This document shows, one piece after another, positions 1 through 64,000 of a stretch of 64,000 nt of DNA. The stretch covers positions 1,798,001 through 1,862,000 of the forward strand of contig NZ_CP036319.1 of the NCBI RefSeq assembly GCF_007752935.1. Direction: 5' to 3'. The translations under genes and the position numbers were made by a program. Numbering within the stretch: the stretch's first letter is position 1; each line of letters begins with the position of its first letter. Source of the stretch: Crateriforma conspicua (lineage in GTDB: Bacteria; Planctomycetota; Planctomycetia; Pirellulales; Pirellulaceae). The notes under the pieces were generated by a model that saw nothing but the letters and a program-made list of their open reading frames with translations, did not search any database and was not told the DNA's origin.

Positions 1-1600
1 TCGTTGTCACGGCGGTCAGCACCGCACCGGCGACTTCGTGAGCCGCTTTGAAGATCACCGTCAACTTGTCGTCTTCGGGCGCAGCTTCATCCAGGTATTT
101 GAGAATGTTCTCGGTGAGAATAATCCCCATATCGACCATCGTCCCGATCGCAATCGCGATGCCAGACAACGCCACGATGTTTGCGTCCACGCCAAACGTC
201 TTCATGGCGATGAAGCACATCAAAACGGCCAGCGGTAGTAGCGCACTAATAAGAAATGAGCTGCGTAGGTGGACGACCATCACCAGGATCACGATGATTG
301 TCACGAGGATTTCTTCAAACAGCGCTGTGTTCAACGTGCCCAGCGTCTCGTAGATCAACCCCGTGCGATCGTAGAAGGGCACGACCGCGACTTGACTGGT
401 CGTAATCCATGTCGGCCACTGTTCTTGGGGCATGCCACGAAGATGCTTGACCCAGGCATCGCTACTGGCCGTCGCTCCCGTGATCGGTTCCAGGTCATGC
501 CGGTCGGCGTAGAGATCAACTTCATCGGCCGACGTCTTTGTGTAATCGACAAGCACCTTCGTCGGCAGGCCCGGCGAAACTTCCTTGATACGCTGTTTGA
601 TGTTCTTGATCGCTGCCAGCGGGTTGTATCCGTAACGCACGACCGCGACTCCGCCGACGGCTTCCGCACCGGCCTTGTCGAGCGCACCACGTCGGAGAGC
701 CGGCCCGAGTGACACGTTGGCTACGTCGGCCACCGTGATCGGCACGTTGTCCGTCACTTTTACGACCGTCTTCTCGATGTCTTCGATATCCTCGATGAAG
801 CCGAGACCGCGGATGACGTATTCCGCCTTGTTCAGTTCGATCGTCCGAGCACCCACATCAACGTTCGTCATGCGAATCGACTCAAACACCTTCGCAAGCG
901 TCACTCCAGCGGCCCGCATCGCATCGGGATCAACGTCGATTTGGTACTCCTGAACGAAGCCGCCGATCGACGCGACTTCGCTGATCCCTTCCGCTGAAGT
1001 CAACGAATAGCGAACGTAGTAGTCTTGAATCGTTCGCAGCTCTCGCAAGTCCCAACCGCCGGTCGGGTTGCCATCAGGATCGCGGCCCTCGAGCGTGTAA
1101 AGATAAATCTGCCCCAATGCTGTCGCGTCCGGTCCGAGAGTCGGTTGCACGCCATCGGGCAAGGTACCGGCGGGCAAGCTGTTCAGCTTTTCCAGCACTC
1201 GCGTTCGCGACCAATAGAAGTCTGCGTCTTCGCCGAAGATGATGTAAATCGACGAGAAGCCGAACATCGAATAGCTGCGGATCGTCTTGACTTCGGGAAT
1301 GCCCAACAGCGCAACCGTCAACGGATAACCGATCTGGTCCTCGACGTCCTGTGGGCTGCGACCCATCCACTGCGTGAACACAATTTGTTGGTTCTCGCCA
1401 ATGTCGGGAATCGCGTCGACCGGCACGGGATCGCGAGGCAACACGCCGGTGTCCCAGTCAAACGGCGCGACCATGACGCCCCAGCCTAGCGTGGCAATGA
1501 CCAGCAACAGGACAACGAGCTTGTTGGTCAAGCAGAACCAGATCAGCCGGCCGAGGATCGAGCGTTTTGCGTATTCAATGGTTTCATCGTTGTCAGTCAT
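1..1600 (-). CDS. CusA/CzcA-type heavy-metal RND efflux pump, N-terminal 533 residues (cut by window edge)
   Basis: Inner-membrane pump of the HME-RND family, which takes metal ions to a CusB-type adaptor for export. An uninterrupted reading frame runs from an ATG at 1600 off the left end of the window, so the C-terminal half is missing. The product starts MTDNDETIEYAKRSILG and has a first membrane segment (about residues 20-40). The porter-domain signatures VDAIPDIGENQQIVFTQW and RSYSMFGFSSIYIIFGEDAD follow, then TM2-TM4 with GIAIAIGTIVDMGIILTEN. It lies 15 bases behind the adaptor gene on the same strand, so the two are probably co-transcribed. The family is firm. Copper/silver rather than zinc/cobalt/nickel specificity is inferred from the neighbouring His/Met/Cys-rich proteins. 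Confidence 0.93.
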   Translation of the reverse strand, partial: MTDNDETIEYAKRSILGRLIWFCLTNKLVVLLLVIATLGWGVMVAPFDWDTGVLPRDPVPVDAIPDIGENQQIVFTQWMGRSPQDVEDQIGYPLTVALLGIPEVKTIRSYSMFGFSSIYIIFGEDADFYWSRTRVLEKLNSLPAGTLPDGVQPTLGPDATALGQIYLYTLEGRDPDGNPTGGWDLRELRTIQDYYVRYSLTSAEGISEVASIGGFVQEYQIDVDPDAMRAAGVTLAKVFESIRMTNVDVGARTIELNKAEYVIRGLGFIEDIEDIEKTVVKVTDNVPITVADVANVSLGPALRRGALDKAGAEAVGGVAVVRYGYNPLAAIKNIKQRIKEVSPGLPTKVLVDYTKTSADEVDLYADRHDLEPITGATASSDAWVKHLRGMPQEQWPTWITTSQVAVVPFYDRTGLIYETLGTLNTALFEEILVTIIVILVMVVHLRSSFLISALLPLAVLMCFIAMKTFGVDANIVALSGIAIAIGTMVDMGIILTENILKYLDEAAPEDDKLTVIFKAAHEVAGAVLTAVTT

Positions 1601-1615
1601 GTTGAATTACTTGGC

Positions 1616-3943
1616 CTACAACTTTTCGACTTTGTCGGCACACTTCAGCATCGACGGGCCGTAGTACGGATTGCGAACTGCATCGTCGGACTGAATCCAA
1701 GATGCACCACGTCCCTCAAACGCCATCGGGCAATGCAGTTCGTAAAGAGCCGCGTCGGTGGGAAGGCCGAACATCCGCTCCAGGCTCAGCATCTGCTCAG
1801 ACAGCAACGCGAATCCGCTCCGCAAGGCGGCGAGGTCGCTTGCTTTCTGCATTCTTGCGACGATCTCGGACAAGTCGCGTTTCTCTTTGTTCCACATTTC
1901 GACCGCTTTGGACTCAGAGACGATCGGCAGCAATGAAGCCAATCGCTGATGCAACGGCTCGACGGCTTGCTTCGCACCCTCCAGATCGTCGGCCGCGAGC
2001 GCCTTACCAAGTCCCAAATAAGGACCGACAAAGCCGTCTAATTGCTGGGTCACTTCTGGCGGAGCATCCATGTTCGCCATCGCTGGCATCTGCATTTCAT
2101 CGTGAGACATCGGCAACGGGAATTGCGTCTTCATTTGATCGACGTGCTGGCGAGTCAACGCGAACACCCGATCGGCTTCACGCATGGAATTGGTCTCACG
2201 GCCTTCGGTGACGTCGTTCCGCAATAACATCGCAATCTCGAACCATTGCGGTCGCATGTCGGGGCCGATCAAGTCTGCTGGCAACGCCTCGACCGCTTTA
2301 CCCAGTTCGTCGTAGCCGGCACGAATCTCTGCGAGGTTCGCTGCTTCGACCTTTTCTTGAATCGTTTTGTATTGCTCAACAATGCCTTGCATCGCATCAC
2401 GTACCGCTGGCACCAACTCCATCGGACTCGCGTTCATCGTGACACCTTCGTCTGCCTTTGGCATTTCCATACCGCCGTGGTTGTGTCCACCGCCGCCGCC
2501 ACCTTGAGGTGTCATCATCGAGGGCTTCGCAGAAATCTGCAGCGCACTGTCGAGCTTGAAGTTTCCGTTGGTCACAACGAGGTCGCCTTCGTTGAGACCG
2601 GACTTCACCAGATAGAATTCACCTGCTCGCGGACCGATCACAATCTCCCGACCTTCATAAGTCGGCTTGTCTGCGTCGGGAATCTGAACGTAGACGATCG
2701 CTCGTGTGCCGGTTAGCAACACCGCTGACGTCGGTACGATCAACGGCTTCGCAGCATCGGTCGGTTCCGCAGTGACATAGCCCAATGATTCGGCCCGTAC
2801 CAATGGCATCCCGCAAATGTCGCAGTCGCCCGGTTGATCTTTCACGATCTCGGGATGCATCGGGCTGATCCACTTTCCAGCTAACGACGCATCAAGCACT
2901 CGGCCGCCCGCCGCGACGTTGCTCTTCACGATCGCCCGCACGAACATCTCCGGCTTCAGTCGGCCGTCATCGTTGCTGACGTTCACGCGAACCTTCACTG
3001 TTCGCGTATCTTCGTTCAACACCGGGTCGATGAACGCGATGCGTCCGTGAAAAACCTCGCCCGGATAAGCTTCGGTCGTGAACTCGACGTCTTGCCCGTA
3101 TCGCAACCAAGCTAGGTCCGATTCGTAAGCATCCATTTGAACCCACAAGTGGTTCAAATCAGCGACAGTGTAGATGCGGTCGCCGGTCTGTACGCGATCA
3201 CCTTCTTGTTTCAACTTGCCGACGACCACGCCGCCGACCGGCGAATAGATCGTTACGGTTTCGGATGACTTACCACGTTGCTCGATTGTCTGAATCTGTT
3301 CTGGCGTCAGTCCCAGCAACCGCAATTTCTCGCGAGCGGATTCGGCAAGATCGAGTGGTTCGATGAAACGCGATGAGCTTTGCGGCCGGTCCCGCCGAGT
3401 GGCGGCAAGCAACTCTTCCTGTGCGGTGTAGAGTGCCTCGCTGTAGATTTGCACCATGTGGTCGCCCTTGTTGACTTCGACGCCCGTATAGTCAACGAAC
3501 ATGCGTTCGAGCCTGCCGGGAACCCAAGCCGTGATGTGGGCAAGTCGTGTTTCGTCGTACTCGATCTTGCCCACCATCCGAACATCGGCCGTCACGTATT
3601 GCCGACGCACGGGGCTGACCTGAACGTTCATTAGGCTCTTGATCTCAGAGCTGATCGAAACGGTGCGAACACCGTCGGCCGATTCTCTGACCGGAACCAA
3701 GTCCATCCCGCAGATCGGACAACTGCCCGGACCATCGCGACGGATTTGCGGATGCATCGAACAAGTCCAAATCGACGGTTTCCCTTGCATGGCCTCCGAA
3801 TTCGACGTACCGGAATTCGAGGACACATTCGGCTCATCCGAGCCGCCGCCAAACCAAGAAGCGACGAAGACACCGAGCAGCACAAACGCCACCGCTTGTG
3901 CAATCCAGAGTTTCCCGCGGTGTTGTTTGAAGAATTCGTTCAT
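1616..3943 (-). CDS. CusB-type efflux RND periplasmic adaptor with two heavy-metal-binding domains
   Basis: Membrane-fusion (HlyD/CusB) adaptor, 775 residues, coupling the CusA-type pump to the outer membrane. An N-terminal membrane anchor (about residues 10-28) is followed by a metal-binding motif with CSMHP and CPICGMDL (about 60-84). The barrel-sandwich/lipoyl region comes next (VGKIEYDETRLAHITAWVPG; SPVGGVVVGKLKQEGDRVQT). A second metal-binding motif (PMHPE, CDICGMPL) is inserted in the second half. A His/Gly-rich linker precedes a long C-terminal helical region of about 280 residues rich in Met and His. That tail is longer than in classical CusB (about 400 residues) and may be a fused metal-binding domain. 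The start is the ATG at 3943, nine bases after the anti-sigma gene, which indicates an operon. Confidence 0.92.
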   Translation of the reverse strand: MNEFFKQHRGKLWIAQAVAFVLLGVFVASWFGGGSDEPNVSSNSGTSNSEAMQGKPSIWTCSMHPQIRRDGPGSCPICGMDLVPVRESADGVRTVSISSEIKSLMNVQVSPVRRQYVTADVRMVGKIEYDETRLAHITAWVPGRLERMFVDYTGVEVNKGDHMVQIYSEALYTAQEELLAATRRDRPQSSSRFIEPLDLAESAREKLRLLGLTPEQIQTIEQRGKSSETVTIYSPVGGVVVGKLKQEGDRVQTGDRIYTVADLNHLWVQMDAYESDLAWLRYGQDVEFTTEAYPGEVFHGRIAFIDPVLNEDTRTVKVRVNVSNDDGRLKPEMFVRAIVKSNVAAGGRVLDASLAGKWISPMHPEIVKDQPGDCDICGMPLVRAESLGYVTAEPTDAAKPLIVPTSAVLLTGTRAIVYVQIPDADKPTYEGREIVIGPRAGEFYLVKSGLNEGDLVVTNGNFKLDSALQISAKPSMMTPQGGGGGGHNHGGMEMPKADEGVTMNASPMELVPAVRDAMQGIVEQYKTIQEKVEAANLAEIRAGYDELGKAVEALPADLIGPDMRPQWFEIAMLLRNDVTEGRETNSMREADRVFALTRQHVDQMKTQFPLPMSHDEMQMPAMANMDAPPEVTQQLDGFVGPYLGLGKALAADDLEGAKQAVEPLHQRLASLLPIVSESKAVEMWNKEKRDLSEIVARMQKASDLAALRSGFALLSEQMLSLERMFGLPTDAALYELHCPMAFEGRGASWIQSDDAVRNPYYGPSMLKCADKVEKL

Positions 3944-3952
3944 GAGTTCGCT

Positions 3953-4864
3953 TTAGGATTTGTCTAACCAGGTCACCAGCTTCGCCACTTCATCTTGGTC
4001 GCGAACACCGACGGCGGTGACGCTTCGAGTGCCTTGCTTCCAAGTTGCCGCGATGCTGGAATCGAGATCGACGAGGCAGCAATCTTTGTCGCCGCACGTT
4101 GCCATGCTTTGGCGGCGATCGCCAAACCAAGCCATCTCTTCGTCGTCGTGTTCAAATAGAACCAACGTCGAACCGTCGTTGCGTTTGCAAACCGCCTTTA
4201 CGCACGTGCAACAAGGCATTTTCAAGACGCTGGTTGATGCCAACGAATATCCCTCGGGCAATCCGCCCGAGACGATCGGTCGATAGCCGACCAACTTAAC
4301 TGCTCCGTCCGCGTCGACTTTCTCACCGTCGTACTTGGTAAGCAGCATTCGTTCCGCTGCGTCTGGATCGCTGGGCAGCTTCTGCAAGTATTCGTCCATC
4401 ACGCCAGCGAACTCGACCATGTGTTCGGCTGACATCTCACCATCAGGCGAATGTCCATCGGTGCCGTGCGTCGCCATCGCACCACTGCTGGCCATGTTGT
4501 GATTGTTGCCGCCGCCGTACCACAGACCTGCACCCAATAGAACCAAAACGGACGCGGCCATCGACACCAGCCCCGCGCCATACGGCGACTCGCGAATCCA
4601 AACGCTAAACCGTCGCGACAGTGTCACCGGCTCAACGGCCGTCGGCAATTCACGCTCAATTCGCTGCCACAGACTAGACGGCTTTGCTGGGATGGGCGTT
4701 TGAGCGAAATTCGACCCGATTGACCTGAACGAACTCAGCTCTGCCGCACACGATTCGCATGACTCAACGTGTTTCGCCACCGTTGCCGCTCGTCCAGCCG
4801 CAAGCTCGCCGTCGTGATAAGCCGACAGGTCTGGCTGCACAGTTTTGCAATCGTTGGTTGACAT
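3953..4864 (-). CDS. Anti-sigma-like membrane protein with zf-HC2 motif and Cys-rich C-terminal domain
   Basis: 303 residues from the ATG at 4864; the frame is open further upstream, but this start has a purine-rich leader and gives the usual anti-sigma N-terminus. Residues 32-39 hold the H-x3-C-x2-C zinc-finger pattern of anti-sigma factors (HVESCESC). One membrane segment lies at about 97-117 and a His/Met-rich linker at about 121-150. The C-terminal domain has two Cys clusters (MPCCTCVKAVC near 217-226; CGDKDCC near 257-263). It is the first gene of the minus-strand metal efflux operon. No sigma factor gene is adjacent, which is unusual. Role inferred: metal-responsive regulation of a sigma factor encoded elsewhere. 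The zf-HC2 assignment is good; the function of the Cys-rich end is not known to me. Confidence 0.75.
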   Translation of the reverse strand: MSTNDCKTVQPDLSAYHDGELAAGRAATVAKHVESCESCAAELSSFRSIGSNFAQTPIPAKPSSLWQRIERELPTAVEPVTLSRRFSVWIRESPYGAGLVSMAASVLVLLGAGLWYGGGNNHNMASSGAMATHGTDGHSPDGEMSAEHMVEFAGVMDEYLQKLPSDPDAAERMLLTKYDGEKVDADGAVKLVGYRPIVSGGLPEGYSLASTSVLKMPCCTCVKAVCKRNDGSTLVLFEHDDEEMAWFGDRRQSMATCGDKDCCLVDLDSSIAATWKQGTRSVTAVGVRDQDEVAKLVTWLDKS

Positions 4865-5050
4865 AACCCACTCATTCTCTGGGAGACGCTTCTGCTGATG
4901 TGTTTTTGATGCCCGAAGTACGTGTTTATTCACGCATTTCAGTGAATTTGCAGAATTCTTTCCGCACGGCGTGAAGAAAGCGACCGCCCAAGTATCCAAA
5001 TGCACGTCAATCGAAAAATTCGCCCTCCTCATCCGCGAAGGCAAAACCCC
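4865..5050. promoter_or_regulatory. Divergent intergenic region between the two halves of the metal-resistance locus
   Basis: 186 bases separate the minus-strand anti-sigma/efflux genes from the plus-strand lipoprotein gene, so promoters for both directions should lie here. A perfect short inverted repeat, GAATT-TGCAG-AATTC, lies at 4944-4958 and could be an operator. I see no convincing -35/-10 pair. A GAAGG Shine-Dalgarno sits just before the ATG at 5051. Confidence 0.35.
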
Positions 5051-5473
5051 ATGCGACTCACGAAATTCATCCCGTTTCTACTCGGCGGGTTGCTCATTCT
5101 CGGCATTTTCGGCTGCAACTCGCCCGAATCCGATCCTGTGACGCCACCCGCGACTCCCGCCAGCGACACGGCCGAGGACCACGCAGACCATGACCATGGC
5201 GACCACGCCGATCACGATCACGGCGACCACGCCACCGCAGATTCCGATTCGCCAATGGCCAAGATGATGGCGGGCTTGAAAGAGCTATCGCCGGAAGATC
5301 ACAAGTCCGCCATGGCCCAACACATGTGCCCCGTCAGCGGCGAGATGCTTGGAACGATGGGAGCCCCTGAAAAGGTCGATGTGAACGGCAAGTCAGTGTG
5401 GATTTGCTGCGACGGCTGCAAAGACAAGCTGCTCGCCGACCCAGACAAGTACCTCGCCAAGTTGAATCAGTAG
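5051..5473 (+). CDS. His-rich lipoprotein with C-terminal YHS-like Cys motif
   Basis: 140-residue predicted lipoprotein. A signal peptide ends in the lipobox LGIFGC (lipidated Cys at about residue 22), followed by a His/Asp-rich stretch (repeats of DHADHDHGDH) that probably binds metal. The C-terminal module has the pattern CPVSGEMLG...VWICCDGC...PDKYLAKL, resembling YHS/heavy-metal-binding domains. The upstream frame is open, but the ATG at 5051 is preferred because it follows a GAAGG ribosome site and begins the signal peptide. It is divergent from the efflux genes and followed 49 bases later by a second protein with the same Cys module. Probable periplasmic metal buffer or chaperone; the exact role is inferred. 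Confidence 0.8.
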   Translation: MRLTKFIPFLLGGLLILGIFGCNSPESDPVTPPATPASDTAEDHADHDHGDHADHDHGDHATADSDSPMAKMMAGLKELSPEDHKSAMAQHMCPVSGEMLGTMGAPEKVDVNGKSVWICCDGCKDKLLADPDKYLAKLNQ

Positions 5474-5522
5474 CCCCACGTTCATCACCCTGTACCATCA
5501 CTATTTTCAAAGAACTATTTCA

Positions 5523-6401
5523 ATGAAACTTCGCATTCTCACTGCAATTGTCGCGGCCACACTGTTCGCGTCGCCCCAACTCGCGACCGCGCAGGACGTC
5601 CACTCCGGACACGACCACGCTGGGCACAGTCACGCCACTGCGGCAACTGGCCCGCACGGTGGCACTGTGCAAACCGTTGGCGACCGCCGCGTTGAAACCG
5701 TGATCGCCGACAAAGGCATCATGTTCATGATCCTTGGCAAGAACGACCAACCGATCGCCCCGCCCGACGCGACCGGCACACTGAAACTGCGAGTCGGCGA
5801 CAGCGAAAAGGAATACGCCTACGAACTCAAAACGCTCAAAAACCTAGCAATCGGCGTCGGCATCGACCTGTCTAAAGTCGTCGATCGACCGTTGCACATC
5901 AACGTCGAGATCACCAACATCGGAAGCCAGCCTCTGGTCTTCCATGCGATGGGCAAACTCGCCAGCGGTAAGCTCTCTGACGAACTCCTCATCAGCCTTC
6001 AAGCCACGTGCCCCGTCAGCGGCCAACCGCTCGGCAGCATGGGCAAGCCACCCAAGATCACAATCGGTGACAAGTCACTCTTCGTCTGCTGTGCGGGCTG
6101 CACGAAGAAAGTCGAAGCCTCACCCGACCAGTACCTCACCAAGTACTACACCGCCAAAGGCGAACAAGTCCGCGAGGGCGTTTTCAAATCGACGCTTGCC
6201 GATGCTGCCGCAATCGCCGCACAGAAAACCTGTCCCGTGATGGACGAACCGCTGGGCGGCATGGGCGTCCCAGGCAAGGTCAATGTCAATGGAAAAGCTG
6301 TCTACATCTGCTGCCCCGGCTGTGCCAAAAAGTTGGTCGCCGAACCAGACAAATACCTAGCCGCCCTCAAAGCCAAGGGAATCACGCCACCGGCGTTCTA
6401 A
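5523..6401 (+). CDS. Exported His-rich protein with two YHS-like Cys modules
   Basis: 292 residues: signal peptide (about 1-23), a short His-rich segment (HSGHDHAGHSHA), and a beta-rich central domain starting at PHGGTVQTVGDRRVE. Two copies follow of the Cys module also found in the preceding lipoprotein (CPVSGQPLGSMG...VCCAGC and CPVMDEPLGGMG...ICCPGC, each ending in PDQYL or PDKYL). The duplicated module and the efflux neighbours point to periplasmic binding of copper or a similar soft metal. Spacing to the lipoprotein gene suggests co-transcription. No named family was recognised for the central domain. Confidence 0.78.
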   Translation: MKLRILTAIVAATLFASPQLATAQDVHSGHDHAGHSHATAATGPHGGTVQTVGDRRVETVIADKGIMFMILGKNDQPIAPPDATGTLKLRVGDSEKEYAYELKTLKNLAIGVGIDLSKVVDRPLHINVEITNIGSQPLVFHAMGKLASGKLSDELLISLQATCPVSGQPLGSMGKPPKITIGDKSLFVCCAGCTKKVEASPDQYLTKYYTAKGEQVREGVFKSTLADAAAIAAQKTCPVMDEPLGGMGVPGKVNVNGKAVYICCPGCAKKLVAEPDKYLAALKAKGITPPAF

Positions 6402-6409
6402 ATATGGCG

Positions 6410-6826
6410 TCAAACATCTTTCGCCGCCGGACCGACTGAGCGAATCAGATCGCTCCACATTTCACGCTGCTTGACCCAACACAGTTGCTTCGTGATCGGA
6501 CGCAAGTTCCTTTCGTGAATTTTGGAACGCCCCGTCATTTCGCGGGGCAGGTAGAGCAACGCTTCTTGGATCTCGGGGGCGAGCAGTGATAGGCTCAGAA
6601 TTTGAGTGAGACGGGGCTGCGAGACTTTGCCCAACTCGGCAAGTTCGATCGTGTCCTGTGCCTCGCCACGCCGCAGCATCTCGTCCATACGAATCGCGAG
6701 CGCCATCAAGCGAGAAATCCTGGGAACCTTTCCGCGCCTTTTCACCGGCGGTTCGTCGGCCGATTCCGCCTTCTTCTTGGCGGGTTTCTTCAGGTTCACG
6801 TTGACCTTACATTTGACCGTAATCAT
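6410..6826 (-). CDS. Small HTH-like protein, last gene of the recombinase operon
   Basis: 138 residues. A basic N-terminus (about 1-35, many Lys/Arg) is followed by a probable helix-turn-helix (about 60-85: TIELAELGKVSQPRLTQILS), reminiscent of the ParB/KorB type. The C-terminal part contains LLYLPREMTGRSKIHERNL. Its ATG overlaps the stop of the recombinase gene by four bases (ATGA), so translation is likely coupled. A DNA-binding accessory or regulator of the recombinase is a reasonable inference. It ends eight bases from the convergent metal-locus gene, marking the left border of the accessory island. Confidence 0.65.
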   Translation of the reverse strand: MITVKCKVNVNLKKPAKKKAESADEPPVKRRGKVPRISRLMALAIRMDEMLRRGEAQDTIELAELGKVSQPRLTQILSLSLLAPEIQEALLYLPREMTGRSKIHERNLRPITKQLCWVKQREMWSDLIRSVGPAAKDV

Positions 6827-8397
6827 GAATTCGTCTCCTGTTGTTGTTCGGTCGCTTCGGCGGAAAAGGCTTTGATGCCCGCCGGGTGCATCGAAATCGA
6901 AAGCGAGCTTTCGTCTGCGTCGAATTCAATCCGACTGATCAGCAACGTCAGCACCGCCGACTTCTCGCGAGTGTTCAGCTCATTCCAGACGTTGCCAAAA
7001 TCTGCAAAGGCGGCGTTCACATCACGCTCGTCGATCTGTTCCGCAGTCAAACGTTCGATCTCGCCGTTAACGATTTCAAGCGACTCGATAATGCCGGCGA
7101 CCTCCTGGTGCAATGCGGCCAATCGCTCTGAATCGCCAGACCCGGCATCCGTCGAATTGCTCACATGTTTCATCTGCTCGTGCTGGTGATTCAACCGTTG
7201 GGTGAGCTGCGTTCGTTGGGTAGTCAACTCCGCCAACTCCGCTTCACAACGTTTGCTCGACTGTTCCAGCACATCGCGGCGCAAACCTGGATCATCCGCG
7301 ATGCAGCGAATCTGGTCGACCACAGCGGCCTCGATATCAGCCGCTGGCAACGAGGGTGACGGACAATACTTCCGCCCGCGTTTGATTGCCGTCACACACG
7401 TGTAGTAGCGGTACACTTTCGACCGGCGGCGAGCGACGTTGTGAACCATTGAGTAGTTGCACGCCGGGCAATAGATCAAACCTTTCAACAACGCCTGATA
7501 CTTGTTGACCAAGTGATTGCCGCCGCCGCGAGCGTGACTACGCATCATCGCCGCGACATCGTCGAACAACTTCTGGTCAATGATCGGCGTGTGCTCACCC
7601 TTGAACGTCTGCGTCTTATGCTTGATCCGACCAATGTAGGTTTGGTTGGTCAACATTGTGTGCAGCGACGATTTATCAAACGGCTTGCCGCCTCTCGTCT
7701 TTCCCGATTTCGTTTTCCAAGACTTCAAGCACCATCCACGACGGTCAAGTTCTTCGACCACCGGCGTCATCGACTCCATCTCGAGGTACAAGCCAAAAAT
7801 ACGCCGCACCTTCGCCGCCTCGTCCGCGTTGACCACCAACTTCGGGCTTGGCCCGGATCGGTCGACGTCGTAGCCCAGCACCGGGATACCGCCTGCCCAT
7901 TTACCACGCCGTCGCTGAGCCGCGATCTTGTCGCGAATCCGCTCGCCGATGATCTCTCGCTCGAATTGTGCGAACGAAAGAAGAATATTCAACGTCAACC
8001 GACCCATCGAGTGCGTCGTATTGAACTGCTGCGTCACCGAAACGAACGACACGCCATGGTTGTCGAACGTTTCCATGATCTTCGAGAAGTCCAGCAAGCT
8101 ACGACTCAATCGGTCGACCTTATACACGACCACGCAATCAATCTTGCCCGCCGCGATATCCTCCAGCAATCGTTTCATCGCGGGCCGGTCAACGTTGCCG
8201 CCCGAGTAGCCGCCATCGTCGTACCTCGTCGAAATGACCTTCCAGCCCTCTTGCGATTGACTGGCGATGAAGTTCTCGCCGGCTTCACGCTGGGCGTCCA
8301 ACGAATTGAATTCTTGATCGAGTCCTTCCTCAGTCGACTTACGAGTGTAAATCGCGCACCGAATGATCCGCCGTTCAGATTCCGTTTTCTTTTTCAT
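6823..8397 (-). CDS. Large serine recombinase
   Basis: 524 residues. The resolvase catalytic domain (about 10-160) has the N-terminal CAIYTRKSTEEG with the probable nucleophile Ser21, then DGGYSGGNVDRPAMKRLL and the YKVDRLSRSLLDF helix region. The recombinase domain (about 170-280) is followed by a zinc-ribbon (CPACNYS; CPSPSLPA) and a coiled-coil C-terminus. The enzyme would catalyse site-specific integration or excision through a serine-DNA intermediate. The ATG overlaps the upstream DUF2924 stop by four bases, as does the next gene downstream, making a tightly coupled operon. All catalytic landmarks are present, so it is probably active. Confidence 0.93.
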   Translation of the reverse strand: MKKKTESERRIIRCAIYTRKSTEEGLDQEFNSLDAQREAGENFIASQSQEGWKVISTRYDDGGYSGGNVDRPAMKRLLEDIAAGKIDCVVVYKVDRLSRSLLDFSKIMETFDNHGVSFVSVTQQFNTTHSMGRLTLNILLSFAQFEREIIGERIRDKIAAQRRRGKWAGGIPVLGYDVDRSGPSPKLVVNADEAAKVRRIFGLYLEMESMTPVVEELDRRGWCLKSWKTKSGKTRGGKPFDKSSLHTMLTNQTYIGRIKHKTQTFKGEHTPIIDQKLFDDVAAMMRSHARGGGNHLVNKYQALLKGLIYCPACNYSMVHNVARRRSKVYRYYTCVTAIKRGRKYCPSPSLPAADIEAAVVDQIRCIADDPGLRRDVLEQSSKRCEAELAELTTQRTQLTQRLNHQHEQMKHVSNSTDAGSGDSERLAALHQEVAGIIESLEIVNGEIERLTAEQIDERDVNAAFADFGNVWNELNTREKSAVLTLLISRIEFDADESSLSISMHPAGIKAFSAEATEQQQETNS

Positions 8398-8885
8398 TTC
8401 TGTCTCCTTCCGAGCCGAAAGAAGAGGAATCCGTTGTAGCTGACCCCGGTGATCTCGCCAGCGACTTTCGACAACGAACGAAACCGTTTGCCCTCGTACT
8501 CAAATCCGTCCGTCAATACGAGCACCCGAACCATCTGGCCCTTGTATCGCCGCTCCAGAAAGCTGCCCGGCGGTGGCAAGCGAGGATCCCAGTCGACGTA
8601 CCCATCTTCCTCCGGCGTGGCCCGACGAACGTTGTCCAGAACTTCTTCGCGTGGAGCCGTCATACGAAGATCCGATGTTGCCGCCAACTCTCGAGCCTTC
8701 TGCTTCGCTTCGTTGCTCAGCCCGCCTTCGTCCAACGCTTGCAGCCGCCAAGCGATTCGTCGCACCAAATACTTCTTGTGGCGACTGCGACAAACTTCAT
8801 CAAACACTTCTTCGTAGAGCGATCGCAGTTCATTGACTGTCTTGTCCTCAAGCGCGGCAACCGCCAGTCGAGTTTCATCCGTCAT
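8394..8885 (-). CDS. DUF2924 domain protein
   Basis: 163 residues with the DUF2924 layout: N-terminal helices (VNELRSLYEEVFDEVCRSRH, then LVRRIAWRLQ) and a C-terminal beta domain starting at LPPPGSFLERRYKGQ and running through GFEYEGKRFRSLSKVAGEI to VSYNGFLFF. DUF2924 genes are regularly found beside large serine recombinases, but their biochemical role is not established to my knowledge. Four-base ATGA overlaps with both neighbouring genes show translational coupling. The basic C-terminus would suit DNA binding. Confidence 0.88.
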   Translation of the reverse strand: MTDETRLAVAALEDKTVNELRSLYEEVFDEVCRSRHKKYLVRRIAWRLQALDEGGLSNEAKQKARELAATSDLRMTAPREEVLDNVRRATPEEDGYVDWDPRLPPPGSFLERRYKGQMVRVLVLTDGFEYEGKRFRSLSKVAGEITGVSYNGFLFFRLGRRQK

Positions 8886-9094
8886 CGGCTCACCTCCGTG
8901 TTAGCTTGCTCCGTTTCGGAGACGATCGACATATCATTTTTGTCGAGCGAATCGGAATCTTGTTCGACGTCAACTTGATTCGACTGGCGAGTGTAGATCG
9001 CACATTGCGTCGAAGATTGTTCTGCCTTGGTCCGGCATCGAGTCAATGCACGCGAAAGAATGGCAGCGATATTGCTGCGTCTTGCATCACTCAT
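8882..9094 (-). CDS. Small protein carrying a relic of a recombinase N-terminus
   Basis: 70 residues. The first part (SDARRSNIAAILSRALTRCR) resembles small proteins that precede recombinases in such cassettes. Residues about 30-50 (CAIYTRQSNQVDVEQDSDSL) closely match the N-terminus of the neighbouring recombinase (CAIYTRKSTEEGLDQEFNSL), including the nucleophile Ser position. The rest of the catalytic domain is absent. It overlaps the DUF2924 gene by four bases and the preceding small gene by eight. It is either a genuine small gene with a captured fragment or a remnant kept by translational coupling. Confidence 0.6.
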   Translation of the reverse strand: MSDARRSNIAAILSRALTRCRTKAEQSSTQCAIYTRQSNQVDVEQDSDSLDKNDMSIVSETEQANTEVSR

Positions 9095-9347
9095 GAATGG
9101 GTACCTCTGTGAAAGAAGGAATGGATTCGGCCGCGGTCATCTGCCGCTCAGAAACCGCGTCCGTCACAGAGAGCCCTGGAAACCGACCCGCCTCAAGCCG
9201 TTTTCCCAAAGAGTCTTCAAGAGTTCCCGAAACAGCTTCCAGGCAAAACCGTTTCCATCGCCCCACACCGCGACCAAGCAACTCAGCCACAGCCCGTCGT
9301 CGCGCATCTGGCGACAACTCACCCACATCAAAATCCGACTTACCCAC
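9087..9347 (-). CDS. Small protein, probable first gene of the recombinase operon
   Basis: 86 residues from a GTG at 9347 that follows an AAAGGG ribosome site; the frame could also begin at 9386. The N-terminus (DFDVGELSPDARRRAVAELL) shares an Arg-rich helix pattern with the next gene (DARRSNIAAILSRAL), suggesting a family of small cassette proteins. The stop overlaps the next start by eight bases, and coupling supports expression. Function unknown; a short DNA-binding or regulatory protein is only a guess. Confidence 0.5.
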   Translation of the reverse strand: MGKSDFDVGELSPDARRRAVAELLGRGVGRWKRFCLEAVSGTLEDSLGKRLEAGRFPGLSVTDAVSERQMTAAESIPSFTEVPIHE

Positions 9348-9991
9348 ACGCAACCCTTTGAAAGAACGACAAGCAACCGGGAGCAACCAAACGCTCCCTC
9401 CCCGGTTACCTATGCCGTCCTACCGTTCGCCTGCGCGCCAAAGTAGAATTCAAGCCAATCAAAAAAATATTCACCCCACCAAGGAACGGTAACGAACAAA
9501 CCGATCCCCGAGATCGAGCAATTCCTAAGAGAAAATCACTACATAATCTGCCAAGTGTTCTGACCAACGGTTAGAATCCCACAAGAGTTTGAAAACCGCC
9601 GGTCGCCCACAACTTCTCTGTTTGGTTAGGAAACTGACCGCCAGGGGTAAACTCCGAAAGCCGACGTTTTGCAAACCGCAGAACGCCGGCTTTTTTCGTG
9701 GCTTTACCGCGATTTGCTGCTATCGCGGACTCTCTGGTGAGAGAGTTTTGGCGGGCCAGTTGGTGCGGGTGCCGGCGGTTTTGGGCCGATATCGAGACGC
9801 TTTCGAGCGGAATCTCTCTCGACTCTCTGGGTGCTTGGCGGTCTCGGGTAAACGGAGCTGGGTTATCGAGCGTCTGGCCCGCTCGGGATGGTCGATTCGT
9901 TGCTGGTCTGACTCGGCGGAATGGACGGCGGACGAAATTTGACTTTTCGGGTGATGGGGCGCGCGGTGCGGAGGCGGCATAGATAGTTCCG
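9348..9991. other. Non-coding or decayed spacer between two opposed recombinase modules
   Basis: About 640 bases with overlapping open frames on both strands but no recognisable protein. It lies between the intact minus-strand recombinase operon and a decayed plus-strand copy. The promoter of the minus-strand operon should be near 9350-9500. The only clear signal is the terminator-like hairpin at 9657-9696. Confidence 0.4.
9657..9696 (+). terminator. Strong intrinsic-terminator-like hairpin with no obvious upstream gene
   Basis: The 16-base arms AAAGCCGACGTTTTGC and GCAGAACGCCGGCTTT pair at 14 of 16 positions around the loop AAACC and run into six Ts on the plus strand. This is the layout of a rho-independent terminator. 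No plus-strand gene is recognised in the preceding 2 kb, so it may end a small RNA, or be what remains of a deleted gene. Confidence 0.55.
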
Positions 9992-10165
9992 GTGGGAGTT
10001 TCGCTTTGGAACTCTCGGAACATCGCTTCGCACGTGGGAGATGCCGCTATCGCTCGAAATGTCCTTTCTCAATCCGCCACGCCCGCGGACATTCGGCTGC
10101 AAAGAATCGCAGCCATCTTGGCGATCGGAATCGATCGCGTTCATCGGTCCGACGGAAGTGTTGGC
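9992..10165 (+). pseudogene. Probable relic of a small recombinase-cassette protein
   Basis: The frame reads TPADIRLQRIAAILAIGIDR, resembling the Arg-rich helix of the intact small genes on the other strand (DARRSNIAAILSRAL). The frame then runs into unrelated sequence and the recombinase C-terminus follows in another frame. I read it as the first gene of a second, decayed recombinase cassette in opposite orientation. Similarity is short and judged by eye. Confidence 0.35.
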
Positions 10166-10242
10166 GTCGATGCGCAAGAAGAGACCCCAAGCTCGGAACC
10201 TGTTTCGCCAAATCTCGCGAACTCTTTACCCAAGCGGCTTGA

Positions 10243-10755
10243 GCCTGCCAACATCCGTCGTTGCCGGCCGGCGAGATTGAGCGTGCTGTCGTGGACCAGG
10301 TGCGGGCGATCGCAGGCGATTCGAACCTGCGGGATGAGATTGTTCGACAAGCGAATGAGTCGTCGAAACATCGTACTCGCGAGTTTGAAACGCAAAGAAT
10401 ACAGCTGACCCGGCAACTGACTCGCGATCACAGAGAAATCCAGGCTTTGGTGTTGGAGCGGGATGGGCACAGTTCGACGAGCGCGCGGATCGCCGACTTG
10501 CAACAGCGAATCGAGTCGGCCGAACGCAAACTCACGTCGGTCAAACGAGATTTGGCCGATGCGAAGAAGCACTGTCTTTCAGCCGAATACATCTCAAACA
10601 CGTTTGCAGAATTTGACCGAATCTGGGACGTGTTTAATATTCGCGAACAGGCGGAGTTGCTTGGATTGCTGGTCGCGAGCGTCGAATTCGACCAGAGCGA
10701 CAGCACGATCGAAATCTCATTTCATCGCAGCGGCATCGGGTCGTTGTCGACCTGA
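10243..10755 (+). pseudogene. Large serine recombinase, C-terminal fragment
   Basis: The frame from about 10243 reads CQHPSLPAGEIERAVVDQV, matching CPSPSLPAADIEAAVVDQI at the end of the zinc ribbon of the intact recombinase (6823-8397). It continues through the coiled coil to FAEFDRIWDVFNIREQAELL and IEISFHRSGIG, which match the intact C-terminus. A stop lies just before (10240-10242), and the catalytic and recombinase domains are missing. It is therefore a 5'-deleted relic of a second recombinase on the opposite strand, diverged enough not to be a recent duplicate. Confidence 0.8.
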
Positions 10756-10757
10756 CG

Positions 10758-10942
10758 GCCGATCGCCGGGCCGTGCTGATCTTCGCCGCCAGCGTTGCCC
10801 ACGGCCGGCAAGTCGTCGAAACGTTGGCGAAAAATCACGACATCGAGTGTGGCTTCGTGACTGGTGAGACGCCTGCCGACGAACGCGACGAGTTGTTGTC
10901 CCGCTTTCGTGGCGATGCGCCGGCGTCGTTGCTTACCGACGA
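10758..10942 (+). pseudogene. Superfamily 2 helicase fragment (RadD-like C-terminal lobe)
   Basis: About 60 codons reading AVLIFAASVAHGRQVVETL, then CGFVTGETPADERDELLSRF. This is the first part of a helicase C-terminal domain as in RadD-type DEAD/DEAH helicases. It begins right at the end of the recombinase relic and is cut at about 10942, where the frame joins HsdR sequence. No start, ATPase lobe or C-terminus is present. The precise helicase family is uncertain. Confidence 0.6.
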
Positions 10943-11698
10943 AACGCCTCAATTGAAGGCAAGGCGATGTTCGTAGGGATGAGCCGCCAAATCTGCGTCG
11001 ACCTTTTCGATGAGATCATCGCGTTACGTCCTGACTGGGCGGGTACGAAGATCAAGAACGATGAAGGCCAGGAGGTCGGCTACAACCACGAAGACGGTGC
11101 GATCCGCATCATCATGACGGGTTCGGCGACCGACAAGCCAGACTTGCAACAACACGTCTTCACCAATCGAGCAAAGAAGCGCCTCGAAAAGCGATTCAAG
11201 GACCCCAATGATCCGCTGAAGATCGTGATCGTCCGTGACATGTGGCTGACGGGCTTTGACGCGCCTTGCTGTCACACGATGTACGTCGACAAACCGATGT
11301 CCGGCCACAACCTGATGCAGGCGATCGCTCGGGTGAATCGAGTTTTCAAGGACAAGCCTGGTGGCGTCGTCGTGGACTACATCGGAATCGGTAGCGAGCT
11401 AAAACAAGCACTCAAGACCTACACCGACGCGAAAGGCAAGGGGCAACCGACGCTGAAGGCCGAAGAAGCCCTGGCCGTTCTGGGTGAAAAGATGGATGTC
11501 GTTCGTGGTCTGTTGCACGGTTTCGACTACTCCAGCTATCGCACCAATGCCTTGGCGATCTTGCCGGAAACCGCGAACCATATCCTGGCGTTGGAACCGC
11601 AGGGTGACAAAACTGGCAAGCAGCGATTCCTGGACGTGATGGCATCGATCACCAAGGCCTACTCCCTCTGCAGCACCTTGGACGAAGCGGCGCAGTAA
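10943..11698 (+). pseudogene. Type I restriction enzyme HsdR, internal/C-terminal fragment
   Basis: About 250 codons of the second helicase lobe of a type I restriction R subunit: EGKAMFVGMSRQICVDLF, then DPLKIVIVRDMWLTGFDAP, HTMYVDKPMSGHNLMQAIA and RVNRVFKDKPGGVVVDYIG. HsdR proteins are usually about 1000 residues. Here the nuclease and first helicase lobe are missing, and the protein stops after STLDEAAQ, where homologues continue. No hsdM or hsdS is nearby. It is a dead remnant of a restriction-modification system fused to a helicase fragment. Confidence 0.82.
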
Positions 11699-11823
11699 CC
11701 GCTCTGTTGAGGGGTGCCTGCACAGGCGGGGCCGGTATCGGGCCGCAAACGCTCTCGCTTGAGTAGTATCGCGTTTTTGTCGTCTTTTGCGAAGCGTATC
11801 CTCGCTGCCAGACAAACTGTCAA

Positions 11824-11859
11824 TTGACTTTTGTGTCACACATGCAACAATTTAGTTGC
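11824..11859 (+). promoter_or_regulatory. Possible promoter/operator of the HTH-Fic pair
   Basis: TTGACT at 11824-11829 is a good -35 candidate; the -10 match downstream (around CAACAATTT) is weak. An inverted repeat GCAAC-AATTTA-GTTGC at 11844-11859 overlaps that region and a TGTGTCACA palindrome lies just before it. Either could be the operator for the HTH protein encoded 70 bases downstream. Read by eye only. Confidence 0.35.
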
Positions 11860-11926
11860 GGCCGATGAGCTGCAGGTAGTTCCCAATTTGCAAATCAGCG
11901 CCTCCAAATTAGCCGGACGTGTCGCC

Positions 11927-12304
11927 ATGCTCCTTTCCGAAATAGTTGCCCGCATCCAAGAACGAAAACGAGAGCTCGATATCTCTGTTTCGGATCTTGC
12001 GCGCCGCAGCGGTGTTTCGCGGGCCACGGTCATTCGGATTCTCGGCGGTGAGGATCACGAATTCTCGTTCGCAAACTTGCAGGCTATTCTGGCCGCGTTG
12101 GGTAGCTCTCTCGATCTAACCGAGATTCCCGCCGAGCAATTTCGAGATCAGATAGCCACCGCAAAAGCCGAACGTTTGATTGCACTTACGCAGGGCAATG
12201 TGGCTCTCGAGTCCCAAGCTGTCTCGCGGGCTTCGGCTCAATCGCATCTCGAAGAAGCGAAAGCTCGGATTGCATCGTCCAGTCGAAAACTGTGGGCCTC
12301 ATGA
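11927..12304 (+). CDS. XRE-type HTH protein, probable antitoxin/regulator of the Fic gene
   Basis: 125 residues from the ATG at 11927. An N-terminal helix-turn-helix domain (LDISVSDLARRSGVSRATVI, then FANLQAILAALGSSLDL) resembles XRE regulators. An Ala/Glu-rich helical tail (about 75-125) could wrap a partner. The gene ends in an ATGA overlap with the Fic gene, the usual arrangement of a two-gene toxin-antitoxin or autoregulated pair. In the related mobile mystery protein pairs the partner is also an HTH protein, which supports this role. Confidence 0.75.
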   Translation: MLLSEIVARIQERKRELDISVSDLARRSGVSRATVIRILGGEDHEFSFANLQAILAALGSSLDLTEIPAEQFRDQIATAKAERLIALTQGNVALESQAVSRASAQSHLEEAKARIASSSRKLWAS

Positions 12305-12924
12305 ACTCGGGTCGTGGCAAAAGCACGGGGCTTGGTTCTAGCGGGAAAGATGACGGCACGCCGTTTGACGGGTCGGGCCTAAAGCTCAAGACGATCAAAA
12401 CACGACGCGAGCTCAACGAAGTTGAGTTTGAGTCGATCCTTCGCGTGACAGAGAAATACTTGCTGTCGAAATCCTCCCGGAAGTTCGCGCCGTTCAATTT
12501 CGATTGGCTCCTCGGACTCCACCGCGAAATGCTGGGTTCGATCTGGAGTTGGGCAGGAGAGATCCGATCGACTGAAAAGAACATCGGTGTGAACCCCAAC
12601 ATCATCGCCGCGGAACTCGGGGTGATTGCGATGGAGGCCGACAAGAGACATAACGAAACGGGCGCTCTCGTGATCGCAACCGCTGCTGAGTTTCATCACC
12701 GCGCGGTTTGGGTTCATCCCTTTGAAGACGGCAATGGTCGTTGGGCGAGACTCTTGGCAAACATATGGCTGATGCAACATGACCAGCCGGCCACGCTTTG
12801 GCCCGCCACTGATCTTCGCGACACAGAGAGTCCAATTCGCGACGAGTACATTGCCGCGATCAAGGCGGCTGACTCACGAAACTATGAGCCGCTGATTGAC
12901 TTGCACCAAAGGTTTAGCGAGTAA
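12301..12924 (+). CDS. Fic/DOC family protein, mobile mystery protein B-like
   Basis: 207 residues from the ATG at 12301, which overlaps the HTH stop (a GTG nine bases upstream is in frame). The Fic motif is intact: HPFEDGNGRWARLLANIW, with the catalytic His and the anion-binding GNGR. It is preceded by GLHREMLGSIWSWAGEIR, typical of the mobile mystery protein B group. Fic enzymes usually AMPylate target hydroxyls. Being beside an HTH gene in an island full of relics fits a toxin or defence role, but the target is unknown. Confidence 0.85.
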   Translation: MNSGRGKSTGLGSSGKDDGTPFDGSGLKLKTIKTRRELNEVEFESILRVTEKYLLSKSSRKFAPFNFDWLLGLHREMLGSIWSWAGEIRSTEKNIGVNPNIIAAELGVIAMEADKRHNETGALVIATAAEFHHRAVWVHPFEDGNGRWARLLANIWLMQHDQPATLWPATDLRDTESPIRDEYIAAIKAADSRNYEPLIDLHQRFSE

Positions 12925-12959
12925 ACACGCATATTATTTGAGGCACGACACATAGCGTC

Positions 12960-13253
12960 TCACTCATTGTCTCGCTTTCGAAGCAGAAGAAAGTCGCGAA
13001 CGGCTGGATCGCTGGCCAAACCGATAGCTCGGTCGTACGCCGCCGCCGATTCTGCATGCCCGAGCCTTCGAAGCACGTCGGCCCGCACGGCCCAGTACGG
13101 TTGATAGTCCTTAACCTTCGCCGTGTCGAGCGAGTCGAGTATGTCCAATGCGTCTCGACATTCTCCGTGATTCGCGAGTGCAGCGGAAAGCGAAACTTGC
13201 ACACCGATCGTGGGCGCGACGTCGAGTAATGCGCGGCAAAGGTCAATAATCAC
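12960..13253 (-). pseudogene. ECF sigma factor (DUF6596/ECF42-like), C-terminal fragment
   Basis: 97 codons matching only the helical-repeat C-terminus of the large ECF sigma factors: APTIGVQVSLSAALANHG, ALDILDSLDT, VRADVLRRLGHAESAAAYDR. The sigma2 and sigma4 domains are absent. A recombinase fragment directly precedes it on the same strand, overlapping by four bases, so this is a recombination scar. The ORF has a start codon and could be translated, but it would not be a sigma factor. Confidence 0.65.
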
Positions 13254-13510
13254 GCCAAGCCAAGCAATCGCGAGAGTTCAGGTCGATCCAAGGTTTCGCT
13301 GGACTGACCCTCGTCCGAGAACACCGTCGCTACCGTCCATCCTTTCTGCGAGGCAAGCGATCGGCACAGGTCGGTTTGGTTCTGGCAGCAACTATAGGTG
13401 AGTCCTCTTGTTCGAGATTGACGCACATCGACTGCCGCCGCTCGGGGCAACTTCGGCCCGTCATTGGAGCTCAAATCATTCTCGATAGTCGTGTTACGAG
13501 GATCCTCCAC
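13250..13510 (-). pseudogene. Serine recombinase N-terminal fragment
   Basis: 86 codons. The middle reads AAVDVRQSRTRGLTYSCCQN, then LCRSLASQKGWTVATVFSDE and GQSSETLDRPELSRLL, the first half of a resolvase catalytic domain including the nucleophile-Ser region (VRQS). It stops before the DRLSR helix. It is a different recombinase lineage from the intact one at 6823-8397. It joins directly to the ECF sigma fragment. Confidence 0.65.
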
Positions 13511-13516
13511 AAGAGC

Positions 13517-13545
13517 TTGCCGTGTATAGCGGTTTGCAGTACAAT
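13517..13545 (+). promoter_or_regulatory. Promoter and inverted-repeat operator of the DUF1778-GNAT pair
   Basis: TTGCCG (13517-13522) and TACAAT (13540-13545) with exactly 17 bases between them make a good vegetative-type promoter 53 bases before the antitoxin ATG. The spacer carries an imperfect inverted repeat TGTATAGC-GGTTT-GCAGTACA (13523-13543, 6 of 8 pairs) overlapping the -10. This is the expected position for a repressor operator in an autoregulated toxin-antitoxin operon. Confidence 0.55.
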
Positions 13546-13598
13546 CAACTTCGGTGAAACAGGCGAACGAATGTTTGAATCATGGAGTCTAATACGCG

Positions 13599-13868
13599 AT
13601 GCAGAAGAATAGTTCCTTGATGGTGCGGCTCGATGAAGAATCGAAGGCATTGCTCAGCGCTGCCGCTGAACTGCGGCGCGTGAGTGTGAGTGATTACGTT
13701 CGCAGTGTTGTCATGGGTCAGGCCGAACGTGAATTGGCAGCGGCACGGTCACACACGATTGCGATGACGCCCACGGAACAACTGGATTTTTGGAACGCGC
13801 TTGCTAAGCCACCCAAATTGACCAAGGCGCAAAAAGGACTCGGAGCGATCATGCGAGGCGATGCGTGA
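13599..13868 (+). CDS. DUF1778 (TacA-type) antitoxin
   Basis: 89 residues. The N-terminal ribbon-helix-helix (SSLMVRLDEESKALLSAAAE, VSVSDYVRSVV) is that of DUF1778/TacA antitoxins, and the C-terminal tail (FWNALAKPPKLTKAQKGLG) is the usual toxin-neutralising segment. The gene overlaps the GNAT toxin by four bases (GTGA) and has a plausible promoter/operator upstream. It would bind and inhibit the acetyltransferase and repress the operon. Confidence 0.88.
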   Translation: MQKNSSLMVRLDEESKALLSAAAELRRVSVSDYVRSVVMGQAERELAAARSHTIAMTPTEQLDFWNALAKPPKLTKAQKGLGAIMRGDA

Positions 13869-14386
13869 GCGGCGTTCGCTTTCCCGACGGCTGGCGAGTC
13901 GAATTGCTGTCCAAGTCACACAACCGGAAAGGGTTTCAATCCGGGCAAGACGAAGTCGATGCATGGCTGAAAAAGACAGCGTTTCAGAATCAGAAGAAAC
14001 ACCTGAGTTCCACCAAGGCATTGCTCGATTCTGAAAGCAGCATTGTCGGCCACTACACGTTGGCAACATGCCAAGTCGACTTTTCTGACCTACCCGTCGA
14101 AATTGCCAAGTCACTTCCCAGTCGGCAGTTGCCCGTCGCCGTCTTAGCGTGGCTCGGAATCGACAAATCGTTTCAAGGGCGAGGCATCGGCAAGCGTTTA
14201 CTCGCCACCGCCTTAAAAGATTGCTACGACGCAGCCCAAACCTTCGCGTTCATCGCCGTCATTCTCGACTGCGTCGACGCCCCCTCCAAAGCGTTCTATC
14301 AACAGTTCGACTTCGCCGAACTCCCCGGCTACCCCATGCGACTCTACTTGCCCTTCAAACTATTAGAAAGGCTCGCCCTCGGCTGA
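13865..14386 (+). CDS. GNAT-family toxin (TacT-like acetyltransferase)
   Basis: 173 residues starting at a GTG that overlaps the antitoxin stop. The acetyl-CoA-binding motif is clear (LGIDKSFQGRGIGKRLL, about 96-112), with the later VILDCVDAPSKAFYQQFDF strand-helix characteristic of TacT/AtaT toxins. Such toxins acetylate the amino acid on charged tRNAs and stop translation. Length and domain are complete, and the pair is probably functional. Confidence 0.88.
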   Translation: MSGVRFPDGWRVELLSKSHNRKGFQSGQDEVDAWLKKTAFQNQKKHLSSTKALLDSESSIVGHYTLATCQVDFSDLPVEIAKSLPSRQLPVAVLAWLGIDKSFQGRGIGKRLLATALKDCYDAAQTFAFIAVILDCVDAPSKAFYQQFDFAELPGYPMRLYLPFKLLERLALG

Positions 14387-14661
14387 TGGCAGAGCGTCAC
14401 TGTTCACAGAGAACCACATAACCTGACGGTCGTTGGTTTTTTTGAACGCTTGAAAGATCGTTAACTGTACCAACCCCAGTCAAACTCGAGTGACTGACGA
14501 GTAAACGAATTGGCCGGCCGTGGGGAGTCCCCGTTGAGTGGGTCGGGCTGGCTTGGACTTGGGCCAAGACTTTCGGCGCTCTCTGTCTCTGCGATCTCCG
14601 GCGAAGGTGAATTTCTGAGATTTAGAGAGTCTACGGGTTTCGGCGATTTCGTCGACGCGAA
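14387..14661. other. Intergenic region, no gene recognised
   Basis: About 275 bases between the GNAT toxin and the convergent membrane protein. A short run of Ts follows the GACGGTCG context near 14435, but no clear terminator stem was found. Confidence 0.3.
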
Positions 14662-15159
14662 CTACGCTGAATCTGCAGGCGGGTGATACGGATTGTCCGA
14701 GGTGTGCAGATCCGTTGCGACTTCGGTTTCAATTTCTGGTGGGGCTTCTACGAGCGGTTTCATGGGCTGTTTGCGGATAGCAAGTCGGATGACGAACAGG
14801 ACCGCGGCAACGCCAACAAAAATCAGGCCGGCTTGGAAGCCATAGATCAGTGGGCCGAGAGTTCGGTTGGCTCCGTCGACGGTCAGAGCTTCGTAACCTT
14901 GCTCGGTCATTTCGGCCGGATGCGTGTCTGCCCATTCGGCTCGGATTCGCCACTTCTCTTCGATCTCTGAAGATGACCACTGCGTTGCCGTCATCACGAG
15001 ACCACCGATCGCGATGACTTTCAAAATACGGCGAAGCACGTTGTGCCGGATCAGCGACAAAGCGATGAGCACGCCGACGCCAGCCCATACGACGGCTGGG
15101 TAGCCCCACGAGTAATCGTTGGTCCGCGACGATTCCCAGATTTGATTGAACGGGTCCAC
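14662..15159 (-). CDS. Hypothetical membrane protein with C-terminal NPYxPP motif
   Basis: 165 residues from a GTG start. Three probable membrane segments (about 22-38, 45-60 and 100-128) are followed by an acidic tail ending DNPYHPPADSA. An NPYxPP/NPYxSP tail recurs in planctomycete membrane proteins of unknown function. It shows no relation to the flanking mobile genes and may be a resident gene inside the island. No function can be assigned. Confidence 0.6.
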   Translation of the reverse strand: MDPFNQIWESSRTNDYSWGYPAVVWAGVGVLIALSLIRHNVLRRILKVIAIGGLVMTATQWSSSEIEEKWRIRAEWADTHPAEMTEQGYEALTVDGANRTLGPLIYGFQAGLIFVGVAAVLFVIRLAIRKQPMKPLVEAPPEIETEVATDLHTSDNPYHPPADSA

Positions 15160-16016
15160 TGTGGGGCTTGGCCTTCAGAAGCTTTTTTATCTCGGTCACC
15201 ATTATCCACTATTTTGATCGCGCGGTTTGCATGTGTGACCCTGAGGGAGTGATTTGTGTCAGCGGAGAGCGAGGCTTTCTGAGCCAGTTTGAAGGGACGG
15301 GATCATGGGGTGAGAACCGTCGGGCTCGTTGGCGAATGCCGAGGCTGATTTGCTTGTGCCGCTGACAGGCTTGCGACAGATTCAGCCGGCGAGCGCGCGA
15401 GAAACGGGAAATCGAAAAATGGTCACCGAATCGCTTTTGGCACACATAAGAAGCCGAAATCCGTCGCCGATTCGGCATCGAAGCCGCCCAAGAGGTGTGC
15501 GGTCACGAAACTGCCAATGTCACCCAGGTCTGCGCCAAGCAAGATCGCGACATCGCGAAACGCGTGGCTCACGAAGTTGGATGAGAACCGGACAGCAAGC
15601 TGAGCTTATTCCATGGCAATCGCTTCGTCGGATGCCGGTGCGCGCTCGGGGAAAGACAGCAACTCGTGTCGGTCTGCATGATCTCCGCGTCGACACGGAA
15701 ACGCTTCATGCTGGAGGCTGGTCCAGCCTGTTGCACGAAGAAGGATTGGGAATTGCAGTCGATCGTTCTCGCCGATGCACGAAAATGAAGCGATAAGTTC
15801 CGGCCGTTAACTTTGAATTGATGATTCATAAAGTTCCCCAGGCCAAATCGGAACTGGTATGGATTCCAGGCTGTCGAGTTGGCCGAACAGACCCAATTCC
15901 GGACGGTGAACGCAGTGGAATCAAAGATGGTCGGAGATTTTTCGGATTCTTGTTAACGATTCCCGTTCGCGGTCGGCATACGGTCAATCTGCTGTCGTAT
16001 CGTATCAGTCGTGACT
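15160..16016. other. Mostly non-coding stretch holding an integrase relic
   Basis: About 850 bases upstream of the ECF sigma factor. Open frames here are short and unrecognisable apart from the tyrosine integrase relic at 15411-15584. The last 180 bases should contain the sigma-factor promoter; no consensus was picked out. Confidence 0.35.
15411..15584 (+). pseudogene. Tyrosine recombinase (phage integrase) C-terminal relic
   Basis: The frame reads IEKWSPNRFWHT, stop, EAEIRRRFGIEAAQEVCGHE, then TANVTQVCAKQDRDIAKRVA and ends at a TGA (15582-15584). It matches the end of planctomycete tyrosine integrases (pattern HQLRHT...TEIRR.FGLEAAQV.LGH...VTQ.YAERD). The Arg of RHT is replaced by Trp, an in-frame TAA lies at 15447-15449, and the nucleophile Tyr of VYAERD is Cys. 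It is clearly dead. Confidence 0.7.
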
Positions 16017-16541
16017 ATGGACGAAAACAAGAAACGCGAAGACTTTACTCAGAACTGGCTGGAGGCTGAGCCTTCGGTATCAGCGTACGTCTTTGCGTCT
16101 ATCAGCGGCTTTCATGATGCTGAAGACGTCGTTCAAAAGATCGCTCAGGAGCTGGCGCGTCGATTCGATGAGTATGACTCGGGGCGTTCGTTCGTTGCGT
16201 GGGCGCTGTGGATTTCCAAATCGCGGGTGATTGATTTTTACAGGGTTCAGGGACGATCACGAATTGTTTTCTCGGACGAATTGCTCGGACGGCTGGCTGA
16301 CACGATTGCCAGTCAGGCTGACGGCCGAAGTCGACGGCGCGAAGCGTTGGAGGCCTGTCTGGATGAACTCCCGCCAAGGTCACGCCGACTGCTCGACTTG
16401 CGGTATGTGGAAGAGTTATCAGCCGAAGAAACGGCTCGAGAAATCGGTTCCACCGGTAGCTCGGTGCGCGTTCTGTTGTCGCGCGTGCGGAATGCTCTTG
16501 CTGGTTGCATTGAGCGACGAATCGCGATGGAGAATTCGTGA
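16017..16541 (+). CDS. ECF-type RNA polymerase sigma factor
   Basis: 174 residues from the ATG at 16017 (a GTG at 16011 is in frame). Region 2 holds FHDAEDVVQKIAQELARRF and FVAWALWISKSRVIDFYR. Region 4 holds LPPRSRRLLDLRYVEELSAEETAREIGSTGSSVRVLLSRVR in overlapping order. It belongs to the planctomycete sigma factors that sit beside FecR/LamG membrane proteins. The stop overlaps the start of the FecR gene (TGATG), so the pair is co-translated. It probably directs the sulfatase cluster that follows on the same strand; that target is inferred. Confidence 0.9.
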   Translation: MDENKKREDFTQNWLEAEPSVSAYVFASISGFHDAEDVVQKIAQELARRFDEYDSGRSFVAWALWISKSRVIDFYRVQGRSRIVFSDELLGRLADTIASQADGRSRRREALEACLDELPPRSRRLLDLRYVEELSAEETAREIGSTGSSVRVLLSRVRNALAGCIERRIAMENS

Positions 16542-18148
16542 TGTCCGTCGACAATGACTTGATCGATCGCATTCTCGAAGGAGAGGTGTCCGACGAGGAG
16601 GCCGCGGAGTTGCAGAGTTGGCTTCAGGATCAAGAAAACCTCGAACGATTTGCGCTTCGTGCCGAGTTGCATTCGGGCTTGCGGCGTTCTCTGCAGCGAC
16701 AGCTTATTCAGAAGAATGCACTGGATGCGAGCGAAGATAATCATGTCGCTGCGTTCGATTCATCGCAGGAGAAACGACAGGCGTCGGTTCTCCAGTCGCG
16801 AAGGACACTGGGGCTGGGCATAACGGGGCTCGTGACGGCGGCCAGCATTCTCTTTGCCTTCGTGTGGCCTGAAGCCGAATCTGTGCCAAAACAAAAGGTT
16901 GCTGCGGCGGCTAAGATCGTGGGTAACGTCAGCGGTACACTCATGAGAAGCGGTTCGCATTGGGACGACGCTAAGATCCCACCTGGCGATTACGAGCTAC
17001 AGAAGGGATTGTTGAATCTGCAGTTCGGCGGTGGCGTGATGGTCTATATCGAAGCTCCTGCGCATTTCGATGCAGTTAGCGATAAGCGTGTGGTGCTGCA
17101 TAGCGGTCGACTGTCGGCCAGAGTACCTCCCGAGGGTATTGGGTTCACTGTGGAAACTCCCGCAGCGGAGGTCGTCGACTTTGGCACCGAGTTCTGCGTC
17201 GATGCAGAAGCTGGCGCAAGCGAGGTGCATGTTTTTGATGGGCTCGTGCGAGTTCATCCCGGGGCTTTGCAACAGCGTGCCTTGTCGAGGTCCGTTGATT
17301 TGCAGGCATCGCAGGCTGTGCGGATTGCTGACGGCGAAGTTGAGCCCGAGGGCATCACCATCGCAACCGACAGATTCATTCGTGACTTTGACGAACCGAA
17401 GTGGAACTATGCTCGCTTGGTCAAGCGGTTGAAGCCACTGGCCATCTACCGAATGCCAATTCGCGACCGCGGGCTGGTTTCTGAACCGCCCGAATATTCT
17501 GGCATTGTGGTGACCGGGGATGGAAAGCGTCCGCCACATGCCCGTGGTGTGTTCGTGGGCGGTTCTCTTCGAATCGGCGCCGATTCCACCGGTCGCGGAG
17601 GACGGGTTGATTCGCCGCCGGCATTGGGCACGGGGCAATTCTCTCTAGCTTGTTTCGTGTACCTCGAAGCGCCCGCACGCGGCACGATGGTTGCCACGAA
17701 CCTGCATGATGGTCAGGGCAACTTCAGCCTTTCTCTTAATAAGCTTGGTCGGCTGCAGGCCACGGTCAAGAACGACGATGGTGACGCCGTAGTGGACGAG
17801 GCCACGAGTCCTGAACCAGCCGAGAGTGCCCCGGGAACAGGACTCGTGACCTCGTCCACTACAAGCGATTCCGTCCTGCCGCAAGAGACATGGCGGCACG
17901 TCGTTGTGACCGCTGATGGAGAACGATTGCAACTCTACGAAGACGGTACGCTCGTCGCATCGACACCCTGTGCGGCGATGGCGGGCAGTGACTCTGACGC
18001 TACGGTCTGGTTCGGCACGGACCCTAAAGCGATTCAGGTGTGGGATGGTCGGATCGACGAGTTGGCCCTTTTCGACCGAGCACTCAACGAAAATGAAATC
18101 GCGTCACTTTACCGAACTGCTCAAGAAGAGATCGTCAGATCAAGATGA
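16541..18148 (+). CDS. FecR/LamG membrane protein, probable anti-sigma partner, with palindromic-element insertion
   Basis: 535 residues. The cytoplasmic N-terminus (about 1-85) has an anti-sigma-like helix pattern (ILEGEVSDEEAAELQSWL). One membrane segment lies at about 90-109, followed by an extracytoplasmic FecR domain (about 120-240: LPEGDYEL-like start, FTVETPAAEVVDFGTEF) and a C-terminal LamG/concanavalin-like domain (about 340-530: FSLACFVYLEAP, WRHVVVTADGERLQLYEDG). Residues about 417-441 (VVDEATSPEPAESAPGTGLV, then TSSTT) are encoded by a palindromic repeat (17789-17862) placed in frame in a LamG loop. Likely role: sensing a glycan outside and controlling the sigma factor. Confidence 0.88.
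   Translation: MSVDNDLIDRILEGEVSDEEAAELQSWLQDQENLERFALRAELHSGLRRSLQRQLIQKNALDASEDNHVAAFDSSQEKRQASVLQSRRTLGLGITGLVTAASILFAFVWPEAESVPKQKVAAAAKIVGNVSGTLMRSGSHWDDAKIPPGDYELQKGLLNLQFGGGVMVYIEAPAHFDAVSDKRVVLHSGRLSARVPPEGIGFTVETPAAEVVDFGTEFCVDAEAGASEVHVFDGLVRVHPGALQQRALSRSVDLQASQAVRIADGEVEPEGITIATDRFIRDFDEPKWNYARLVKRLKPLAIYRMPIRDRGLVSEPPEYSGIVVTGDGKRPPHARGVFVGGSLRIGADSTGRGGRVDSPPALGTGQFSLACFVYLEAPARGTMVATNLHDGQGNFSLSLNKLGRLQATVKNDDGDAVVDEATSPEPAESAPGTGLVTSSTTSDSVLPQETWRHVVVTADGERLQLYEDGTLVASTPCAAMAGSDSDATVWFGTDPKAIQVWDGRIDELALFDRALNENEIASLYRTAQEEIVRSR
17789..17862. repeat. Palindromic element copy 1, in frame inside the FecR/LamG gene
   Basis: Left arm 17789-17811 and right arm 17840-17862 are reverse complements with one mismatch (GGCC for GGTC); the loop is 28 bases. 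The element adds 25 codons and keeps the reading frame. Confidence 0.92.
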
Positions 18149-18218
18149 CAACGACTGCGCCTTCACGTCCAGCCAACGGAGCACCATCAGTGCATCGTCG
18201 CCAGCCTCCAGGTACGAC

Positions 18219-18273
18219 GTCGTGGGCGATCGTTACGAGTCCAAAACAGGGGATTCGTGACCTCATCCACTAC
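18219..18273. repeat. Palindromic element copy 2, degenerate, upstream of first sulfatase
   Basis: The right arm 18251-18273 (GGATTCGTGACCTCATCCAC, then TAC) has two changes from consensus. The left arm 18219-18242 is visibly eroded. The loop is very short. It ends 20 bases before the sulfatase ATG. Confidence 0.8.
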
Positions 18274-18293
18274 AAAAAATCTATCCCGAAAGC

Positions 18294-19889
18294 ATGAAAC
18301 TTATGAATATAATACACCGTCTTCTTTTCAGCATCGTTGTATTTACCACAACCTGTATTGGCCAACTGGTTGCGGCGAATACGCGACCCAATGTCGTGTT
18401 TCTGGCGGTCGACGACATGAACGATTTTGTCGGATGTCTTGAGTCGCGCCCGGGTGCGATCACGCCAAACATTGATCGGCTTGCCGCTCGTGGCGTGTGC
18501 TTTACCAATGCTCATACCGCCGGTGTGTTTTGTGCACCCAGTCGTGCGGCGATTTTTTCCGGCCAGTACGCATCGACAACCGGATGCTACATGACTCCGA
18601 ACTACTTTGTGCATCATCCGGAAATTGAATCGCTGCAAATGAGCTTTGCCAAAGCGGGTTACACCACGCTGGGCGCTGGCAAGCTGTTTCATCATCCCGC
18701 TGGAGCGATCGACCAGCGTGGTTGGACAACGTTCTTCCTGCGGAACCAGTTCCAGCGAGAAGGCGGTTGGGCTTTGGAATCGTGGAGCAGCGATACGCCT
18801 GTGCCGCAGCCCTTTCCGAACAGTGTTTACAACAAAGGCAAAGAGATCACCGGCGGGCTTTTCCTGGAATGGGGAGCTGTTTCAAACGAACAAGAAGAGG
18901 AGATGGCCGACACGATCCGTTCCAACTGGGCGGTCGACCAGCTGAAACGAAAACACGACAAGCCGTTCTTCCTGGCTTGTGGTTTCTACGCTCCTCATTA
19001 CCCCAACTATTGTCCGCAAAAGTACTTTGATTTGTACGATCGAGACGCCATCGAGACTCCTGCGTTCAAAGAAGATGATCTCGCTGACCTTCCGCAGAAG
19101 ATCATCAAGCAACGACAGAATCGCAAGAAGCAGCACTACGACAAGCTCGTAGCGATGGGAGCATGGAAGGACGCTCTGCACGGATACCTTGCCTGCACCA
19201 GCTATGCCGACGCCATGGTCGGTCGAATTTTGGATGCTCTAGCTGCGAGTCCTTATGCCGACAACACGATCGTCGTGCTGTGGAGCGATCACGGCTATCA
19301 CCTGGGTGAAAAAGGCCAGTGGGGCAAGCACACGTTGTGGGAACGAACCTCCAACGTGCCGTTCGTCTGGGCGGGCCCCGGCGTGGCAAAGGGAGTTCGC
19401 TGCGACGTGACGGTCAGCCTGATCGACATCTATCCAACGCTGGTTGAAACGTGCAACTTGCCGGCGCCGCGTCAGGAGCTGGAAGGCGTTTCGCTGGCAT
19501 CGACACTGCAGTATCCCGGCGATGCCAAAGATCGAACCGTGTATTTGCCCTATATGAACCCCGGTGAATACACAGTGATGAATCGCGATTGGCGTTTCAT
19601 TCACTACGACGACAAGAACCAAGAACTGTACAACGTCAAAGAGGATCCGCATGAGTGGGACAACCTCGCATCCGACCCGCAGCAGGCGGACGTCATCGCC
19701 CGACTACGGGAGTCGGCACCGAAGAAGTTCGCCGATCCGGAACCCAAGCTCAACGCGAGACGTGACCTAGTGGTCGAAGGCGAATCTTTTCGCTGGGAGA
19801 AAGGCGAAGGCAACTATGTGCCACATCCAAAGTATCTGCCTTACACCGATCCGGCGTTAAAGCAAGAGCAATCGAAGCCGCGACGGTAA
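18294..19889 (+). CDS. Sulfatase (iduronate-2-sulfatase-like)
   Basis: 531 residues with a signal peptide (about 1-28). The formylglycine-type active site is CAPSR (Cys80) followed by AAIFSGQ. Other type I sulfatase features are the N-terminal metal site [12 protein letters not shown], the KLFHHP segment and the second metal site [19 protein letters not shown]. It hydrolyses sulfate esters, probably of algal or other polysaccharides, in the periplasm or outside. It requires a formylglycine-generating enzyme, not seen in this window. First of four sulfatases on this strand; a degenerate palindromic element separates it from the FecR gene. Confidence 0.94.
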
Positions 19890-19915
19890 CGACGCATAGA
19901 GAACGATGGGCATTC

Positions 19916-20001
19916 GTAGTGGACGAGGTCACGAGTCCGGCACCATCCATCAGATTTAATAAGCATATTGTTGATCGCGGACTCGTGACCTCGTCCACTA
20001 C
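19916..20001. repeat. Palindromic element copy 3 between sulfatases
   Basis: Perfect 23-base arms at 19916-19938 and 19979-20001 with a 40-base loop. It begins 27 bases after the first sulfatase stop and ends 49 bases before the next ATG. Confidence 0.93.
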
Positions 20002-20050
20002 AAATTGACTGACCGATCGCCCAAGACACGAAAGTGAGAAGCAGTATCTG

Positions 20051-21469
20051 ATGGACAATTTGAGATGTCTGAGTTTGATGCATCAGTATGCAACCGCAGC
20101 AATGCTGTTGTTATTGTTGTCGGGCAGTGTCTTTGGCGATCAAACCGCATCCGAGCGCCCGCCGAACATCGTCTTAATGTTTGCGGACGACCTTGGCTAC
20201 GGAGACATCGGTTGCTACGGACACCCCTACGCTCGAACGCCGGCGATCGACCAACTGGCCAAAGAAGGCACGCGGTTCACTCAGTTCTATGTGACAGGCG
20301 TCACATGTAATCCCAGCCGAACGGGGCTCATGACCGGACTGTTTCCGGCGCGGCTTCCGAAATATGCGGCCGACTTCGGTTTTGGAGACCGCACGACCAT
20401 CACCGAGTTGTTAAAGAAGCGAGGCTACAGCACCGGGCACTTCGGAAAGTGGCACATTGGCCCCCGCGACAGCGACGGCACCTATGGAATCGATTTGGTC
20501 GAGACAATCGGCAAGGCCCGAGACGCAACGAGCGGGAAGACCGGACGCGATCACGATTTGTATTCGGCGGCGATTGATTTCATTCGTGACAATAAGGAAG
20601 GTCCGTTCTACGTCAATATTTGGGGACATGCGACGCATTTTCCCGTCAATACGGCAGATGGTTTGGTTGCCGAATTCAAAGACGTGAAGGTCGACCGAAA
20701 TGACTTCTCGCTGACCATGCAACACAAGTTTGATGAGTGCCAAAAGATCGGCGGCGATCTCGATGAATCCATGCGGCAGTATCTCGGCGATGTCTACCAG
20801 ATCGATTTGAATGTCGGGCGGGTGCTGAAGACGCTCGATGAGTTGAGGCTCCGGGAAAACACGATCGTCGTCTTCTCCAGCGACCACGGACCTGCACCGG
20901 TGATCCTTGGGAAGCAAGGTGCCCGCGAATTCTCGAACAACATGCTGGGTTACGCGGGCGAGTTTCGTGGCGGCAAACACGAGCAATACGAAGGCGGAAC
21001 GCGTGTGCCATTCATCATTCGTTGGCCGGGCCGAGTAAAGGCAGGCAAAGTCGACTCCGCCAATATTGTCTCCTTTGTCGACTGGCTGCCGACACTTTGC
21101 TCGATAGCCGGGATTGAGGAACTGCCGTCGCAACTTGACGGAGAGAACATTTCCGACATCTGGCTTGGTGCCGACCGCCAGCGCACAAAGCCGCTGTTTT
21201 GGAGGGCCAGTTCCACGGGCAGTACTCCCGCGATGCGCGTCGGTAAATGGAAACTGCACTTGCCACGAAAGCAACGCGGCGAACCGGAACTCTACGATCT
21301 TTCCGTCGATCCGAGCGAACGCAACAACATTGCAGAGACTCATCCAGAAGTCGTCGCCAGCCTTGGAAAGTCGCTCCAGGCATGGGTTGCCGAGCTGCCG
21401 GCGGAATACGAAAAGATTGAGAAGACAGAGCCGAAAAAACGAAGCCGTGACCGCAAAAAGAACCGGTAG
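20051..21469 (+). CDS. Sulfatase (arylsulfatase / GalNAc-6-sulfatase-like)
   Basis: 472 residues. The signal peptide ends near residue 29. The metal-binding start is NIVLMFADDLGYGDIGCYG, and the active-site Cys86 lies in CNPSRTGLMTG. Further marks are KWHIGPRDSDG and VVFSSDHGPAP. The Lys-rich C-terminus (KKRSRDRKKNR) is partly duplicated downstream in the relics. The frame includes an alternative ATG ten residues in (MHQYATAAM), which would give a more typical signal peptide. It should act on sulfated sugars together with the other sulfatases here. Confidence 0.94.
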   Translation: MDNLRCLSLMHQYATAAMLLLLLSGSVFGDQTASERPPNIVLMFADDLGYGDIGCYGHPYARTPAIDQLAKEGTRFTQFYVTGVTCNPSRTGLMTGLFPARLPKYAADFGFGDRTTITELLKKRGYSTGHFGKWHIGPRDSDGTYGIDLVETIGKARDATSGKTGRDHDLYSAAIDFIRDNKEGPFYVNIWGHATHFPVNTADGLVAEFKDVKVDRNDFSLTMQHKFDECQKIGGDLDESMRQYLGDVYQIDLNVGRVLKTLDELRLRENTIVVFSSDHGPAPVILGKQGAREFSNNMLGYAGEFRGGKHEQYEGGTRVPFIIRWPGRVKAGKVDSANIVSFVDWLPTLCSIAGIEELPSQLDGENISDIWLGADRQRTKPLFWRASSTGSTPAMRVGKWKLHLPRKQRGEPELYDLSVDPSERNNIAETHPEVVASLGKSLQAWVAELPAEYEKIEKTEPKKRSRDRKKNR

Positions 21470-21480
21470 TTGAAATTCTC

Positions 21481-21538
21481 GTAGTGGACGAGGTTGCCAG
21501 TCCTGTGCAACTTCGGGACTCGTGACCTCGTCCACTAC
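21481..21538. repeat. Palindromic element copy 4
   Basis: Left arm 21481-21503 (with small changes, GGTTGCCAG) and perfect right arm 21516-21538, loop 12 bases. It is part of a roughly 240-base segment that is tandemly duplicated. Confidence 0.9.
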
Positions 21539-21569
21539 GGTCACATGTTCTGATAAATCGCAAAATTAA

Positions 21570-21737
21570 ATGAGACCTTTCATTCAAAATCTAATCGCTG
21601 CGGCCTGTCTCTTGACACTTGGGGGCGAATCCGCCGCGACGGCGCCGGGCGAACGAAAGCCAAAGCGAAATACGAAAAATTTGAAAAGGCAGAGCCGAAG
21701 AAACGAAGCTGTGATAGCAAAAAGAACCGGTAGTTGA
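21570..21737 (+). pseudogene. Internally deleted sulfatase relic 1 (signal peptide joined to sulfatase tail)
   Basis: The frame begins MRPFIQNLIAAACLLTLGG, a signal peptide almost identical to that of the next relic. At about 21650 it runs into a copy of the 3' end of the preceding sulfatase gene (KYEKFEKAEPKKRS in the original frame), which is read out of frame here. The whole catalytic domain is missing. It is best explained by recombination between tandem sulfatase genes. Confidence 0.7.
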
Positions 21738-21743
21738 AATTCT

Positions 21744-21786
21744 CGTAGTCCTGTGCAACTTCGGGACTCGTGACCTCGTCCACTAC
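21744..21786. repeat. Palindromic element copy 5, left arm mostly deleted
   Basis: Right arm 21764-21786 is perfect. The left arm is reduced to GTAGTCC at about 21745-21751. The loop is the same as in copy 4, showing that the two derive from a duplicated segment. Confidence 0.88.
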
Positions 21787-21817
21787 GGTCACATGCTCTG
21801 AAAAATCGCAAAATCAA

Positions 21818-22231
21818 ATGAGACCTTCCGTTCAAACTCTAATCGCTGCGACCTGTCTCTTGGCACTTGGGGCCGAGTCTGTCGCGACGGCTCCGGGCGC
21901 GAAATCGCTTCACGAGGCCATCTACTATCTGCGTGGTCGAGGGGCTCAGGCGATCCGTTTTGGCGACTGGAAGTATCGCATTGCTACTGAGAAGTCGCCG
22001 AAAGAGAAGAAATCAAAACGGAAGGCCGCAAGCGTCACAAAGCCGGAGAAGATCAACGTCGAGACGCTCCACAACCTGAGCAACGACATCGGTGAGCAGA
22101 CGAACCTGATTGATGAACATCCCGAGATCGCACAGCGTTTGAAACGACAACTCGCAACGTTCGAGACGGATCTCAGAAAGAACTTACGTCCCGCGGGAGT
22201 TGCCAGCGGTGTTTCGACCGGAGGGGATTAG
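21818..22231 (+). pseudogene. Internally deleted sulfatase relic 2 (signal peptide joined to sulfatase C-terminus)
   Basis: 137 codons from the ATG at 21818. The signal peptide [20 protein letters not shown] is followed directly by the last roughly 110 residues of a sulfatase ([40 protein letters not shown]). The CxPSR active site and both metal sites are absent. The frame is open, so a small exported protein could still be made, but it cannot be a sulfatase. Confidence 0.75.
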
Positions 22232-22280
22232 CCACAGATGAACACGGATAAACACAGATGAACACGGATAAACACAGATG
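22231..22280. repeat. GxxExxY-flanking repeat, left side (tandem units)
   Basis: GCCACAGATGAACACGGATA followed by further AACACAGATG / AACACGGATA units. The last unit contains the ATG (22278) that starts the GxxExxY gene. Related sequence in inverted orientation follows the gene at 22651. Confidence 0.88.
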
Positions 22281-22649
22281 AATGAGAGCGAGTTGAATGC
22301 GTTGACGGAGAAGATCATTGGGTGCGCGTTTCAGGTTTCAAATACGTTGGGAGCGGGTTTTCTGGAGAAGGTCTATGAGAATGCGCTGGCGATTGAGCTC
22401 CGCAAGAACGGTCTTGAGTTGAAGCAGCAGGCCCCGATCAAAGTAATCTACGGAGAGACGGTGGTTGGGGAATACTTCGCGGATCTCCTTGTGTCGGATT
22501 TGGTAATCGTTGAAATTAAAGCAGTGAAAGAGATTAGCGATGCATTCGCGGCTCAGTGCCTCAACTACTTAAAAGCAACCGGACTTCCGATTTGCCTCCT
22601 GCTGAATTTCGGTAAACCTCGCATAGAAATAAAGCGTTTTCGCCTTTAA
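22278..22649 (+). CDS. GxxExxY protein
   Basis: 123 residues with the family signature GFLEKVYENAL (G-x2-E-x2-Y) and the PD-(D/E)xK-like stretch YFADLLVSDLVIVEIKAVKE. GxxExxY proteins are widespread small proteins of uncertain function; the D...E-x-K pattern suggests a nuclease-like fold. The start codon is inside a tandem repeat unit and the gene is bounded by inverted copies of the same repeat, as if it were a small cassette inserted among the sulfatases. Confidence 0.88.
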   Translation: MNESELNALTEKIIGCAFQVSNTLGAGFLEKVYENALAIELRKNGLELKQQAPIKVIYGETVVGEYFADLLVSDLVIVEIKAVKEISDAFAAQCLNYLKATGLPICLLLNFGKPRIEIKRFRL

Positions 22650-22650
22650 C

Positions 22651-22715
22651 CATCTGTGTTCATCTGTGGCCCAACCACCTTGGACCGCGTGATTCGCCAC
22701 AGATGAACACAGATG
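22651..22715. repeat. Perfect inverted repeat after the GxxExxY gene
   Basis: CATCTGTGTTCATCTGTGGC at 22651-22670 and its exact reverse complement at 22696-22715, 25 bases apart. The first arm is inverted relative to the repeat preceding the gene. A further copy (22904-22923, one change) lies inside the signal-peptide region of the next sulfatase gene. Confidence 0.92.
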
Positions 22716-22864
22716 AAGAAACTAGAACTCGTCGCGACAAGCCGGGTGATCACATTGAGGGCATGGTCCTTCGCCTTCAATAATTCGTATTCATCAGTTT
22801 TTTTGTGGCCAATCGCTTCCCCAAACTGATCCACAATCGCATCAATGAAGGACACGCAAACTCA

Positions 22865-24427
22865 ATGAAATCTAGACGCATATTTTCTCGGGCTATCCGT
22901 GTGCATCCGTGTTCATCTGTGGCCAATCTACTTCTGCCTTTGATTCTCGCGACTGTTTTTGCTTTGTCCCATTCACCGGCGCGAGCTGAATCCGACAAGC
23001 CGATGAACGTGCTGTTTCTCGTCGCCGATGATTTGAACAGTTGGCTGCTTGAGGATGCTGAGCGGTACGCAGGCAAAGTCATTGCCCCCAATCTGCGAAG
23101 TTTGGCCGCCAGTGGTGTCAACTTCACACGGGCATATACGGCGGCTCCGGTTTGTTCGCCTTCTCGCACCGCGTTCTTTTCAGGTGTAACTCCCTGGAAA
23201 TCGGGTATCTACAACAACGCGCAGACCATCAGCACAAGTGAGGTCATGAACCAGGAGGCCGTGCTGTCACTGGCCGGATTGTTCAAGAAGAGCGGCTACG
23301 GCACCTTCGGCTACGGCAAGATCACCCACGGCTGGGACCAGAGGGAAAACTGGGACGTTAAGTTTGGCCACAAGCGAGACCCGGCTCCGCCGGGAGCACC
23401 CCTAGCAAAACTCAGCGGAGGAGAACAGGACTGGGGTCCCATTCATCTCACCGAAGAACAGATGAATGACACGCTCGGGGCCGACAGGGCGGTTGCTGTT
23501 CTGCAGGGACAACACGACAAGCCATTTTTCCTGGCTTATGGCTCATTCAATCCGCACATGCCCTGGTATGTCCCGAAGAAATACTTCGACATGTACCCGC
23601 TGGATCAGGTAGTTCTTCCGGAATTGCGGGAGAACGATCTGGATGACCTTCCTCCGCTCGCCAGAGCAGTCAGTGACGGGATCGGGAGCTTCGCCGACAA
23701 GGTCATTCAGGCAGGTAAACACAAAGAAGCGGTTCAGGCCTACCTGGCCACGACCACGTATGTCGACACCCAGATAGGACGCGTTCTCGATGCCCTCGAA
23801 AAAAGCCCCTACAACGACAACACCATTGTCGTCTTCCTCACCGATCACGGGTTTCACCTTGGTGAAAAACATCACTGGCAAAAGACAACCCTTTGGGAGG
23901 AGGGAACGCACGTCTTGTTGATGTTTCGCGCGCCGGGAGTCACCGAAGCCGGGGGGGTGTCGCAGCGGTTCGTTTCCCTGATGGACATCTATCCGACTCT
24001 TGCCGAACTCTGCGGCCTCACGCCGCCCGCGACCATCGATGGACGCTCCTTAGTTCCGCTGCTCAAAGACCCGAAAGCTCCGTGGGAAAGCACCGCCATC
24101 ACTGGATTGTGCGATAAAACCAAGACGGACATGGCCTATATCAGCATCCGCCATGAACTCGGCCGCTACACCCGCTACGGGGCCGACCAGGAGGAATTCT
24201 ATGACGCCTCGAGGGATCCCCATGAATGGAACAACCAGATCGACAACCCGAAATACGCAAACACCGTTGATAAACTCCGGGCCCTGGTCCCTCGTTTCGC
24301 CGAGGCCGCCGAACCTCTTCCCTCGGCCCTGACCAAGAAACGCAAGGAGTCTCGAAGAGGGACTAAGAACTTACCGGCCGTAGTGGACGAGGTCACGAGT
24401 CCTCGTTCTGATTCTGTCGGTGAATAG
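22865..24427 (+). CDS. Sulfatase (iduronate-2-sulfatase-like) with repeat-derived ends
   Basis: 520 residues from the ATG at 22865. The signal region includes [15 protein letters not shown], encoded by a copy of the GxxExxY-flanking repeat. The metal site is [10 protein letters not shown], the active-site Cys97 lies in [11 protein letters not shown], and the second metal site is [19 protein letters not shown]. The last residues ([15 protein letters not shown]) come from the left arm and loop of a palindromic element, which also provides the TAG stop. The catalytic core is complete, so the enzyme is probably active despite both ends being made from repeats. Confidence 0.93.
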
Positions 24428-24449
24428 GACTCGTGACCTCGTCCACTAC
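24380..24449. repeat. Palindromic element copy 6, overlapping the sulfatase 3' end
   Basis: Perfect arms 24380-24402 and 24427-24449, loop 24 bases. The sulfatase stop codon (24425-24427) falls at the loop/right-arm junction. The next gene starts 25 bases after the element. Confidence 0.93.
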
Positions 24450-24473
24450 GGACCATTGAAAACAGGAGTAAAC

Positions 24474-25730
24474 ATGAACCCTTCACGTCGAACGGCGTTG
24501 AAATCGATCGGCGCGACCACCACGCTGGCTGCGTCCGGTCTGGTGCCATCAATGATCTATGCCGCACCGTCAACATCCGGCAGCGACAAGTTACGTGTCG
24601 GACTAATTGGCGCCGGAGGGCGAGCCAAATGGCTGACACGTGCCTTGGGTCGCGAATCCCATCGAGCCGAATTGGTTGCCGTCTGCGATTGCTACCTGCC
24701 GCAGATCGATGCACTTGCGGCTGACAACAAAAACGATCCACGGGCCGGTGATTCGTGGAAGCGGTATCAGAAATACGAGCAGATGTTCGATTCTGAAGAG
24801 CTCGACGCGGTGATAATCGCGACGCCCGATCACGTGCGCGTGCGTGCAGCCATGATCGCCTGCGCCAAGGGGCTGGATATCTACGCGGAAAAGCCACTGA
24901 GTTTCAGCATTCCCGAAGGTCGGGCTCTGGTCAAAGCAGTGCGAAAACACAAACGTGTGCTGCAAGTTGGTACGCAACAACGCAGCACACCGATCAATCA
25001 ATATGCCTGCGAGTTCGTCCGCGAAGGTGGACTCGGAAACGTCAATACGATCCTCGTCAAGAATTACTCAGGCTCTCGGCCTGCGACGGGGCTCGAGCAG
25101 CAACCCATCCCCGAAGGCATGGATTGGAATCGTTTTTGTGACCAAGCAAAGCTGCTTGACTATCACGAACGACTTCATCGTAGGTGGCGGAGTTACGACG
25201 CATTCACAGGCGGACCGATTTGCGATCGTGGTTCGCACGCATTGGACATGGTTCACCTTGCCATGGGGTGGGAGAAAGTCGCGCCGACGCGGATCGAACC
25301 CACCACCGAAGCGAAAGACTACTGGGATCGCGGTGTGAGGCTTTATTACCCGGATGGCACCGTTATTCGGCTGGAAAGTGCGGATGGTCCCGCGTTCGGC
25401 GGCATATTCATCGGCCAGCAGGGCAAACTCGAAATCAATCGAGGACGCTTCGCGTGTAATCCGAAGGACTTACTCGCTCCATTCACCGGGTCACAAACGG
25501 AATCGCACGTCGCAAACTGGCTGGACTGCATCGAAACCCGTGAACAGCCCAATGCGCCGGTGGAAGTCGGCCATCTGATTAGCAGCGTCGCGCACCTGAT
25601 CAATCTCTGTCGGATTACCGGTCGCACGATCAATTGGGACGCGGACAACGAGCAGATCATCGGCGATAAGGCGGCCAATGCAATGTTGACCAAGGAACGA
25701 CGTCCCCAGTTTTCTCTTCCCAATGTTTAA
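24474..25730 (+). CDS. Gfo/Idh/MocA-family oxidoreductase, Tat-exported
   Basis: 418 residues from the ATG at 24474, preceded by AGGAG. A twin-arginine signal ([20 protein letters not shown]) is followed by the Rossmann NAD(P) motif [13 protein letters not shown], and by [14 protein letters not shown] with the conserved EKP. The C-terminal substrate domain holds [20 protein letters not shown]. These dehydrogenases oxidise or epimerise sugars. Its place between sulfatases suggests processing of desulfated sugar units. The longer open frame upstream is only palindromic-element sequence. Confidence 0.92.
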
Positions 25731-25752
25731 GCGGAAACGCCGACGAGAAGCC

Positions 25753-25822
25753 GTCGTGGACGAGGTCACGAGTCCTGCTCACCGACGGAATCAGAACGAG
25801 GACTCGTAACCTCGTCCACTAC
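25753..25822. repeat. Palindromic element copy 7
   Basis: Arms 25753-25775 and 25800-25822 with one substitution in each (GTCGTGG; CGTAACC), loop 24 bases. It fills most of the gap between the oxidoreductase and the DUF1080 gene. Confidence 0.92.
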
Positions 25823-25846
25823 GATCGTTTATCAAGAGAAAATCAG

Positions 25847-26527
25847 ATGATTGCCAATTCAACGACACACCGGACCCTCTTCGTTCTAATAGTTCTTGTG
25901 AGCTCGTTTTGCTGTGGCTCCGCCTTCGCTGGTGATTGGGTGACCTTGTTCGATGGCAAGAGCCTCGACGGTTGGAAACCATCACGTGACAACACACAGT
26001 TCGCGTTGTCAGAAGGAGTCATTGTTGGCACCAGCTCCAGCCAGACTCAGTTCTTGCAGACCGTTGAATCCTACGGTGACTTTGAACTCGAATTGGAAGT
26101 CAAACTTCACGACACGGACCTTAATTCGGGCATTCAAATTCGGACTCAACTCACGCGCACGGGCGATAACGGAAAAGTTCGTGCGTCCGTTCACGGCCCG
26201 CAAGTCGATATCGGACGATCGCCTGGACGGAGTGGCCACATCTTTAACCAGGGGAATGGCGCATGGATCACGCCGAAAGAAGATCTGATCCGCAATGAAG
26301 CGATGGTGAACGGCCACTGGAACAAACTTCGAGTCTTGGCCAAAGGGCCGCGAATTCAAACATGGATCAATGGCAAACAGGTGGGGGATGTCACGGATTC
26401 CGAAGCCTACGCAAAGTATCCCTCGGGTGTGATCGCACTGCAGGTCCACGGCGTCAAGAAGTCACCGGAGAAAGCACGACACGTTTCGTTTCGGTCGATT
26501 CGCGTCCGTCGACTCGAGAAGAAATAA
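25847..26527 (+). CDS. DUF1080 (3-keto-disaccharide hydrolase-like) exported protein
   Basis: 226 residues: signal peptide (about 1-27), then a single DUF1080 domain ([69 protein letters not shown]). The concanavalin-like fold and the 3-keto-glycoside hydrolase activity reported for some relatives fit with the adjacent Gfo/Idh/MocA oxidoreductase, which could make 3-keto sugars. The pairing suggests oxidise-then-cleave processing; this is inferred. Confidence 0.9.
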
Positions 26528-26606
26528 CCGAGTACGACAATCCAAACGAGGAAAAGTCACCAACCATGAAAATAGCCTTGCACACAGCACCAGTCAGGAA
26601 GCCGTA

Positions 26607-28160
26607 ATGAGTCGTACCAGAATCACCCCAGCAGTTTTGCTTTTATGCGTTGGATGGTTGTTGGCCGGCAACTGTTATGCCGCAGAAATGCCAAACATCG
26701 TGCTCCTGTATATCGACGACTGGGCGTGGAACGGCACGCCAATTCCGATGCACGACGGCATGGAAAACTCGCGGATGCCGGTCTTGCAGATGCCGAATGT
26801 GGAGCGGCTGGCTCGTGAGGGTATGAAGTTCACCAATGCGTATGCGTCACCGCAATGTTCGCCGTCGCGTGTTTGCATTCAGACTGGTCAGTCCTCACCG
26901 CGGAATGGATTTACCGTTTTCATGAACGACCGCGGACAGGACTACTACGACGAAAAGGGCTATCCCGGCTTTCCGGTGATTCCTTGCATCTCGGACATGA
27001 CGATTGACGCCGACGCGGTGACAATCCCCGAAGCTCTGAAGCCGCTCGGTTATGTCAGTGCGCACATTGGGAAGTGGCACATGCGAGGCGATCCCGGCGA
27101 CGAAGGCTATGTGGTTCACGACGGTGACACCAGCAACAAGCCAGGCAATACGCTGCCCGCTGGCGCAAACCAAAGCCTGCCCGACGACCTGACTGATCCC
27201 AAGCTGATGTTCAGCGTCACTGAGAAAGCGCTCGGTTTCATGACCGAGCAGGCACAAGCCGGACAACCGTTCTATCTGCAGATCTCCCACTACGCGATGC
27301 ACGAAGGTCGCGAATGCCTGCCCGCGACGCGTGAAAAGTACGCGCGACATCCGCTCGTGCAGGCTTACTACGAGAAGATCGGAAAGACGGCTGAGACGAT
27401 AAAACGCAAGGAAGACCCGGCCATCTGGCTGGGGATGGGCGACGACCTCGATGGCCGCATCGGAGCCGTGCTCCAGCGCATCAGCGAGCTGGGGATCGAG
27501 GACAACACGTATGTCGTACTCGTGTCGGACAATGGGTACCGACACAAAGAACTTCAGCTGACGGAGGGGCTGACTCAGCCACACCATGCCGCCAAGTGGT
27601 GGGTCTGGCAGGGTGGCATCCGCGTCCCAATGATCGTCCGAGGTCCCGGCATCAAGGCAGGTTCTGTTTTCACGGGCAATGTCGTCAACTACGACTTCCT
27701 GCCGACATTCGTCGACTGGGCCGGCGGCAGCTCAAGCACACTTAAAGACATTGATGGCGTCAGCCTTGCGAATTACCTAGCCGGAGCGAAGCCCGACGAG
27801 GCGTTTTTGAATCGCAACCTCTATTTCCACTACCCGCACTACCGATCGAGCATGCCGCATTCAGCAATCGTGTCCGGCGACCTTAAAGTGCTTCATTTCT
27901 ACGATCGCCCTGAGATTCCGATGCTGTTTGACTTGTCCACCGACATGGGCGAGGTGACCAATATCGCCGCGCGGCATCCGGACAAACACCAGAAGCTCTA
28001 CACTGATATGATGACCTACTTTGAAAAAGTCGGAGCCAGAATCCCCAAGCTGAACCTTGGTGCTGACCTGAAGGTTTATGAGCAGGACAAAGACTACCGA
28101 AAACGAAAAGACTGGGGAGCTTTCACAGGCAGGCGGCCGCTGGAAGAAGATGAACGGTAG
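26607..28160 (+). CDS. Sulfatase (type I)
   Basis: 517 residues. Signal peptide to about residue 26; metal site [14 protein letters not shown]; active-site Cys84 in [21 protein letters not shown]; second metal site [13 protein letters not shown]. The C-terminus contains [12 protein letters not shown]. It is the last gene of the plus-strand sulfatase cluster and, unlike the others, has no palindromic element immediately next to it. Confidence 0.93.
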
Positions 28161-28497
28161 CCACACCAGCGTGGTTTCTTCAGTCCAGAACCGCGATGGT
28201 CCATCACAGCATTAGCGCTCATCACGAAGCCAGGAAAACGGCGAAGCAGGAAGGATCTTTGGCTTATTTTCGCACTTCGCATATCGCCTGGCTAACGCGT
28301 TCGGCGCCGGCAAAGCCATACTTGCAAAACTTCAAGGTTGCGATCTTCTTTCACTGAGGTGGACTCAAGTTTTGCCCACAATAAACCCGGATGAGCCTAT
28401 CTTCCCCGGGGGCAGCGTGTGCTGAGGGGAATCGTTGACTGGTCTACGAGGTATTTGATCTCTGCCGAGTTTGTCGGGCATTGTGCGTGCTTGAGAA
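28161..28497. other. Convergent intergenic region, nothing recognised
   Basis: About 340 bases between the last sulfatase and the minus-strand hypothetical gene. Short open frames only; no clear repeat, terminator stem or RNA gene was seen. Confidence 0.3.
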
Positions 28498-29592
28498 CTA
28501 CATCAGATAACGCAACTTGTCGTAGGCGGCTGATTCTTTTTCCGGAAAGTCAACGGGTTCGACGAGTTCGTGAAAACCGAACATTGTCTTGACCCGATGC
28601 GTGAGCAACGCTCGGTCGTAGGGGATTTCGCCGGACGTCCAATAGGCGGCGTCGTGCGGCGTGAATCTTGACACCGCTAAGGGGCCTTTTTCGTCGGCCA
28701 CGTTGGGAAGGCTTCTCCAAAGACGCAAGTGTTGTCGATGAGAGCGAACTGCACGCGAAGCCAAGTCGCCGTAGCCGCAGTCATTCAGATCGCTGATTGC
28801 GGCGGCGTGGTTGATGATGTGAACCAATCCGCCAAAGCCGACGCGGTGGACTGTCGGGTCTTGGTGAATGACTTCGTCAAGCACCGCATCCACCATCCCC
28901 GGGATGTCGTCAAAAACGGGCGTTCCATCGTTGTCAGGCAACTTGATTTTGTGTCCGTAAATTCGCCCTTTCTGTTTTCCGTAGTAGCCGTTGCCCGGCG
29001 TCTGTCCTTCGAACAACGCCATCAATTTGCAGATTCCGTCGACGATCGACGGAGTGGCATATTCCGGATGATCTTTGAGGGCTCGGATCGCGAAGGAAGC
29101 AAAAATGACGTTGTGCCCGGATTGACGCGGTTGGTCGATGCTCTTGGCTAGTGCCTCGGCGATGCCATCGATCAGTGTCTCGTCGGCTGCCTGTTTCGGA
29201 AAAGGCATAAACAATTCGGCATCCGTCAGCCTTGCATTCCGTGACATCCTTTTTCCGAAGACTGATCCACCATCCTGAACCCGCTGCAAATCATCATGGA
29301 TCCCGTCGTAAACCTGTGGGGCCAGATTGGGGCGTTGCCGGCGGATGTAGTACCCCGCAATCATCGACGCCCCCAAGTGGCCCGCCATCGAACTCATGTG
29401 ATGCGCCCGCGCGAGTGCATTGAGTCCCCGTCGCAGGTAGGCTTCGTCGGCGGATGGCGTCGGCTGAACCAGGTCTTCGTTGGCTTGCGTGCGTACGCTG
29501 CAGGCCGTCAAAAGCCCCATGGCAGCGGACGTTCCAGCCAGTAGTTCGATGAAGGTTCTTCGCGACGTCGCTGTTCGTGTTTGGTTGACCAT
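28498..29592 (-). CDS. Hypothetical Tat-exported protein
   Basis: 364 residues. The N-terminus has a twin-arginine signal (SRRTFIELLAGTSAAMG) and a possible lipobox (LLTAC). The mature part is mostly helical with no family I recognise; the segments ARAHHMSSMAGHLGASMIAG and VGFGGLVHIINHAAAISDLN look most structured, with His residues that could bind metal. It shares the strand with the downstream-lying rhamnogalacturonan lyase (about 80 bases upstream of it), so the two may be co-transcribed. Function unknown. Confidence 0.65.
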   Translation of the reverse strand: MVNQTRTATSRRTFIELLAGTSAAMGLLTACSVRTQANEDLVQPTPSADEAYLRRGLNALARAHHMSSMAGHLGASMIAGYYIRRQRPNLAPQVYDGIHDDLQRVQDGGSVFGKRMSRNARLTDAELFMPFPKQAADETLIDGIAEALAKSIDQPRQSGHNVIFASFAIRALKDHPEYATPSIVDGICKLMALFEGQTPGNGYYGKQKGRIYGHKIKLPDNDGTPVFDDIPGMVDAVLDEVIHQDPTVHRVGFGGLVHIINHAAAISDLNDCGYGDLASRAVRSHRQHLRLWRSLPNVADEKGPLAVSRFTPHDAAYWTSGEIPYDRALLTHRVKTMFGFHELVEPVDFPEKESAAYDKLRYLM

Positions 29593-29670
29593 GATCTCTC
29601 GGTCTTCACGGGTGCGTGGTTTTCAGAGCGGATGATGTTGATTCAGCCGAGCTTTTGAATACTGAACGAT

Positions 29671-31599
29671 TCATTTGGGCTGCGAATGATCGACCGCGCC
29701 GATGAAGTCACGCGTGTGTGGCGGCTGATTGTATCCAACGTTCTGCCAAGCGACGCCGAGTCGATACTGACGGTCTTGCATCAAAGTGACCTGGCGGTGC
29801 TGTGTTGGGATGGTTGAAACGTAGATTCGCAGGGCTTGATTGTCTGCGGAACGGGCGACCAACTCTTCCCGCCAGTCACCGATCAGATCGGCGGCCAAGC
29901 AGGGATTGTTCTTCGAACCGTTGTTCGCGACGACGCCAGCCCGCGGTCCGTCGAACAGGAGTCTCTGCTCGTGGGCCAAATGATCCCACTTTTCGATTCG
30001 AACTCCATCCAGCAGTTCCCGTAGCCTGTCTCCGTCCCACCAGATGGCCATGTTGGTCGACCGTGGCGCTGGCCCGATCACTTTGCCATTGGCCGTCCAA
30101 AGATCTCGAGACCCACCCCACAGTTCTGCGCCGGGATAACGTGGGTCAATATCCGCTGCCATACCTCTGGCCACATCACGACCGCGTCGTCCAACGAAAA
30201 GGATTCGGCCGGTTTCGGCGTCTCTCAACTCGGACCCGATAAAGTCTGGTTCGGGGCGATTGCTTTCGTGAATGCTCCAAGTCTCAAGGCCAGGTCTGCG
30301 TGGATCAAGGTCTCCTGTGTGCTGAGCATCCCCGTGGCCGAGATTCGTTGAGTAAAGCCCCGTGCCATCGTCGTCGATCACCATCGATCCAAACACGATT
30401 TCGTCGCGTCCGTCGTTGTCGACATCGGCAACCGAAATGCTGTGGTTCCCCTGCCCCGCCCAAGGATTGTGGTGGCCATCGAATTTGACTTCGTCGCTGT
30501 CGAACACCCAGCGTTTTTGAATTTGACCGTCGCGAAAATCCCAAGCGGCGATGACTGTTCTGGTGTAGTAGCCCCGGGACATCACGATGCTCGGGTGTTT
30601 GCCATCCAAGAATGCGACCGCCGCAAGAAAGCGATCCATTCGATTGCCATAGTCATCGCCCCAAACCTGCTGTTGCTGTTCCCGTGACGGGTTGTCGTTG
30701 TCGGGAGCACGTTGGGGAAGATAGGTCACTGTATCCAATGCAGCGCCGGTGCGTCCATCAAAAACGGTCATGTATTCAGGACCCGAGAGGATCTTGCCCA
30801 CGTCTCCCGGCAGGCGACGTCGGTGTGTCGCACCTTCGCTGTCACGCAAAGTGACCGGCAACGGCACTCGCCAATCAGCGGATGGGTCACCTATCGCCTG
30901 CCCACGCCCATCCACCGTTCCATCACTCGTTCGACAGACGAATTCAGCGTGACCGTCCCCATCAAAATCAAACACTAGAAACGGGTTGTAATGGGCGCCC
31001 TCGCGGACGTTTTTGCCAAGGTTGATCTGCCACAATCTTTGACCATCCAAGGTGTAAGCATGAAACAATGGTGGGTCGGTCATTCCACCGCGAGAGTTGT
31101 CATGGCCGCGACCGGCGACGTGAACCACCAACTCATAACGGCCGTCACCATCCAGGTCGCCGGCCGACGCGTCGTTGGCGTGATAGCCAGATGGAATCTC
31201 TGTCGGGATTTCCAGGTAGCCGAACGGCGCCTGGTCAAGATCGATGGATACTTGTTTTTTGGCTTGAGGTTCTGTGATTCCCCCAGGTGCGTTCGTGCGG
31301 GTGATACCGTAGGTGACCTTTCCCGATGCAGGAGGTGCTGCGTCCAGAAAGGTGGTCGACCCACGCAGCGGTTGGTCATTCAGTTTCGTCGCAGAGTCGG
31401 TGCCGACCCCACGCCATAAATCGAATGCAACGTCAGAGGCGTCATCGAAAAGCAAACGCCAACTGAGAAAAACGCCTTGATCGGCCTGAATTGCCACCAA
31501 GCCTCGGTCAAGATCCTCCCAGTCAAGCGGCTGTCCATAAGCCGGGTTCAGGACGCAGGTCCCGACGAAAAGTGTCAAGAGCTGTAAGTGTCGTTGCAT
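29671..31599 (-). CDS. Rhamnogalacturonan lyase, polysaccharide lyase family 11
   Basis: 642 residues with a signal peptide (about 1-22). The family 11 start is visible (EDLDRGLVAIQADQGVFLSW), followed by a beta-propeller with Asp-rich calcium loops (AGDLDGDGRYELVVH; FDFDGDGHAEFVCR; VDNDGRDEIVFG) and the C-terminal LVARSADNQALRIYVST. It cleaves the rhamnogalacturonan backbone of pectin by elimination. With the sulfatases it points to degradation of plant or algal acidic polysaccharides. Length matches the family. Confidence 0.92.
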   Translation of the reverse strand: MQRHLQLLTLFVGTCVLNPAYGQPLDWEDLDRGLVAIQADQGVFLSWRLLFDDASDVAFDLWRGVGTDSATKLNDQPLRGSTTFLDAAPPASGKVTYGITRTNAPGGITEPQAKKQVSIDLDQAPFGYLEIPTEIPSGYHANDASAGDLDGDGRYELVVHVAGRGHDNSRGGMTDPPLFHAYTLDGQRLWQINLGKNVREGAHYNPFLVFDFDGDGHAEFVCRTSDGTVDGRGQAIGDPSADWRVPLPVTLRDSEGATHRRRLPGDVGKILSGPEYMTVFDGRTGAALDTVTYLPQRAPDNDNPSREQQQQVWGDDYGNRMDRFLAAVAFLDGKHPSIVMSRGYYTRTVIAAWDFRDGQIQKRWVFDSDEVKFDGHHNPWAGQGNHSISVADVDNDGRDEIVFGSMVIDDDGTGLYSTNLGHGDAQHTGDLDPRRPGLETWSIHESNRPEPDFIGSELRDAETGRILFVGRRGRDVARGMAADIDPRYPGAELWGGSRDLWTANGKVIGPAPRSTNMAIWWDGDRLRELLDGVRIEKWDHLAHEQRLLFDGPRAGVVANNGSKNNPCLAADLIGDWREELVARSADNQALRIYVSTIPTQHRQVTLMQDRQYRLGVAWQNVGYNQPPHTRDFIGAVDHSQPK

Positions 31600-31695
31600 C
31601 GTCGGATGCTCGCTGAAAAATGGTGTCTCGATTGTTGCTTGGCGTTTGTTCGGCTTTGGGACGGAGACGGCCGCAACCGATCGCGGTCTCCGGCG

Positions 31696-32094
31696 CTATC
31701 TCGTCACGAAATAGATTGGTCTCTGTCTTGCGGTCTTTGGAGAGGTCTGGCCCATAATTAGAGTCAAACGCAACCATTCACCTCGCGTGACCGAATCGGT
31801 AACGACAGGGACTTTGATGCCGCGACGCTTCGCCAGCGACTCCCATCGTTGGCCTGTCTGGCGACTGAGTGTTTCGTCCAAGCGAGCCGTGTGTCCCGGG
31901 AATGCTTCGTAGTATTGTCCAATGATGTTGTCGCCTCGCGTGCCGCACGTGTCCGCCGGCGTGCCGCCATAGACAACAATATCATAGGTTTCGTCGGCGG
32001 CAATCGCTTGAGGTGCCGGCGGTTTCATCCAGAGCAAAGAGCAATAGCAGGCGAGCCGAAGTATGCTTGGCAGCGAGTGATGTTGCGTGCTCAT
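31696..32094 (-). pseudogene. Probable relic: FAD-oxidoreductase N-terminus joined to an unrelated C-terminal piece
   Basis: 132 codons. A signal-like N-terminus leads to DETYDIVVYGGTPA, the first strand of the FAD-dependent oxidoreductases common in planctomycetes, but the expected GxAAA helix never follows. The rest (NIIGQYYEAFPGHTARLDET; RGIKVPVVTDSVTRGEWLRL) is from something I do not recognise. It could be a short real gene. An internal deletion joining two genes is the simpler reading. Confidence 0.45.
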
Positions 32095-32531
32095 CGGTTC
32101 TGTTGCAGTGGACTGTATGAGTCATTGTTCGGACTGCACATCATAAACCCTGGCCGATTTGTCGTGTTGCTCCTTGCCGTGGATGGTGGAAGTGATTTGC
32201 AAGTTTCACATCGCCATGAGATCGCTGGCGAACGATGGCCGGTCCCCGTGATGTGACTTGGAATGCGGGGCATTGGTGATCGTTCATTAGGATGACGTCT
32301 GCTTCGACGGTCATCTGCCTCGCGACACCGGAATGCCTGTATGGCTGCGTGAAATCAGCTCGCGTGAGCGAATGGCCGATTGCAGCGAGATGAGCTTGAA
32401 CAATGGAATTCGCCAGCCATTTTGGTTTCCATTTGCCGGTTTTTGCTTTTATCGGTGGGCCGAATGCGGGTGCGATACAATTGAAAGCTGCACGTTTACA
32501 AACGCTTGGGCCGGGGCGATGGATTTGTCAG
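32095..32531. other. Divergent intergenic region, no gene recognised
   Basis: About 440 bases between the minus-strand relic and the plus-strand cytochrome gene. The cytochrome frame is open back to 32403, but that part lacks a signal peptide and is probably untranslated. Confidence 0.3.
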
Positions 32532-33905
32532 ATGCACGACGTCAGATGCTGGGGCGCGGTCATCACTTTTGCGGGGATGCTAGTGACCGGGGCCGCTCAG
32601 GAACCAACGCCCGAGTCGATATTCGAGACGCGTTTGAAGCCGATTTTTGATTCGCCCAATCCATCAAGCTGCGTCCAGTGCCATCTTTCCGCCGTCGACT
32701 TGAAGGACTACATCCTTCCCTCCAGTCGTGAAACGTTTTTGTCGCTGCGAGAACAAGGACTGATCGACACCGAACGCCCCGGTGAATCCAAAATCCTGCA
32801 CCTGATTTCCATGGGCGATTCTGATCCCGATGCACTAGCCCGGCGGATTCACGCAAAGAATCGCAAGGCGGAGTACGACGCCTTTTCGTATTGGATTGTC
32901 GCTTGTTGTCAGGACCAGGATCTGCTTTCGGCCCGCCCGTCGGTAGGCAATCAGAAGGCAGGGCCAAGTCATTCAGATGACTTGATTCGCCACACACGAA
33001 AAGATCGTGTTCTGGATTCATTCGTCAGAAATGTCTGGTCCCAGCGGATGCGATGTTTCCCCTGCCACACGCCGGGCGAATTGGACGCGGACAATCCGAT
33101 GCATCAAAAGCCCATCGAAAGGCATCGAGACTTCGTCAAGCAGTACGGAGCACGCATGAACCTCTTCAAGGAGACGCCGTGGGAGACGATGCGTTCGTTG
33201 GTTGCCAGCAGCCGGATCGTTGGAAGCGAACAGAAACGCAAAGGCACGGTTCTGCCTTTGATCAATCTTAAGAATCCCACCTTGAGCTTGTTGATCCAAA
33301 AGCCAACAGCAAAACTTCCGCCGAAGACCTCGGAAGGAAAAATCGGCGAACCGTCTTCGCAAATTCCGGTGTCACACATGGGCGGTATCAAGATGCACAA
33401 AGGCGATCAGTCATACAAGGCTTGGTTGCATTGGCTGGAGGATTACGCAGCTTCCGTTTCGGGTGGCTACGAGTCCGACGATGAACTTCCCGAGGACAAT
33501 TGGTATCCGACCCAGCACGTTGTACGTATCAAAGGCGTTCCAGAATCGTGGCCAAATCTGGCAACCGTTCAAGTGTTCGTGCACCGTTGGGACGAGAAGA
33601 CCGATCGTTGGGCGGATGAACCCATCGCATTCACTCAGTCACTGGTCACGCCGCGCAAAATCGTCAACGGATCACTCTTCGTCTTGGCAAAGTCCGAACA
33701 ACGCGACCAGCTGGATCCAGCCGGTGTCACGCTTGAACCGTGCAAGGTGCAAATACGTCTTTTTCTTGATCACGACAACACGCTCGCGGAATCGCCTACT
33801 CGCCTGCTGAACAATCGCGACCCTGATGCCACATCTGTGTTCGATGCGGTGTTTGGAATCGGATTCAAGAATGCGGATGTAATCGAGACGCTTGAGATTC
33901 CGTAG
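32532..33905 (+). CDS. Exported planctomycete-type cytochrome c-like protein
   Basis: 457 residues from the ATG at 32532, which begins a signal peptide (WGAVITFAGMLVTGAAQ). Two haem-binding CxxCH motifs are present: CVQCH near residue 41 and CFPCH near residue 174. The spacing and the surrounding FETRLKPIFDSPNPSS resemble planctomycete cytochromes that precede PSD domains, but no such domains follow. The C-terminal part (DDELPEDNWYPTQHVVRIKG; LEPCKVQIRLFLDHDNTLA) is unidentified. Probably a periplasmic electron carrier. Confidence 0.75.
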   Translation: MHDVRCWGAVITFAGMLVTGAAQEPTPESIFETRLKPIFDSPNPSSCVQCHLSAVDLKDYILPSSRETFLSLREQGLIDTERPGESKILHLISMGDSDPDALARRIHAKNRKAEYDAFSYWIVACCQDQDLLSARPSVGNQKAGPSHSDDLIRHTRKDRVLDSFVRNVWSQRMRCFPCHTPGELDADNPMHQKPIERHRDFVKQYGARMNLFKETPWETMRSLVASSRIVGSEQKRKGTVLPLINLKNPTLSLLIQKPTAKLPPKTSEGKIGEPSSQIPVSHMGGIKMHKGDQSYKAWLHWLEDYAASVSGGYESDDELPEDNWYPTQHVVRIKGVPESWPNLATVQVFVHRWDEKTDRWADEPIAFTQSLVTPRKIVNGSLFVLAKSEQRDQLDPAGVTLEPCKVQIRLFLDHDNTLAESPTRLLNNRDPDATSVFDAVFGIGFKNADVIETLEIP

Positions 33906-34286
33906 CCGTTTCGCTTTCAGGTCGGTGTCGATTCAAAACGCTTGCGCATCTGCGCCGGGCCGGCCGGTTTCGGGGGTTTCCGCGGGAAGAGTGATCGCGA
34001 TCGGTTCATGCGCCACGGATCCCGACTGCGTCCGACAGGGCGCGACGTTTGATTGTTGGATTTTCGTTCTCTTTGGAGGATGTGGTTTCGAAATTGCCGC
34101 GCCGTCGGGCATCGGCTCCTTCGTGCCAGGCGCCGAATTACCCGCGGTCCGACAGGCATGAAGTTTGCAGCTTGTCGCGATCTGGCGCAAGCCAGATTTT
34201 CTGCGTCTGGAGGATCGCCCGCTTGCGATGCCCGATCGGCGTCGTGTGCGATGCACCAGACCCACTGTTCCCCGAAGGAGCCTGAC
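33906..34286. other. Intergenic region before the copper-binding protein
   Basis: About 380 bases. A GAAGGAG ribosome site lies at 34274-34280 just before the next ATG. No other signal was identified. Confidence 0.3.
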
Positions 34287-34718
34287 ATGGACCGACGAAA
34301 CGTGATTTCCGCCCTTGCCGCTGCACCCGCCGCCGTGATGGCCTCAACCGCAGTGCGAGCCGATGATCATCAACACAGTCATTCGCACACCGACGGATTG
34401 GATCTCCGCTGCGCGTTGACTTGCAGCGACTGCGTCGCGCACTGCGAAAACTGTGTTGCGGCATGCCTGGAAGCTCTGGCTGATGGCATGGACGACATGA
34501 TGGATTGCATCAAGATCTGCCAGGACTGTGCCGACATCTGCCGAGCGTGCGCGGCCAGCGATGCACGTGGCGGTCCGATGTCCGCATCGATCATGAAGCT
34601 GTGCATCGAAAGTTGTAAAAGGTGTGTCGCCGAGTGCGAAAAGCACGACCATTCCGAATGCCAGGCTTGTGCGAAAGCGTGTCGGGCATGCATCGAAGCG
34701 TGCCAGGCAGAGCAGTGA
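34287..34718 (+). CDS. Four-helix-bundle copper-storage (Csp-like) protein, exported
   Basis: 143 residues from the ATG at 34287 after a GAAGGAG site. A twin-arginine-type signal (MDRRNVISALAAAPAAVMAS) is followed by a His-rich stretch (DDHQHSHSHTD). The body carries 20 Cys mostly spaced Cx2C, Cx3C or Cx4C on amphipathic helices (CALTCSDCVAHCENCVAAC; CIKICQDCADICRACA; CQACAKACRACIEAC). This is the Csp/DUF326 pattern, in which Cu(I) ions fill the core of the bundle. Export via Tat is as in Csp1. It complements the metal-resistance locus at the left of the window. Confidence 0.88.
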   Translation: MDRRNVISALAAAPAAVMASTAVRADDHQHSHSHTDGLDLRCALTCSDCVAHCENCVAACLEALADGMDDMMDCIKICQDCADICRACAASDARGGPMSASIMKLCIESCKRCVAECEKHDHSECQACAKACRACIEACQAEQ

Positions 34719-34725
34719 TCGTTGC

Positions 34726-34987
34726 TAAGTAGGCGGACAGATTCTTCTAAGTTCGGTAACCCGACGCGTAGGTTTTGAAGTCGCGTTTATCTGGTAACCC
34801 GACGCGTGAGCGGGGGAAAAAGCTGTTGGCATCGACTCGTTCACGCTTCGGGTTACCGAAAAGAACGATGCCTCGGGTAAAAGCGCAACTTCAAAACGCA
34901 AAAGCGAGGAACGAACCGGCGAAGTACGTGGTCTCTCGCTTACGCGTCGGGTTGCCATTTGTCGCAAAACTCCTGTCCGCCTGCTTA
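34726..34987. repeat. Four-level nested palindrome
   Basis: Four pairs of inverted arms enclose one another: 34726-34740/34973-34987 (TAAGTAGGCGGACAG, 14 of 15), 34755-34770/34941-34956 (GGTAACCCGACGCGTA, 15 of 16), 34772-34788/34879-34897 (GTTTTGAAGTCGCGTTT, imperfect), and 34793-34812/34838-34857 (GGTAACCCGACGCGTGAGCG, 18 of 20). Levels 2 and 4 share the same core, as if one element had inserted into another. It starts eight bases after the Csp gene stop. Confidence 0.88.
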
Positions 34988-35263
34988 ACGCGATATCGCC
35001 CCCGCAGCACGAACCGCGTCACGTCCCGCCGGCCTACTTCAAGATTTGCCTGCCCTGTCGACGCGATCGACAACGTGGGGCGTTGAACGGGCGTGTATCT
35101 AACGGATGTATCTTGCCGTCGGTAGTGGTGCTGTGCGGTCTCGAATGACTCTTCTATGTCCGGTTCCGACCGGGGCATCGTTGCCCATTGTCAGACGCGA
35201 AACGGTGTCTGCTTCCCAAGCACCTAGAATGCCATAACGGACATTCAATCAAGGGTTTGAGGT

Positions 35264-35911
35264 ATGACACGCAAAATGTTTCATCTGGGGGTGCTGGTGG
35301 GGGCCGCGGTGCTCGGGACCGCCGCGTGGACGATGACGGCGAGAGCCGGATACGAGTCAGCGGAGTACAAGGTCGTTGAAACCGATGGCGATATCGAAAT
35401 CCGCGAATACCCCGATCTGATGCTGGCGGCGACAAGCTCGAAGCTGGATTCGCAGGGGCGGGATGGCAGTTTCATGCGGCTGTTCCGATACATCAGCGGA
35501 AATAACGAGAACGACCAAAAGATCGCCATGACGACGCCGGTTTTCATGGAAGGCGATAACGGTTTGTCGGACGTCTCGATGGGATTTGTGATGCCCAAGG
35601 AAGTGGCGGTCGAAGGCGTGCCGGATCCCAAGAGTGATGGGGTCGAGATCCGCCGACGTGAAAGTGGCCGCTTTGCCGTCATTCGCTTCTCGGGTCGGAT
35701 GGATTCCAAACTCGCAAAGAAGCAAGAGGCAAGGTTGCGGGATTGGATGAACGCCCGTGGGCTTGAGGGAGAAACGACTGCGGAAGCCGCTGGGTACGAT
35801 CCGCCGTTCACGCCCGGGCCGCTTCGCCGAAACGAGATCCTGATCCGGTTGAAGCAATCCAGCGACGAAACGCCGTCGGTGGACCGGCCGATGCGACATG
35901 GGGACCTGTGA
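35264..35911 (+). CDS. SOUL/HBP-family heme-binding protein
   Basis: 215 residues with a signal peptide (about 1-28). The SOUL domain spans most of the rest (YESAEYKVVETDGDIEIREY; FMRLFRYISGNNENDQKIAM; TTPVFM; FAVIRFSGR). SOUL proteins bind haem or tetrapyrroles; the exported bacterial members have no settled role. A GAGGT ribosome site precedes the ATG. The Lacal_2735-type gene follows 65 bases after the stop. Confidence 0.9.
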   Translation: MTRKMFHLGVLVGAAVLGTAAWTMTARAGYESAEYKVVETDGDIEIREYPDLMLAATSSKLDSQGRDGSFMRLFRYISGNNENDQKIAMTTPVFMEGDNGLSDVSMGFVMPKEVAVEGVPDPKSDGVEIRRRESGRFAVIRFSGRMDSKLAKKQEARLRDWMNARGLEGETTAEAAGYDPPFTPGPLRRNEILIRLKQSSDETPSVDRPMRHGDL

Positions 35912-35976
35912 AGTCAATTGATTTCTTTCGGTTGGCTATCTGCTTCTTTCAAAACCCTCGACGGAGACCACCAGCG

Positions 35977-36135
35977 ATGTTTGGAAATCGCAAAGACAAT
36001 CTGCAGGCAAAGTACAACAAGCTGATGCAAGAGTCGTATGAACTCTCGACCGTGAATCGGAAAAAGAGCGACGAAAAGCGTGCCGAGGCCGAAGAGATTG
36101 GGCGACAAATCGATGAACTGGAGAAGCAAGCTTAA
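35977..36135 (+). CDS. Lacal_2735-family small protein
   Basis: 52 residues from the ATG at 35977: MFGNRKDNLQAKYNKLMQES, then YELSTVNRKKSDEKRAEAEE and IGRQIDELEKQA. This is the short helical hairpin of the Lacal_2735 family, function unknown. The frame is open back to 35908, but family length and an ACGGAGA ribosome-like site support the internal start. Confidence 0.75.
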   Translation: MFGNRKDNLQAKYNKLMQESYELSTVNRKKSDEKRAEAEEIGRQIDELEKQA

Positions 36136-36187
36136 TCCTGTGGTGGCGGGTTCATGTGTGCTTGCGGAACGGTGAGTTGGTGGAGTT

Positions 36188-36258
36188 GGACTGAGCGTTC
36201 GTGACCTCGTCCACCACGTGCATATTGGCGGCAAGGGACTCGTGACCTCGTCCACCAC
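36188..36258. repeat. Palindromic element copy 8, two right arms in direct orientation
   Basis: Two copies of the right arm, 36188-36217 (interrupted: GGACTGAGCGTTCGTGACCT) and 36236-36258 (GGACTCGTGACCTCGTCCAC, then CAC), lie head to tail instead of inverted. Both have CCACCAC for CCACTAC, so one probably duplicated from the other. They sit upstream of the next gene. Confidence 0.85.
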
Positions 36259-36281
36259 GTTTATTTGCTGAGGACTGAACG

Positions 36282-37445
36282 ATGACCTATGCCCGCGCTC
36301 GTTTGCTACTCGGCATGTCCGGTGTTGGTTTGATCGTCGTGCTAAGCACGATTCTGCTGCTGACGCAGTACCCGCTTGAAGTCCTGCCCGACTCGCAGTC
36401 TTGGAGCGGCGGTGATTTGACCGCGCTTGTGCTGCTGTTTGGTTGTCTGGCCGCTGTGTTATTCCCGATGGACTTGCTGGGCGGGTTCTTGCTTCCGAAC
36501 CATTGGAGGCCAAACACGATCTCGCTGAAGAAGTTTGCGGCAGGATGGTTTCGTGGCGTGCTGGTTCAGGGAACGCTCTTCGTCGCGGCCAGCCTGTTGA
36601 TCCTGTTGACCGGACGCTGGTTCGGGACCGCGGGTGCAGTGGTGGCGATCGCAGGCTTCGCGATCCTTCTTGTCGGTGTACAGTTGCCGATCGCCAAGTT
36701 TGTGGGAGCACTGAGGAGTCGCGCGGCAGATGACGGGGAAATCGACGCGAAGCTTGAAAAAGCTCGTTCGATCGTTGCGGCTTGGGGTTGGAAGCCGCGT
36801 CCGACGACGACACTGCAGCATTACGACCCCGGCTTCACCGGCGGCATTGTCGGTCTGCCCGGAATGGAGACCGTGGTGTTGCCGGCAGACACGATCAGAA
36901 AATTATCGCCAGACCAGCTAGCGATTGTGATTGCGCGACGACTGGAAGCGATTCAAAGTGGCAGCCGAACACGTGGGCTGTTGCTGGCACTTGGGTGGGT
37001 GGTGGTAGGGTTCGCGTTGTCGACATCGTTGCCGGCAGCCGGCGTGACCAGCGTTGCGGGGCTGACAATGACATGCCTGGGCTTCACGCTCTGGACATTT
37101 TTTGGCTTGCTGACGTTGCCGACGCTCAGTCGCCAGGCTTCGTACGCGATCGACGGACAGGTTTTATTGTCGGGCGTTTCACCGGAGATACTGCAGCAAA
37201 CGGTGAAGACGCTTGATGTTCTGCAGGACGATGAGCCGCGACGATCCGCATTGATTGAAACCATTTTCCATCCCGTTCCCAGCGTCGACAATCGTCGTTC
37301 CCCGACGCCCGGTGGCGTCCCGATCGCGTGGCATGCCGCTCGCATCACGCTGTTCGTTTCCTGGGCTTGCATGGGGATGCTGGTCCGAGCCGTTCACTGT
37401 AACGTCGGCCGACCTGAACTGTGGGTGTTGTTGCCGACCGATTGA
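36282..37445 (+). CDS. M48-like membrane protein lacking the HExxH zinc site
   Basis: 387 residues. Five or more membrane segments (about 8-30, 45-65, 95-112, 115-135, 235-290) surround a soluble region typical of M48/HtpX peptidases (WGWKPRPTTTLQHYDPGFTG; VVLPADTIRKLSPDQLAIVI). Where active relatives have HExxH after that helix, this protein reads ARRLEA (about 219-223), so the zinc ligands are missing. It is probably a catalytically dead paralogue with a structural or regulatory role. The final residues around 370-387 may be out of the family alignment. Confidence 0.65.
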   Translation: MTYARARLLLGMSGVGLIVVLSTILLLTQYPLEVLPDSQSWSGGDLTALVLLFGCLAAVLFPMDLLGGFLLPNHWRPNTISLKKFAAGWFRGVLVQGTLFVAASLLILLTGRWFGTAGAVVAIAGFAILLVGVQLPIAKFVGALRSRAADDGEIDAKLEKARSIVAAWGWKPRPTTTLQHYDPGFTGGIVGLPGMETVVLPADTIRKLSPDQLAIVIARRLEAIQSGSRTRGLLLALGWVVVGFALSTSLPAAGVTSVAGLTMTCLGFTLWTFFGLLTLPTLSRQASYAIDGQVLLSGVSPEILQQTVKTLDVLQDDEPRRSALIETIFHPVPSVDNRRSPTPGGVPIAWHAARITLFVSWACMGMLVRAVHCNVGRPELWVLLPTD

Positions 37446-37655
37446 ATTCGGGCATTTCGATGTACGCCGAAATTGTCTTCGCAAACGACTGGACTCGATT
37501 TGGTCGTCGACCCTGCAACACCTGGCGATTTGACTTCGCTTGTTTAGGTTAAAGCCGGTTCTCTGTCCCCGGCGGCCTCCTGCATACTACAATTCGACTT
37601 GCGTAGCGGTCGTATTTCGGATGTGGGAACTTTGAGCGGAAGGCAAGTCGAAGGC

Positions 37656-38234
37656 ATGCACAGGGCGGAGGATGCCGGATCCAAAGGGCAGGCCGCCCTG
37701 GAAACGGTCTTTGGTTTTTCGCAAGACGACCTGGCAGTCAATCGTTCGGGTGAACTTTCGGCGACTCAGAAGGATCAGATCGCACGTGCACACTACGCCA
37801 ACTCGCGTTTCGCTTGGATTGCCTTTTTGATTGTGTTCGGCGTCGCTTTCTTTGGCTTCTGTGCCGACATGCTTCGCAGGGATACCTTCGGGGCGAGAGC
37901 GTTGGCGGCGTACGCCGGTGTCACGATGCTTTTCGCCCTGATCCTTTGGGGATTCATTCTTTATCACCGGAATCAGATGAAGCGAACGCTTCGGGATGGA
38001 AGAACGTTCCCGGTGAAGGGCAAGATCCAGCTATACACCAAACGCAGCGAAAAGCTCATGCATCGGTACTTTTGTATTGGCGATCATCCATTCCAAGTGG
38101 AGCGGTACGATCACTTTGTGTTGCTGCAGGAGTCTGGATTAGCGGGCCAGGAAGCCATCATGTATGTGTCGACGCCGCGGAAGGCCGTTCAGTCGGTTGA
38201 TTTGGCCAGTCACTCTGGTCGTGGGCAAAGTTGA
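37656..38234 (+). CDS. Hypothetical membrane protein
   Basis: 192 residues from the ATG at 37656, after a GCGGAAGG ribosome-like site; the frame is open to a TTG at 37599. Two membrane segments (about 50-70 and 85-105) are followed by a C-terminal soluble domain (FPVKGKIQLYTKRSEKLMHR; PFQVERYDHFVLLQES) of unknown family. The N-terminal QVEGMHRAEDAG is not a signal peptide. No function assigned. A palindromic element lies just after it. Confidence 0.6.
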   Translation: MHRAEDAGSKGQAALETVFGFSQDDLAVNRSGELSATQKDQIARAHYANSRFAWIAFLIVFGVAFFGFCADMLRRDTFGARALAAYAGVTMLFALILWGFILYHRNQMKRTLRDGRTFPVKGKIQLYTKRSEKLMHRYFCIGDHPFQVERYDHFVLLQESGLAGQEAIMYVSTPRKAVQSVDLASHSGRGQS

Positions 38235-38239
38235 AAATC

Positions 38240-38290
38240 GTAATGGAGAAGCGTCCAGGCGGCAGGGGGACTCGTGACCTCGTCCACTAC
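38240..38290. repeat. Palindromic element copy 9, supplying a stop codon
   Basis: Right arm 38268-38290 is perfect; the left arm (38240-38256) is eroded. On the minus strand the arm's GTAG gives the TAG stop (38287-38289) of the thiamine-binding-type gene. Confidence 0.87.
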
Positions 38291-38580
38291 GGGGTTTGGA
38301 CGCTGTCGATTTTGTCTTGCATTGTTTGGTTGCGGTCGGTTCGCGTGCCCACTTTGATGCTTGTCGTGATGCGAGGTGCGCCCATCGCGTGGACCCGCTG
38401 GTGGCATCGTTTCACCGCGGCGAAGACTTCATCCCAATCGCCTTCGATATTCGTTCCGTAGGCGTGAAGCTGGTGATCCAACCCCGCTTCCAGCAGTACC
38501 TTTTGGCACTCGGCGACGTACTTGCTGACCGAGACACCGACGCCCATCGGGACGATGCACAGATCCATGATGACTTTCAT
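38287..38580 (-). CDS. MTH1187/YkoF-family thiamine-binding protein
   Basis: 97 residues with the family pattern: MKVIMDLCIVPMGVGVSVSK, YVAECQKVLLEAGLDHQLHA, YGTNIEGDWDEVFAAVKRCH, RITTSIKVGTRTDR. Members bind thiamine or related compounds in a ferredoxin-like fold. The end of the gene runs into a palindromic element whose arm gives the stop, so the last few residues (SVQTP) may be altered from the ancestral end. The start ATG is at 38580. Confidence 0.88.
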   Translation of the reverse strand: MKVIMDLCIVPMGVGVSVSKYVAECQKVLLEAGLDHQLHAYGTNIEGDWDEVFAAVKRCHQRVHAMGAPRITTSIKVGTRTDRNQTMQDKIDSVQTP

Positions 38581-38628
38581 GCCGATCGGTTCCTTTGCAG
38601 ATTCGAGTTCGCAATCGACGCGTTCACC

Positions 38629-38764
38629 CTAGGCACTGTTTATCAATTCAACACGAAGGCCAATGAAGACGGTAACCCGACGCGTCAGCGAGGGATTCTT
38701 GATGAATGAATAACTTCGGCCCCTCGCTGACGCTTCGGGTTACCAATTGATAAACAGTGCCTAG
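38629..38764. repeat. MITE-like 136-bp element with perfect 20-bp terminal inverted repeats
   Basis: Outer arms CTAGGCACTGTTTATCAATT (38629-38648) and its exact reverse complement (38745-38764). A second, inner inverted repeat begins GGTAACCCGACGCGTCAGCG (38671-38694 and 38721-38744; 23 of 24 paired). No coding capacity and no clear target-site duplication. The inner core is shared with the nested palindrome at 34.7-35.0 kb. Confidence 0.92.
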
Positions 38765-38917
38765 ATCGTTGCCGCCGGTTGAACATGTGTCTAGGGTGAT
38801 GGTTTCACGACCTAGGCGACATCAGATCGAAAAACGTGGTGCCGCGTTTAAGGGCTGGTTAGAATGCCGCCGACCAAACCGGACATTTGCCTCAAGAGAA
38901 TCCAACGATTGAAAGCG

Positions 38918-39664
38918 ATGGGAGTTCGCCTCGTGAATCAGATCATTTTTCGTTCCGCCACCGTCATCGCCTGGCTGGGCATCGCGGCGTCAGCGAACGC
39001 CCATTACTTGTGGATCGCCGTTGACCGCGAAGCGGACAGTGACACCGGAACAAACATTTACTTCGAAGAAGCTGCGCGTCCGGGCGACGGTTTTTACCTG
39101 GACCACTTTCTCGGCAGCAGCGACGTATGGATTCGCACGATCGAGAATCCTTCGCCGGATGCGATCAAAGCGGATGAAGTCAAGGACGGCGAAAACCGGT
39201 GGATGCGAGTGACGGTTCCGCCGGCCAACGAATACAGCGTGGACGCTTATGGCAAGTTTGGCGTTTACGCCTACGGTCAAACCAATGTCTTGCTTCACTA
39301 TTACGCACGTAATCTGTCGGTCCTATCGCATGATGCCATGCATGAACTCGGGCGAGCGGAGCAGATGGACCTGGACCTTGTGCCCCACGATGTGGGCGGA
39401 CTTCTGGAGTTCACGCTGCTGTGGAAGGGCAAGCCGGCGGCCGATCGAATGGTCTTTGTGCGCGGGCCGGACGGTCTTCGGTTGAACGTGAAGACCGACG
39501 GCAATGGCAGAATCGAATTGCAGCGTCCTGCATCTGGCAGACTGACTTTGCGAAGCAGCGTCGAGTTTTCAACGCCCGGCAAAGAAAACGGCGAAGCCTA
39601 TGAAAAAGTTCGGCACAATATCACGCTTGTGATGCCGATCGATGGCACTTCCGACGGGCCCTGA
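38918..39664 (+). CDS. DUF4198-like exported protein
   Basis: 248 residues. The signal peptide ends at ANA and the mature protein starts HYLWIAVDRE, like DUF4198 proteins, where the N-terminal His after cleavage could bind a metal. Beta-rich domains follow (FYLDHFLGSSDVWIRTIEN; YSVDAYGKFGVYAYGQTNVL; LLEFTLLWKGKPAADRMVF; LNVKTDGNGRIELQRP). Some relatives act with nickel or cobalt uptake. The start at 38918 is chosen for the signal peptide; 38936 (GTG) is also possible. Confidence 0.7.
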   Translation: MGVRLVNQIIFRSATVIAWLGIAASANAHYLWIAVDREADSDTGTNIYFEEAARPGDGFYLDHFLGSSDVWIRTIENPSPDAIKADEVKDGENRWMRVTVPPANEYSVDAYGKFGVYAYGQTNVLLHYYARNLSVLSHDAMHELGRAEQMDLDLVPHDVGGLLEFTLLWKGKPAADRMVFVRGPDGLRLNVKTDGNGRIELQRPASGRLTLRSSVEFSTPGKENGEAYEKVRHNITLVMPIDGTSDGP

Positions 39665-39715
39665 TGGTGATCGACCGCCATGGATGTGATGGTGATCTTG
39701 CGTTGGGGGACGCGG

Positions 39716-41011
39716 CTATTTCGTACCGTTGTTCAGCAGATGCAAAACCCCCGACAACCGGCCCAATTCGTTGACATCCCACCCAGGCCAAAACACCAGC
39801 AGCAAGATTCCACCGGCAATTGCAATTCCGAATGCAACACACACGTACAGAAACGTTCGGCGGCATCCGAGTACCGCCACAATTCCGGCTTTGAATACCA
39901 AATTGGAAAGGGTCGCGATCAGGATCACTCGCCAAGCGGTCTGTGAATCAACTCGATCTTCGCTGAACATCTTGGCCGTCGAGAGCGTGATCGCATCCAC
40001 GTCGGTCAACCCCGAGATGCCGGCAATCCAGTACAAGGCCTGGTCGCCGAATATGTCCTTGGCGGCCGCAACGATGAACAGAACGACGGCGTACAGAGCG
40101 CCAAAGATGATGGCGGGTTTCAGCTGGGCTGGGTTTTCATAGTCCGGTGCGGTGGTGTCCTGCTTTCGCACGGGCATGTATAGCAGGGCGCACACCAGAA
40201 CCATCAACACCAACATCGCAGCGATCGGCGGAAACGCAACGTCGAGTAGCGTGGGCGCCACTGCACCGATTTCGATCAGCACGCGGATATTGACGATCGT
40301 CGACGCGATCATGATCACTAACGCCGCGATCGCGCTGATGTTTGGTGTTTCTTTGGTTTGACGGGCGTAGCTGACGGTGGTCGCGGTGCTGGAGATCAGC
40401 CCGCCGAAGATGCCGCCAAGGACCGCACCGGCTTTGGCACCCAACAGCTTTTGTGCGACATATGCGGCCATACTGATTCCGACGATCAGCACCACCATTC
40501 GCCAAATGCTAAACGGGTTCAGTACGTCGTACGGCCCGTAGGTTTCGTCTGGCAAAAGTGGCAGAACGATCAAACCGATCAACGCAAGGTTCATCACCGC
40601 GCGCAAGTCTTTCGCCGTCATGGCATCGACGACTCCGTGCAGTCGAGCTTTCCAGTGCAGCAGGACCGCGGCGACCCCGGTCGTCACGATCGCCGGCCCC
40701 GTTTGGTTGACCGCCAGGGCACCGCCGACGACATACATCAACAGCACGGCAACCTCGGTGGTCATCCCCGAACTGTTCACACCGGACCGTAGTTTCGCGA
40801 TGTTGGCGACGGCAAGCATGGCCGCCACGGATAGCAGCCCCGCTGCACTGAGCCAGCTGATACCGCCCGACGCGATCACGCACAATGTCCCCAGCATGGT
40901 GATCAGCGGGAACGTGCGAATTCCCGCGATGTCCGACTCCTTCCACTCACGCTGCAGGCCGACCAGCAGCCCTAGGCCGAGAGAAATCGCGAGTGACTGG
41001 AAGGATTCCAT
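39716..41011 (-). CDS. MgtC/SapB-DUF4010 family inner-membrane protein
   Basis: 431 residues from the ATG at 41011 (the frame is open 20 codons upstream). The N-terminal MgtC-like part (LAISLGLGLLVGLQREWKES; GIRTFPLITMLG) is followed by DUF4010 (YVAQKLLGAKAGAVLGGIFG; GLISSTATTVSYARQTKE; WIAGISGLTDVDAITLSTA). About twelve membrane segments. Function unproven; MgtC relatives affect magnesium or membrane physiology. Confidence 0.88.
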   Translation of the reverse strand: MESFQSLAISLGLGLLVGLQREWKESDIAGIRTFPLITMLGTLCVIASGGISWLSAAGLLSVAAMLAVANIAKLRSGVNSSGMTTEVAVLLMYVVGGALAVNQTGPAIVTTGVAAVLLHWKARLHGVVDAMTAKDLRAVMNLALIGLIVLPLLPDETYGPYDVLNPFSIWRMVVLIVGISMAAYVAQKLLGAKAGAVLGGIFGGLISSTATTVSYARQTKETPNISAIAALVIMIASTIVNIRVLIEIGAVAPTLLDVAFPPIAAMLVLMVLVCALLYMPVRKQDTTAPDYENPAQLKPAIIFGALYAVVLFIVAAAKDIFGDQALYWIAGISGLTDVDAITLSTAKMFSEDRVDSQTAWRVILIATLSNLVFKAGIVAVLGCRRTFLYVCVAFGIAIAGGILLLVFWPGWDVNELGRLSGVLHLLNNGTK

Positions 41012-41299
41012 GGATGTCAGACTTTCGAACCCAAACGGGTGCACAAACAAGCTGCATCGGCCGTAGGCCAATCCCTTATTCTAATCGGCGGACGTTTCCT
41101 CCGAACAGCAAACGCGGGGCGATATGGCATTGCGGCGACCATTCGTCCGATTTCCAAGCGGCGATCCGAGGATAGGATAAGATCAGGTTGGCAGGTCGCG
41201 ACCGAGTCGTATTAAACGCGGGAGATTGATGCACCGACTTTGGCCCGTCGTGACCGCCAAGGCCGAACACCAGTCAACACAAGCATCAGGAACGGCACC

Positions 41300-41797
41300 A
41301 TGTCGCTGGCGGATTGCTGTGCAGATCATTTTGGCGCTGGCATCATACGCCTATGCAATTTCGCTTTCGCAGTTGTCGAATCCGTACGGTGTCGACTGGG
41401 GCGAACACCGGTGCGGAGCATCACGACAAACGACTTGGTTCTTTGGTTGGAATCCACGAAAGTGCCGCCGGTTTTGGTGGACGTCCGTAGCGACGCGGAA
41501 CTTTCCGTTTCGCGGATCTCCGGTGCAATCACTCGCGAACAATTCGAATCGGACCCGCAGTCATATTCCGGCCGGCCTGTGGTGGCGTACTGCACCGTCG
41601 GCGGTCGCAGCTATCTTTTCGCCGCCAAGTTGGTCGAATCGGGGCTGGACGCGGTCAACTATCGCGACAGCATTCTGGGATGGTGCGATGCCGGTTTGCC
41701 TTTGGTGAAGGCGGATGGCCGGCCGACGACCGACGTGCATCCGTACTGGCGACTGTTCAAAGTGCCGGATTCATATCAGGTGCGCATGTCGGAGTGA
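41300..41797 (+). CDS. Rhodanese-like domain protein
   Basis: 165 residues from the ATG at 41300 (the frame is open to 41240). The rhodanese domain has PPVLVDVRSDAELSVSRISG and the active-site loop YCTVGGRSY with the catalytic Cys. A hydrophobic stretch (about 10-30) may anchor it. It would transfer sulfur or bind sulfane/arsenate-like anions. It stands alone, flanked by minus-strand genes. Confidence 0.82.
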   Translation: MSLADCCADHFGAGIIRLCNFAFAVVESVRCRLGRTPVRSITTNDLVLWLESTKVPPVLVDVRSDAELSVSRISGAITREQFESDPQSYSGRPVVAYCTVGGRSYLFAAKLVESGLDAVNYRDSILGWCDAGLPLVKADGRPTTDVHPYWRLFKVPDSYQVRMSE

Positions 41798-41847
41798 CCG
41801 GCAAACGCACCAAGTGGACGGAAACGACGTCACGTCCAGCGGCCGAA

Positions 41848-42708
41848 TTAGACCGCGACGGGGGTTGCTTGCAAGAATCGCAGTGTTTCACTGACGAATT
41901 CGTCCGGATTGTCTTGCGGTGTCCAGTGCGAACAATTCCGCATCGGGTGAAGTTCCGCGTTGGGCAAGTCTTTGACTAGGCGTTGGGCAGTGTCGATGGG
42001 TTGCCAGCGATCGTCTTCACCCCACAACAAAAGCGTCGACTGCTGCATCTTGTGCAGGCGATGCGTCAAGGGTGTCGTGTGGTTGGTGTTCAAGCTTGCC
42101 GCGTTACGTACCAGGCTGACAATCCCGTCAGATTCTTGGTAAGGCGCGACGATTCCCTCCTTGAACTCATCGGTCAGTCGTTCTTTTCTTGAAAGCCCAA
42201 ACTGGAAGCTCTCGACCAGTTTGTCGGTCATCTCTTCGCTGCTCAACTGTGCGTTGCGCGGGTGTCCTAGAGCCAACATTTCGTCCACCGGCCAACTGTC
42301 ATAGGCGACACTGTTGGACAGTACCATCGAACGTACCAATTCGGGACGACGGTCCGCCAGGATCAGTGCTACGCCACCGCCGATGTCATGGGCGACGAAG
42401 TGCGCGCGATCGACGCCCATTTCATCAAGGAAGCTTTCGATCACGTCGGCTTGAAACTCGATCGATCGGTCAAATCGATCACGACGGTCGGAATAGCCGT
42501 AGCCCGCCATGTCGGGGGCAATGACACGAAAATGCTCCGCCAGCGGATCGATGACTTCGTGAAACAAAAACGACCAAGTCGGTATGCCATGCAACAACAC
42601 CACTGCGTCCCCGTCACCGACATCGGTCGCCGCGATTTGCAGCGGGGTGTCAATCAAACCTTCCAGTGAGTGCATTTGCTGGCGGTTGCGAAAGTCTTGA
42701 ATCTTCAT
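41848..42708 (-). CDS. Alpha/beta hydrolase, haloalkane dehalogenase/epoxide hydrolase-like
   Basis: 286 residues. Features in order: oxyanion motif HGIPTWSFLF, nucleophile elbow AHDIGGGVALIL with Asp as nucleophile, the acid in LLWGEDDRWQP and the catalytic His in CSHWTPQDNP. The Asp nucleophile and the HDxGG context place it with haloalkane dehalogenases and epoxide hydrolases and not with Ser esterases. The substrate cannot be told from sequence. Confidence 0.88.
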   Translation of the reverse strand: MKIQDFRNRQQMHSLEGLIDTPLQIAATDVGDGDAVVLLHGIPTWSFLFHEVIDPLAEHFRVIAPDMAGYGYSDRRDRFDRSIEFQADVIESFLDEMGVDRAHFVAHDIGGGVALILADRRPELVRSMVLSNSVAYDSWPVDEMLALGHPRNAQLSSEEMTDKLVESFQFGLSRKERLTDEFKEGIVAPYQESDGIVSLVRNAASLNTNHTTPLTHRLHKMQQSTLLLWGEDDRWQPIDTAQRLVKDLPNAELHPMRNCSHWTPQDNPDEFVSETLRFLQATPVAV

Positions 42709-43045
42709 TGCTGTGGAGCTTCCCGAAAAATGAGTTCAGCGATTGGTCGCGTTGGACGGACAATAGATGCGATGGTGAAACGCGGTCATCGTCCGACAAG
42801 CGACGGTCAGTCGAACGCCGACCAGTTCTTCATCGGTCAACGCGATCGTTTACCGCTCAATCAGATTCGCATCGTAGGTAAATCCACCACGCAAGCGTCT
42901 GGCAGCAATCGCGTGCGTTGATGACATCTTCGGCAGGTGCGAACCAACCGCAGGGATGGCTACTGCTGAGCGGCATGGCGATGGGATGCAGCTTCCGCGC
43001 CAAAGTCGCGGCGTCGGGGACTCCGCTGGCATGAAGAAAAGAATG
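42709..43045. other. Intergenic region, no gene recognised
   Basis: About 340 bases between two minus-strand genes. Short overlapping frames on both strands have no recognisable protein. The terminator of the isomerase gene is at its right end. Confidence 0.3.
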
Positions 43046-43062
43046 GCAAGGGCAACCCTTGC
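43046..43062 (-). terminator. Intrinsic terminator of the minus-strand sugar operon
   Basis: Seven-base perfect stem GCAAGGG/CCCTTGC with a three-base loop, followed on the minus strand by CATTCTTTTCTT. It lies seven bases past the stop of the isomerase gene, the last gene of the operon. Confidence 0.6.
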
Positions 43063-43068
43063 GATGGG

Positions 43069-44019
43069 TCAATCCAGCAAGGCAAACGCTTGGTGGATCG
43101 CTGCGGACGTCTTAGCGCATGCCGCGTCATTGTCCAACTGGTTCAGCGGCTTGTTGAACGGTTCAGCGCGAACAGGACCGTCGTATCCGATGTCGACCAA
43201 AGCTTCCAAAAAAGATCGAACATCGATGACGCCCGTGGCCATCGGCAATTCCCGCTGGTTGTCTTGTTGTTGTTCGATGTCCAGTCCCGCCGGCGCGTCA
43301 TTCAAATCGCACCCGACCACTTGTTTTGAATCCAAGGCACGAATGTCGTCCGCGGATTCGCGAGCGGTGTACCAGTGCCACGAATCCAAGACAAATCCCA
43401 TGTTGTCGACGCCGATTTCGGCGTGCAGATCGGCCGTTTCACGCATGGTATGGATGAACGGATAACGTTTGGAATTTCGCAACGACGGCGTGCCCACATA
43501 TTCCAGGCCAAACCGAATGCCGTGATCCTTCAACACCTTGGCACACTGACGAAGTCGTCGGGCGTGCTGGCGGAAATTCGCGACGTAAGTCAATTCGTCG
43601 CTGCCGGGAGTGATCCAAGTTCCCATTCGCGTCACGCCCGCTCGCTGCGCGGCAGCAGCAAGCGTTGGCAATTGACGCAATCCTTCCTGGAAACGCGCCT
43701 CGTCCTTGCGAAAGTCCAGTGGCAAACCGCTGGAACCCCAGACCAACCCGGCGTCGGCCAGTTGACCCAGCAAGTCCTGGTTTTCGCTATCGGACAACTT
43801 GGCCAATTCAGCCGGCGACGCCGCCACGGATTCGAATCCATGCTTGGCGGCCAGTTCGATCGCTTCCCGTTGGCTGGCTTTGACGCCAATGCTGCCCCAA
43901 CGCAAATCCACGGTAAAACGACGTCGCCCTGACGGCTGGGCAAGCACGGACTTGGTCAGCGCACTTGCCGTAAGGAAACCGGCGGAAGACGCGAGAAAAC
44001 GGCGGCGTTGATGGTTCAT
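43069..44019 (-). CDS. Tat-exported sugar phosphate isomerase/epimerase-like TIM-barrel protein
   Basis: 316 residues from the ATG at 44019. A twin-arginine signal (MNHQRRRFLASSAGFLTASA) leads to an AP-endonuclease-2/xylose-isomerase-like barrel: AIELAAKHGFESVAASPAEL; IRFGLEYVGTPSLRN; GFVLDSWHWY; VVGCDLNDAP; YDGPVRAEPFN. Metal-binding Glu/Asp/His at strand ends are present. Last gene of the four-gene operon. Probably isomerises or epimerises a sugar produced by the neighbours. Confidence 0.85.
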   Translation of the reverse strand: MNHQRRRFLASSAGFLTASALTKSVLAQPSGRRRFTVDLRWGSIGVKASQREAIELAAKHGFESVAASPAELAKLSDSENQDLLGQLADAGLVWGSSGLPLDFRKDEARFQEGLRQLPTLAAAAQRAGVTRMGTWITPGSDELTYVANFRQHARRLRQCAKVLKDHGIRFGLEYVGTPSLRNSKRYPFIHTMRETADLHAEIGVDNMGFVLDSWHWYTARESADDIRALDSKQVVGCDLNDAPAGLDIEQQQDNQRELPMATGVIDVRSFLEALVDIGYDGPVRAEPFNKPLNQLDNDAACAKTSAAIHQAFALLD

Positions 44020-44054
44020 CGATGATGTCCTGGCGGGATGATGGGTGGGGGGAA

Positions 44055-45314
44055 TCACTGTTGCACTGGCGGGAATCGCTGATTCATCTGCTGCGCGATT
44101 CGATGATTGGCTTGGCGGATCAGTGGCACGTTTTTGGAATCGGGAATCTCTTGTTCATCTAACAGGCCATAGCGTCGGGCGCGATTGCGTTGATAGGCAC
44201 CGCACAGATGAAATCCGATACAGCCTGGGGATTGAAACAACTGTTGCAGTGTGGCGGCGTACCACTGACCTTCGTTGTGGGTGAATTCGCCTGGTGCCGT
44301 CTGCCATCGCATGCGGGCTGCGTCCGCCAACAGCACCGGCTTGCCCGTCTGTCGATGATACTCCGGCAGGTGGGTGACCGGATCACGAAAGTCTTGGAAC
44401 GATAGCACGTCGACATACGACAGCGCGGCATCGATGACTTGCTTGGCGATCGGCGCGTTGGCTTCGTATCGGTCTCCAAAGATCAGGTGGTGCTTGTCAT
44501 AACGTCGAATCGCATCGTGAGTGGTTTGGTAATAAAGGGTCGCCAACTCAGTCAGTTCTTTGCGGCCGGCTTCGGATTCCAGACGACCGGGATCAAAGAT
44601 GGAGCCGCGCCATTGGTTGTCTGGTCGGCTGTGAATCCATGTCGGACAATCACTGTAAAAGTATCCGATCAGGTTGCGTTCTTCGGCAAGTTCGCCGCAA
44701 TGAGCGCGTGCCACATAGTCACACCATTCTTTCCAGTCGTCGCTGCGGAAATCATAGTGAACGGTGTGCTTTTCCCATTGATGTGATTCGGTGAACGGCA
44801 GCAGATGACAATAGGGCATGTCCAGTGCCCGGTATTCATCGATGGTAAAGCTACGTGAATGTTGCCATTTGCGAACGGTCACTTCTTGAACCCATCCGAC
44901 CGAATTGAACCCCCAGTCATGCAGGTTGGGTGTCACGGATTCTTGGATCCAGCGAATCGTGCTGCCGTCGTACTTGTCACGCCACAGATCGATGTTTTCC
45001 GGGTACCGCAGCGTTGCCGGGTCGATGTGATTGATCCCCACCGTAAAGAATGGCCGGCCGTCGGGGGCGATCAGCCACCAGTGATCGTCTTGTTTTCCCA
45101 GCGTAAAGAAACCGTCGGGTGCCGGTTGGGTCGTTTTGACAGGTGCTGCACTGACGGGACGGGCCGTGGCGTTGATCGTCAACCCGGCGCCGGCGGCAAA
45201 CATTTGCTTGATGAAACAACGTCGCTTGGCCAACCTGTCTTTTGCCGGTTGCCATCGAATTCTCGTTGTACTGCGATCATTCTGTTTCGATTCAACCGTG
45301 CGGTTGGCGTTCAT
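44055..45314 (-). CDS. Glycoside-hydrolase-like TIM-barrel protein (beta-agarase-like)
   Basis: 419 residues. A possible twin-arginine signal (LAKRRCFIKQMFAAGAGLTI) is followed by FTLGKQDDHWWLIAPDGRPF and FTVGINHIDPATLRYPE, the opening of agarase-type barrels. Further candidate active-site strands are LIGYFYSDCPTW, HLIFGDRYEANAP and YVDVLSFQDF. The catalytic acid/base cannot be named by eye. The stop lies 35 bases before the isomerase gene and the start overlaps the DUF6786 stop by four bases, so the operon is tightly packed. Confidence 0.7.
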   Translation of the reverse strand: MNANRTVESKQNDRSTTRIRWQPAKDRLAKRRCFIKQMFAAGAGLTINATARPVSAAPVKTTQPAPDGFFTLGKQDDHWWLIAPDGRPFFTVGINHIDPATLRYPENIDLWRDKYDGSTIRWIQESVTPNLHDWGFNSVGWVQEVTVRKWQHSRSFTIDEYRALDMPYCHLLPFTESHQWEKHTVHYDFRSDDWKEWCDYVARAHCGELAEERNLIGYFYSDCPTWIHSRPDNQWRGSIFDPGRLESEAGRKELTELATLYYQTTHDAIRRYDKHHLIFGDRYEANAPIAKQVIDAALSYVDVLSFQDFRDPVTHLPEYHRQTGKPVLLADAARMRWQTAPGEFTHNEGQWYAATLQQLFQSPGCIGFHLCGAYQRNRARRYGLLDEQEIPDSKNVPLIRQANHRIAQQMNQRFPPVQQ

Positions 45315-46549
45315 TGTTTCGTCGGCTGCGTTTGCGAAAGGATGGTTGTGTCATCCAGGTCGACGCCCAAGACCGCCTTGGCGATTCGATTCAGATCCTG
45401 GTAGTCGCCTTCGATATGGAAGGTTTTGTGGACATGGCGAACACTTTCACCGGGTGCCAGTGGCTTGGCGGGCGATGATGATTCCAATTCGTAAAAGGGG
45501 CCCAGTTGGGTGCCGTCGTCGACCGGACCGTCGTTGTACGAATTGACGACGTCGCCACCGTACGGCTTGTCTTGCAGCTTCCACTGAGAATTCACATAGT
45601 CGCGATCATCGGCAAACGAATACTGGACGATCGTTAGAACTTGTTGCTGTGCGTCGTAGCTGCCGCACACGGGAACGATCGATTCGGGCGGCAATCCGAT
45701 TTTTGATCGGAATCGTCCATCGCCTTTGAACAGAACGGCGGTTTCCGTGGTCACCAATCGATCTGCTGGAACGTCGCCGAAGTAGTCACTGTTCAGCGTC
45801 AACGGCATTTTGTACGGGACGATGATGGTCGCTTGGTCGGACGGGTTGAACATACCCAAAATCCAGATCGACAGCAGGCCAGTATCTTTGTGCCAAGCTT
45901 GTGAGCCGATGTTGGTGATACGGTTGTCGGATTGAAAGCCGACCGATTTGACTTCGTCACCCAATTTGACACTCAATGCTGATTCCGTCTGTGCGGACGA
46001 CAGCACCGAAATGTCGCGATCGACTTGAATATCGAACGGAAAGCCGCTGTAGTTTTTCAGGCTGATTTTCCGCTGAAACGAAACGCTGGATTGATTCTTG
46101 GACACGACCGAAAACGGTTCGATATCGATCGCCGCCGGCGTCTGCCAGTTTTCCAAAGTGAATTCATCGCCGCCCTTGAAAAAAATCGAAAACTGACCGC
46201 CTTCCGGTCCAATCCAGAAACGGTCTTCGCCGCCGAACACGTTGATGTGGGGACGTGTTTCGCCGGAAGCGATCAGGTCGTGATTCAGCCATCCAAAGCT
46301 GGCCCCCGCTTCACCGTTTGCTGTGCTGGTCATCACCCGGCCCTGATAGTCGGCGACGACGGCGATTTGGCTGGAATCGGAATTGCCTTGCAAAACAATG
46401 ACGTCACAGTGCTTGCGAAGAAAGTCGACGTCATGGCCGAAGGTTCCGGGTTCGGCGGAGGGTTGTGCTGCACCGACAGGAAAACTGAACAGACACGCCA
46501 GCGACGCAAGAAACGCGGTGGAGAAAAATACAAGAGACCAATTCATCAA
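45311..46549 (-). CDS. DUF6786-like exported protein
   Basis: 412 residues with a signal peptide (about 1-27). A beta-rich body includes GEAGASFGWLNHDLIASGET, RFWIGPEGGQFSIFF, WQTPAAIDIEPF, FQRKISLKNYSGFPFDIQVD and PYGGDVVNSYNDGP. It resembles DUF6786 proteins, possibly related to galactose-mutarotase-like beta-sandwich folds. It is probably a carbohydrate-active or sugar-binding protein in the same pathway as its overlapping neighbour. Function not known. Confidence 0.65.
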   Translation of the reverse strand: MMNWSLVFFSTAFLASLACLFSFPVGAAQPSAEPGTFGHDVDFLRKHCDVIVLQGNSDSSQIAVVADYQGRVMTSTANGEAGASFGWLNHDLIASGETRPHINVFGGEDRFWIGPEGGQFSIFFKGGDEFTLENWQTPAAIDIEPFSVVSKNQSSVSFQRKISLKNYSGFPFDIQVDRDISVLSSAQTESALSVKLGDEVKSVGFQSDNRITNIGSQAWHKDTGLLSIWILGMFNPSDQATIIVPYKMPLTLNSDYFGDVPADRLVTTETAVLFKGDGRFRSKIGLPPESIVPVCGSYDAQQQVLTIVQYSFADDRDYVNSQWKLQDKPYGGDVVNSYNDGPVDDGTQLGPFYELESSSPAKPLAPGESVRHVHKTFHIEGDYQDLNRIAKAVLGVDLDDTTILSQTQPTKQ

Positions 46550-46673
46550 GTTGCTCTTTTGACGGACGATGCCGAATTTGGATGGAGGATCGATCGAACA
46601 TCCGTGATGTCTGCCACGTTCGTACGCTTCAATCGCGGTCGCCTAGCAGAGTCAATGCTGCTTGATCCGTTCG

Positions 46674-49600
46674 CTATTGTAACGGTGCGGCGTACCGAAC
46701 GGTGATTGCCGGCCCCGGCCATAGAACTTCCACCATGTGATGCTGTGTTTCGGACCGAATGGTGAAGCGATTGTCTCCACGACGAAGCTGCGATACGGGG
46801 ATCGGTAATAGGTCATAGTCGTAGTGGTGATTCTTGCCTTCGTGGCGGTGGGGGTGACCATTCAGACGGAATGGCTGGTGGTGCGCGTCGGAGGCTTCCC
46901 AAGTGCGGTAGTGCAGCACGGCTTCTTCCGCACGTTCGATTGGCGCCGCCGGATCGATAGGAATTCGACAGGACTTTTCTTTTCCCACACGCACGCTGAA
47001 AGATTCCGGAACATCATTTGCGCGATACTGACGCACCGAAACCGATTGGCGATCCAGGGTCAGTCCATCAACCACGTCGGTGACGAAAATCGTTCCGTCG
47101 TCATCATGGATGCGAGCCAGCAGCTTGATGGACTCTGGCATTTGGTCGGGGACCCAATGCGTGTCCCATCGCAGTTCGTGTTGTCCAATCGACGGATCGA
47201 TCGTGCCCACATGGTTCTGCAGATCCGCGGCGTGGCCACGCCAAGGCTGGAAACGCGACACGTGCCAGTCTTGGTAGATTCCATCGCCGTTTTCGTCATA
47301 GCCGTCATACCAAGCCAAGACGTCCACACGTTCGGCGTTCTTCGTCACGTCGACTTTGATTGGTGGATCATCCGAAATGATTGATCCCGTGACGGGTGAA
47401 GCAATCCGTCCACTGGCATGCGACTTCGCAACCGGATCGTAGTAGACACGCAGGATCAGCGAATAGAGACCCCACTGGCCCCAGTGATTCTGATTACTCG
47501 GGCCCACCGTTGCTTCGATACGGTTATCGCCTTGAACCAAGTGATCCAGCGGAAGGGTGATGACGGGATTGTCTTGCGAATGAAACTTTTCCGGCGAATG
47601 ACCTTTTGGCGTGGTCGACAACTCCGGCAATCGGATCCAAGAGTTACCGTTGAACCGAATCCGCTTGTCCGTCGTTCCAGCGTGACCGCCCCAGCGATCC
47701 AAAACGACTTCGGCGGCGATGGCATGTTCCAAGTCTTTCACCGCAAGCGTCAAAACGGGATTCGGCAAAAACTTCTTTGCACCTTCGGCAGAAGCGTTCG
47801 GGTCGGTCACTCGCCAGGCGAAATTGCCACCGTTGTGAATCGCGTATTCACGATAGACATCGCCGGGTTTCGGCCCAGGTTGTTGGACGGCCGCAATCAC
47901 ACGGTCGGCTGACGCGGAATCGTTCGGTGCAGTGCTGTCGCTAGCGTGCGGCGTCGACTTGGACTGCTGCATGGAATCGACCAGTCGGCTTACATCCGTC
48001 GGGGCCTTGCCATCGGCCAATCCGATCGAAAAGCGTTGTCCTGGTGTGTTCAGATGGGCGTGCAATTTCTGGCGTCCGAAACCAAACACGGTCATTTGGT
48101 CATCCATGGCATAGAACGAATCGTGCCAGCGGTCGTCATCATGGCTGTGCAAAACGATGCATTGCCGATGGTTGGCATCCCCAAACGCGAACCATTCCGG
48201 CGCATCAAGATCGCCATTGTGCTTTTGGGCAATGGGTTTGGGGGTGGGCGTCGACGAGCTCATCCACCAATCATCGGGATCCAACCGGCCGCCGGGCGTG
48301 CCTTCGTACAAGATCCAATAGTGCTTGTCTTTGGGCATCCGCGTGATCGAAAAGGTGCAGTGGGTGGGATAGAACTCATAGCGTCCTTGCCACCGGCCGT
48401 CCAAAGACTCTGCGATGATTGCTGCATAGTCTGAATTGGCATGTTCAAGTCGAGTTTGCATCGAATCGCTTTGCGAATTTGTCGCGTGGAAATAGTTGCC
48501 GCCTTGACGGAACACCGCGTTGGGAAAGCCGCGGTACTCGCCGGCCGCACCACTGCCTTTGCCGGGGTGAAAGCCCAGCCAATCATTGCCGTCGTTGTCG
48601 ACTAAACTGCTAAGTCCTCCGCCCGATTTCTCCAGATAGTAAGTCGCCGTCGCCGTTTGGATTTTGAACGCGGGTAGGTCACCGGCGGATGCATCCACTG
48701 CGTCCTCGGTGACATGGACGCCGGTTGGATTGGGGCGGTCGTCGGTGGTCACCACGACCTTCTGCTTGGATGCCGCTGACTTTGGTCGCACACGCAACAG
48801 CGATCCTGTTCCGCCTTGGAACCTGTCGTCGATCACCCAAGCGTTGCGAAGCAAGACGTACAGAGATCCGTCATCCGAAAAACGCAGATCGACGGGACGC
48901 CGGATGCCTTCGATAAACGTGTTCACGTTTGCTGGATGATCGGGATCCAAAGTGTGGATCCAGCCATGGACGAAATCGGCAAAGAAGTAGCGTCCCTGCC
49001 ATGAGGTCGGCCACGCCGAATCGGAAGGACAAAAGTCACCACCGTTGACGGATGATTGCGGGTACCAATGGATCGGACCGTCGTATTGGGCATCGTCGTA
49101 CTCGGGGAAATCACCGTGCTCGACGATCGGCCAACCGTAGTTGGCGCCCGCGCGGCCGACGTTGATCTCTTCGGATTTCCCACCGACATCGTTGATCAGC
49201 ATCAAGCCGTCCGATTCACGAACCGCAAACGTGAACGGATTGCGGCAGCCAAATGCCCAGATTGCTTGGTACTTTCCGGCGGTGCGATCAAGCAATGGGT
49301 TGTCTTCGGGGATGGATCCGTCGGGATTGATTCGCAGGATCTTGCCCAGAAAAGTATCCAATTCTTGAGACGGTGTTCCGGCGGTTTGTTCTCCGATGCC
49401 GATGTAAAGCTTGCCGTCATTTCCAAAGTGGATGCCGCCGCCTTGATGACCCGCGGGGACCTTGCCACCCATTTTTGTTTGGTCATCGCCGATCAGCAGC
49501 ACGGATTCACTGTTGGGAATCGCGGCGTTTCCGTCGACGGTCAGACGACTGATTCGGTGGTGTGGATAGGGATCTTTGGCCACCCAGCAAACGTAGATGT

Positions 49601-51167
49601 AGGGTTCTTTGGGGAAACTCGGTGCGTGCGTCACGCCGATCGCGCCACGTTCCCATGTCGAATCCACGGGAAAGGTGGCCAGCGGTTCGGGTAACAGATT
49701 GCCGTCTTCAATGATACGGATTTGTCCGGTTTGTTCGCACACCAAAACGCGGCCATCGGGAAGCACGTCCAGCGCGGTGGCACCATCGATACCCGTGGCA
49801 ACGGTTTCAACAGTGAAGCCGTCCGGAACGCTGATCGGACCGGCAACCCCCGAGCCCGTTTTGGTCTTCACTCCCGATCGCAAGCTTTCCAGATATGCGA
49901 TCAAGTCGGTGAATTCGTCCGGCGTTAGTTCGCCCGCCAAGCCTTCGGGCATGATCGACGCGGTGTTGTGACTGATTTCGTCAACATCGTCTTTCGCAAT
50001 GAAGTGTGTCTTTGCGTTGGCATCGATCAGCGTCAATGCATCGTCGGATTGCCGCATCATGATTCCGCTGATGACACGACCGTCAACGGTCAGCACATTA
50101 CTCGTTCGATAACCCTCGACGATCTGTCGTGACGGTTCCAAAACTGATTCGATCAGATGGGGCCGATCGAATTTGCCACCGATTCGCGACAGATCCACGC
50201 CGACTTGGCCACCGCGTCCATCGATCGTGTGACAGACCGAACATTTCGTCCTGACATCCTGAAAAATCTGTTTGCCCTTCCCGGCGTTTCCGGTGTGCGT
50301 CAGCGCGTATTGTTCCAAGGCATCCAGGTCAATCTTTGCACCGTCATTGTGGTTGGCTGCGGCATCGTCGTCGGCATCTTCGGCGTTGTGGGCGGCTTCG
50401 TTCAGCCGGCGGACGCGAATGTCTTTGACGCGAATCACCATCGGCGGCCCCTTGTGCAACTGAAAAGCGAACAGTCCCGAACCGCGACGGTTGGCCGCGT
50501 CTTCGTCGATTCCAATCGCCATCACTTGGCCGTTGATGATGTGCGTGAACTGGTTGCCGTTGGCGATGACGATCAGTTCGTTCCAGTCGTCACGGCGAAT
50601 GTGGGTTTCCAAGTCCACCGGATCGCCCACCGAGCCGACTTTTTCGATATGCGGCTTCTTGGCATTGTCGTTGTTTTCACGAACGATCACTGCGTCACCG
50701 CGATGCCCCAAGAACATGCGGCCTTTCTCTTCGAAGAACATCCCGGTGAACTGATCGACCGGGGAAGCGGCGGGTTTTCCTTTGACCGGATGCCATCGTG
50801 CTTCGAAATCACACTGGTAGCCCGACACCACAAAGTCGCCTTCGTCGACACTGCGGTACTGCACGCCAGAATTGTATCCCTGGACTTGATAGGACAACCG
50901 CAGTTCAAAATCGCTGAATGAACCGCCACGATGGATCAAAAACGTGTTGTGTTCCGCGGGGACTTTGGCCGTTGTCTGGCCGACAATCGCACCGTCTTCG
51001 ACCCGCCAAAAACGATCGTCGCCTTCCCATCCGTCCAAGGTTTGGCCATCGAACAGTGAATGGAACGGTGCCGTGTCATTGGGCTCGGCTGCGGCGGCCA
51101 TGGGGGCGATGACCAGTAGGGCAATCATGGCAGCGGCGTGCGCACCAGAAAAATCGAACGAGACCAT
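46674..51167 (-). CDS. Fusion protein: DUF1080, c-type cytochrome, glucose/sorbosone dehydrogenase, C-terminal beta domains
   Basis: 1497 residues from the ATG at 51167, with a signal peptide (about 1-28). Order: DUF1080 (about 35-256: FHSLFDGQTLDGWEGD; WNELIVIANGNQFTHIINGQ); cytochrome domain with CSVCHT (309-313) and MPEGLAGELTPDEFTDLIAY; PQQ-type sugar dehydrogenase propeller (about 440-790: VLPDGRVLVCEQTGQIRIIE; HQGGGIHFGNDGKLYIGIGE; NPFTFAVRESDGLMLINDVG). About 600 further residues form beta-rich domains of unknown type. It probably oxidises sugars and passes electrons to its own haem, after or together with the DUF1080 part acting on keto sugars. First gene of the minus-strand operon. 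Confidence 0.88.
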   Translation of the reverse strand: MVSFDFSGAHAAAMIALLVIAPMAAAAEPNDTAPFHSLFDGQTLDGWEGDDRFWRVEDGAIVGQTTAKVPAEHNTFLIHRGGSFSDFELRLSYQVQGYNSGVQYRSVDEGDFVVSGYQCDFEARWHPVKGKPAASPVDQFTGMFFEEKGRMFLGHRGDAVIVRENNDNAKKPHIEKVGSVGDPVDLETHIRRDDWNELIVIANGNQFTHIINGQVMAIGIDEDAANRRGSGLFAFQLHKGPPMVIRVKDIRVRRLNEAAHNAEDADDDAAANHNDGAKIDLDALEQYALTHTGNAGKGKQIFQDVRTKCSVCHTIDGRGGQVGVDLSRIGGKFDRPHLIESVLEPSRQIVEGYRTSNVLTVDGRVISGIMMRQSDDALTLIDANAKTHFIAKDDVDEISHNTASIMPEGLAGELTPDEFTDLIAYLESLRSGVKTKTGSGVAGPISVPDGFTVETVATGIDGATALDVLPDGRVLVCEQTGQIRIIEDGNLLPEPLATFPVDSTWERGAIGVTHAPSFPKEPYIYVCWVAKDPYPHHRISRLTVDGNAAIPNSESVLLIGDDQTKMGGKVPAGHQGGGIHFGNDGKLYIGIGEQTAGTPSQELDTFLGKILRINPDGSIPEDNPLLDRTAGKYQAIWAFGCRNPFTFAVRESDGLMLINDVGGKSEEINVGRAGANYGWPIVEHGDFPEYDDAQYDGPIHWYPQSSVNGGDFCPSDSAWPTSWQGRYFFADFVHGWIHTLDPDHPANVNTFIEGIRRPVDLRFSDDGSLYVLLRNAWVIDDRFQGGTGSLLRVRPKSAASKQKVVVTTDDRPNPTGVHVTEDAVDASAGDLPAFKIQTATATYYLEKSGGGLSSLVDNDGNDWLGFHPGKGSGAAGEYRGFPNAVFRQGGNYFHATNSQSDSMQTRLEHANSDYAAIIAESLDGRWQGRYEFYPTHCTFSITRMPKDKHYWILYEGTPGGRLDPDDWWMSSSTPTPKPIAQKHNGDLDAPEWFAFGDANHRQCIVLHSHDDDRWHDSFYAMDDQMTVFGFGRQKLHAHLNTPGQRFSIGLADGKAPTDVSRLVDSMQQSKSTPHASDSTAPNDSASADRVIAAVQQPGPKPGDVYREYAIHNGGNFAWRVTDPNASAEGAKKFLPNPVLTLAVKDLEHAIAAEVVLDRWGGHAGTTDKRIRFNGNSWIRLPELSTTPKGHSPEKFHSQDNPVITLPLDHLVQGDNRIEATVGPSNQNHWGQWGLYSLILRVYYDPVAKSHASGRIASPVTGSIISDDPPIKVDVTKNAERVDVLAWYDGYDENGDGIYQDWHVSRFQPWRGHAADLQNHVGTIDPSIGQHELRWDTHWVPDQMPESIKLLARIHDDDGTIFVTDVVDGLTLDRQSVSVRQYRANDVPESFSVRVGKEKSCRIPIDPAAPIERAEEAVLHYRTWEASDAHHQPFRLNGHPHRHEGKNHHYDYDLLPIPVSQLRRGDNRFTIRSETQHHMVEVLWPGPAITVRYAAPLQ

Positions 51168-51504
51168 CGAAAGAACCTGCGCTGGGTAAAAGAACAAGGA
51201 AGGATCGACGATCGGATCGTCGGGCGGGGCGGTGATTCCGTGGGGGGCAGACGCCAATATAGCTGTCCCGCGAAGGGGATGCCGCGAAGCTCCTTCACGA
51301 CCAATGGCCGGTGAAGCACCGGCATTGTCGTGGCAAGAAATGTTGTGAATGTTTTCCGATTGTCCCGATCATCCTGACGCAAACGCGTGTTTCATGACTG
51401 AGACAGGATCAGGCTGAGCAATGAAGCAGGCTTTTCGCGGATTTTGACGATTGTTTAGGCTTGTGAGGAACGAGCTGGAAAACAGATTCAGCAAGGACAA
51501 GCGG
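51168..51504. other. Divergent intergenic region between the fusion-protein operon and the outer-membrane protein gene
   Basis: About 340 bases that should contain promoters in both directions. No clear promoter or repeat was identified. Confidence 0.3.
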
Positions 51505-52538
51505 ATGATTCGAAAGCTCATATTGGTCGGATGTGTGGTCGCCTTTGGAAGCCAAGCCTTTGGCCACGGCGACCTGCGATCGCGCGCCGACAAGCATGCG
51601 CCGGCGGGATTGATGGGCGACCACGTCCATGAACCCGGCGAATGGATGGTGGAGTACCGGTACATGAACATGTACATGGACGGAAACCGAGCCGGGACAC
51701 GACGGTTGAGCGATGCCGAATCCATTGCGTTCGGCGCGACCAGTGATCCGGTCACCAACCGTGGTGCGTCGCCGTCAAGCATGACGCATGAGATGCACAT
51801 GTTGCACATCATGCGTGGGATGACTGATGACATCACGTTGTACACGATGATCATGTTGCCATCGATCACGATGGACCACATCCGCGGGCCAATGAATCCG
51901 GCCGGTGCGGGAAGCTATTTCACGACGCACAACAGCGGGTTTGGTGACACGACCATCGGTGCGTTGCTGCGGTTGTACAGCGATGCAGATGACGATCTGA
52001 TTTTGAACTTGGGTGGTTCGTTGCCGACCGCAGACATCTTTCGAACGACGCGCGAGCCGACCGGCGGAATGATGGAGCAACCGCTGCCGTACCCGATGCG
52101 ATTGGGATCTGGAAAGTTCAACGCTCGGCCCGGTATCACGTGGAAGCGATATTTTGATCACGGTTCCTTCGGTACCCAGTTTCAAACCGATTTGCCCATC
52201 GGTCGAAACTACCGTGACTACAGCGTGGGAGACGAATTTCGATTGAACACCTGGTATAGCCACGTTCTGACAGACCATTTTTCGACCAGCCTGCGAATCG
52301 AAAACCTGTGGCGAACCAATTACGGTGGTGCCGATCCGATGAGCCCCGACGCGTTGATCAGCACCAACGTGGAAAGCTTTCGCGGCGGATACACGCTGAA
52401 CTTGGGTGTGGGGGCCGCGGCATTACTGAACGGGCATTTGTTGAACGTTGAAATCGTTCCGATGTTCATCAGGATCTTGACGGGATTCAGCTGGAAACCG
52501 ATTGGTCGATCGTGGCCAGTTGGTCGAAAAGCTTCTAA
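51505..52538 (+). CDS. Outer-membrane beta-barrel protein with a single-base frameshift near the 3' end
   Basis: From the ATG at 51505, a signal peptide (MIRKLILVGCVVAFGSQAFG) and a His/Met-rich barrel-like protein (MHMLHIMRGMTDDITLYTMI; FGDTTIGALLRLY; GRNYRDYSVGDEFRLNTWYS), related to Phenol_MetA_deg/transporter-type barrels. After NVEIVPM (about 52463) the frame shifts. The +1 frame reads HQDLDGIQLETDWSIVASWS, then KSF and a TAA at 52536-52538, a typical barrel ending in Phe. The unshifted frame runs into low-quality sequence to 52731. One missing base in ATGTTCATCAG (for example ATGTATCATCAG) would repair it. Met and His content suggests metal export. Confidence 0.75.
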
Positions 52539-52812
52539 AACGATCGCGTCGTGCCACGCCGCCGGTTGCGTCCCAGGGGGGCGCCGGCGGCTAACTGGCT
52601 GTTGCATTTTTTCGGATCAACGCGAAGCATCACCGTTGCCCGGTTCGCGCACGTTGCGTTTGGCGACGTGTCATCCGCAGAGCGATAGGCAACGATCGAG
52701 CATTCACAGGCCGCTAGACCGCCGACTATGATGACCGCGCCGGTGATCGCCGCTTTTTCGCAGCGTCGATCGTGGATGCGTTTTGAATGTCTGTTCGTGT
52801 GGTTGTCCTTTG

Positions 52813-54087
52813 ATGCTTTTTTTTCGAATTCCGGCGGAAAACCTTGGCCCGTTTGGATGGCTATTGGCCGCTTTCGCATTTCTGTCGCCGGTGCCTGTTT
52901 CGTCCGAACCAATCCGGCTGCGATCGCAGATCACGCAGGTCCAGCCGATGACCGGCATCGTCTTGTGGTCGGACAATCCCAAAGCGAAAAAGCAGGCCGA
53001 TGCGATCGCGTTAGAATTTCGCTATTGCGGATATGATGAAGTCGTCGATGCCAATGGGCGTTACGATTTTTCGCGGATCGATCAAGTCTTGGATGATATC
53101 GCATCGCGAAATCATCAAGCCGTCTTGCGGTTTCACTTTTGCTACGTCGGTAAAGAAACGACGGTCCCGGATTTCATTCGATCACGGTCTGACTATCGGG
53201 AAGCGGTTGGCAAGAGCGAGAAGAAGACGACGCATTTCTGTGATTGGAGCAACCAAGCGTTACAGGAATTCACACTGCAGTTCTACAGCCGCTTCGCACA
53301 GCGATACGATTCCGATCCCCGAATCGCCTTTCTGCAAACGGGGTTCGGCTTGTGGGCGGAGTATCATATCTACAGCGGCCCGCGAAAGTTGGGAAAGACG
53401 TTCCCAAGCAAAGCATTTCAGGATCAATTTTTTCGGCATATGAGTGCGTCGTTTCAGCATCTGCCCTGGTCGATCAGTATCGACGCGGCCGATTCAACGT
53501 ATTCACCGCTGGAAGAAAATGCGGAATTGCTGACGCTTTCGTTTGGGGTGTTCGACGATTCGTTCTTATGTAAGCCACACGCACGCGAGAATGCTGTGAA
53601 CTGGCGCATTTTGGGACCCGAACGTTGGCGTCACAGTCCGGCGGGCGGCGAGTTTAGCTATTACACCCGCATGGATCAAAAGCTTGCGCTTGCCGATCAG
53701 GGCCCGCATGGTGTTTCATTCGAACAGGCGGCGGAACAGTTCCACATCTCGTACATGATCGGCAACGACCAGTTGCGTTTCCAGCCTGCCGAACGACTGC
53801 GCGACGCGGCATCGTCGACCGGATACCGGTTTCGAGTGACCGAGGCCACGTTGGCGGAGGGGCGATTGCGTTTGCGTGTGGCCAACGAAGGCGTTGCGCC
53901 GATCTATCGCGACGCCTATTTTGGCGCCGGCGGAAACATGGCGACCCGGTCGCTGCGTGGTCTGCTGCCCGGACAAACGCTGGAATGTGAAATCAATGGA
54001 GTGACGACGGCCGATATCGAAACACTTTCCATCCGGTCCGATGCGATTCTGCCGACACAAGTCATTCAATTCGCAGCGGATCTTTAA
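52813..54087 (+). CDS. DUF4832-like exported protein
   Basis: 424 residues from the ATG at 52813 with a signal peptide. A TIM-barrel-like part contains YDFSRIDQVLDDIASRNHQA, VLRFHFCYVGKETTVPDFIR, FAQRYDSDPRIAFLQTGFGL, WAEYHIYS. A C-terminal beta domain ends TRSLRGLLPGQTLECEINGV. The order matches DUF4832 proteins, which look like glycoside-hydrolase relatives of unknown substrate. The stop overlaps the convergent mannitol dehydrogenase gene by four bases. Confidence 0.75.
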   Translation: MLFFRIPAENLGPFGWLLAAFAFLSPVPVSSEPIRLRSQITQVQPMTGIVLWSDNPKAKKQADAIALEFRYCGYDEVVDANGRYDFSRIDQVLDDIASRNHQAVLRFHFCYVGKETTVPDFIRSRSDYREAVGKSEKKTTHFCDWSNQALQEFTLQFYSRFAQRYDSDPRIAFLQTGFGLWAEYHIYSGPRKLGKTFPSKAFQDQFFRHMSASFQHLPWSISIDAADSTYSPLEENAELLTLSFGVFDDSFLCKPHARENAVNWRILGPERWRHSPAGGEFSYYTRMDQKLALADQGPHGVSFEQAAEQFHISYMIGNDQLRFQPAERLRDAASSTGYRFRVTEATLAEGRLRLRVANEGVAPIYRDAYFGAGGNMATRSLRGLLPGQTLECEINGVTTADIETLSIRSDAILPTQVIQFAADL

Positions 54088-55583
54088 TTGACAGTGTCGT
54101 CCAGCAGACGCTGCATGCATTCCACGATATCGCCGCTGCGATAAACGTCGTCGACAAGCGTTTCGTACGTGGTGGCGAAGTCTTCGTTCTGTGCAAGATC
54201 ACCGAAGACTGGGCGGTATCGAATGAAGGCGCGCTTGTCATCAGCGGTTTTCATCGCCGCTTGATGCAGCGGTTCCTTCATGTCGTCGGTGATTGCTAAA
54301 GGGTTTCCGTTTCGGTCCACTTGGCGATCGCAGTACAGGCACCATGCAGCAATAACCAATGTGGCCAACCGGATGGAACGACCCTTGTCTAGATTGTCGA
54401 TGATGGTGGGGATCAGAAAGACGGGCAATTTGCTGGAACTTTGTAGACAAATGCGGCTGACGCTATCGCGGATGCTCGGATTGCCAAACCTTTCGATCAA
54501 CGAATCCTTGTAGGCAACCAAATCGATGCCGGGAACCGGATCGAGTGTCGGCGTTGCTTCCTGATCAAAAAACGATCGCAGATAGGCCGCAAAGCGATCA
54601 TCGGCGATACATTCGTTGATCGTATCGAATCCATGCATGGCACCCAGAATACCAAGGACCGAGTGTCCGGCATTCAGCAGCCGCAGTTTCATCGTTTCGT
54701 ACGGCGCGACGTCGGCGACAAACTGCGCACCGACTTGTTCCCACGCGGGGCGTCCGTTGGCAAAGCGGTGTTCGATCACCCATTGGCGGAAAGGTTCACA
54801 GGTAACCGGCCAGCGATCCAGCAATCCCGATTGAACGCGAAAGTATTCGATGTCCGCTTCGGAGGTCATCGGGGTGATGCGATCGACCATCGAATTGGGA
54901 AATGTCACCTGATCGCTGATCCACGTTGCCAATTCGGGCGATTGACGCTGTGCAAAGCGAAGCAACATGCGGCGTGTCAGATCGCCGTTGTGTTGGATGT
55001 TGTCGCAAGACAAGATCGTCACCGGCGCGGAGCCGGCATCACGACGCATTTTCAATGCCGCAGTCAGGTAGCCGAACACAGATTTTGGTTGATCGGGATG
55101 CTCCAGGTCGTGCACCACGTCGGGATGATCAAAATCAAAATCACCCGTCGCGGGCGACAGGTTGTAACCACCTTCGGTGATCGTCAGGGACACAATTTTG
55201 GTTTCGGGCGAAGCCATTTTGACGATCACCGTCGACGGATCATTCGAGCCCAAGACGAATTCGATCATCGACCCAATGACCGAACTTTCGACCAGACCAT
55301 TGGGATGTTTGACGATCAATGAGTACAGACCATCCTGTGGTGACATCGCAGCGGCCATGCGCGCATCGTCGTCGCGGATGCCAACGCCGCAAATGCCCCA
55401 GGATGCCGTGTCTTCTTGATGTAACAGTTCGTCAGTATAGGCGGCCAAGTGCGAACGAAAGAAACCACCAACGCCGATATGGACGATGCCTGTGTGGACC
55501 GAAGACCGATCGTAGGTCGGACGCCGGATGCTGGAAGGCAAGTGTTTCAGGTTGGCTTCATTTAAGTTTGGATCGGGGCACAT
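54084..55583 (-). CDS. Mannitol dehydrogenase family protein (polyol/hexuronate oxidoreductase)
   Basis: 499 residues from the ATG at 55583. The NAD-binding start is VHIGVGGFFRSHLAAYTDEL; the catalytic segment YETMKLRLLNAGHSVLGILG holds the K-x5-N-x2-H of long-chain polyol dehydrogenases (mannitol dehydrogenase, UxuB, UxaB). It interconverts a sugar or hexuronate and a polyol or aldonate with NAD(H). It begins four bases after the permease gene, forming a transport-catabolism operon. The substrate is not determined. Confidence 0.92.
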   Translation of the reverse strand: MCPDPNLNEANLKHLPSSIRRPTYDRSSVHTGIVHIGVGGFFRSHLAAYTDELLHQEDTASWGICGVGIRDDDARMAAAMSPQDGLYSLIVKHPNGLVESSVIGSMIEFVLGSNDPSTVIVKMASPETKIVSLTITEGGYNLSPATGDFDFDHPDVVHDLEHPDQPKSVFGYLTAALKMRRDAGSAPVTILSCDNIQHNGDLTRRMLLRFAQRQSPELATWISDQVTFPNSMVDRITPMTSEADIEYFRVQSGLLDRWPVTCEPFRQWVIEHRFANGRPAWEQVGAQFVADVAPYETMKLRLLNAGHSVLGILGAMHGFDTINECIADDRFAAYLRSFFDQEATPTLDPVPGIDLVAYKDSLIERFGNPSIRDSVSRICLQSSSKLPVFLIPTIIDNLDKGRSIRLATLVIAAWCLYCDRQVDRNGNPLAITDDMKEPLHQAAMKTADDKRAFIRYRPVFGDLAQNEDFATTYETLVDDVYRSGDIVECMQRLLDDTVN

Positions 55584-55587
55584 GATA

Positions 55588-57336
55588 TCAGTTGGTTTTC
55601 GCGTCGGTTGAATGAACGGATTGTCTTGCTTTTTTAATGCGCAGGGCGGCGTAGGCGGTGCCAAAGTATCCCACCGTCATCAAGAATCCCCAGCGATGAA
55701 AATCCGTGACATGGGCTTGGTAAGTCGACATGTCAGGGCTGCCAAACATGACTCGCAAAGCCAACAGCATCGTGATCGCCAGGCATAGCCAGGCAACCGT
55801 ACGCAACACCATTGTTTGAGGCGACTTCGGCATCGTCGGATGGTGATCGGCTGCGGCCTGATCTCGTTGCCACTGTCGAATCACAGCCATGTCGTTTTGT
55901 TCCTGCTGAATTTGGTCTTCATACGAATCGGCCGCTCCGTAGAACCGAGCCAGCACACAGTAGACAACGATCGTGAACGCCCAAGTGGGCAAGAATAGAT
56001 AGAAGAACGACATCACGTTTGCGGCATTCATCCCGAAGCCGAAGACCAGTCCGGCCGCCCAGGACGCGATGGCTGGGACGCTGGTTTCAAGATCCTGGTA
56101 TTTCGACCAATAGCGAGTCCAACCCAAAATCGGAAACAGAAAGTGTTCGGCGAACACAATGGCTCCCACGGGAACGACCAACAATCCCGCATACGTTAGC
56201 AATGGCAGCATCTTGCTGAATACAAACGGAAAGCATGCGACCAAGACGGTGACACAGCCGACCGTTAATGTCACCTTCCGTCTGGAGTGATGATGGAAGA
56301 TGGCTTGGGCCGCCAATCCGGCGCGATAAAGGTTGGCGTTCGCGGTTGTCCATCCGGCAACAATGACGATCACGTATCCCGACAGGCCCAGTGCTTGATA
56401 GGCCACATCGCCGGGGTCCAATTCAGCGATCGACTTTTGCACCACCGCGGCCGTGCCCGCCCCCATGATGCCCGCGGCGATCCACGCGACATAGTGGCCG
56501 AACAACATTCCAGCGCTGGTGCACAGGCCATAGATGGATCGCTTGGCGTATCGAAACAACGCCATGTCGATCAGGCCAAAATGAGTGATCGTGTTGGCTG
56601 CCCAAGCGAATCCGATCACTTCCCACAATCCAATACCTGCGGATCCGTCGGCGGCGGCTCCTGTCCAGATCGAATGGTCACCGATGGTGATGAAGTCATT
56701 CATGCCCGTCAGTTGTGTACGCCCCAGGACGGACTCGGCCAATGCGGGCATCAGTACCAAAGCACCGCAGGTGAACATCACGACCAGCCAGGGGCCGCAA
56801 ATGCTGGAAAATTCCGCGACGGCATTGAACCCGTACATCGCTATCAACACGACGATGACCCCGACACCCAGAACGACCAAGACGAAAAGCCCGCTGGTGG
56901 GAAACCACTGCAACTGGGCAGGGATTCCAAAAAGCAGTCGCACGGCGGTACTGGACACCGTGATCATCGCAGCGGAGATGACAGTGAAAATCAGCACGTT
57001 AGCGCCGTTGTAAAGATCAGCCATCCGGTCGCCGGCGATCTTGTGCAGATAGGTGTAAAGACTCAACCGTGTTTGCACCGCGATCGGGGCGGTGATCAGG
57101 GTCCAACTGGCGATCGCTAACAGATTGCCGATCAACAGACCCCAAAGAATGTCCTGGGTCGTTGCCCCCAGCGCGACGAACGTCGCACCGATCACAAATT
57201 CCGTTGCGGCGACATGTTCACCGGCGTACAGCCCCAAAAAATGGGGCCAGCTGTGAAGTTGTTCGTCTGGGACGGGCATCTGTTCCGGCGTCAGATTCGC
57301 AACAGCGCGAGGGGGGCTTGGCGTGGCGACAGACAT
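55588..57336 (-). CDS. NCS1-type permease (cytosine/purine permease-like)
   Basis: 582 residues from the ATG at 57336; the upstream open frame has no membrane segment and is ignored. Twelve or so membrane segments in the NCS1 pattern: EFVIGATFVALGATTQDILW, GLLIGNLLAIASW, WTGAAADGSAGIGLWEVIGF, TITHFGLIDMALFR, VIVAGWTTANANLYRAGLAA. NCS1 carriers usually import nucleobases or allantoin by cation symport. The tight link with mannitol dehydrogenase suggests a sugar-acid or polyol substrate here, which would be unusual for the family. Confidence 0.85.
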   Translation of the reverse strand: MSVATPSPPRAVANLTPEQMPVPDEQLHSWPHFLGLYAGEHVAATEFVIGATFVALGATTQDILWGLLIGNLLAIASWTLITAPIAVQTRLSLYTYLHKIAGDRMADLYNGANVLIFTVISAAMITVSSTAVRLLFGIPAQLQWFPTSGLFVLVVLGVGVIVVLIAMYGFNAVAEFSSICGPWLVVMFTCGALVLMPALAESVLGRTQLTGMNDFITIGDHSIWTGAAADGSAGIGLWEVIGFAWAANTITHFGLIDMALFRYAKRSIYGLCTSAGMLFGHYVAWIAAGIMGAGTAAVVQKSIAELDPGDVAYQALGLSGYVIVIVAGWTTANANLYRAGLAAQAIFHHHSRRKVTLTVGCVTVLVACFPFVFSKMLPLLTYAGLLVVPVGAIVFAEHFLFPILGWTRYWSKYQDLETSVPAIASWAAGLVFGFGMNAANVMSFFYLFLPTWAFTIVVYCVLARFYGAADSYEDQIQQEQNDMAVIRQWQRDQAAADHHPTMPKSPQTMVLRTVAWLCLAITMLLALRVMFGSPDMSTYQAHVTDFHRWGFLMTVGYFGTAYAALRIKKARQSVHSTDAKTN

Positions 57337-57595
57337 GGGGCGTGGGGCGACCGAATGCGGGGGTAATCGAGCGGTAAAGGGTTCGCAGTGTACTGGGCCA
57401 GTTCGTCTCCAGAGTCTGGGTGGAAACACCGCGGCCCGGCATTTAATGCGTCTTTGGCCGTACCTGCGGGCCAAATCGCAGAAATCTCTCGTGATTCGTC
57501 TCCGGCGGCAAACGAAAATGTTGGCACCATTTGCGACCCGATGGCGCATGGAATGACGAGCCCCCCCTATTCCTCCACTCGTCGGATCCACGGGA

Positions 57596-59251
57596 ATGAA
57601 AAAGAAACGTTTGTTGTTGATCGCACTGTTTGCCGTTGGCGGCGTCATGGCTGTGGCCTACGCGTCCGTGGGACCTGGCAAACAGGAAAGCATCGAATTG
57701 GTCGATGCCTTTGATGCCGATGGAAACGGTTGGTTGGATGACATCGAACGCAGCCGAGCTCGTGACGAAGTCCGTTCCAGCCGGGCCTTTCAATTTGACG
57801 TTCGCACGATTGCGACCCGATTCAGCCATGCGGGCAGCATGCCGGCGGTTTCCACCGGCGGTCATGTCGCCAAAACCGAAACGCAGGCTCAACAAGGCGA
57901 TCTGTACGACACCCGTGTCTTGCGGACGATCTTCATCGACTTCGATACCGACGATTGGGAAGCCGAACTGGAGGATTTCCACAACACCGATGTCGATCTG
58001 TCCGCCGATTTGACGGTTGACGGACAGATGTATCCGGATTGTGGCATCCGTTTCCGCGGGGCGTCTTCCTATGATCATGTCGGCACTGGATACAAGCGAT
58101 CCTTCAACATCGCCATGGACATGGCCGACCCGGATCAGCGGTTGATGGGTTACAAGACGCTGAATCTGTTGAACGCCCACGGTGATGATTCGATGATGAG
58201 CACCGTGTTGTATTCCCACATCGCCCGTCAATACATCCCGGCGCCGAAAGCCAACTTTGTTCGCGTGGTGATCAACGGTGAAGACTGGGGGATCTACACG
58301 AATGCCCAACAGTACAACAAGGAATTCCTCAAAGAGAACTACGACACCAAGAAAGGTGCACGATGGAAGGTCCATGGATCACCGCGCGGTGGAGGCGGTT
58401 TGGATTACCGCGGCGATGACTTGAATGCGTACGGGCATCCCTACGAGATCAAATCCGGCGGTGAAAAAGCGACTGCCAAGCTGATGCAGTTTTGCAAAGT
58501 CTTGAACGAAACCCCTACCGAACAGTTGCCCGAAAAGTTGGAAGCGATCTGTGACGTCGATGGTCTGCTTTGGTTCCTGGCCTTGGACGTCGGCTTGATC
58601 AACGGTGATGGTTACTGGGTACGTGCCAGCGATTACAGCATCTACTTGGGCAAAGACGACAAGTTTCGCTTCATTCCGCACGACATGAACGAAGCGTTCC
58701 GCCCGGCACGCGGCGGTCCAGGAGGGCCCGGCGGACGCGGAGGTTTTGGATTTGGTGGGTTTGATTTTCCAAGTTTTGGATTGGGTGGCCCTCCCCGCCG
58801 GGACGATCGAGCCGAACGCGGCCCGGGCCGCGGACGTCAGGCGGGCGGTGAATCGTCGCCGGTGGGCTTGGATCCTTTCACCGCGATGAACGATGCGGAC
58901 AAGCCGCTGTACAGCAAAGTGTTGGCCGTTCCCGCGTACCGCGATCAGTTTTTAGCGAACCTGGAAACTTTGGCCAATGAATCACTGGACTGGGAAACGC
59001 TGGAACCCTTTGTCCAGTCGCAGCTCCAACTGATTACGCCGGTGGTGAAGACTGAAACTCACTCACTGACCACTTACGAGCGTTTCGTTGCCACAACGTC
59101 GGGCGAGGCCGATCAAATGCAGGAACTCGAACCCGAGCAACGTGGACCACGAAATCGTCCGACGTTGAAGGACTTTGCTCAGGGAAGAAGCCAGTACTTG
59201 TTGCGATATGTGGCCGATCAAGGCAAGGCCCAACGCTCGGATGATAACTGA
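57596..59251 (+). CDS. CotH-kinase family exported protein
   Basis: 551 residues. N-terminal membrane/signal segment (about 1-24) and an EF-hand-like loop (DADGNGWLDDIE). The CotH kinase domain includes IRFRGASSYDHVGTGYKRSF, YTNAQQYNKEFLKENY, GLLWFLALDVGLINGDGYWV and KFRFIPHDMNEAF, the atypical kinase residues. A Gly/Arg-rich low-complexity insert follows (about 375-415). It is followed by VTC and DUF4956 genes, the recurring trio. Probable exported protein kinase-like enzyme. Confidence 0.9.
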   Translation: MKKKRLLLIALFAVGGVMAVAYASVGPGKQESIELVDAFDADGNGWLDDIERSRARDEVRSSRAFQFDVRTIATRFSHAGSMPAVSTGGHVAKTETQAQQGDLYDTRVLRTIFIDFDTDDWEAELEDFHNTDVDLSADLTVDGQMYPDCGIRFRGASSYDHVGTGYKRSFNIAMDMADPDQRLMGYKTLNLLNAHGDDSMMSTVLYSHIARQYIPAPKANFVRVVINGEDWGIYTNAQQYNKEFLKENYDTKKGARWKVHGSPRGGGGLDYRGDDLNAYGHPYEIKSGGEKATAKLMQFCKVLNETPTEQLPEKLEAICDVDGLLWFLALDVGLINGDGYWVRASDYSIYLGKDDKFRFIPHDMNEAFRPARGGPGGPGGRGGFGFGGFDFPSFGLGGPPRRDDRAERGPGRGRQAGGESSPVGLDPFTAMNDADKPLYSKVLAVPAYRDQFLANLETLANESLDWETLEPFVQSQLQLITPVVKTETHSLTTYERFVATTSGEADQMQELEPEQRGPRNRPTLKDFAQGRSQYLLRYVADQGKAQRSDDN

Positions 59252-59334
59252 CCGCGATTGGCGTCACTGCGTAGCACCGCCGGCCGTTCAGTCGCGGTGT
59301 CGATGAATTTTGAAACGTCAGGGAAGTGGATCCA

Positions 59335-60147
59335 ATGAACCAGCCAAGTACCCAGAATCCGGACCAGAAACGTTCGACCATGAAACGCATTGAGATGAAA
59401 TTCCGTCTTAATGATCGTATCGCTGATCAGGTCGCCCAGTGGGCTCGTGAACACATGGATGTGGATCCGCATTGCGACGGCGACGAAGATGATCGGTATC
59501 AGATCTGTAATCTGTATCTGGATTCGCCCGAGTTGGATTTGTTGCGTGAAACGGGTCGAGTGGGACGCGCCAAACATCGCGTTCGACGTTACGGAAATGA
59601 ATCGTCATTGTGGTTGGAAACGAAACGCAAGAAGCGGATGGTGGTCAAGAAGCGACGGTCCACGGTCGACGAAGCACAGTTTTTCGCTTGCCACGATTCT
59701 GCACCGCAACGGGCGTCTGGGGGACTTTCCGTCTTCCGCGGTGATTGGCCGGTCGGTGCAGCGGATGACGATTGGTTCTTTCGACGCGTTCGCAGGCGTG
59801 GGCTTCAGCCGATGGTGCGCATCGCCTATCGCCGCTTTGCTCGTACCGCACAGGTCAACGGTCAGACCATTCGCTTGACGATTGATGACTGCATGACCGC
59901 GTCGCCGGCGGACGGTTGGACCGTGCCGCTCGCGTCAGAATTTTGCCCGGACGTTCAGTTCGGCAACGGCAAGGTTTTGGAACTGAAGTTCAATGGCATC
60001 CTGCCACTGATGTTCAAAGACCTGTTGCGAACCTTCACGATCCCTGCATCCGGGTTTTCAAAGTACCGGCACGCGATGCAAGCCCTTGCCGCAAACCGTG
60101 GTGACGGATTGGTGGATTCCCATGCGGAGTCGCTTTGTTATGCCTGA
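59335..60147 (+). CDS. VTC-domain polyphosphate polymerase-like protein
   Basis: 270 residues from the ATG at 59335. The CYTH/VTC tunnel-fold motifs are IEMKFRLNDRIADQ, YQICNLYLDSPELDLLRETG, KHRVRRYGNESSLWLETKRK, RRLQP-like PMVRIAYRRFARTAQVNGQT, and the final LELKFNGILPLMFKDLLRTF. VTC domains polymerise polyphosphate from ATP. It sits between CotH and DUF4956 genes, overlapping the latter by eight bases. Confidence 0.9.
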   Translation: MNQPSTQNPDQKRSTMKRIEMKFRLNDRIADQVAQWAREHMDVDPHCDGDEDDRYQICNLYLDSPELDLLRETGRVGRAKHRVRRYGNESSLWLETKRKKRMVVKKRRSTVDEAQFFACHDSAPQRASGGLSVFRGDWPVGAADDDWFFRRVRRRGLQPMVRIAYRRFARTAQVNGQTIRLTIDDCMTASPADGWTVPLASEFCPDVQFGNGKVLELKFNGILPLMFKDLLRTFTIPASGFSKYRHAMQALAANRGDGLVDSHAESLCYA

Positions 60148-60838
60148 ATGGATGATGAATGTGACCTCGTCGGAGGTCGATCCGACGGTCACGACCTTGG
60201 GCTTGCGTTTGGTCTTGGCTTGGCTGTGTGGCATGGTCGTCGCGTGGATCGCCCGCAGTCGTCGTCCGGCGGGGGAACCGGATACGTTGTCGCTGACGTT
60301 GATCCTGATGAGCATCTTGATCGCGATGGCAACGCAGATCATCGGTGACAACATCGCGCGGGCGTTCAGCTTGGTGGGGGCGTTGTCGATCGTTCGCTTT
60401 CGGACCGCGGTTCCGGCGACCCGTGACGTCGCTTTTGTGCTGGCCGCCGTCGTGGCCGGGATGGCGGTGGGGGCGGGGCAATACTGGGTGGTCGGATTGG
60501 GATTGTCGGTCGTTGGGCTGGCAACGTTCCTGAATTCATCCAAGGCTGATACATCGCAAGCGGGGACGAAAGATTCCGAATCGACCAAAGGGGACAAGAA
60601 ACCCAAAGCGTGGCGGGTGACTTTGCAGGTCGGTTTGAGTGCGACCGAGGGGTGGGAGAGCGAACTCAGCCGCTTTGCCGAAAGCTATGAACTGCTTTCG
60701 GCCGAAACCACGCGTCGCGGCGCGGCGATGGAAATGCTGTACCGCGTCACCCCATCAGCCGACAGCAATGCGGTGGAAATGATCGCCGCGCTGAACAGCG
60801 TCCCCAACGTCGAATCGGTCACCGCAAAGGTGACGTAG
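60140..60838 (+). CDS. DUF4956 membrane protein
   Basis: 232 residues from the ATG at 60140 (alternatives 60122 and 60086). N-terminal membrane segments with the DUF4956 signature IARAFSLVGALSIVRFRTAV, then a cytoplasmic C-terminal domain (WRVTLQVGLSATEGWESELS; VEMIAALNSVPNVESVTAKV). DUF4956 is regularly linked to VTC polymerases and CotH kinases and may move or use polyphosphate at the membrane. The eight-base overlap with VTC indicates coupled translation. Confidence 0.88.
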   Translation: MPEWMMNVTSSEVDPTVTTLGLRLVLAWLCGMVVAWIARSRRPAGEPDTLSLTLILMSILIAMATQIIGDNIARAFSLVGALSIVRFRTAVPATRDVAFVLAAVVAGMAVGAGQYWVVGLGLSVVGLATFLNSSKADTSQAGTKDSESTKGDKKPKAWRVTLQVGLSATEGWESELSRFAESYELLSAETTRRGAAMEMLYRVTPSADSNAVEMIAALNSVPNVESVTAKVT

Positions 60839-60875
60839 GAACAGCGTCGTCGTACCGGCGCTGGCGTACCGGTAA

Positions 60876-60905
60876 CTGGCGGATGCGGCGCTGGCGGATG
60901 CGGCG
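60876..60905. repeat. Short tandem repeat, two 15-bp units
   Basis: CTGGCGGATGCGGCG twice in tandem, with related sequence just before it, in the 360-base gap after the DUF4956 gene. The gap (60839-61201) has no recognised gene. Confidence 0.75.
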
Positions 60906-61201
60906 TTCTGTTTGGGGGGGCGGCTATTGCCGTGGCAATCGGCGGTTGATGGGGATGCCCAACGCCGGTACCGCGATGCGACATCTGTTCTACTGGTGCT
61001 TCATTTTTGGATTCATCGCCTGCATGATGTTGACCCCGTAGCGAATCGGGGGCGAGGTCCGCACGAATTTGGATCCGGAACGAGAAGGCTTGGCCCGGTG
61101 GAGGAGCCGATTGGTCGAGCGATCCGCTAACAAGCATTCGCTGGGAGGAATTGTTCGGAATGTGTTTGAATCACCCGTCTGCGACCACGAAGCACGCCCC
61201 A

Positions 61202-62209
61202 ATGAAACGCTCATCAAGATTTCCTTGCGGTCGGTTCCTGACGCTCTTCACTGTCGCGGTGCTGAGTTCTTCGTGGTTGCCCGCCAAAGACCCATCGCCG
61301 CGCGACAGCCGATCGGCGGTTGCGATGCATCGGATCTGTCCGGAAACGCCGCAGCAATTGCGTGAATTGTTTCGCTACACCGGTGAACGCTTGCCCGTGG
61401 TCAGTGCCCATCGCGGCGGTGCCGGTCCCGGTTATCCGGAAAACTGTATCGCAACCTTTGAACACACCCTGACGAAGACTTTTTCGCTCTTGGAAATCGA
61501 TCCGCGGATCACCAAAGACGGCAAGGTGGTGGTTCATCACGACGCAACGCTGGACCGGACCACGACGGGGACCGGCAAGATCGCTGAAAAGACGTTGGCG
61601 GAACTGAGCCAATACCGCTTGAAAGACGTCGACGGGAAAGTCACCGACCACTCAATTCCGACGTTGGATGAAGTGTTGCGATGGGCCAAAGGAAAGACGG
61701 TTTTGGTGTTGGATCAAAAAGATGTCCCTTTGGAAACTCGCGTCGAGACCATCACCAAACACCAAGCGGAATCCTATGCCATGTTGATCGTCGGCAACTT
61801 GGATGACGTGCGTGCTTGCCATGCGATGAATCCCGACATCATGATGGAGGTCATGATTCCCAATCACGCAAAAGTGGATGCCTTCAATGCCACAGGCGTC
61901 CCGTGGGAAAATGTCATCGCGTTTTTGGGGCACGTTCCGCCGTCGGATTCATCGCTTTTTGACGCCGTCCATCAAAACGGTGCGTTGACGATGATTGGAA
62001 CGTCGCGAAATCTGGATCGCGAGTATTTCGCCAGGGGGGGTGGTACCGACCAATCGCTGAGGCATGACTATCGCCAACTGCTGCAGCGAGGTGGCGACAT
62101 CATCGAAACGGACCTTCCCCGCGATGTCGGTCCGTTGCTGTACACGCCATTAGTCATTCCCGAATCCAAACGTTCATGCCTTGTGATCCAACCGGTCGAG
62201 GTCCCCTGA
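61202..62209 (+). CDS. Glycerophosphodiester phosphodiesterase family protein, exported
   Basis: 335 residues from the ATG at 61202, with a signal peptide (about 1-28). GDPD motifs: VSAHRGGAGPGYPENCIATF with the catalytic His-Arg, LEIDPRITKDGKVVVHHDAT with metal-binding Glu/Asp and the second His, and PTLDEVLRWAKGK. The barrel continues to GGDIIETDLPRDVGPLL. It hydrolyses glycerophosphodiesters to release an alcohol, acting in the periplasm. Confidence 0.9.
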   Translation: MKRSSRFPCGRFLTLFTVAVLSSSWLPAKDPSPRDSRSAVAMHRICPETPQQLRELFRYTGERLPVVSAHRGGAGPGYPENCIATFEHTLTKTFSLLEIDPRITKDGKVVVHHDATLDRTTTGTGKIAEKTLAELSQYRLKDVDGKVTDHSIPTLDEVLRWAKGKTVLVLDQKDVPLETRVETITKHQAESYAMLIVGNLDDVRACHAMNPDIMMEVMIPNHAKVDAFNATGVPWENVIAFLGHVPPSDSSLFDAVHQNGALTMIGTSRNLDREYFARGGGTDQSLRHDYRQLLQRGGDIIETDLPRDVGPLLYTPLVIPESKRSCLVIQPVEVP

Positions 62210-62234
62210 TGCGAAACGAACGTCGACATCGGCC

Positions 62235-62582
62235 CTAGAACAGCTTGGCACCGTTGGGTACCGAACGATCAGGGACCGCCAGGACGACCGAACCATCATC
62301 ACTGCTGAATCCCACCAGCAGAAACTCGGACATCATCGGCCCGATCTGCTTGGGTGGGAAATTCAAAACGCCGATGACTTGGCGTCCAATCAAAGATTCC
62401 TTGGTGTAATTGACGGTGATCTGCGCACTGCTTCGCTTGGTCCCCCATTTCGGTCCAAAGTCGACGGTGACTTTGTAGGCCGGTTTGCGAGCTTCGGGAA
62501 AGTCCTCGACGCGAACGACCATACCGGCACGTAGGTCAACGTTCTCGAATTCTTGCCAAGTAATGGTGCCGGACTCGTTCAT
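62235..62582 (-). CDS. csaA: CsaA-like tRNA-binding domain protein
   Basis: 115 residues from the ATG at 62582. The OB-fold tRNA-binding domain is seen in [60 protein letters not shown] and [19 protein letters not shown], which matches CsaA proteins in length and order. CsaA is proposed to act as a chaperone for secretion. Convergent with the GDPD gene 25 bases away. Confidence 0.9.
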
Positions 62583-62967
62583 GTTAGCTTGACTTCCTTT
62601 GGAGACGACGCATGTGACCGGCGGCTGATTTTGCACCACCAACGCGGGCCACAACTGGGGCGGTTCGACGTGGATGCTGAGTTGCAATCAACGGTGGATT
62701 GCAAAGCATGATCGGTCTTCACGTGATCGACTAGATCAATACCGCTGGCGGAATGAATGCGTCTGGGGATGGGGCGGAGCCGGATGGTGGTGCAAAGGCG
62801 GCTGAAGGCGACCATCGACTCTGTGGGCCCGATTGCTTGATGGCGGGATAGTTGATGTGGCAACCATTAAGAAGTCGAGCCAAGGGGGAGTGTCTGCCGC
62901 AGCATCCCTCGGATCATCCAACGTCGTCCACCGTCCAGTCCCGTTTGCACGAAAGGAAAGAAGTCCC
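62583..62967. other. Divergent intergenic region, no gene recognised
   Basis: About 385 bases between csaA and the peroxiredoxin gene. The AAAGGAAAG ribosome site of the latter lies at its right end. No promoter was identified. Confidence 0.3.
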
Positions 62968-63633
62968 ATGACAAGTCTTCGCGAACAAACCGACGCCAGA
63001 ATCGCACAAACCCAAAAAAACAATCCTGAGTTTGCGCAAAAGATCGATCAGTTGCTATCGTCTGCCGAAGCGTTTCAGTCGGGTGCCAATGCATTGGACT
63101 TGGGTGGCAAGGCCCCCGATTTCACTTTGCCCAAACCGACGGGGGAAACGGTGACGCTGTCGGATCTGTTGGCCCGAGGTTCGGTCGTCGTGACCTTTTA
63201 CCGTGGCAGTTGGTGTCCGTATTGCAATCTTCAGTTGAGGGCGATGCAGCAGCGATTGGACGACATTCACCAACAGGGGGCTGAACTTGTGGCGATCAGT
63301 CCTGAGATTCCCGACGAATCTCTGTCACCGGATGAACAGGCAACGTTGGAATTTCCTGTGCTGTCCGACCAAGATGCTCGTGTGGCGAGTGATTACGGCG
63401 TTGCCTGGGAAGTGCCCCAGCTGATTTTGGATCACATGCGTAACGATCGCAAATTGGAACTGGCGGACATCAACGGTGGAAACGGCAGCGTGCTGCCGAT
63501 CCCGGCGACTTTCGTTTTAAACCCCGACGGCATCGTCACTTGGCGATTTGTCGATGTGGATTATCGGCATCGTGCCGAACCGGATGACATCATCGCGGCC
63601 CTCACGAAGCTTGACGTCAGCGCCAAAGCCTAG
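62968..63633 (+). CDS. AhpC/TSA-family peroxiredoxin-like protein
   Basis: 221 residues from the ATG at 62968, after AAAGGAAAG. The thioredoxin-fold redox domain has APDFTLPKPTGETVTLSDLL and the active site FYRGSWCPYCNLQLRAM (CxxC: peroxidatic Cys and a second Cys), then VAISPEIPDESLSPDEQATL and PIPATFVLNPDGIVTWRFVD. It reduces peroxides. The N-terminal 50 residues are helical, as in peroxiredoxin-like proteins of this type. Apparently monocistronic. Confidence 0.9.
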   Translation: MTSLREQTDARIAQTQKNNPEFAQKIDQLLSSAEAFQSGANALDLGGKAPDFTLPKPTGETVTLSDLLARGSVVVTFYRGSWCPYCNLQLRAMQQRLDDIHQQGAELVAISPEIPDESLSPDEQATLEFPVLSDQDARVASDYGVAWEVPQLILDHMRNDRKLELADINGGNGSVLPIPATFVLNPDGIVTWRFVDVDYRHRAEPDDIIAALTKLDVSAKA

Positions 63634-63799
63634 TCGGATGCAAAGGGGCCAACCCCCACAACGTGGGCCGGTTTGGGTTCCGTGTATTGGCGAACGACAC
63701 CAAGGGTCCGGTGGTTTAGAATGCCTGACCGCCAACGAGGACATCGGTCGAACGACTGTCCATTCTCTTTCCGCCTTGGATCGCCCACACGCTGACGAA

Positions 63800-64000
63800 A
63801 TGTCCGACACTCACGAGGTCAGCCATTGGATCGATCGGGTCAAAGCGGGCGATGCGCTGGCGGCGAACCAGATCTGGCACCGCTACTTTGATCGCCTCGT
63901 CCGCGTGGTGCGAAAGCAATTGCTGGGACAAAACCGAGCGGTGAGCGATGAAGAAGACGTGGTTCTGAGCGTTTTTGACAGCTTCTATGAAGCGGCCGAG
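63800..64000 (+). CDS. ECF-type sigma factor, N-terminal 67 residues (cut by window edge)
   Basis: Open frame from the ATG at 63800 to the window end: VSHWIDRVKAGDALAANQIW, HRYFDRLVRVVRKQLLGQNR, then DEEDVVLSVFDSFYEAAE. This is the start of region 2 of a planctomycete ECF sigma factor. A different subgroup from the one at 16 kb. The remaining protein lies outside the window. Confidence 0.82.
   Translation, partial: MSDTHEVSHWIDRVKAGDALAANQIWHRYFDRLVRVVRKQLLGQNRAVSDEEDVVLSVFDSFYEAAE

Follow-up and report, generated by a model that had tools for sequence, protein, structure and literature searches.

What kind of element is the short inverted repeat that recurs among the sulfatase genes of Crateriforma conspicua, and how did it come to be concentrated there? 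In the window, i.e. the whole 64,000-nt stretch of contig NZ_CP036319.1 that was analysed, a preliminary description had listed nine loci with 23-bp arms facing each other around variable loops, and had taken them for palindromic elements of a mobile or selected REP/MITE-like kind. Our results indicate that these elements are very probably REP doublets, REPIN-like and non-autonomous, and linked to a RAYT transposase. The family is REP/REPIN, an already known bacterial kind, here in a planctomycete.

Copy number and arrangement of the arms

The repeat family is real. Searching the window at ≤3 mismatches returned 15 arms, all within 17789-38290, against a mean of 0.01 expected from 100 dinucleotide shuffles; the same 15 were obtained at ≤5 mismatches to the 23-mer, where the reversed consensus gave 0. 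The arm was present in all nine loci, no more than a few bases away from the positions first described (Table 1). Paired inverted arms were confirmed at five of them (17789, 19916, 24380, 25753 and, with a damaged left arm, 21481) and not at the other four: the left arm is degenerate at 18219, one arm each is present at 21744 and 38240, and the arms at 36188 have the same orientation. That there are no copies outside 17.8-38.3 kb was true of the window, but not of the genome, where a search at ≤3 mismatches found 21 arms and the reversed control none; the 6 outside the window are located at 2.08, 2.61, 2.78 and 6.87 Mb.

Table 1. REP loci and neighbouring genes (positions within the window)
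Feature	Position	Strand	Arms	Remark
ORF, FecR and LamG domains	16538-18148	+		holds intragenic doublet
REP doublet, head-to-head	17789-17862		17789-17811 (+), 17840-17862 (-)	in frame inside FecR/LamG ORF
REP doublet, left arm degenerate	18219-18273		18251-18273 (-), right arm	
Sulfatase gene	18294-19889	+		REPs either side
REP doublet	19916-20001		19916-19938 (+), 19979-20001 (-)	between two sulfatase genes
Sulfatase gene	20051-21469	+		REPs either side
REP doublet	21481-21538		21481-21503 (+, damaged), 21516-21538 (-)	
Single REP arm	21744-21786		21764-21786 (-)	deletion derivative in tandem copy of 21481-21538
Sulfatase ORF	22805-24427	+		3' end enters 24380 doublet
REP doublet	24380-24449		24380-24402 (+), 24427-24449 (-)	
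Gfo/Idh/MocA oxidoreductase ORF	24420-25730	+		between two inverted copies of one doublet
REP doublet	25753-25822		25753-25775 (+), 25800-25822 (-)	inverted copy of 24380 unit
Two REP arms, head-to-tail	36188-36258	-	36195-36217 (decayed), 36236-36258	41 bp apart
Single REP arm	38240-38290		38268-38290 (-)	

Seven of the nine window loci lay outside the scanned ORFs and two overlapped one, a count that covers the window alone. The left arm of 24380-24449 lies within the sulfatase ORF, and the element contains the stop codon of that ORF; for the oxidoreductase ORF that follows, translation more likely begins near 24474 than at the listed start. When related genomes were scanned for the arm, as had been proposed, it was present in 44 of the 149 family genomes scanned (≤2 mismatches, own genome counted) and in 1 of the 290 phylum genomes sampled outside the family (≤1 mismatch). 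The REP-rich relatives include G090 with 239 arms, the maximum, and G006 with 113. Rfam gave no match at gathering scores in 16500-39500.

The constrained unit is a single arm

Each 23-nt arm is one REP, composed of GTAG, a T and the hairpin GGAC-GA-G[GYNA]C-GA-GTCC, in which five Watson-Crick pairs are interrupted by a tandem G-A/A-G step. Known tandem G-A motifs are stacked. All 15 window arms begin with GTAG, GTGG or GTCG and continue with T. For covariation, 411 arms at ≤4 mismatches were reduced to 394 once repeats were removed (loci L001-L028 and L041 were omitted as repeats of own sequence). In these 394 arms, which were picked by consensus likeness, tag positions 1 to 4 were G in 388, T in 373, A in 374 and G in 377. 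Positions 9/20 were C-G in 362, T-A in 14, T-G in 8, C-A in 2 and other in 8, while positions 12/17 were G-C in 369, C-G in 14 and other in 11. Among 143 distinct arms the two pairs ranked second and third of 253 by mutual information, and 0 of 2000 shuffles, which ignore relatedness, reached the value of either. The right arm of the 18219 locus itself has a compensated T-A pair (GGAT..ATCC). Stem pairs 6/23, 7/22 and 8/21 varied too little to lend support.

Arm neighbours ≤150 bp apart were head-to-head in 115 cases, head-to-tail in 79 and tail-to-tail in 3 (117/84/3 before rows were dropped). Double changes at 9/20 or 12/17 occurred as 21 pair-cases in 20 of the 115 head-to-head doublets and were absent from the partner arm in 21 of 21, hence pairing is kept inside the arm and not between arms. 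The palindrome as described did not stand as a unit: judging from these compensatory changes, which are unmatched in the partner arm, the structural constraint lies on the single arm, and the long palindrome is two facing REPs, a REPIN-like doublet. Several features of GTAG REPs and REPINs were found, namely a GTAG or degenerate tag 0-2 nt ahead of a short stem-loop, an excess of inverted doublets, multiple copies, and a single-arm hairpin with compensatory changes at 9/20 and 12/17, the nearest sister REPs being fully paired.

These observations bear on the possibility that the palindromes act in cis as RNA hairpins or terminators, selected to tune the sulfatase operon through a functional arm-to-arm stem. 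The elements do lie close to gene ends, with the genes on either side running in one direction, and the RNA folding energy of the five loci with two arms is about -41 to -62 kcal/mol with 10-base flanks. However, the double changes preserve the pairing within arms rather than between them, and other genomes have as many as 239 copies. No U-run was seen by eye after the elements, and a terminator as their origin was ruled out on that ground. An operator site was also ruled out, since spacer length varies widely, as was an attC or dif site, the anatomy of which is lacking.

Empty sites, a copied doublet and the sulfatase region

Mobility was to be considered doubtful if orthologous loci in relatives all carried the element with no empty sites. 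Empty sites exist. The insert at 17789 is missing from the G081 and G036 orthologs and stands at the same place in G105. At 18219 the same gene pair occurs without REP in G105, G081 and G036, and the gaps holding the 24380 and 25753 doublets are empty in G045 and G126; gene pairs that stand without the elements also argue against the RNA hairpins, which we regard as very unlikely. Doublets were found between the same sulfatase genes as at 19916 in G105 and G011, whereas G081, G045, G126, G137 and G036 have no REP after the first sulfatase, but the next gene differs there. The congener G011 also carries REPs at two of the sites, 36188 and 38240, which show no empty site: the 36188 arms are at the same place in it, and at 38240 it has one extra tandem unit (37-bp alignment gap).

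The 24380 and 25753 doublets share arms and spacer, lie in inverse orientation on the two sides of the Gfo/Idh/MocA gene and are 93% alike over 73 nt. Their similarity ends at the arm ends; the flanks are unrelated and no flanking duplication was seen by eye. Support for mobility is comparative, and the empty sites at orthologous places together with one whole copied doublet suggest that the doublets can move. The copied doublet also bears on a classic MITE, in which a DDE transposon making target-site duplications would have the arms as its terminal inverted repeats. Inverted arms around a variable spacer would suit such an element, but single and head-to-tail arms are common, the arms bear the GTAG tag and an internal hairpin, no target-site duplication was seen by eye beside the copied doublet, and the enzyme to which they are linked belongs to the HUH/Tyr type, no DDE enzyme having come up as linked in searches aimed at Y1_Tnp and RAYT proteins. 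The REP half of the first assignment held, on anatomy, RAYT partner and empty sites, and the DDE-type MITE half, which we consider extremely improbable, did not.

Local tandem duplication with recombination could, in principle, have spread the repeats here with no transposase acting on the family. In fact 21481 and 21744 are copies that arose when about 250 bp were locally duplicated in tandem, and local duplication is likewise involved in the 36195/36236 and 38268 units. As the sole process it is highly improbable, given a whole doublet copied inversely between unrelated flanks, doublets megabases apart, and a RAYT flanked by the same REP at seven loci of relatives. The concentration in the sulfatase region would best be accounted for if a block of sulfatase genes bearing REPs had passed from lineage to lineage, with such tandem duplication in addition. 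The sulfatase at 18294-19889 is 91% identical to that of G045, of another genus, and 84% to that of G011, of the same genus. GC ranges from 0.54 to 0.58 along the window with no clear composition break, so block transfer is neither supported nor excluded by composition. Any effect of the doublets on the sulfatase genes is putative.

The partner transposase

No REP-type transposase had been noticed in the window, and this was borne out, as the genome's 12 Y1_Tnp matches and its one RAYT match all lie outside it. The proposed search for a RAYT-type transposase succeeded in relatives. The cognate RAYT, of HUH/Tyr type and about 190 aa long, is flanked on either side by this REP at 7 loci (G045, G126, G011, G085, G013, G102 and G050), among them the same-genus relative G011; the frame in G085 has one stop. 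D65 H66 x H68 and Y127 in YxxRNPER were invariant in 11 of 11 aligned members and, by analogy, would be the catalytic residues. We propose that this RAYT, a HUH single-strand transposase with one catalytic tyrosine, would read GTAG plus hairpin in single-stranded DNA and copy or move the doublet to new sites, with cleavage and strand transfer inferred by analogy to the E. coli and Pseudomonas systems.

A hairpin common to the up- and downstream sides was found for 41 of 47 RAYT rows (46 genes, L270 and L296 being the same gene) and at 5 of 400 random places. In a tree from which L295 was omitted as short and L270 as a duplicate, RAYTs with this REP grouped together; the GGACGTG type was nested within the group, and the split support was only 0.75. 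Across 149 genomes both RAYT and REP were present in 27, RAYT only in 10, REP only in 17 and neither in 95 (odds ratio 15, p 1.5e-10, uncorrected for relatedness, with RAYTs whose own REP differs included in the RAYT count). The REPs of the 17 of 44 REP-bearing genomes with no RAYT of this kind, among them G090 and G006, may reflect another enzyme or old age. The RAYT search of the own genome found no cognate RAYT flanked by this REP; its one RAYT of the kind is 49% identical and has a different REP, so the window doublets look orphaned and are probably relics or visitors.

The reference RAYT scored 35.2 bits (E 1e-8) against NCBIfam NF047646, below the curated cut-off of 80, and is not filed under that equivalog, which all 11 members matched at E ≤ 0.01. 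Its match to E. coli RayT was moderate (58.7% probability, E 9.5e-5), and its profile had no match at E 0.1 among solved structures. Its score is also below the Pfam Y1_Tnp (PF01797) cut-off. By the Y1_Tnp route, 12 of 12 own-genome matches had no such REP in the loci examined. The REP appeared at 1 of 29 Y1_Tnp loci in G090, G102 and G013, beside a decayed gene, and at 0 of 30 loci examined, of 112 matches listed, in 12 further genomes. As the true partner falls below this cut-off, these negative results are no argument against a RAYT. Close to the Y1 gene that the own genome has at 4.45 Mb, one site was rejected as a chance partial match.

Comparison with known REP systems

According to Di Nocera et al. 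(2013; PMC3733652), the GTAG-tagged REP superfamily has a GTAG tag and a short stem-loop, mostly in head-to-head dimers; the repeats are intergenic, sometimes intragenic or providing a stop codon, and RAYT genes are flanked by the same repeat. The repeats reported here are similar in tag, stem-loop, doublets, intragenic and stop-codon cases and REP-flanked RAYT, as compared with that text rather than its consensus table. The stems of GTAG REPs run from 5 to 13 bp, and some families have mismatched or bulged stems. Di Nocera et al. also name R. baltica as one of the species that have several families of REPs together with numerous tyrosine transposase genes and flanking repeats, and report that the RAYT-plus-REP unit may be absent from REP-bearing species, i.e. 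REPs outliving their RAYT were already published. In Bertels and Rainey (2011; PMC3116915), P. fluorescens REPINs are inverted REP doublets plus spacer, proposed as the replicative unit and tied to specific RAYTs. In contrast, the own genome has few doublets, which cluster within a single 20-kb region and lack a RAYT of their own. E. coli TnpA-REP recognises GTAG (PMC6006769). Our RAYT aligns with this protein (RayT, rayT b0228) in the HUH motif and the catalytic-Tyr region, whereas the profile similarity is only moderate. TIRYT elements are described in PMC3733652 as RAYT-like genes with long terminal inverted repeats; the same planctomycete genomes also hold RAYT-like genes with long flanking repeats, but these, by eye, are unlike this REP. 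Among the literature matches listed on planctomycete REPs, RAYTs or palindromic repeats, only PMC3733652 and PMC6006769 were clearly on the subject by title, and the 13-base core was not found printed in the text of papers, to which that search was confined.

The own-genome case could be used to test whether gene transfer can spread REP doublets and whether they can last when their own transposase is missing. The pairs found in one bacterial family also form a natural RAYT-REP series, which could help to establish the way in which a RAYT recognises its hairpin; if neither use holds, a well-documented REP family is at hand in a phylum with few described. The REPs that flank the nearest sister RAYTs have stems with Watson-Crick pairs throughout, in contrast to the tandem G-A/A-G step described here. 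It is conceivable, though we put it forward tentatively and think it rather less than even in likelihood, that in this clade the stem is a code readable by the RAYT and that one branch swapped two Watson-Crick steps for the tandem G-A/A-G, the transposase changing with it. The stems of the series are GGACGAG, GGATCTT, GGACTTC, GGACGTG, CCGGAGTC and others, mostly with GNNA-like loops by eye.

Arm Family and Its Distribution

Fifteen copies of the arm GTAGTGGACGAGGTCACGAG were found in the window at up to 3 mismatches, against 0.01 expected, and all of them lie within 17789-38290. The whole genome (7,182,433 bp, one contig) holds 21 arms of GTRGTGGAYGAGGNNACGARTCC at the same tolerance, these 15 and 6 elsewhere, and the reversed control of GTRGTGGAYGAGGNNACGARTCC gave 0 genome-wide matches at ≤3 mismatches. 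The concentration of arms here is real, not exclusive: the preliminary description, which saw arms only at 17.8-38.3 kb, holds for the window (15/15 inside) and does not extend to the genome. Its nine paired-arm palindromes reduce to five loci with two facing arms; the others are one locus with a degenerate second arm, two single arms and one head-to-tail pair. A scan of named records returned at least 80 arm-bearing loci, the records listed being from planctomycetes or labelled as unnamed bacteria, with many Pirellulaceae among them; 13 arms occur in genome G129. Outside the family, only one of 290 sampled genomes has this REP, as a single doublet (two facing arms) in G428, of a different family in the same class (C1:2679678-2679745), possibly acquired by transfer. 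On a metagenome-assembled contig (L077 2561-2707), five arms stand in direct tandem with a 31-bp period.

GTAG-tagged REPs and REPINs with their RAYT transposases have been described well (PMC3733652, PMC3116915), and the former paper covers intragenic REPs, stop codons supplied by REPs, REPs in species without a RAYT unit, and several REP families with many tyrosine transposase genes in R. baltica (PMC3733652). The arm family is of this known kind, and a first description is not claimed.

Pairing Within the Arm

Each arm is able to fold alone: GTAG and T are followed by GGAC, a tandem G-A/A-G step and G, then by a GYNA loop, and last by C and the complement; this tandem G-A stem is unusual. 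In 394 arms from the window, its genome and relatives, positions 9/20 were C-G in 362, T-A in 14, T-G in 8, C-A in 2 and other in 8, and positions 12/17 were G-C in 369, C-G in 14 and other in 11. Among 253 position pairs, ranked on the 143 distinct arms, these two were second and third strongest, after two adjacent loop bases; pairs 6/23, 7/22 and 8/21 varied too little for a covariation signal. Of the 115 head-to-head doublets, 20 showed double changes at 9/20 or 12/17, making 21 pair-cases, and the partner arm lacked the change in 21/21. This is the expectation for independent arms, variants being so rare, and there is no sign of kept pairing between arms. Because of this, the long palindrome is best understood as arising incidentally where one unit is present as two inverted copies. 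The orientation of neighbouring arms was head-to-head in 115 cases, head-to-tail in 79 and tail-to-tail in 3.

Site Turnover

The FecR/LamG gene carries an in-frame doublet encoding 21 extra residues; in G105 one occupies the corresponding position, it is absent from G081 and G036, and G137 has one at a different place in the homologous frame. No REP lies between the genes flanking the 18219 site in G105, G081 or G036, nor between those flanking 24380 and 25753 in G045 or G126. At 19916, the two flanking sulfatase genes also have arms between them in G105 and in a homologous cluster of the congener G011. No REP was seen downstream of the first sulfatase in G081, G045, G126, G137 and G036, which are not strict empty sites because the next gene differs. 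The G011 cluster has a doublet with a different spacer at the 24380 position. In the 2.08 Mb region, where DNA identity to G011 is 77-79%, two G011 doublets are missing here and one here is missing there, with both flanks alignable for only one of these differences. The 24380 and 25753 doublets are one unit, alike in arms and spacer, in opposite orientation and with unrelated flanks.

Turnover at FecR/LamG, 18219, 24380/25753 and 2.08 Mb, together with the copied unit, favours a mobile element, as first proposed. The objection that all copies might occupy identical positions in relatives is answered by empty sites at 18219, 24380 and 25753; it keeps its force at 36188 and 38240, whose arms are common to G011 (with one extra tandem unit at the 38240 counterpart), evidence that copies may persist as well.

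Identity of the first sulfatase is 91% to that of G045 and 87% to those of G081 and G105, all of other genera, vs 84% to the congener; DNA right of the sulfatase block is 92-97% identical to the congener. The order of FecR/LamG and two sulfatases recurs in G105, with REPs at the same two places. If the block passed from one lineage to another together with its REPs, their concentration here would be explained. Gene duplication long ago, followed by loss, is also compatible, and base composition of the window did not decide between the two.

Partner Transposase

The Pfam Y1_Tnp route yielded no partner enzyme. When REP-bearing loci were compared with Y1 proteins, one weak match emerged, a 194-aa protein of G045 (L060 2363-2947) with this REP directly adjoining on either side (NCBIfam RAYT model, E 1e-8, score under the model cut-off). 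It represents a divergent RAYT branch. It aligns with E. coli RayT across the HUH and tyrosine motifs, which are invariant in 11/11 aligned proteins. This REP flanks RAYT bilaterally at 7 loci, and on the single readable side of an eighth at a contig end. Of 149 family genomes, 37 carry a RAYT (E ≤ 1e-10) and 44 carry this REP (both 27, RAYT alone 10, REP alone 17, neither 95; kinship not corrected). A hairpin shared up- and downstream was present in 41/47 RAYT rows, including those with this REP, vs 5/400 random places. Many further RAYTs are flanked by different GTAG-type hairpins, and the flanking stems vary yet remain largely paired. In the tree, RAYTs with this REP form one group, within which the GGACGTG type is nested (split support 0.75).

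The only RAYT of this type in the present genome lies at 6,543,082, is 49% identical and is flanked by a different REP. G011 has its counterpart (L281) and also the cognate RAYT inside a cluster of this REP. The RAYT-type transposase that the preliminary description proposed looking for exists in relatives, one in the same genus. The doublet family is real and well supported, and appears orphaned in this genome.

Larger RAYT-like proteins of G090 (L193, L196, L199, L201, L203, L205) resemble TIRYTs, with RADEAG or RSDEAG near the N-terminus and flanking long repeats unlike this REP; three lie near one another on a single contig.

Neighbouring Genes and Other Repeats

Other features of the window
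Feature	Position	Remark
CCACAGATGAACACGGATAAACACAG-type repeats	22226-22286, 22651-22678, 22690-22707, 22904-22931	around small PD-(D/E)XK nuclease ORF
Small PD-(D/E)XK nuclease ORF	22278-22649	PF13366
Second repeat type, GGTAACCCGACGCGT... with ...ACGCTTCGGGTTACC	34755-34956, 38671-38744	
Tandem duplication, ~250 bp, including REP doublet	21401-21899	overlaps start of sulfatase C-terminal fragment
Sulfatase C-terminal fragment	21770-22231	

In G045, an RlaP-type gene (RNA repair pathway DNA polymerase beta family, PF10127; L060 1560-2312, minus strand) separates the RAYT from a REP doublet. RlaP-like sequence with REPs nearby (L029 5981-8006, L216 11131-11844) also occurs in this genome, where it is interrupted by ~1.3 kb, and in G011. 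At L198 1220-1370, a REP doublet sits within a longer palindrome (arms of ~20 bases) adjoining a decayed transposase gene.
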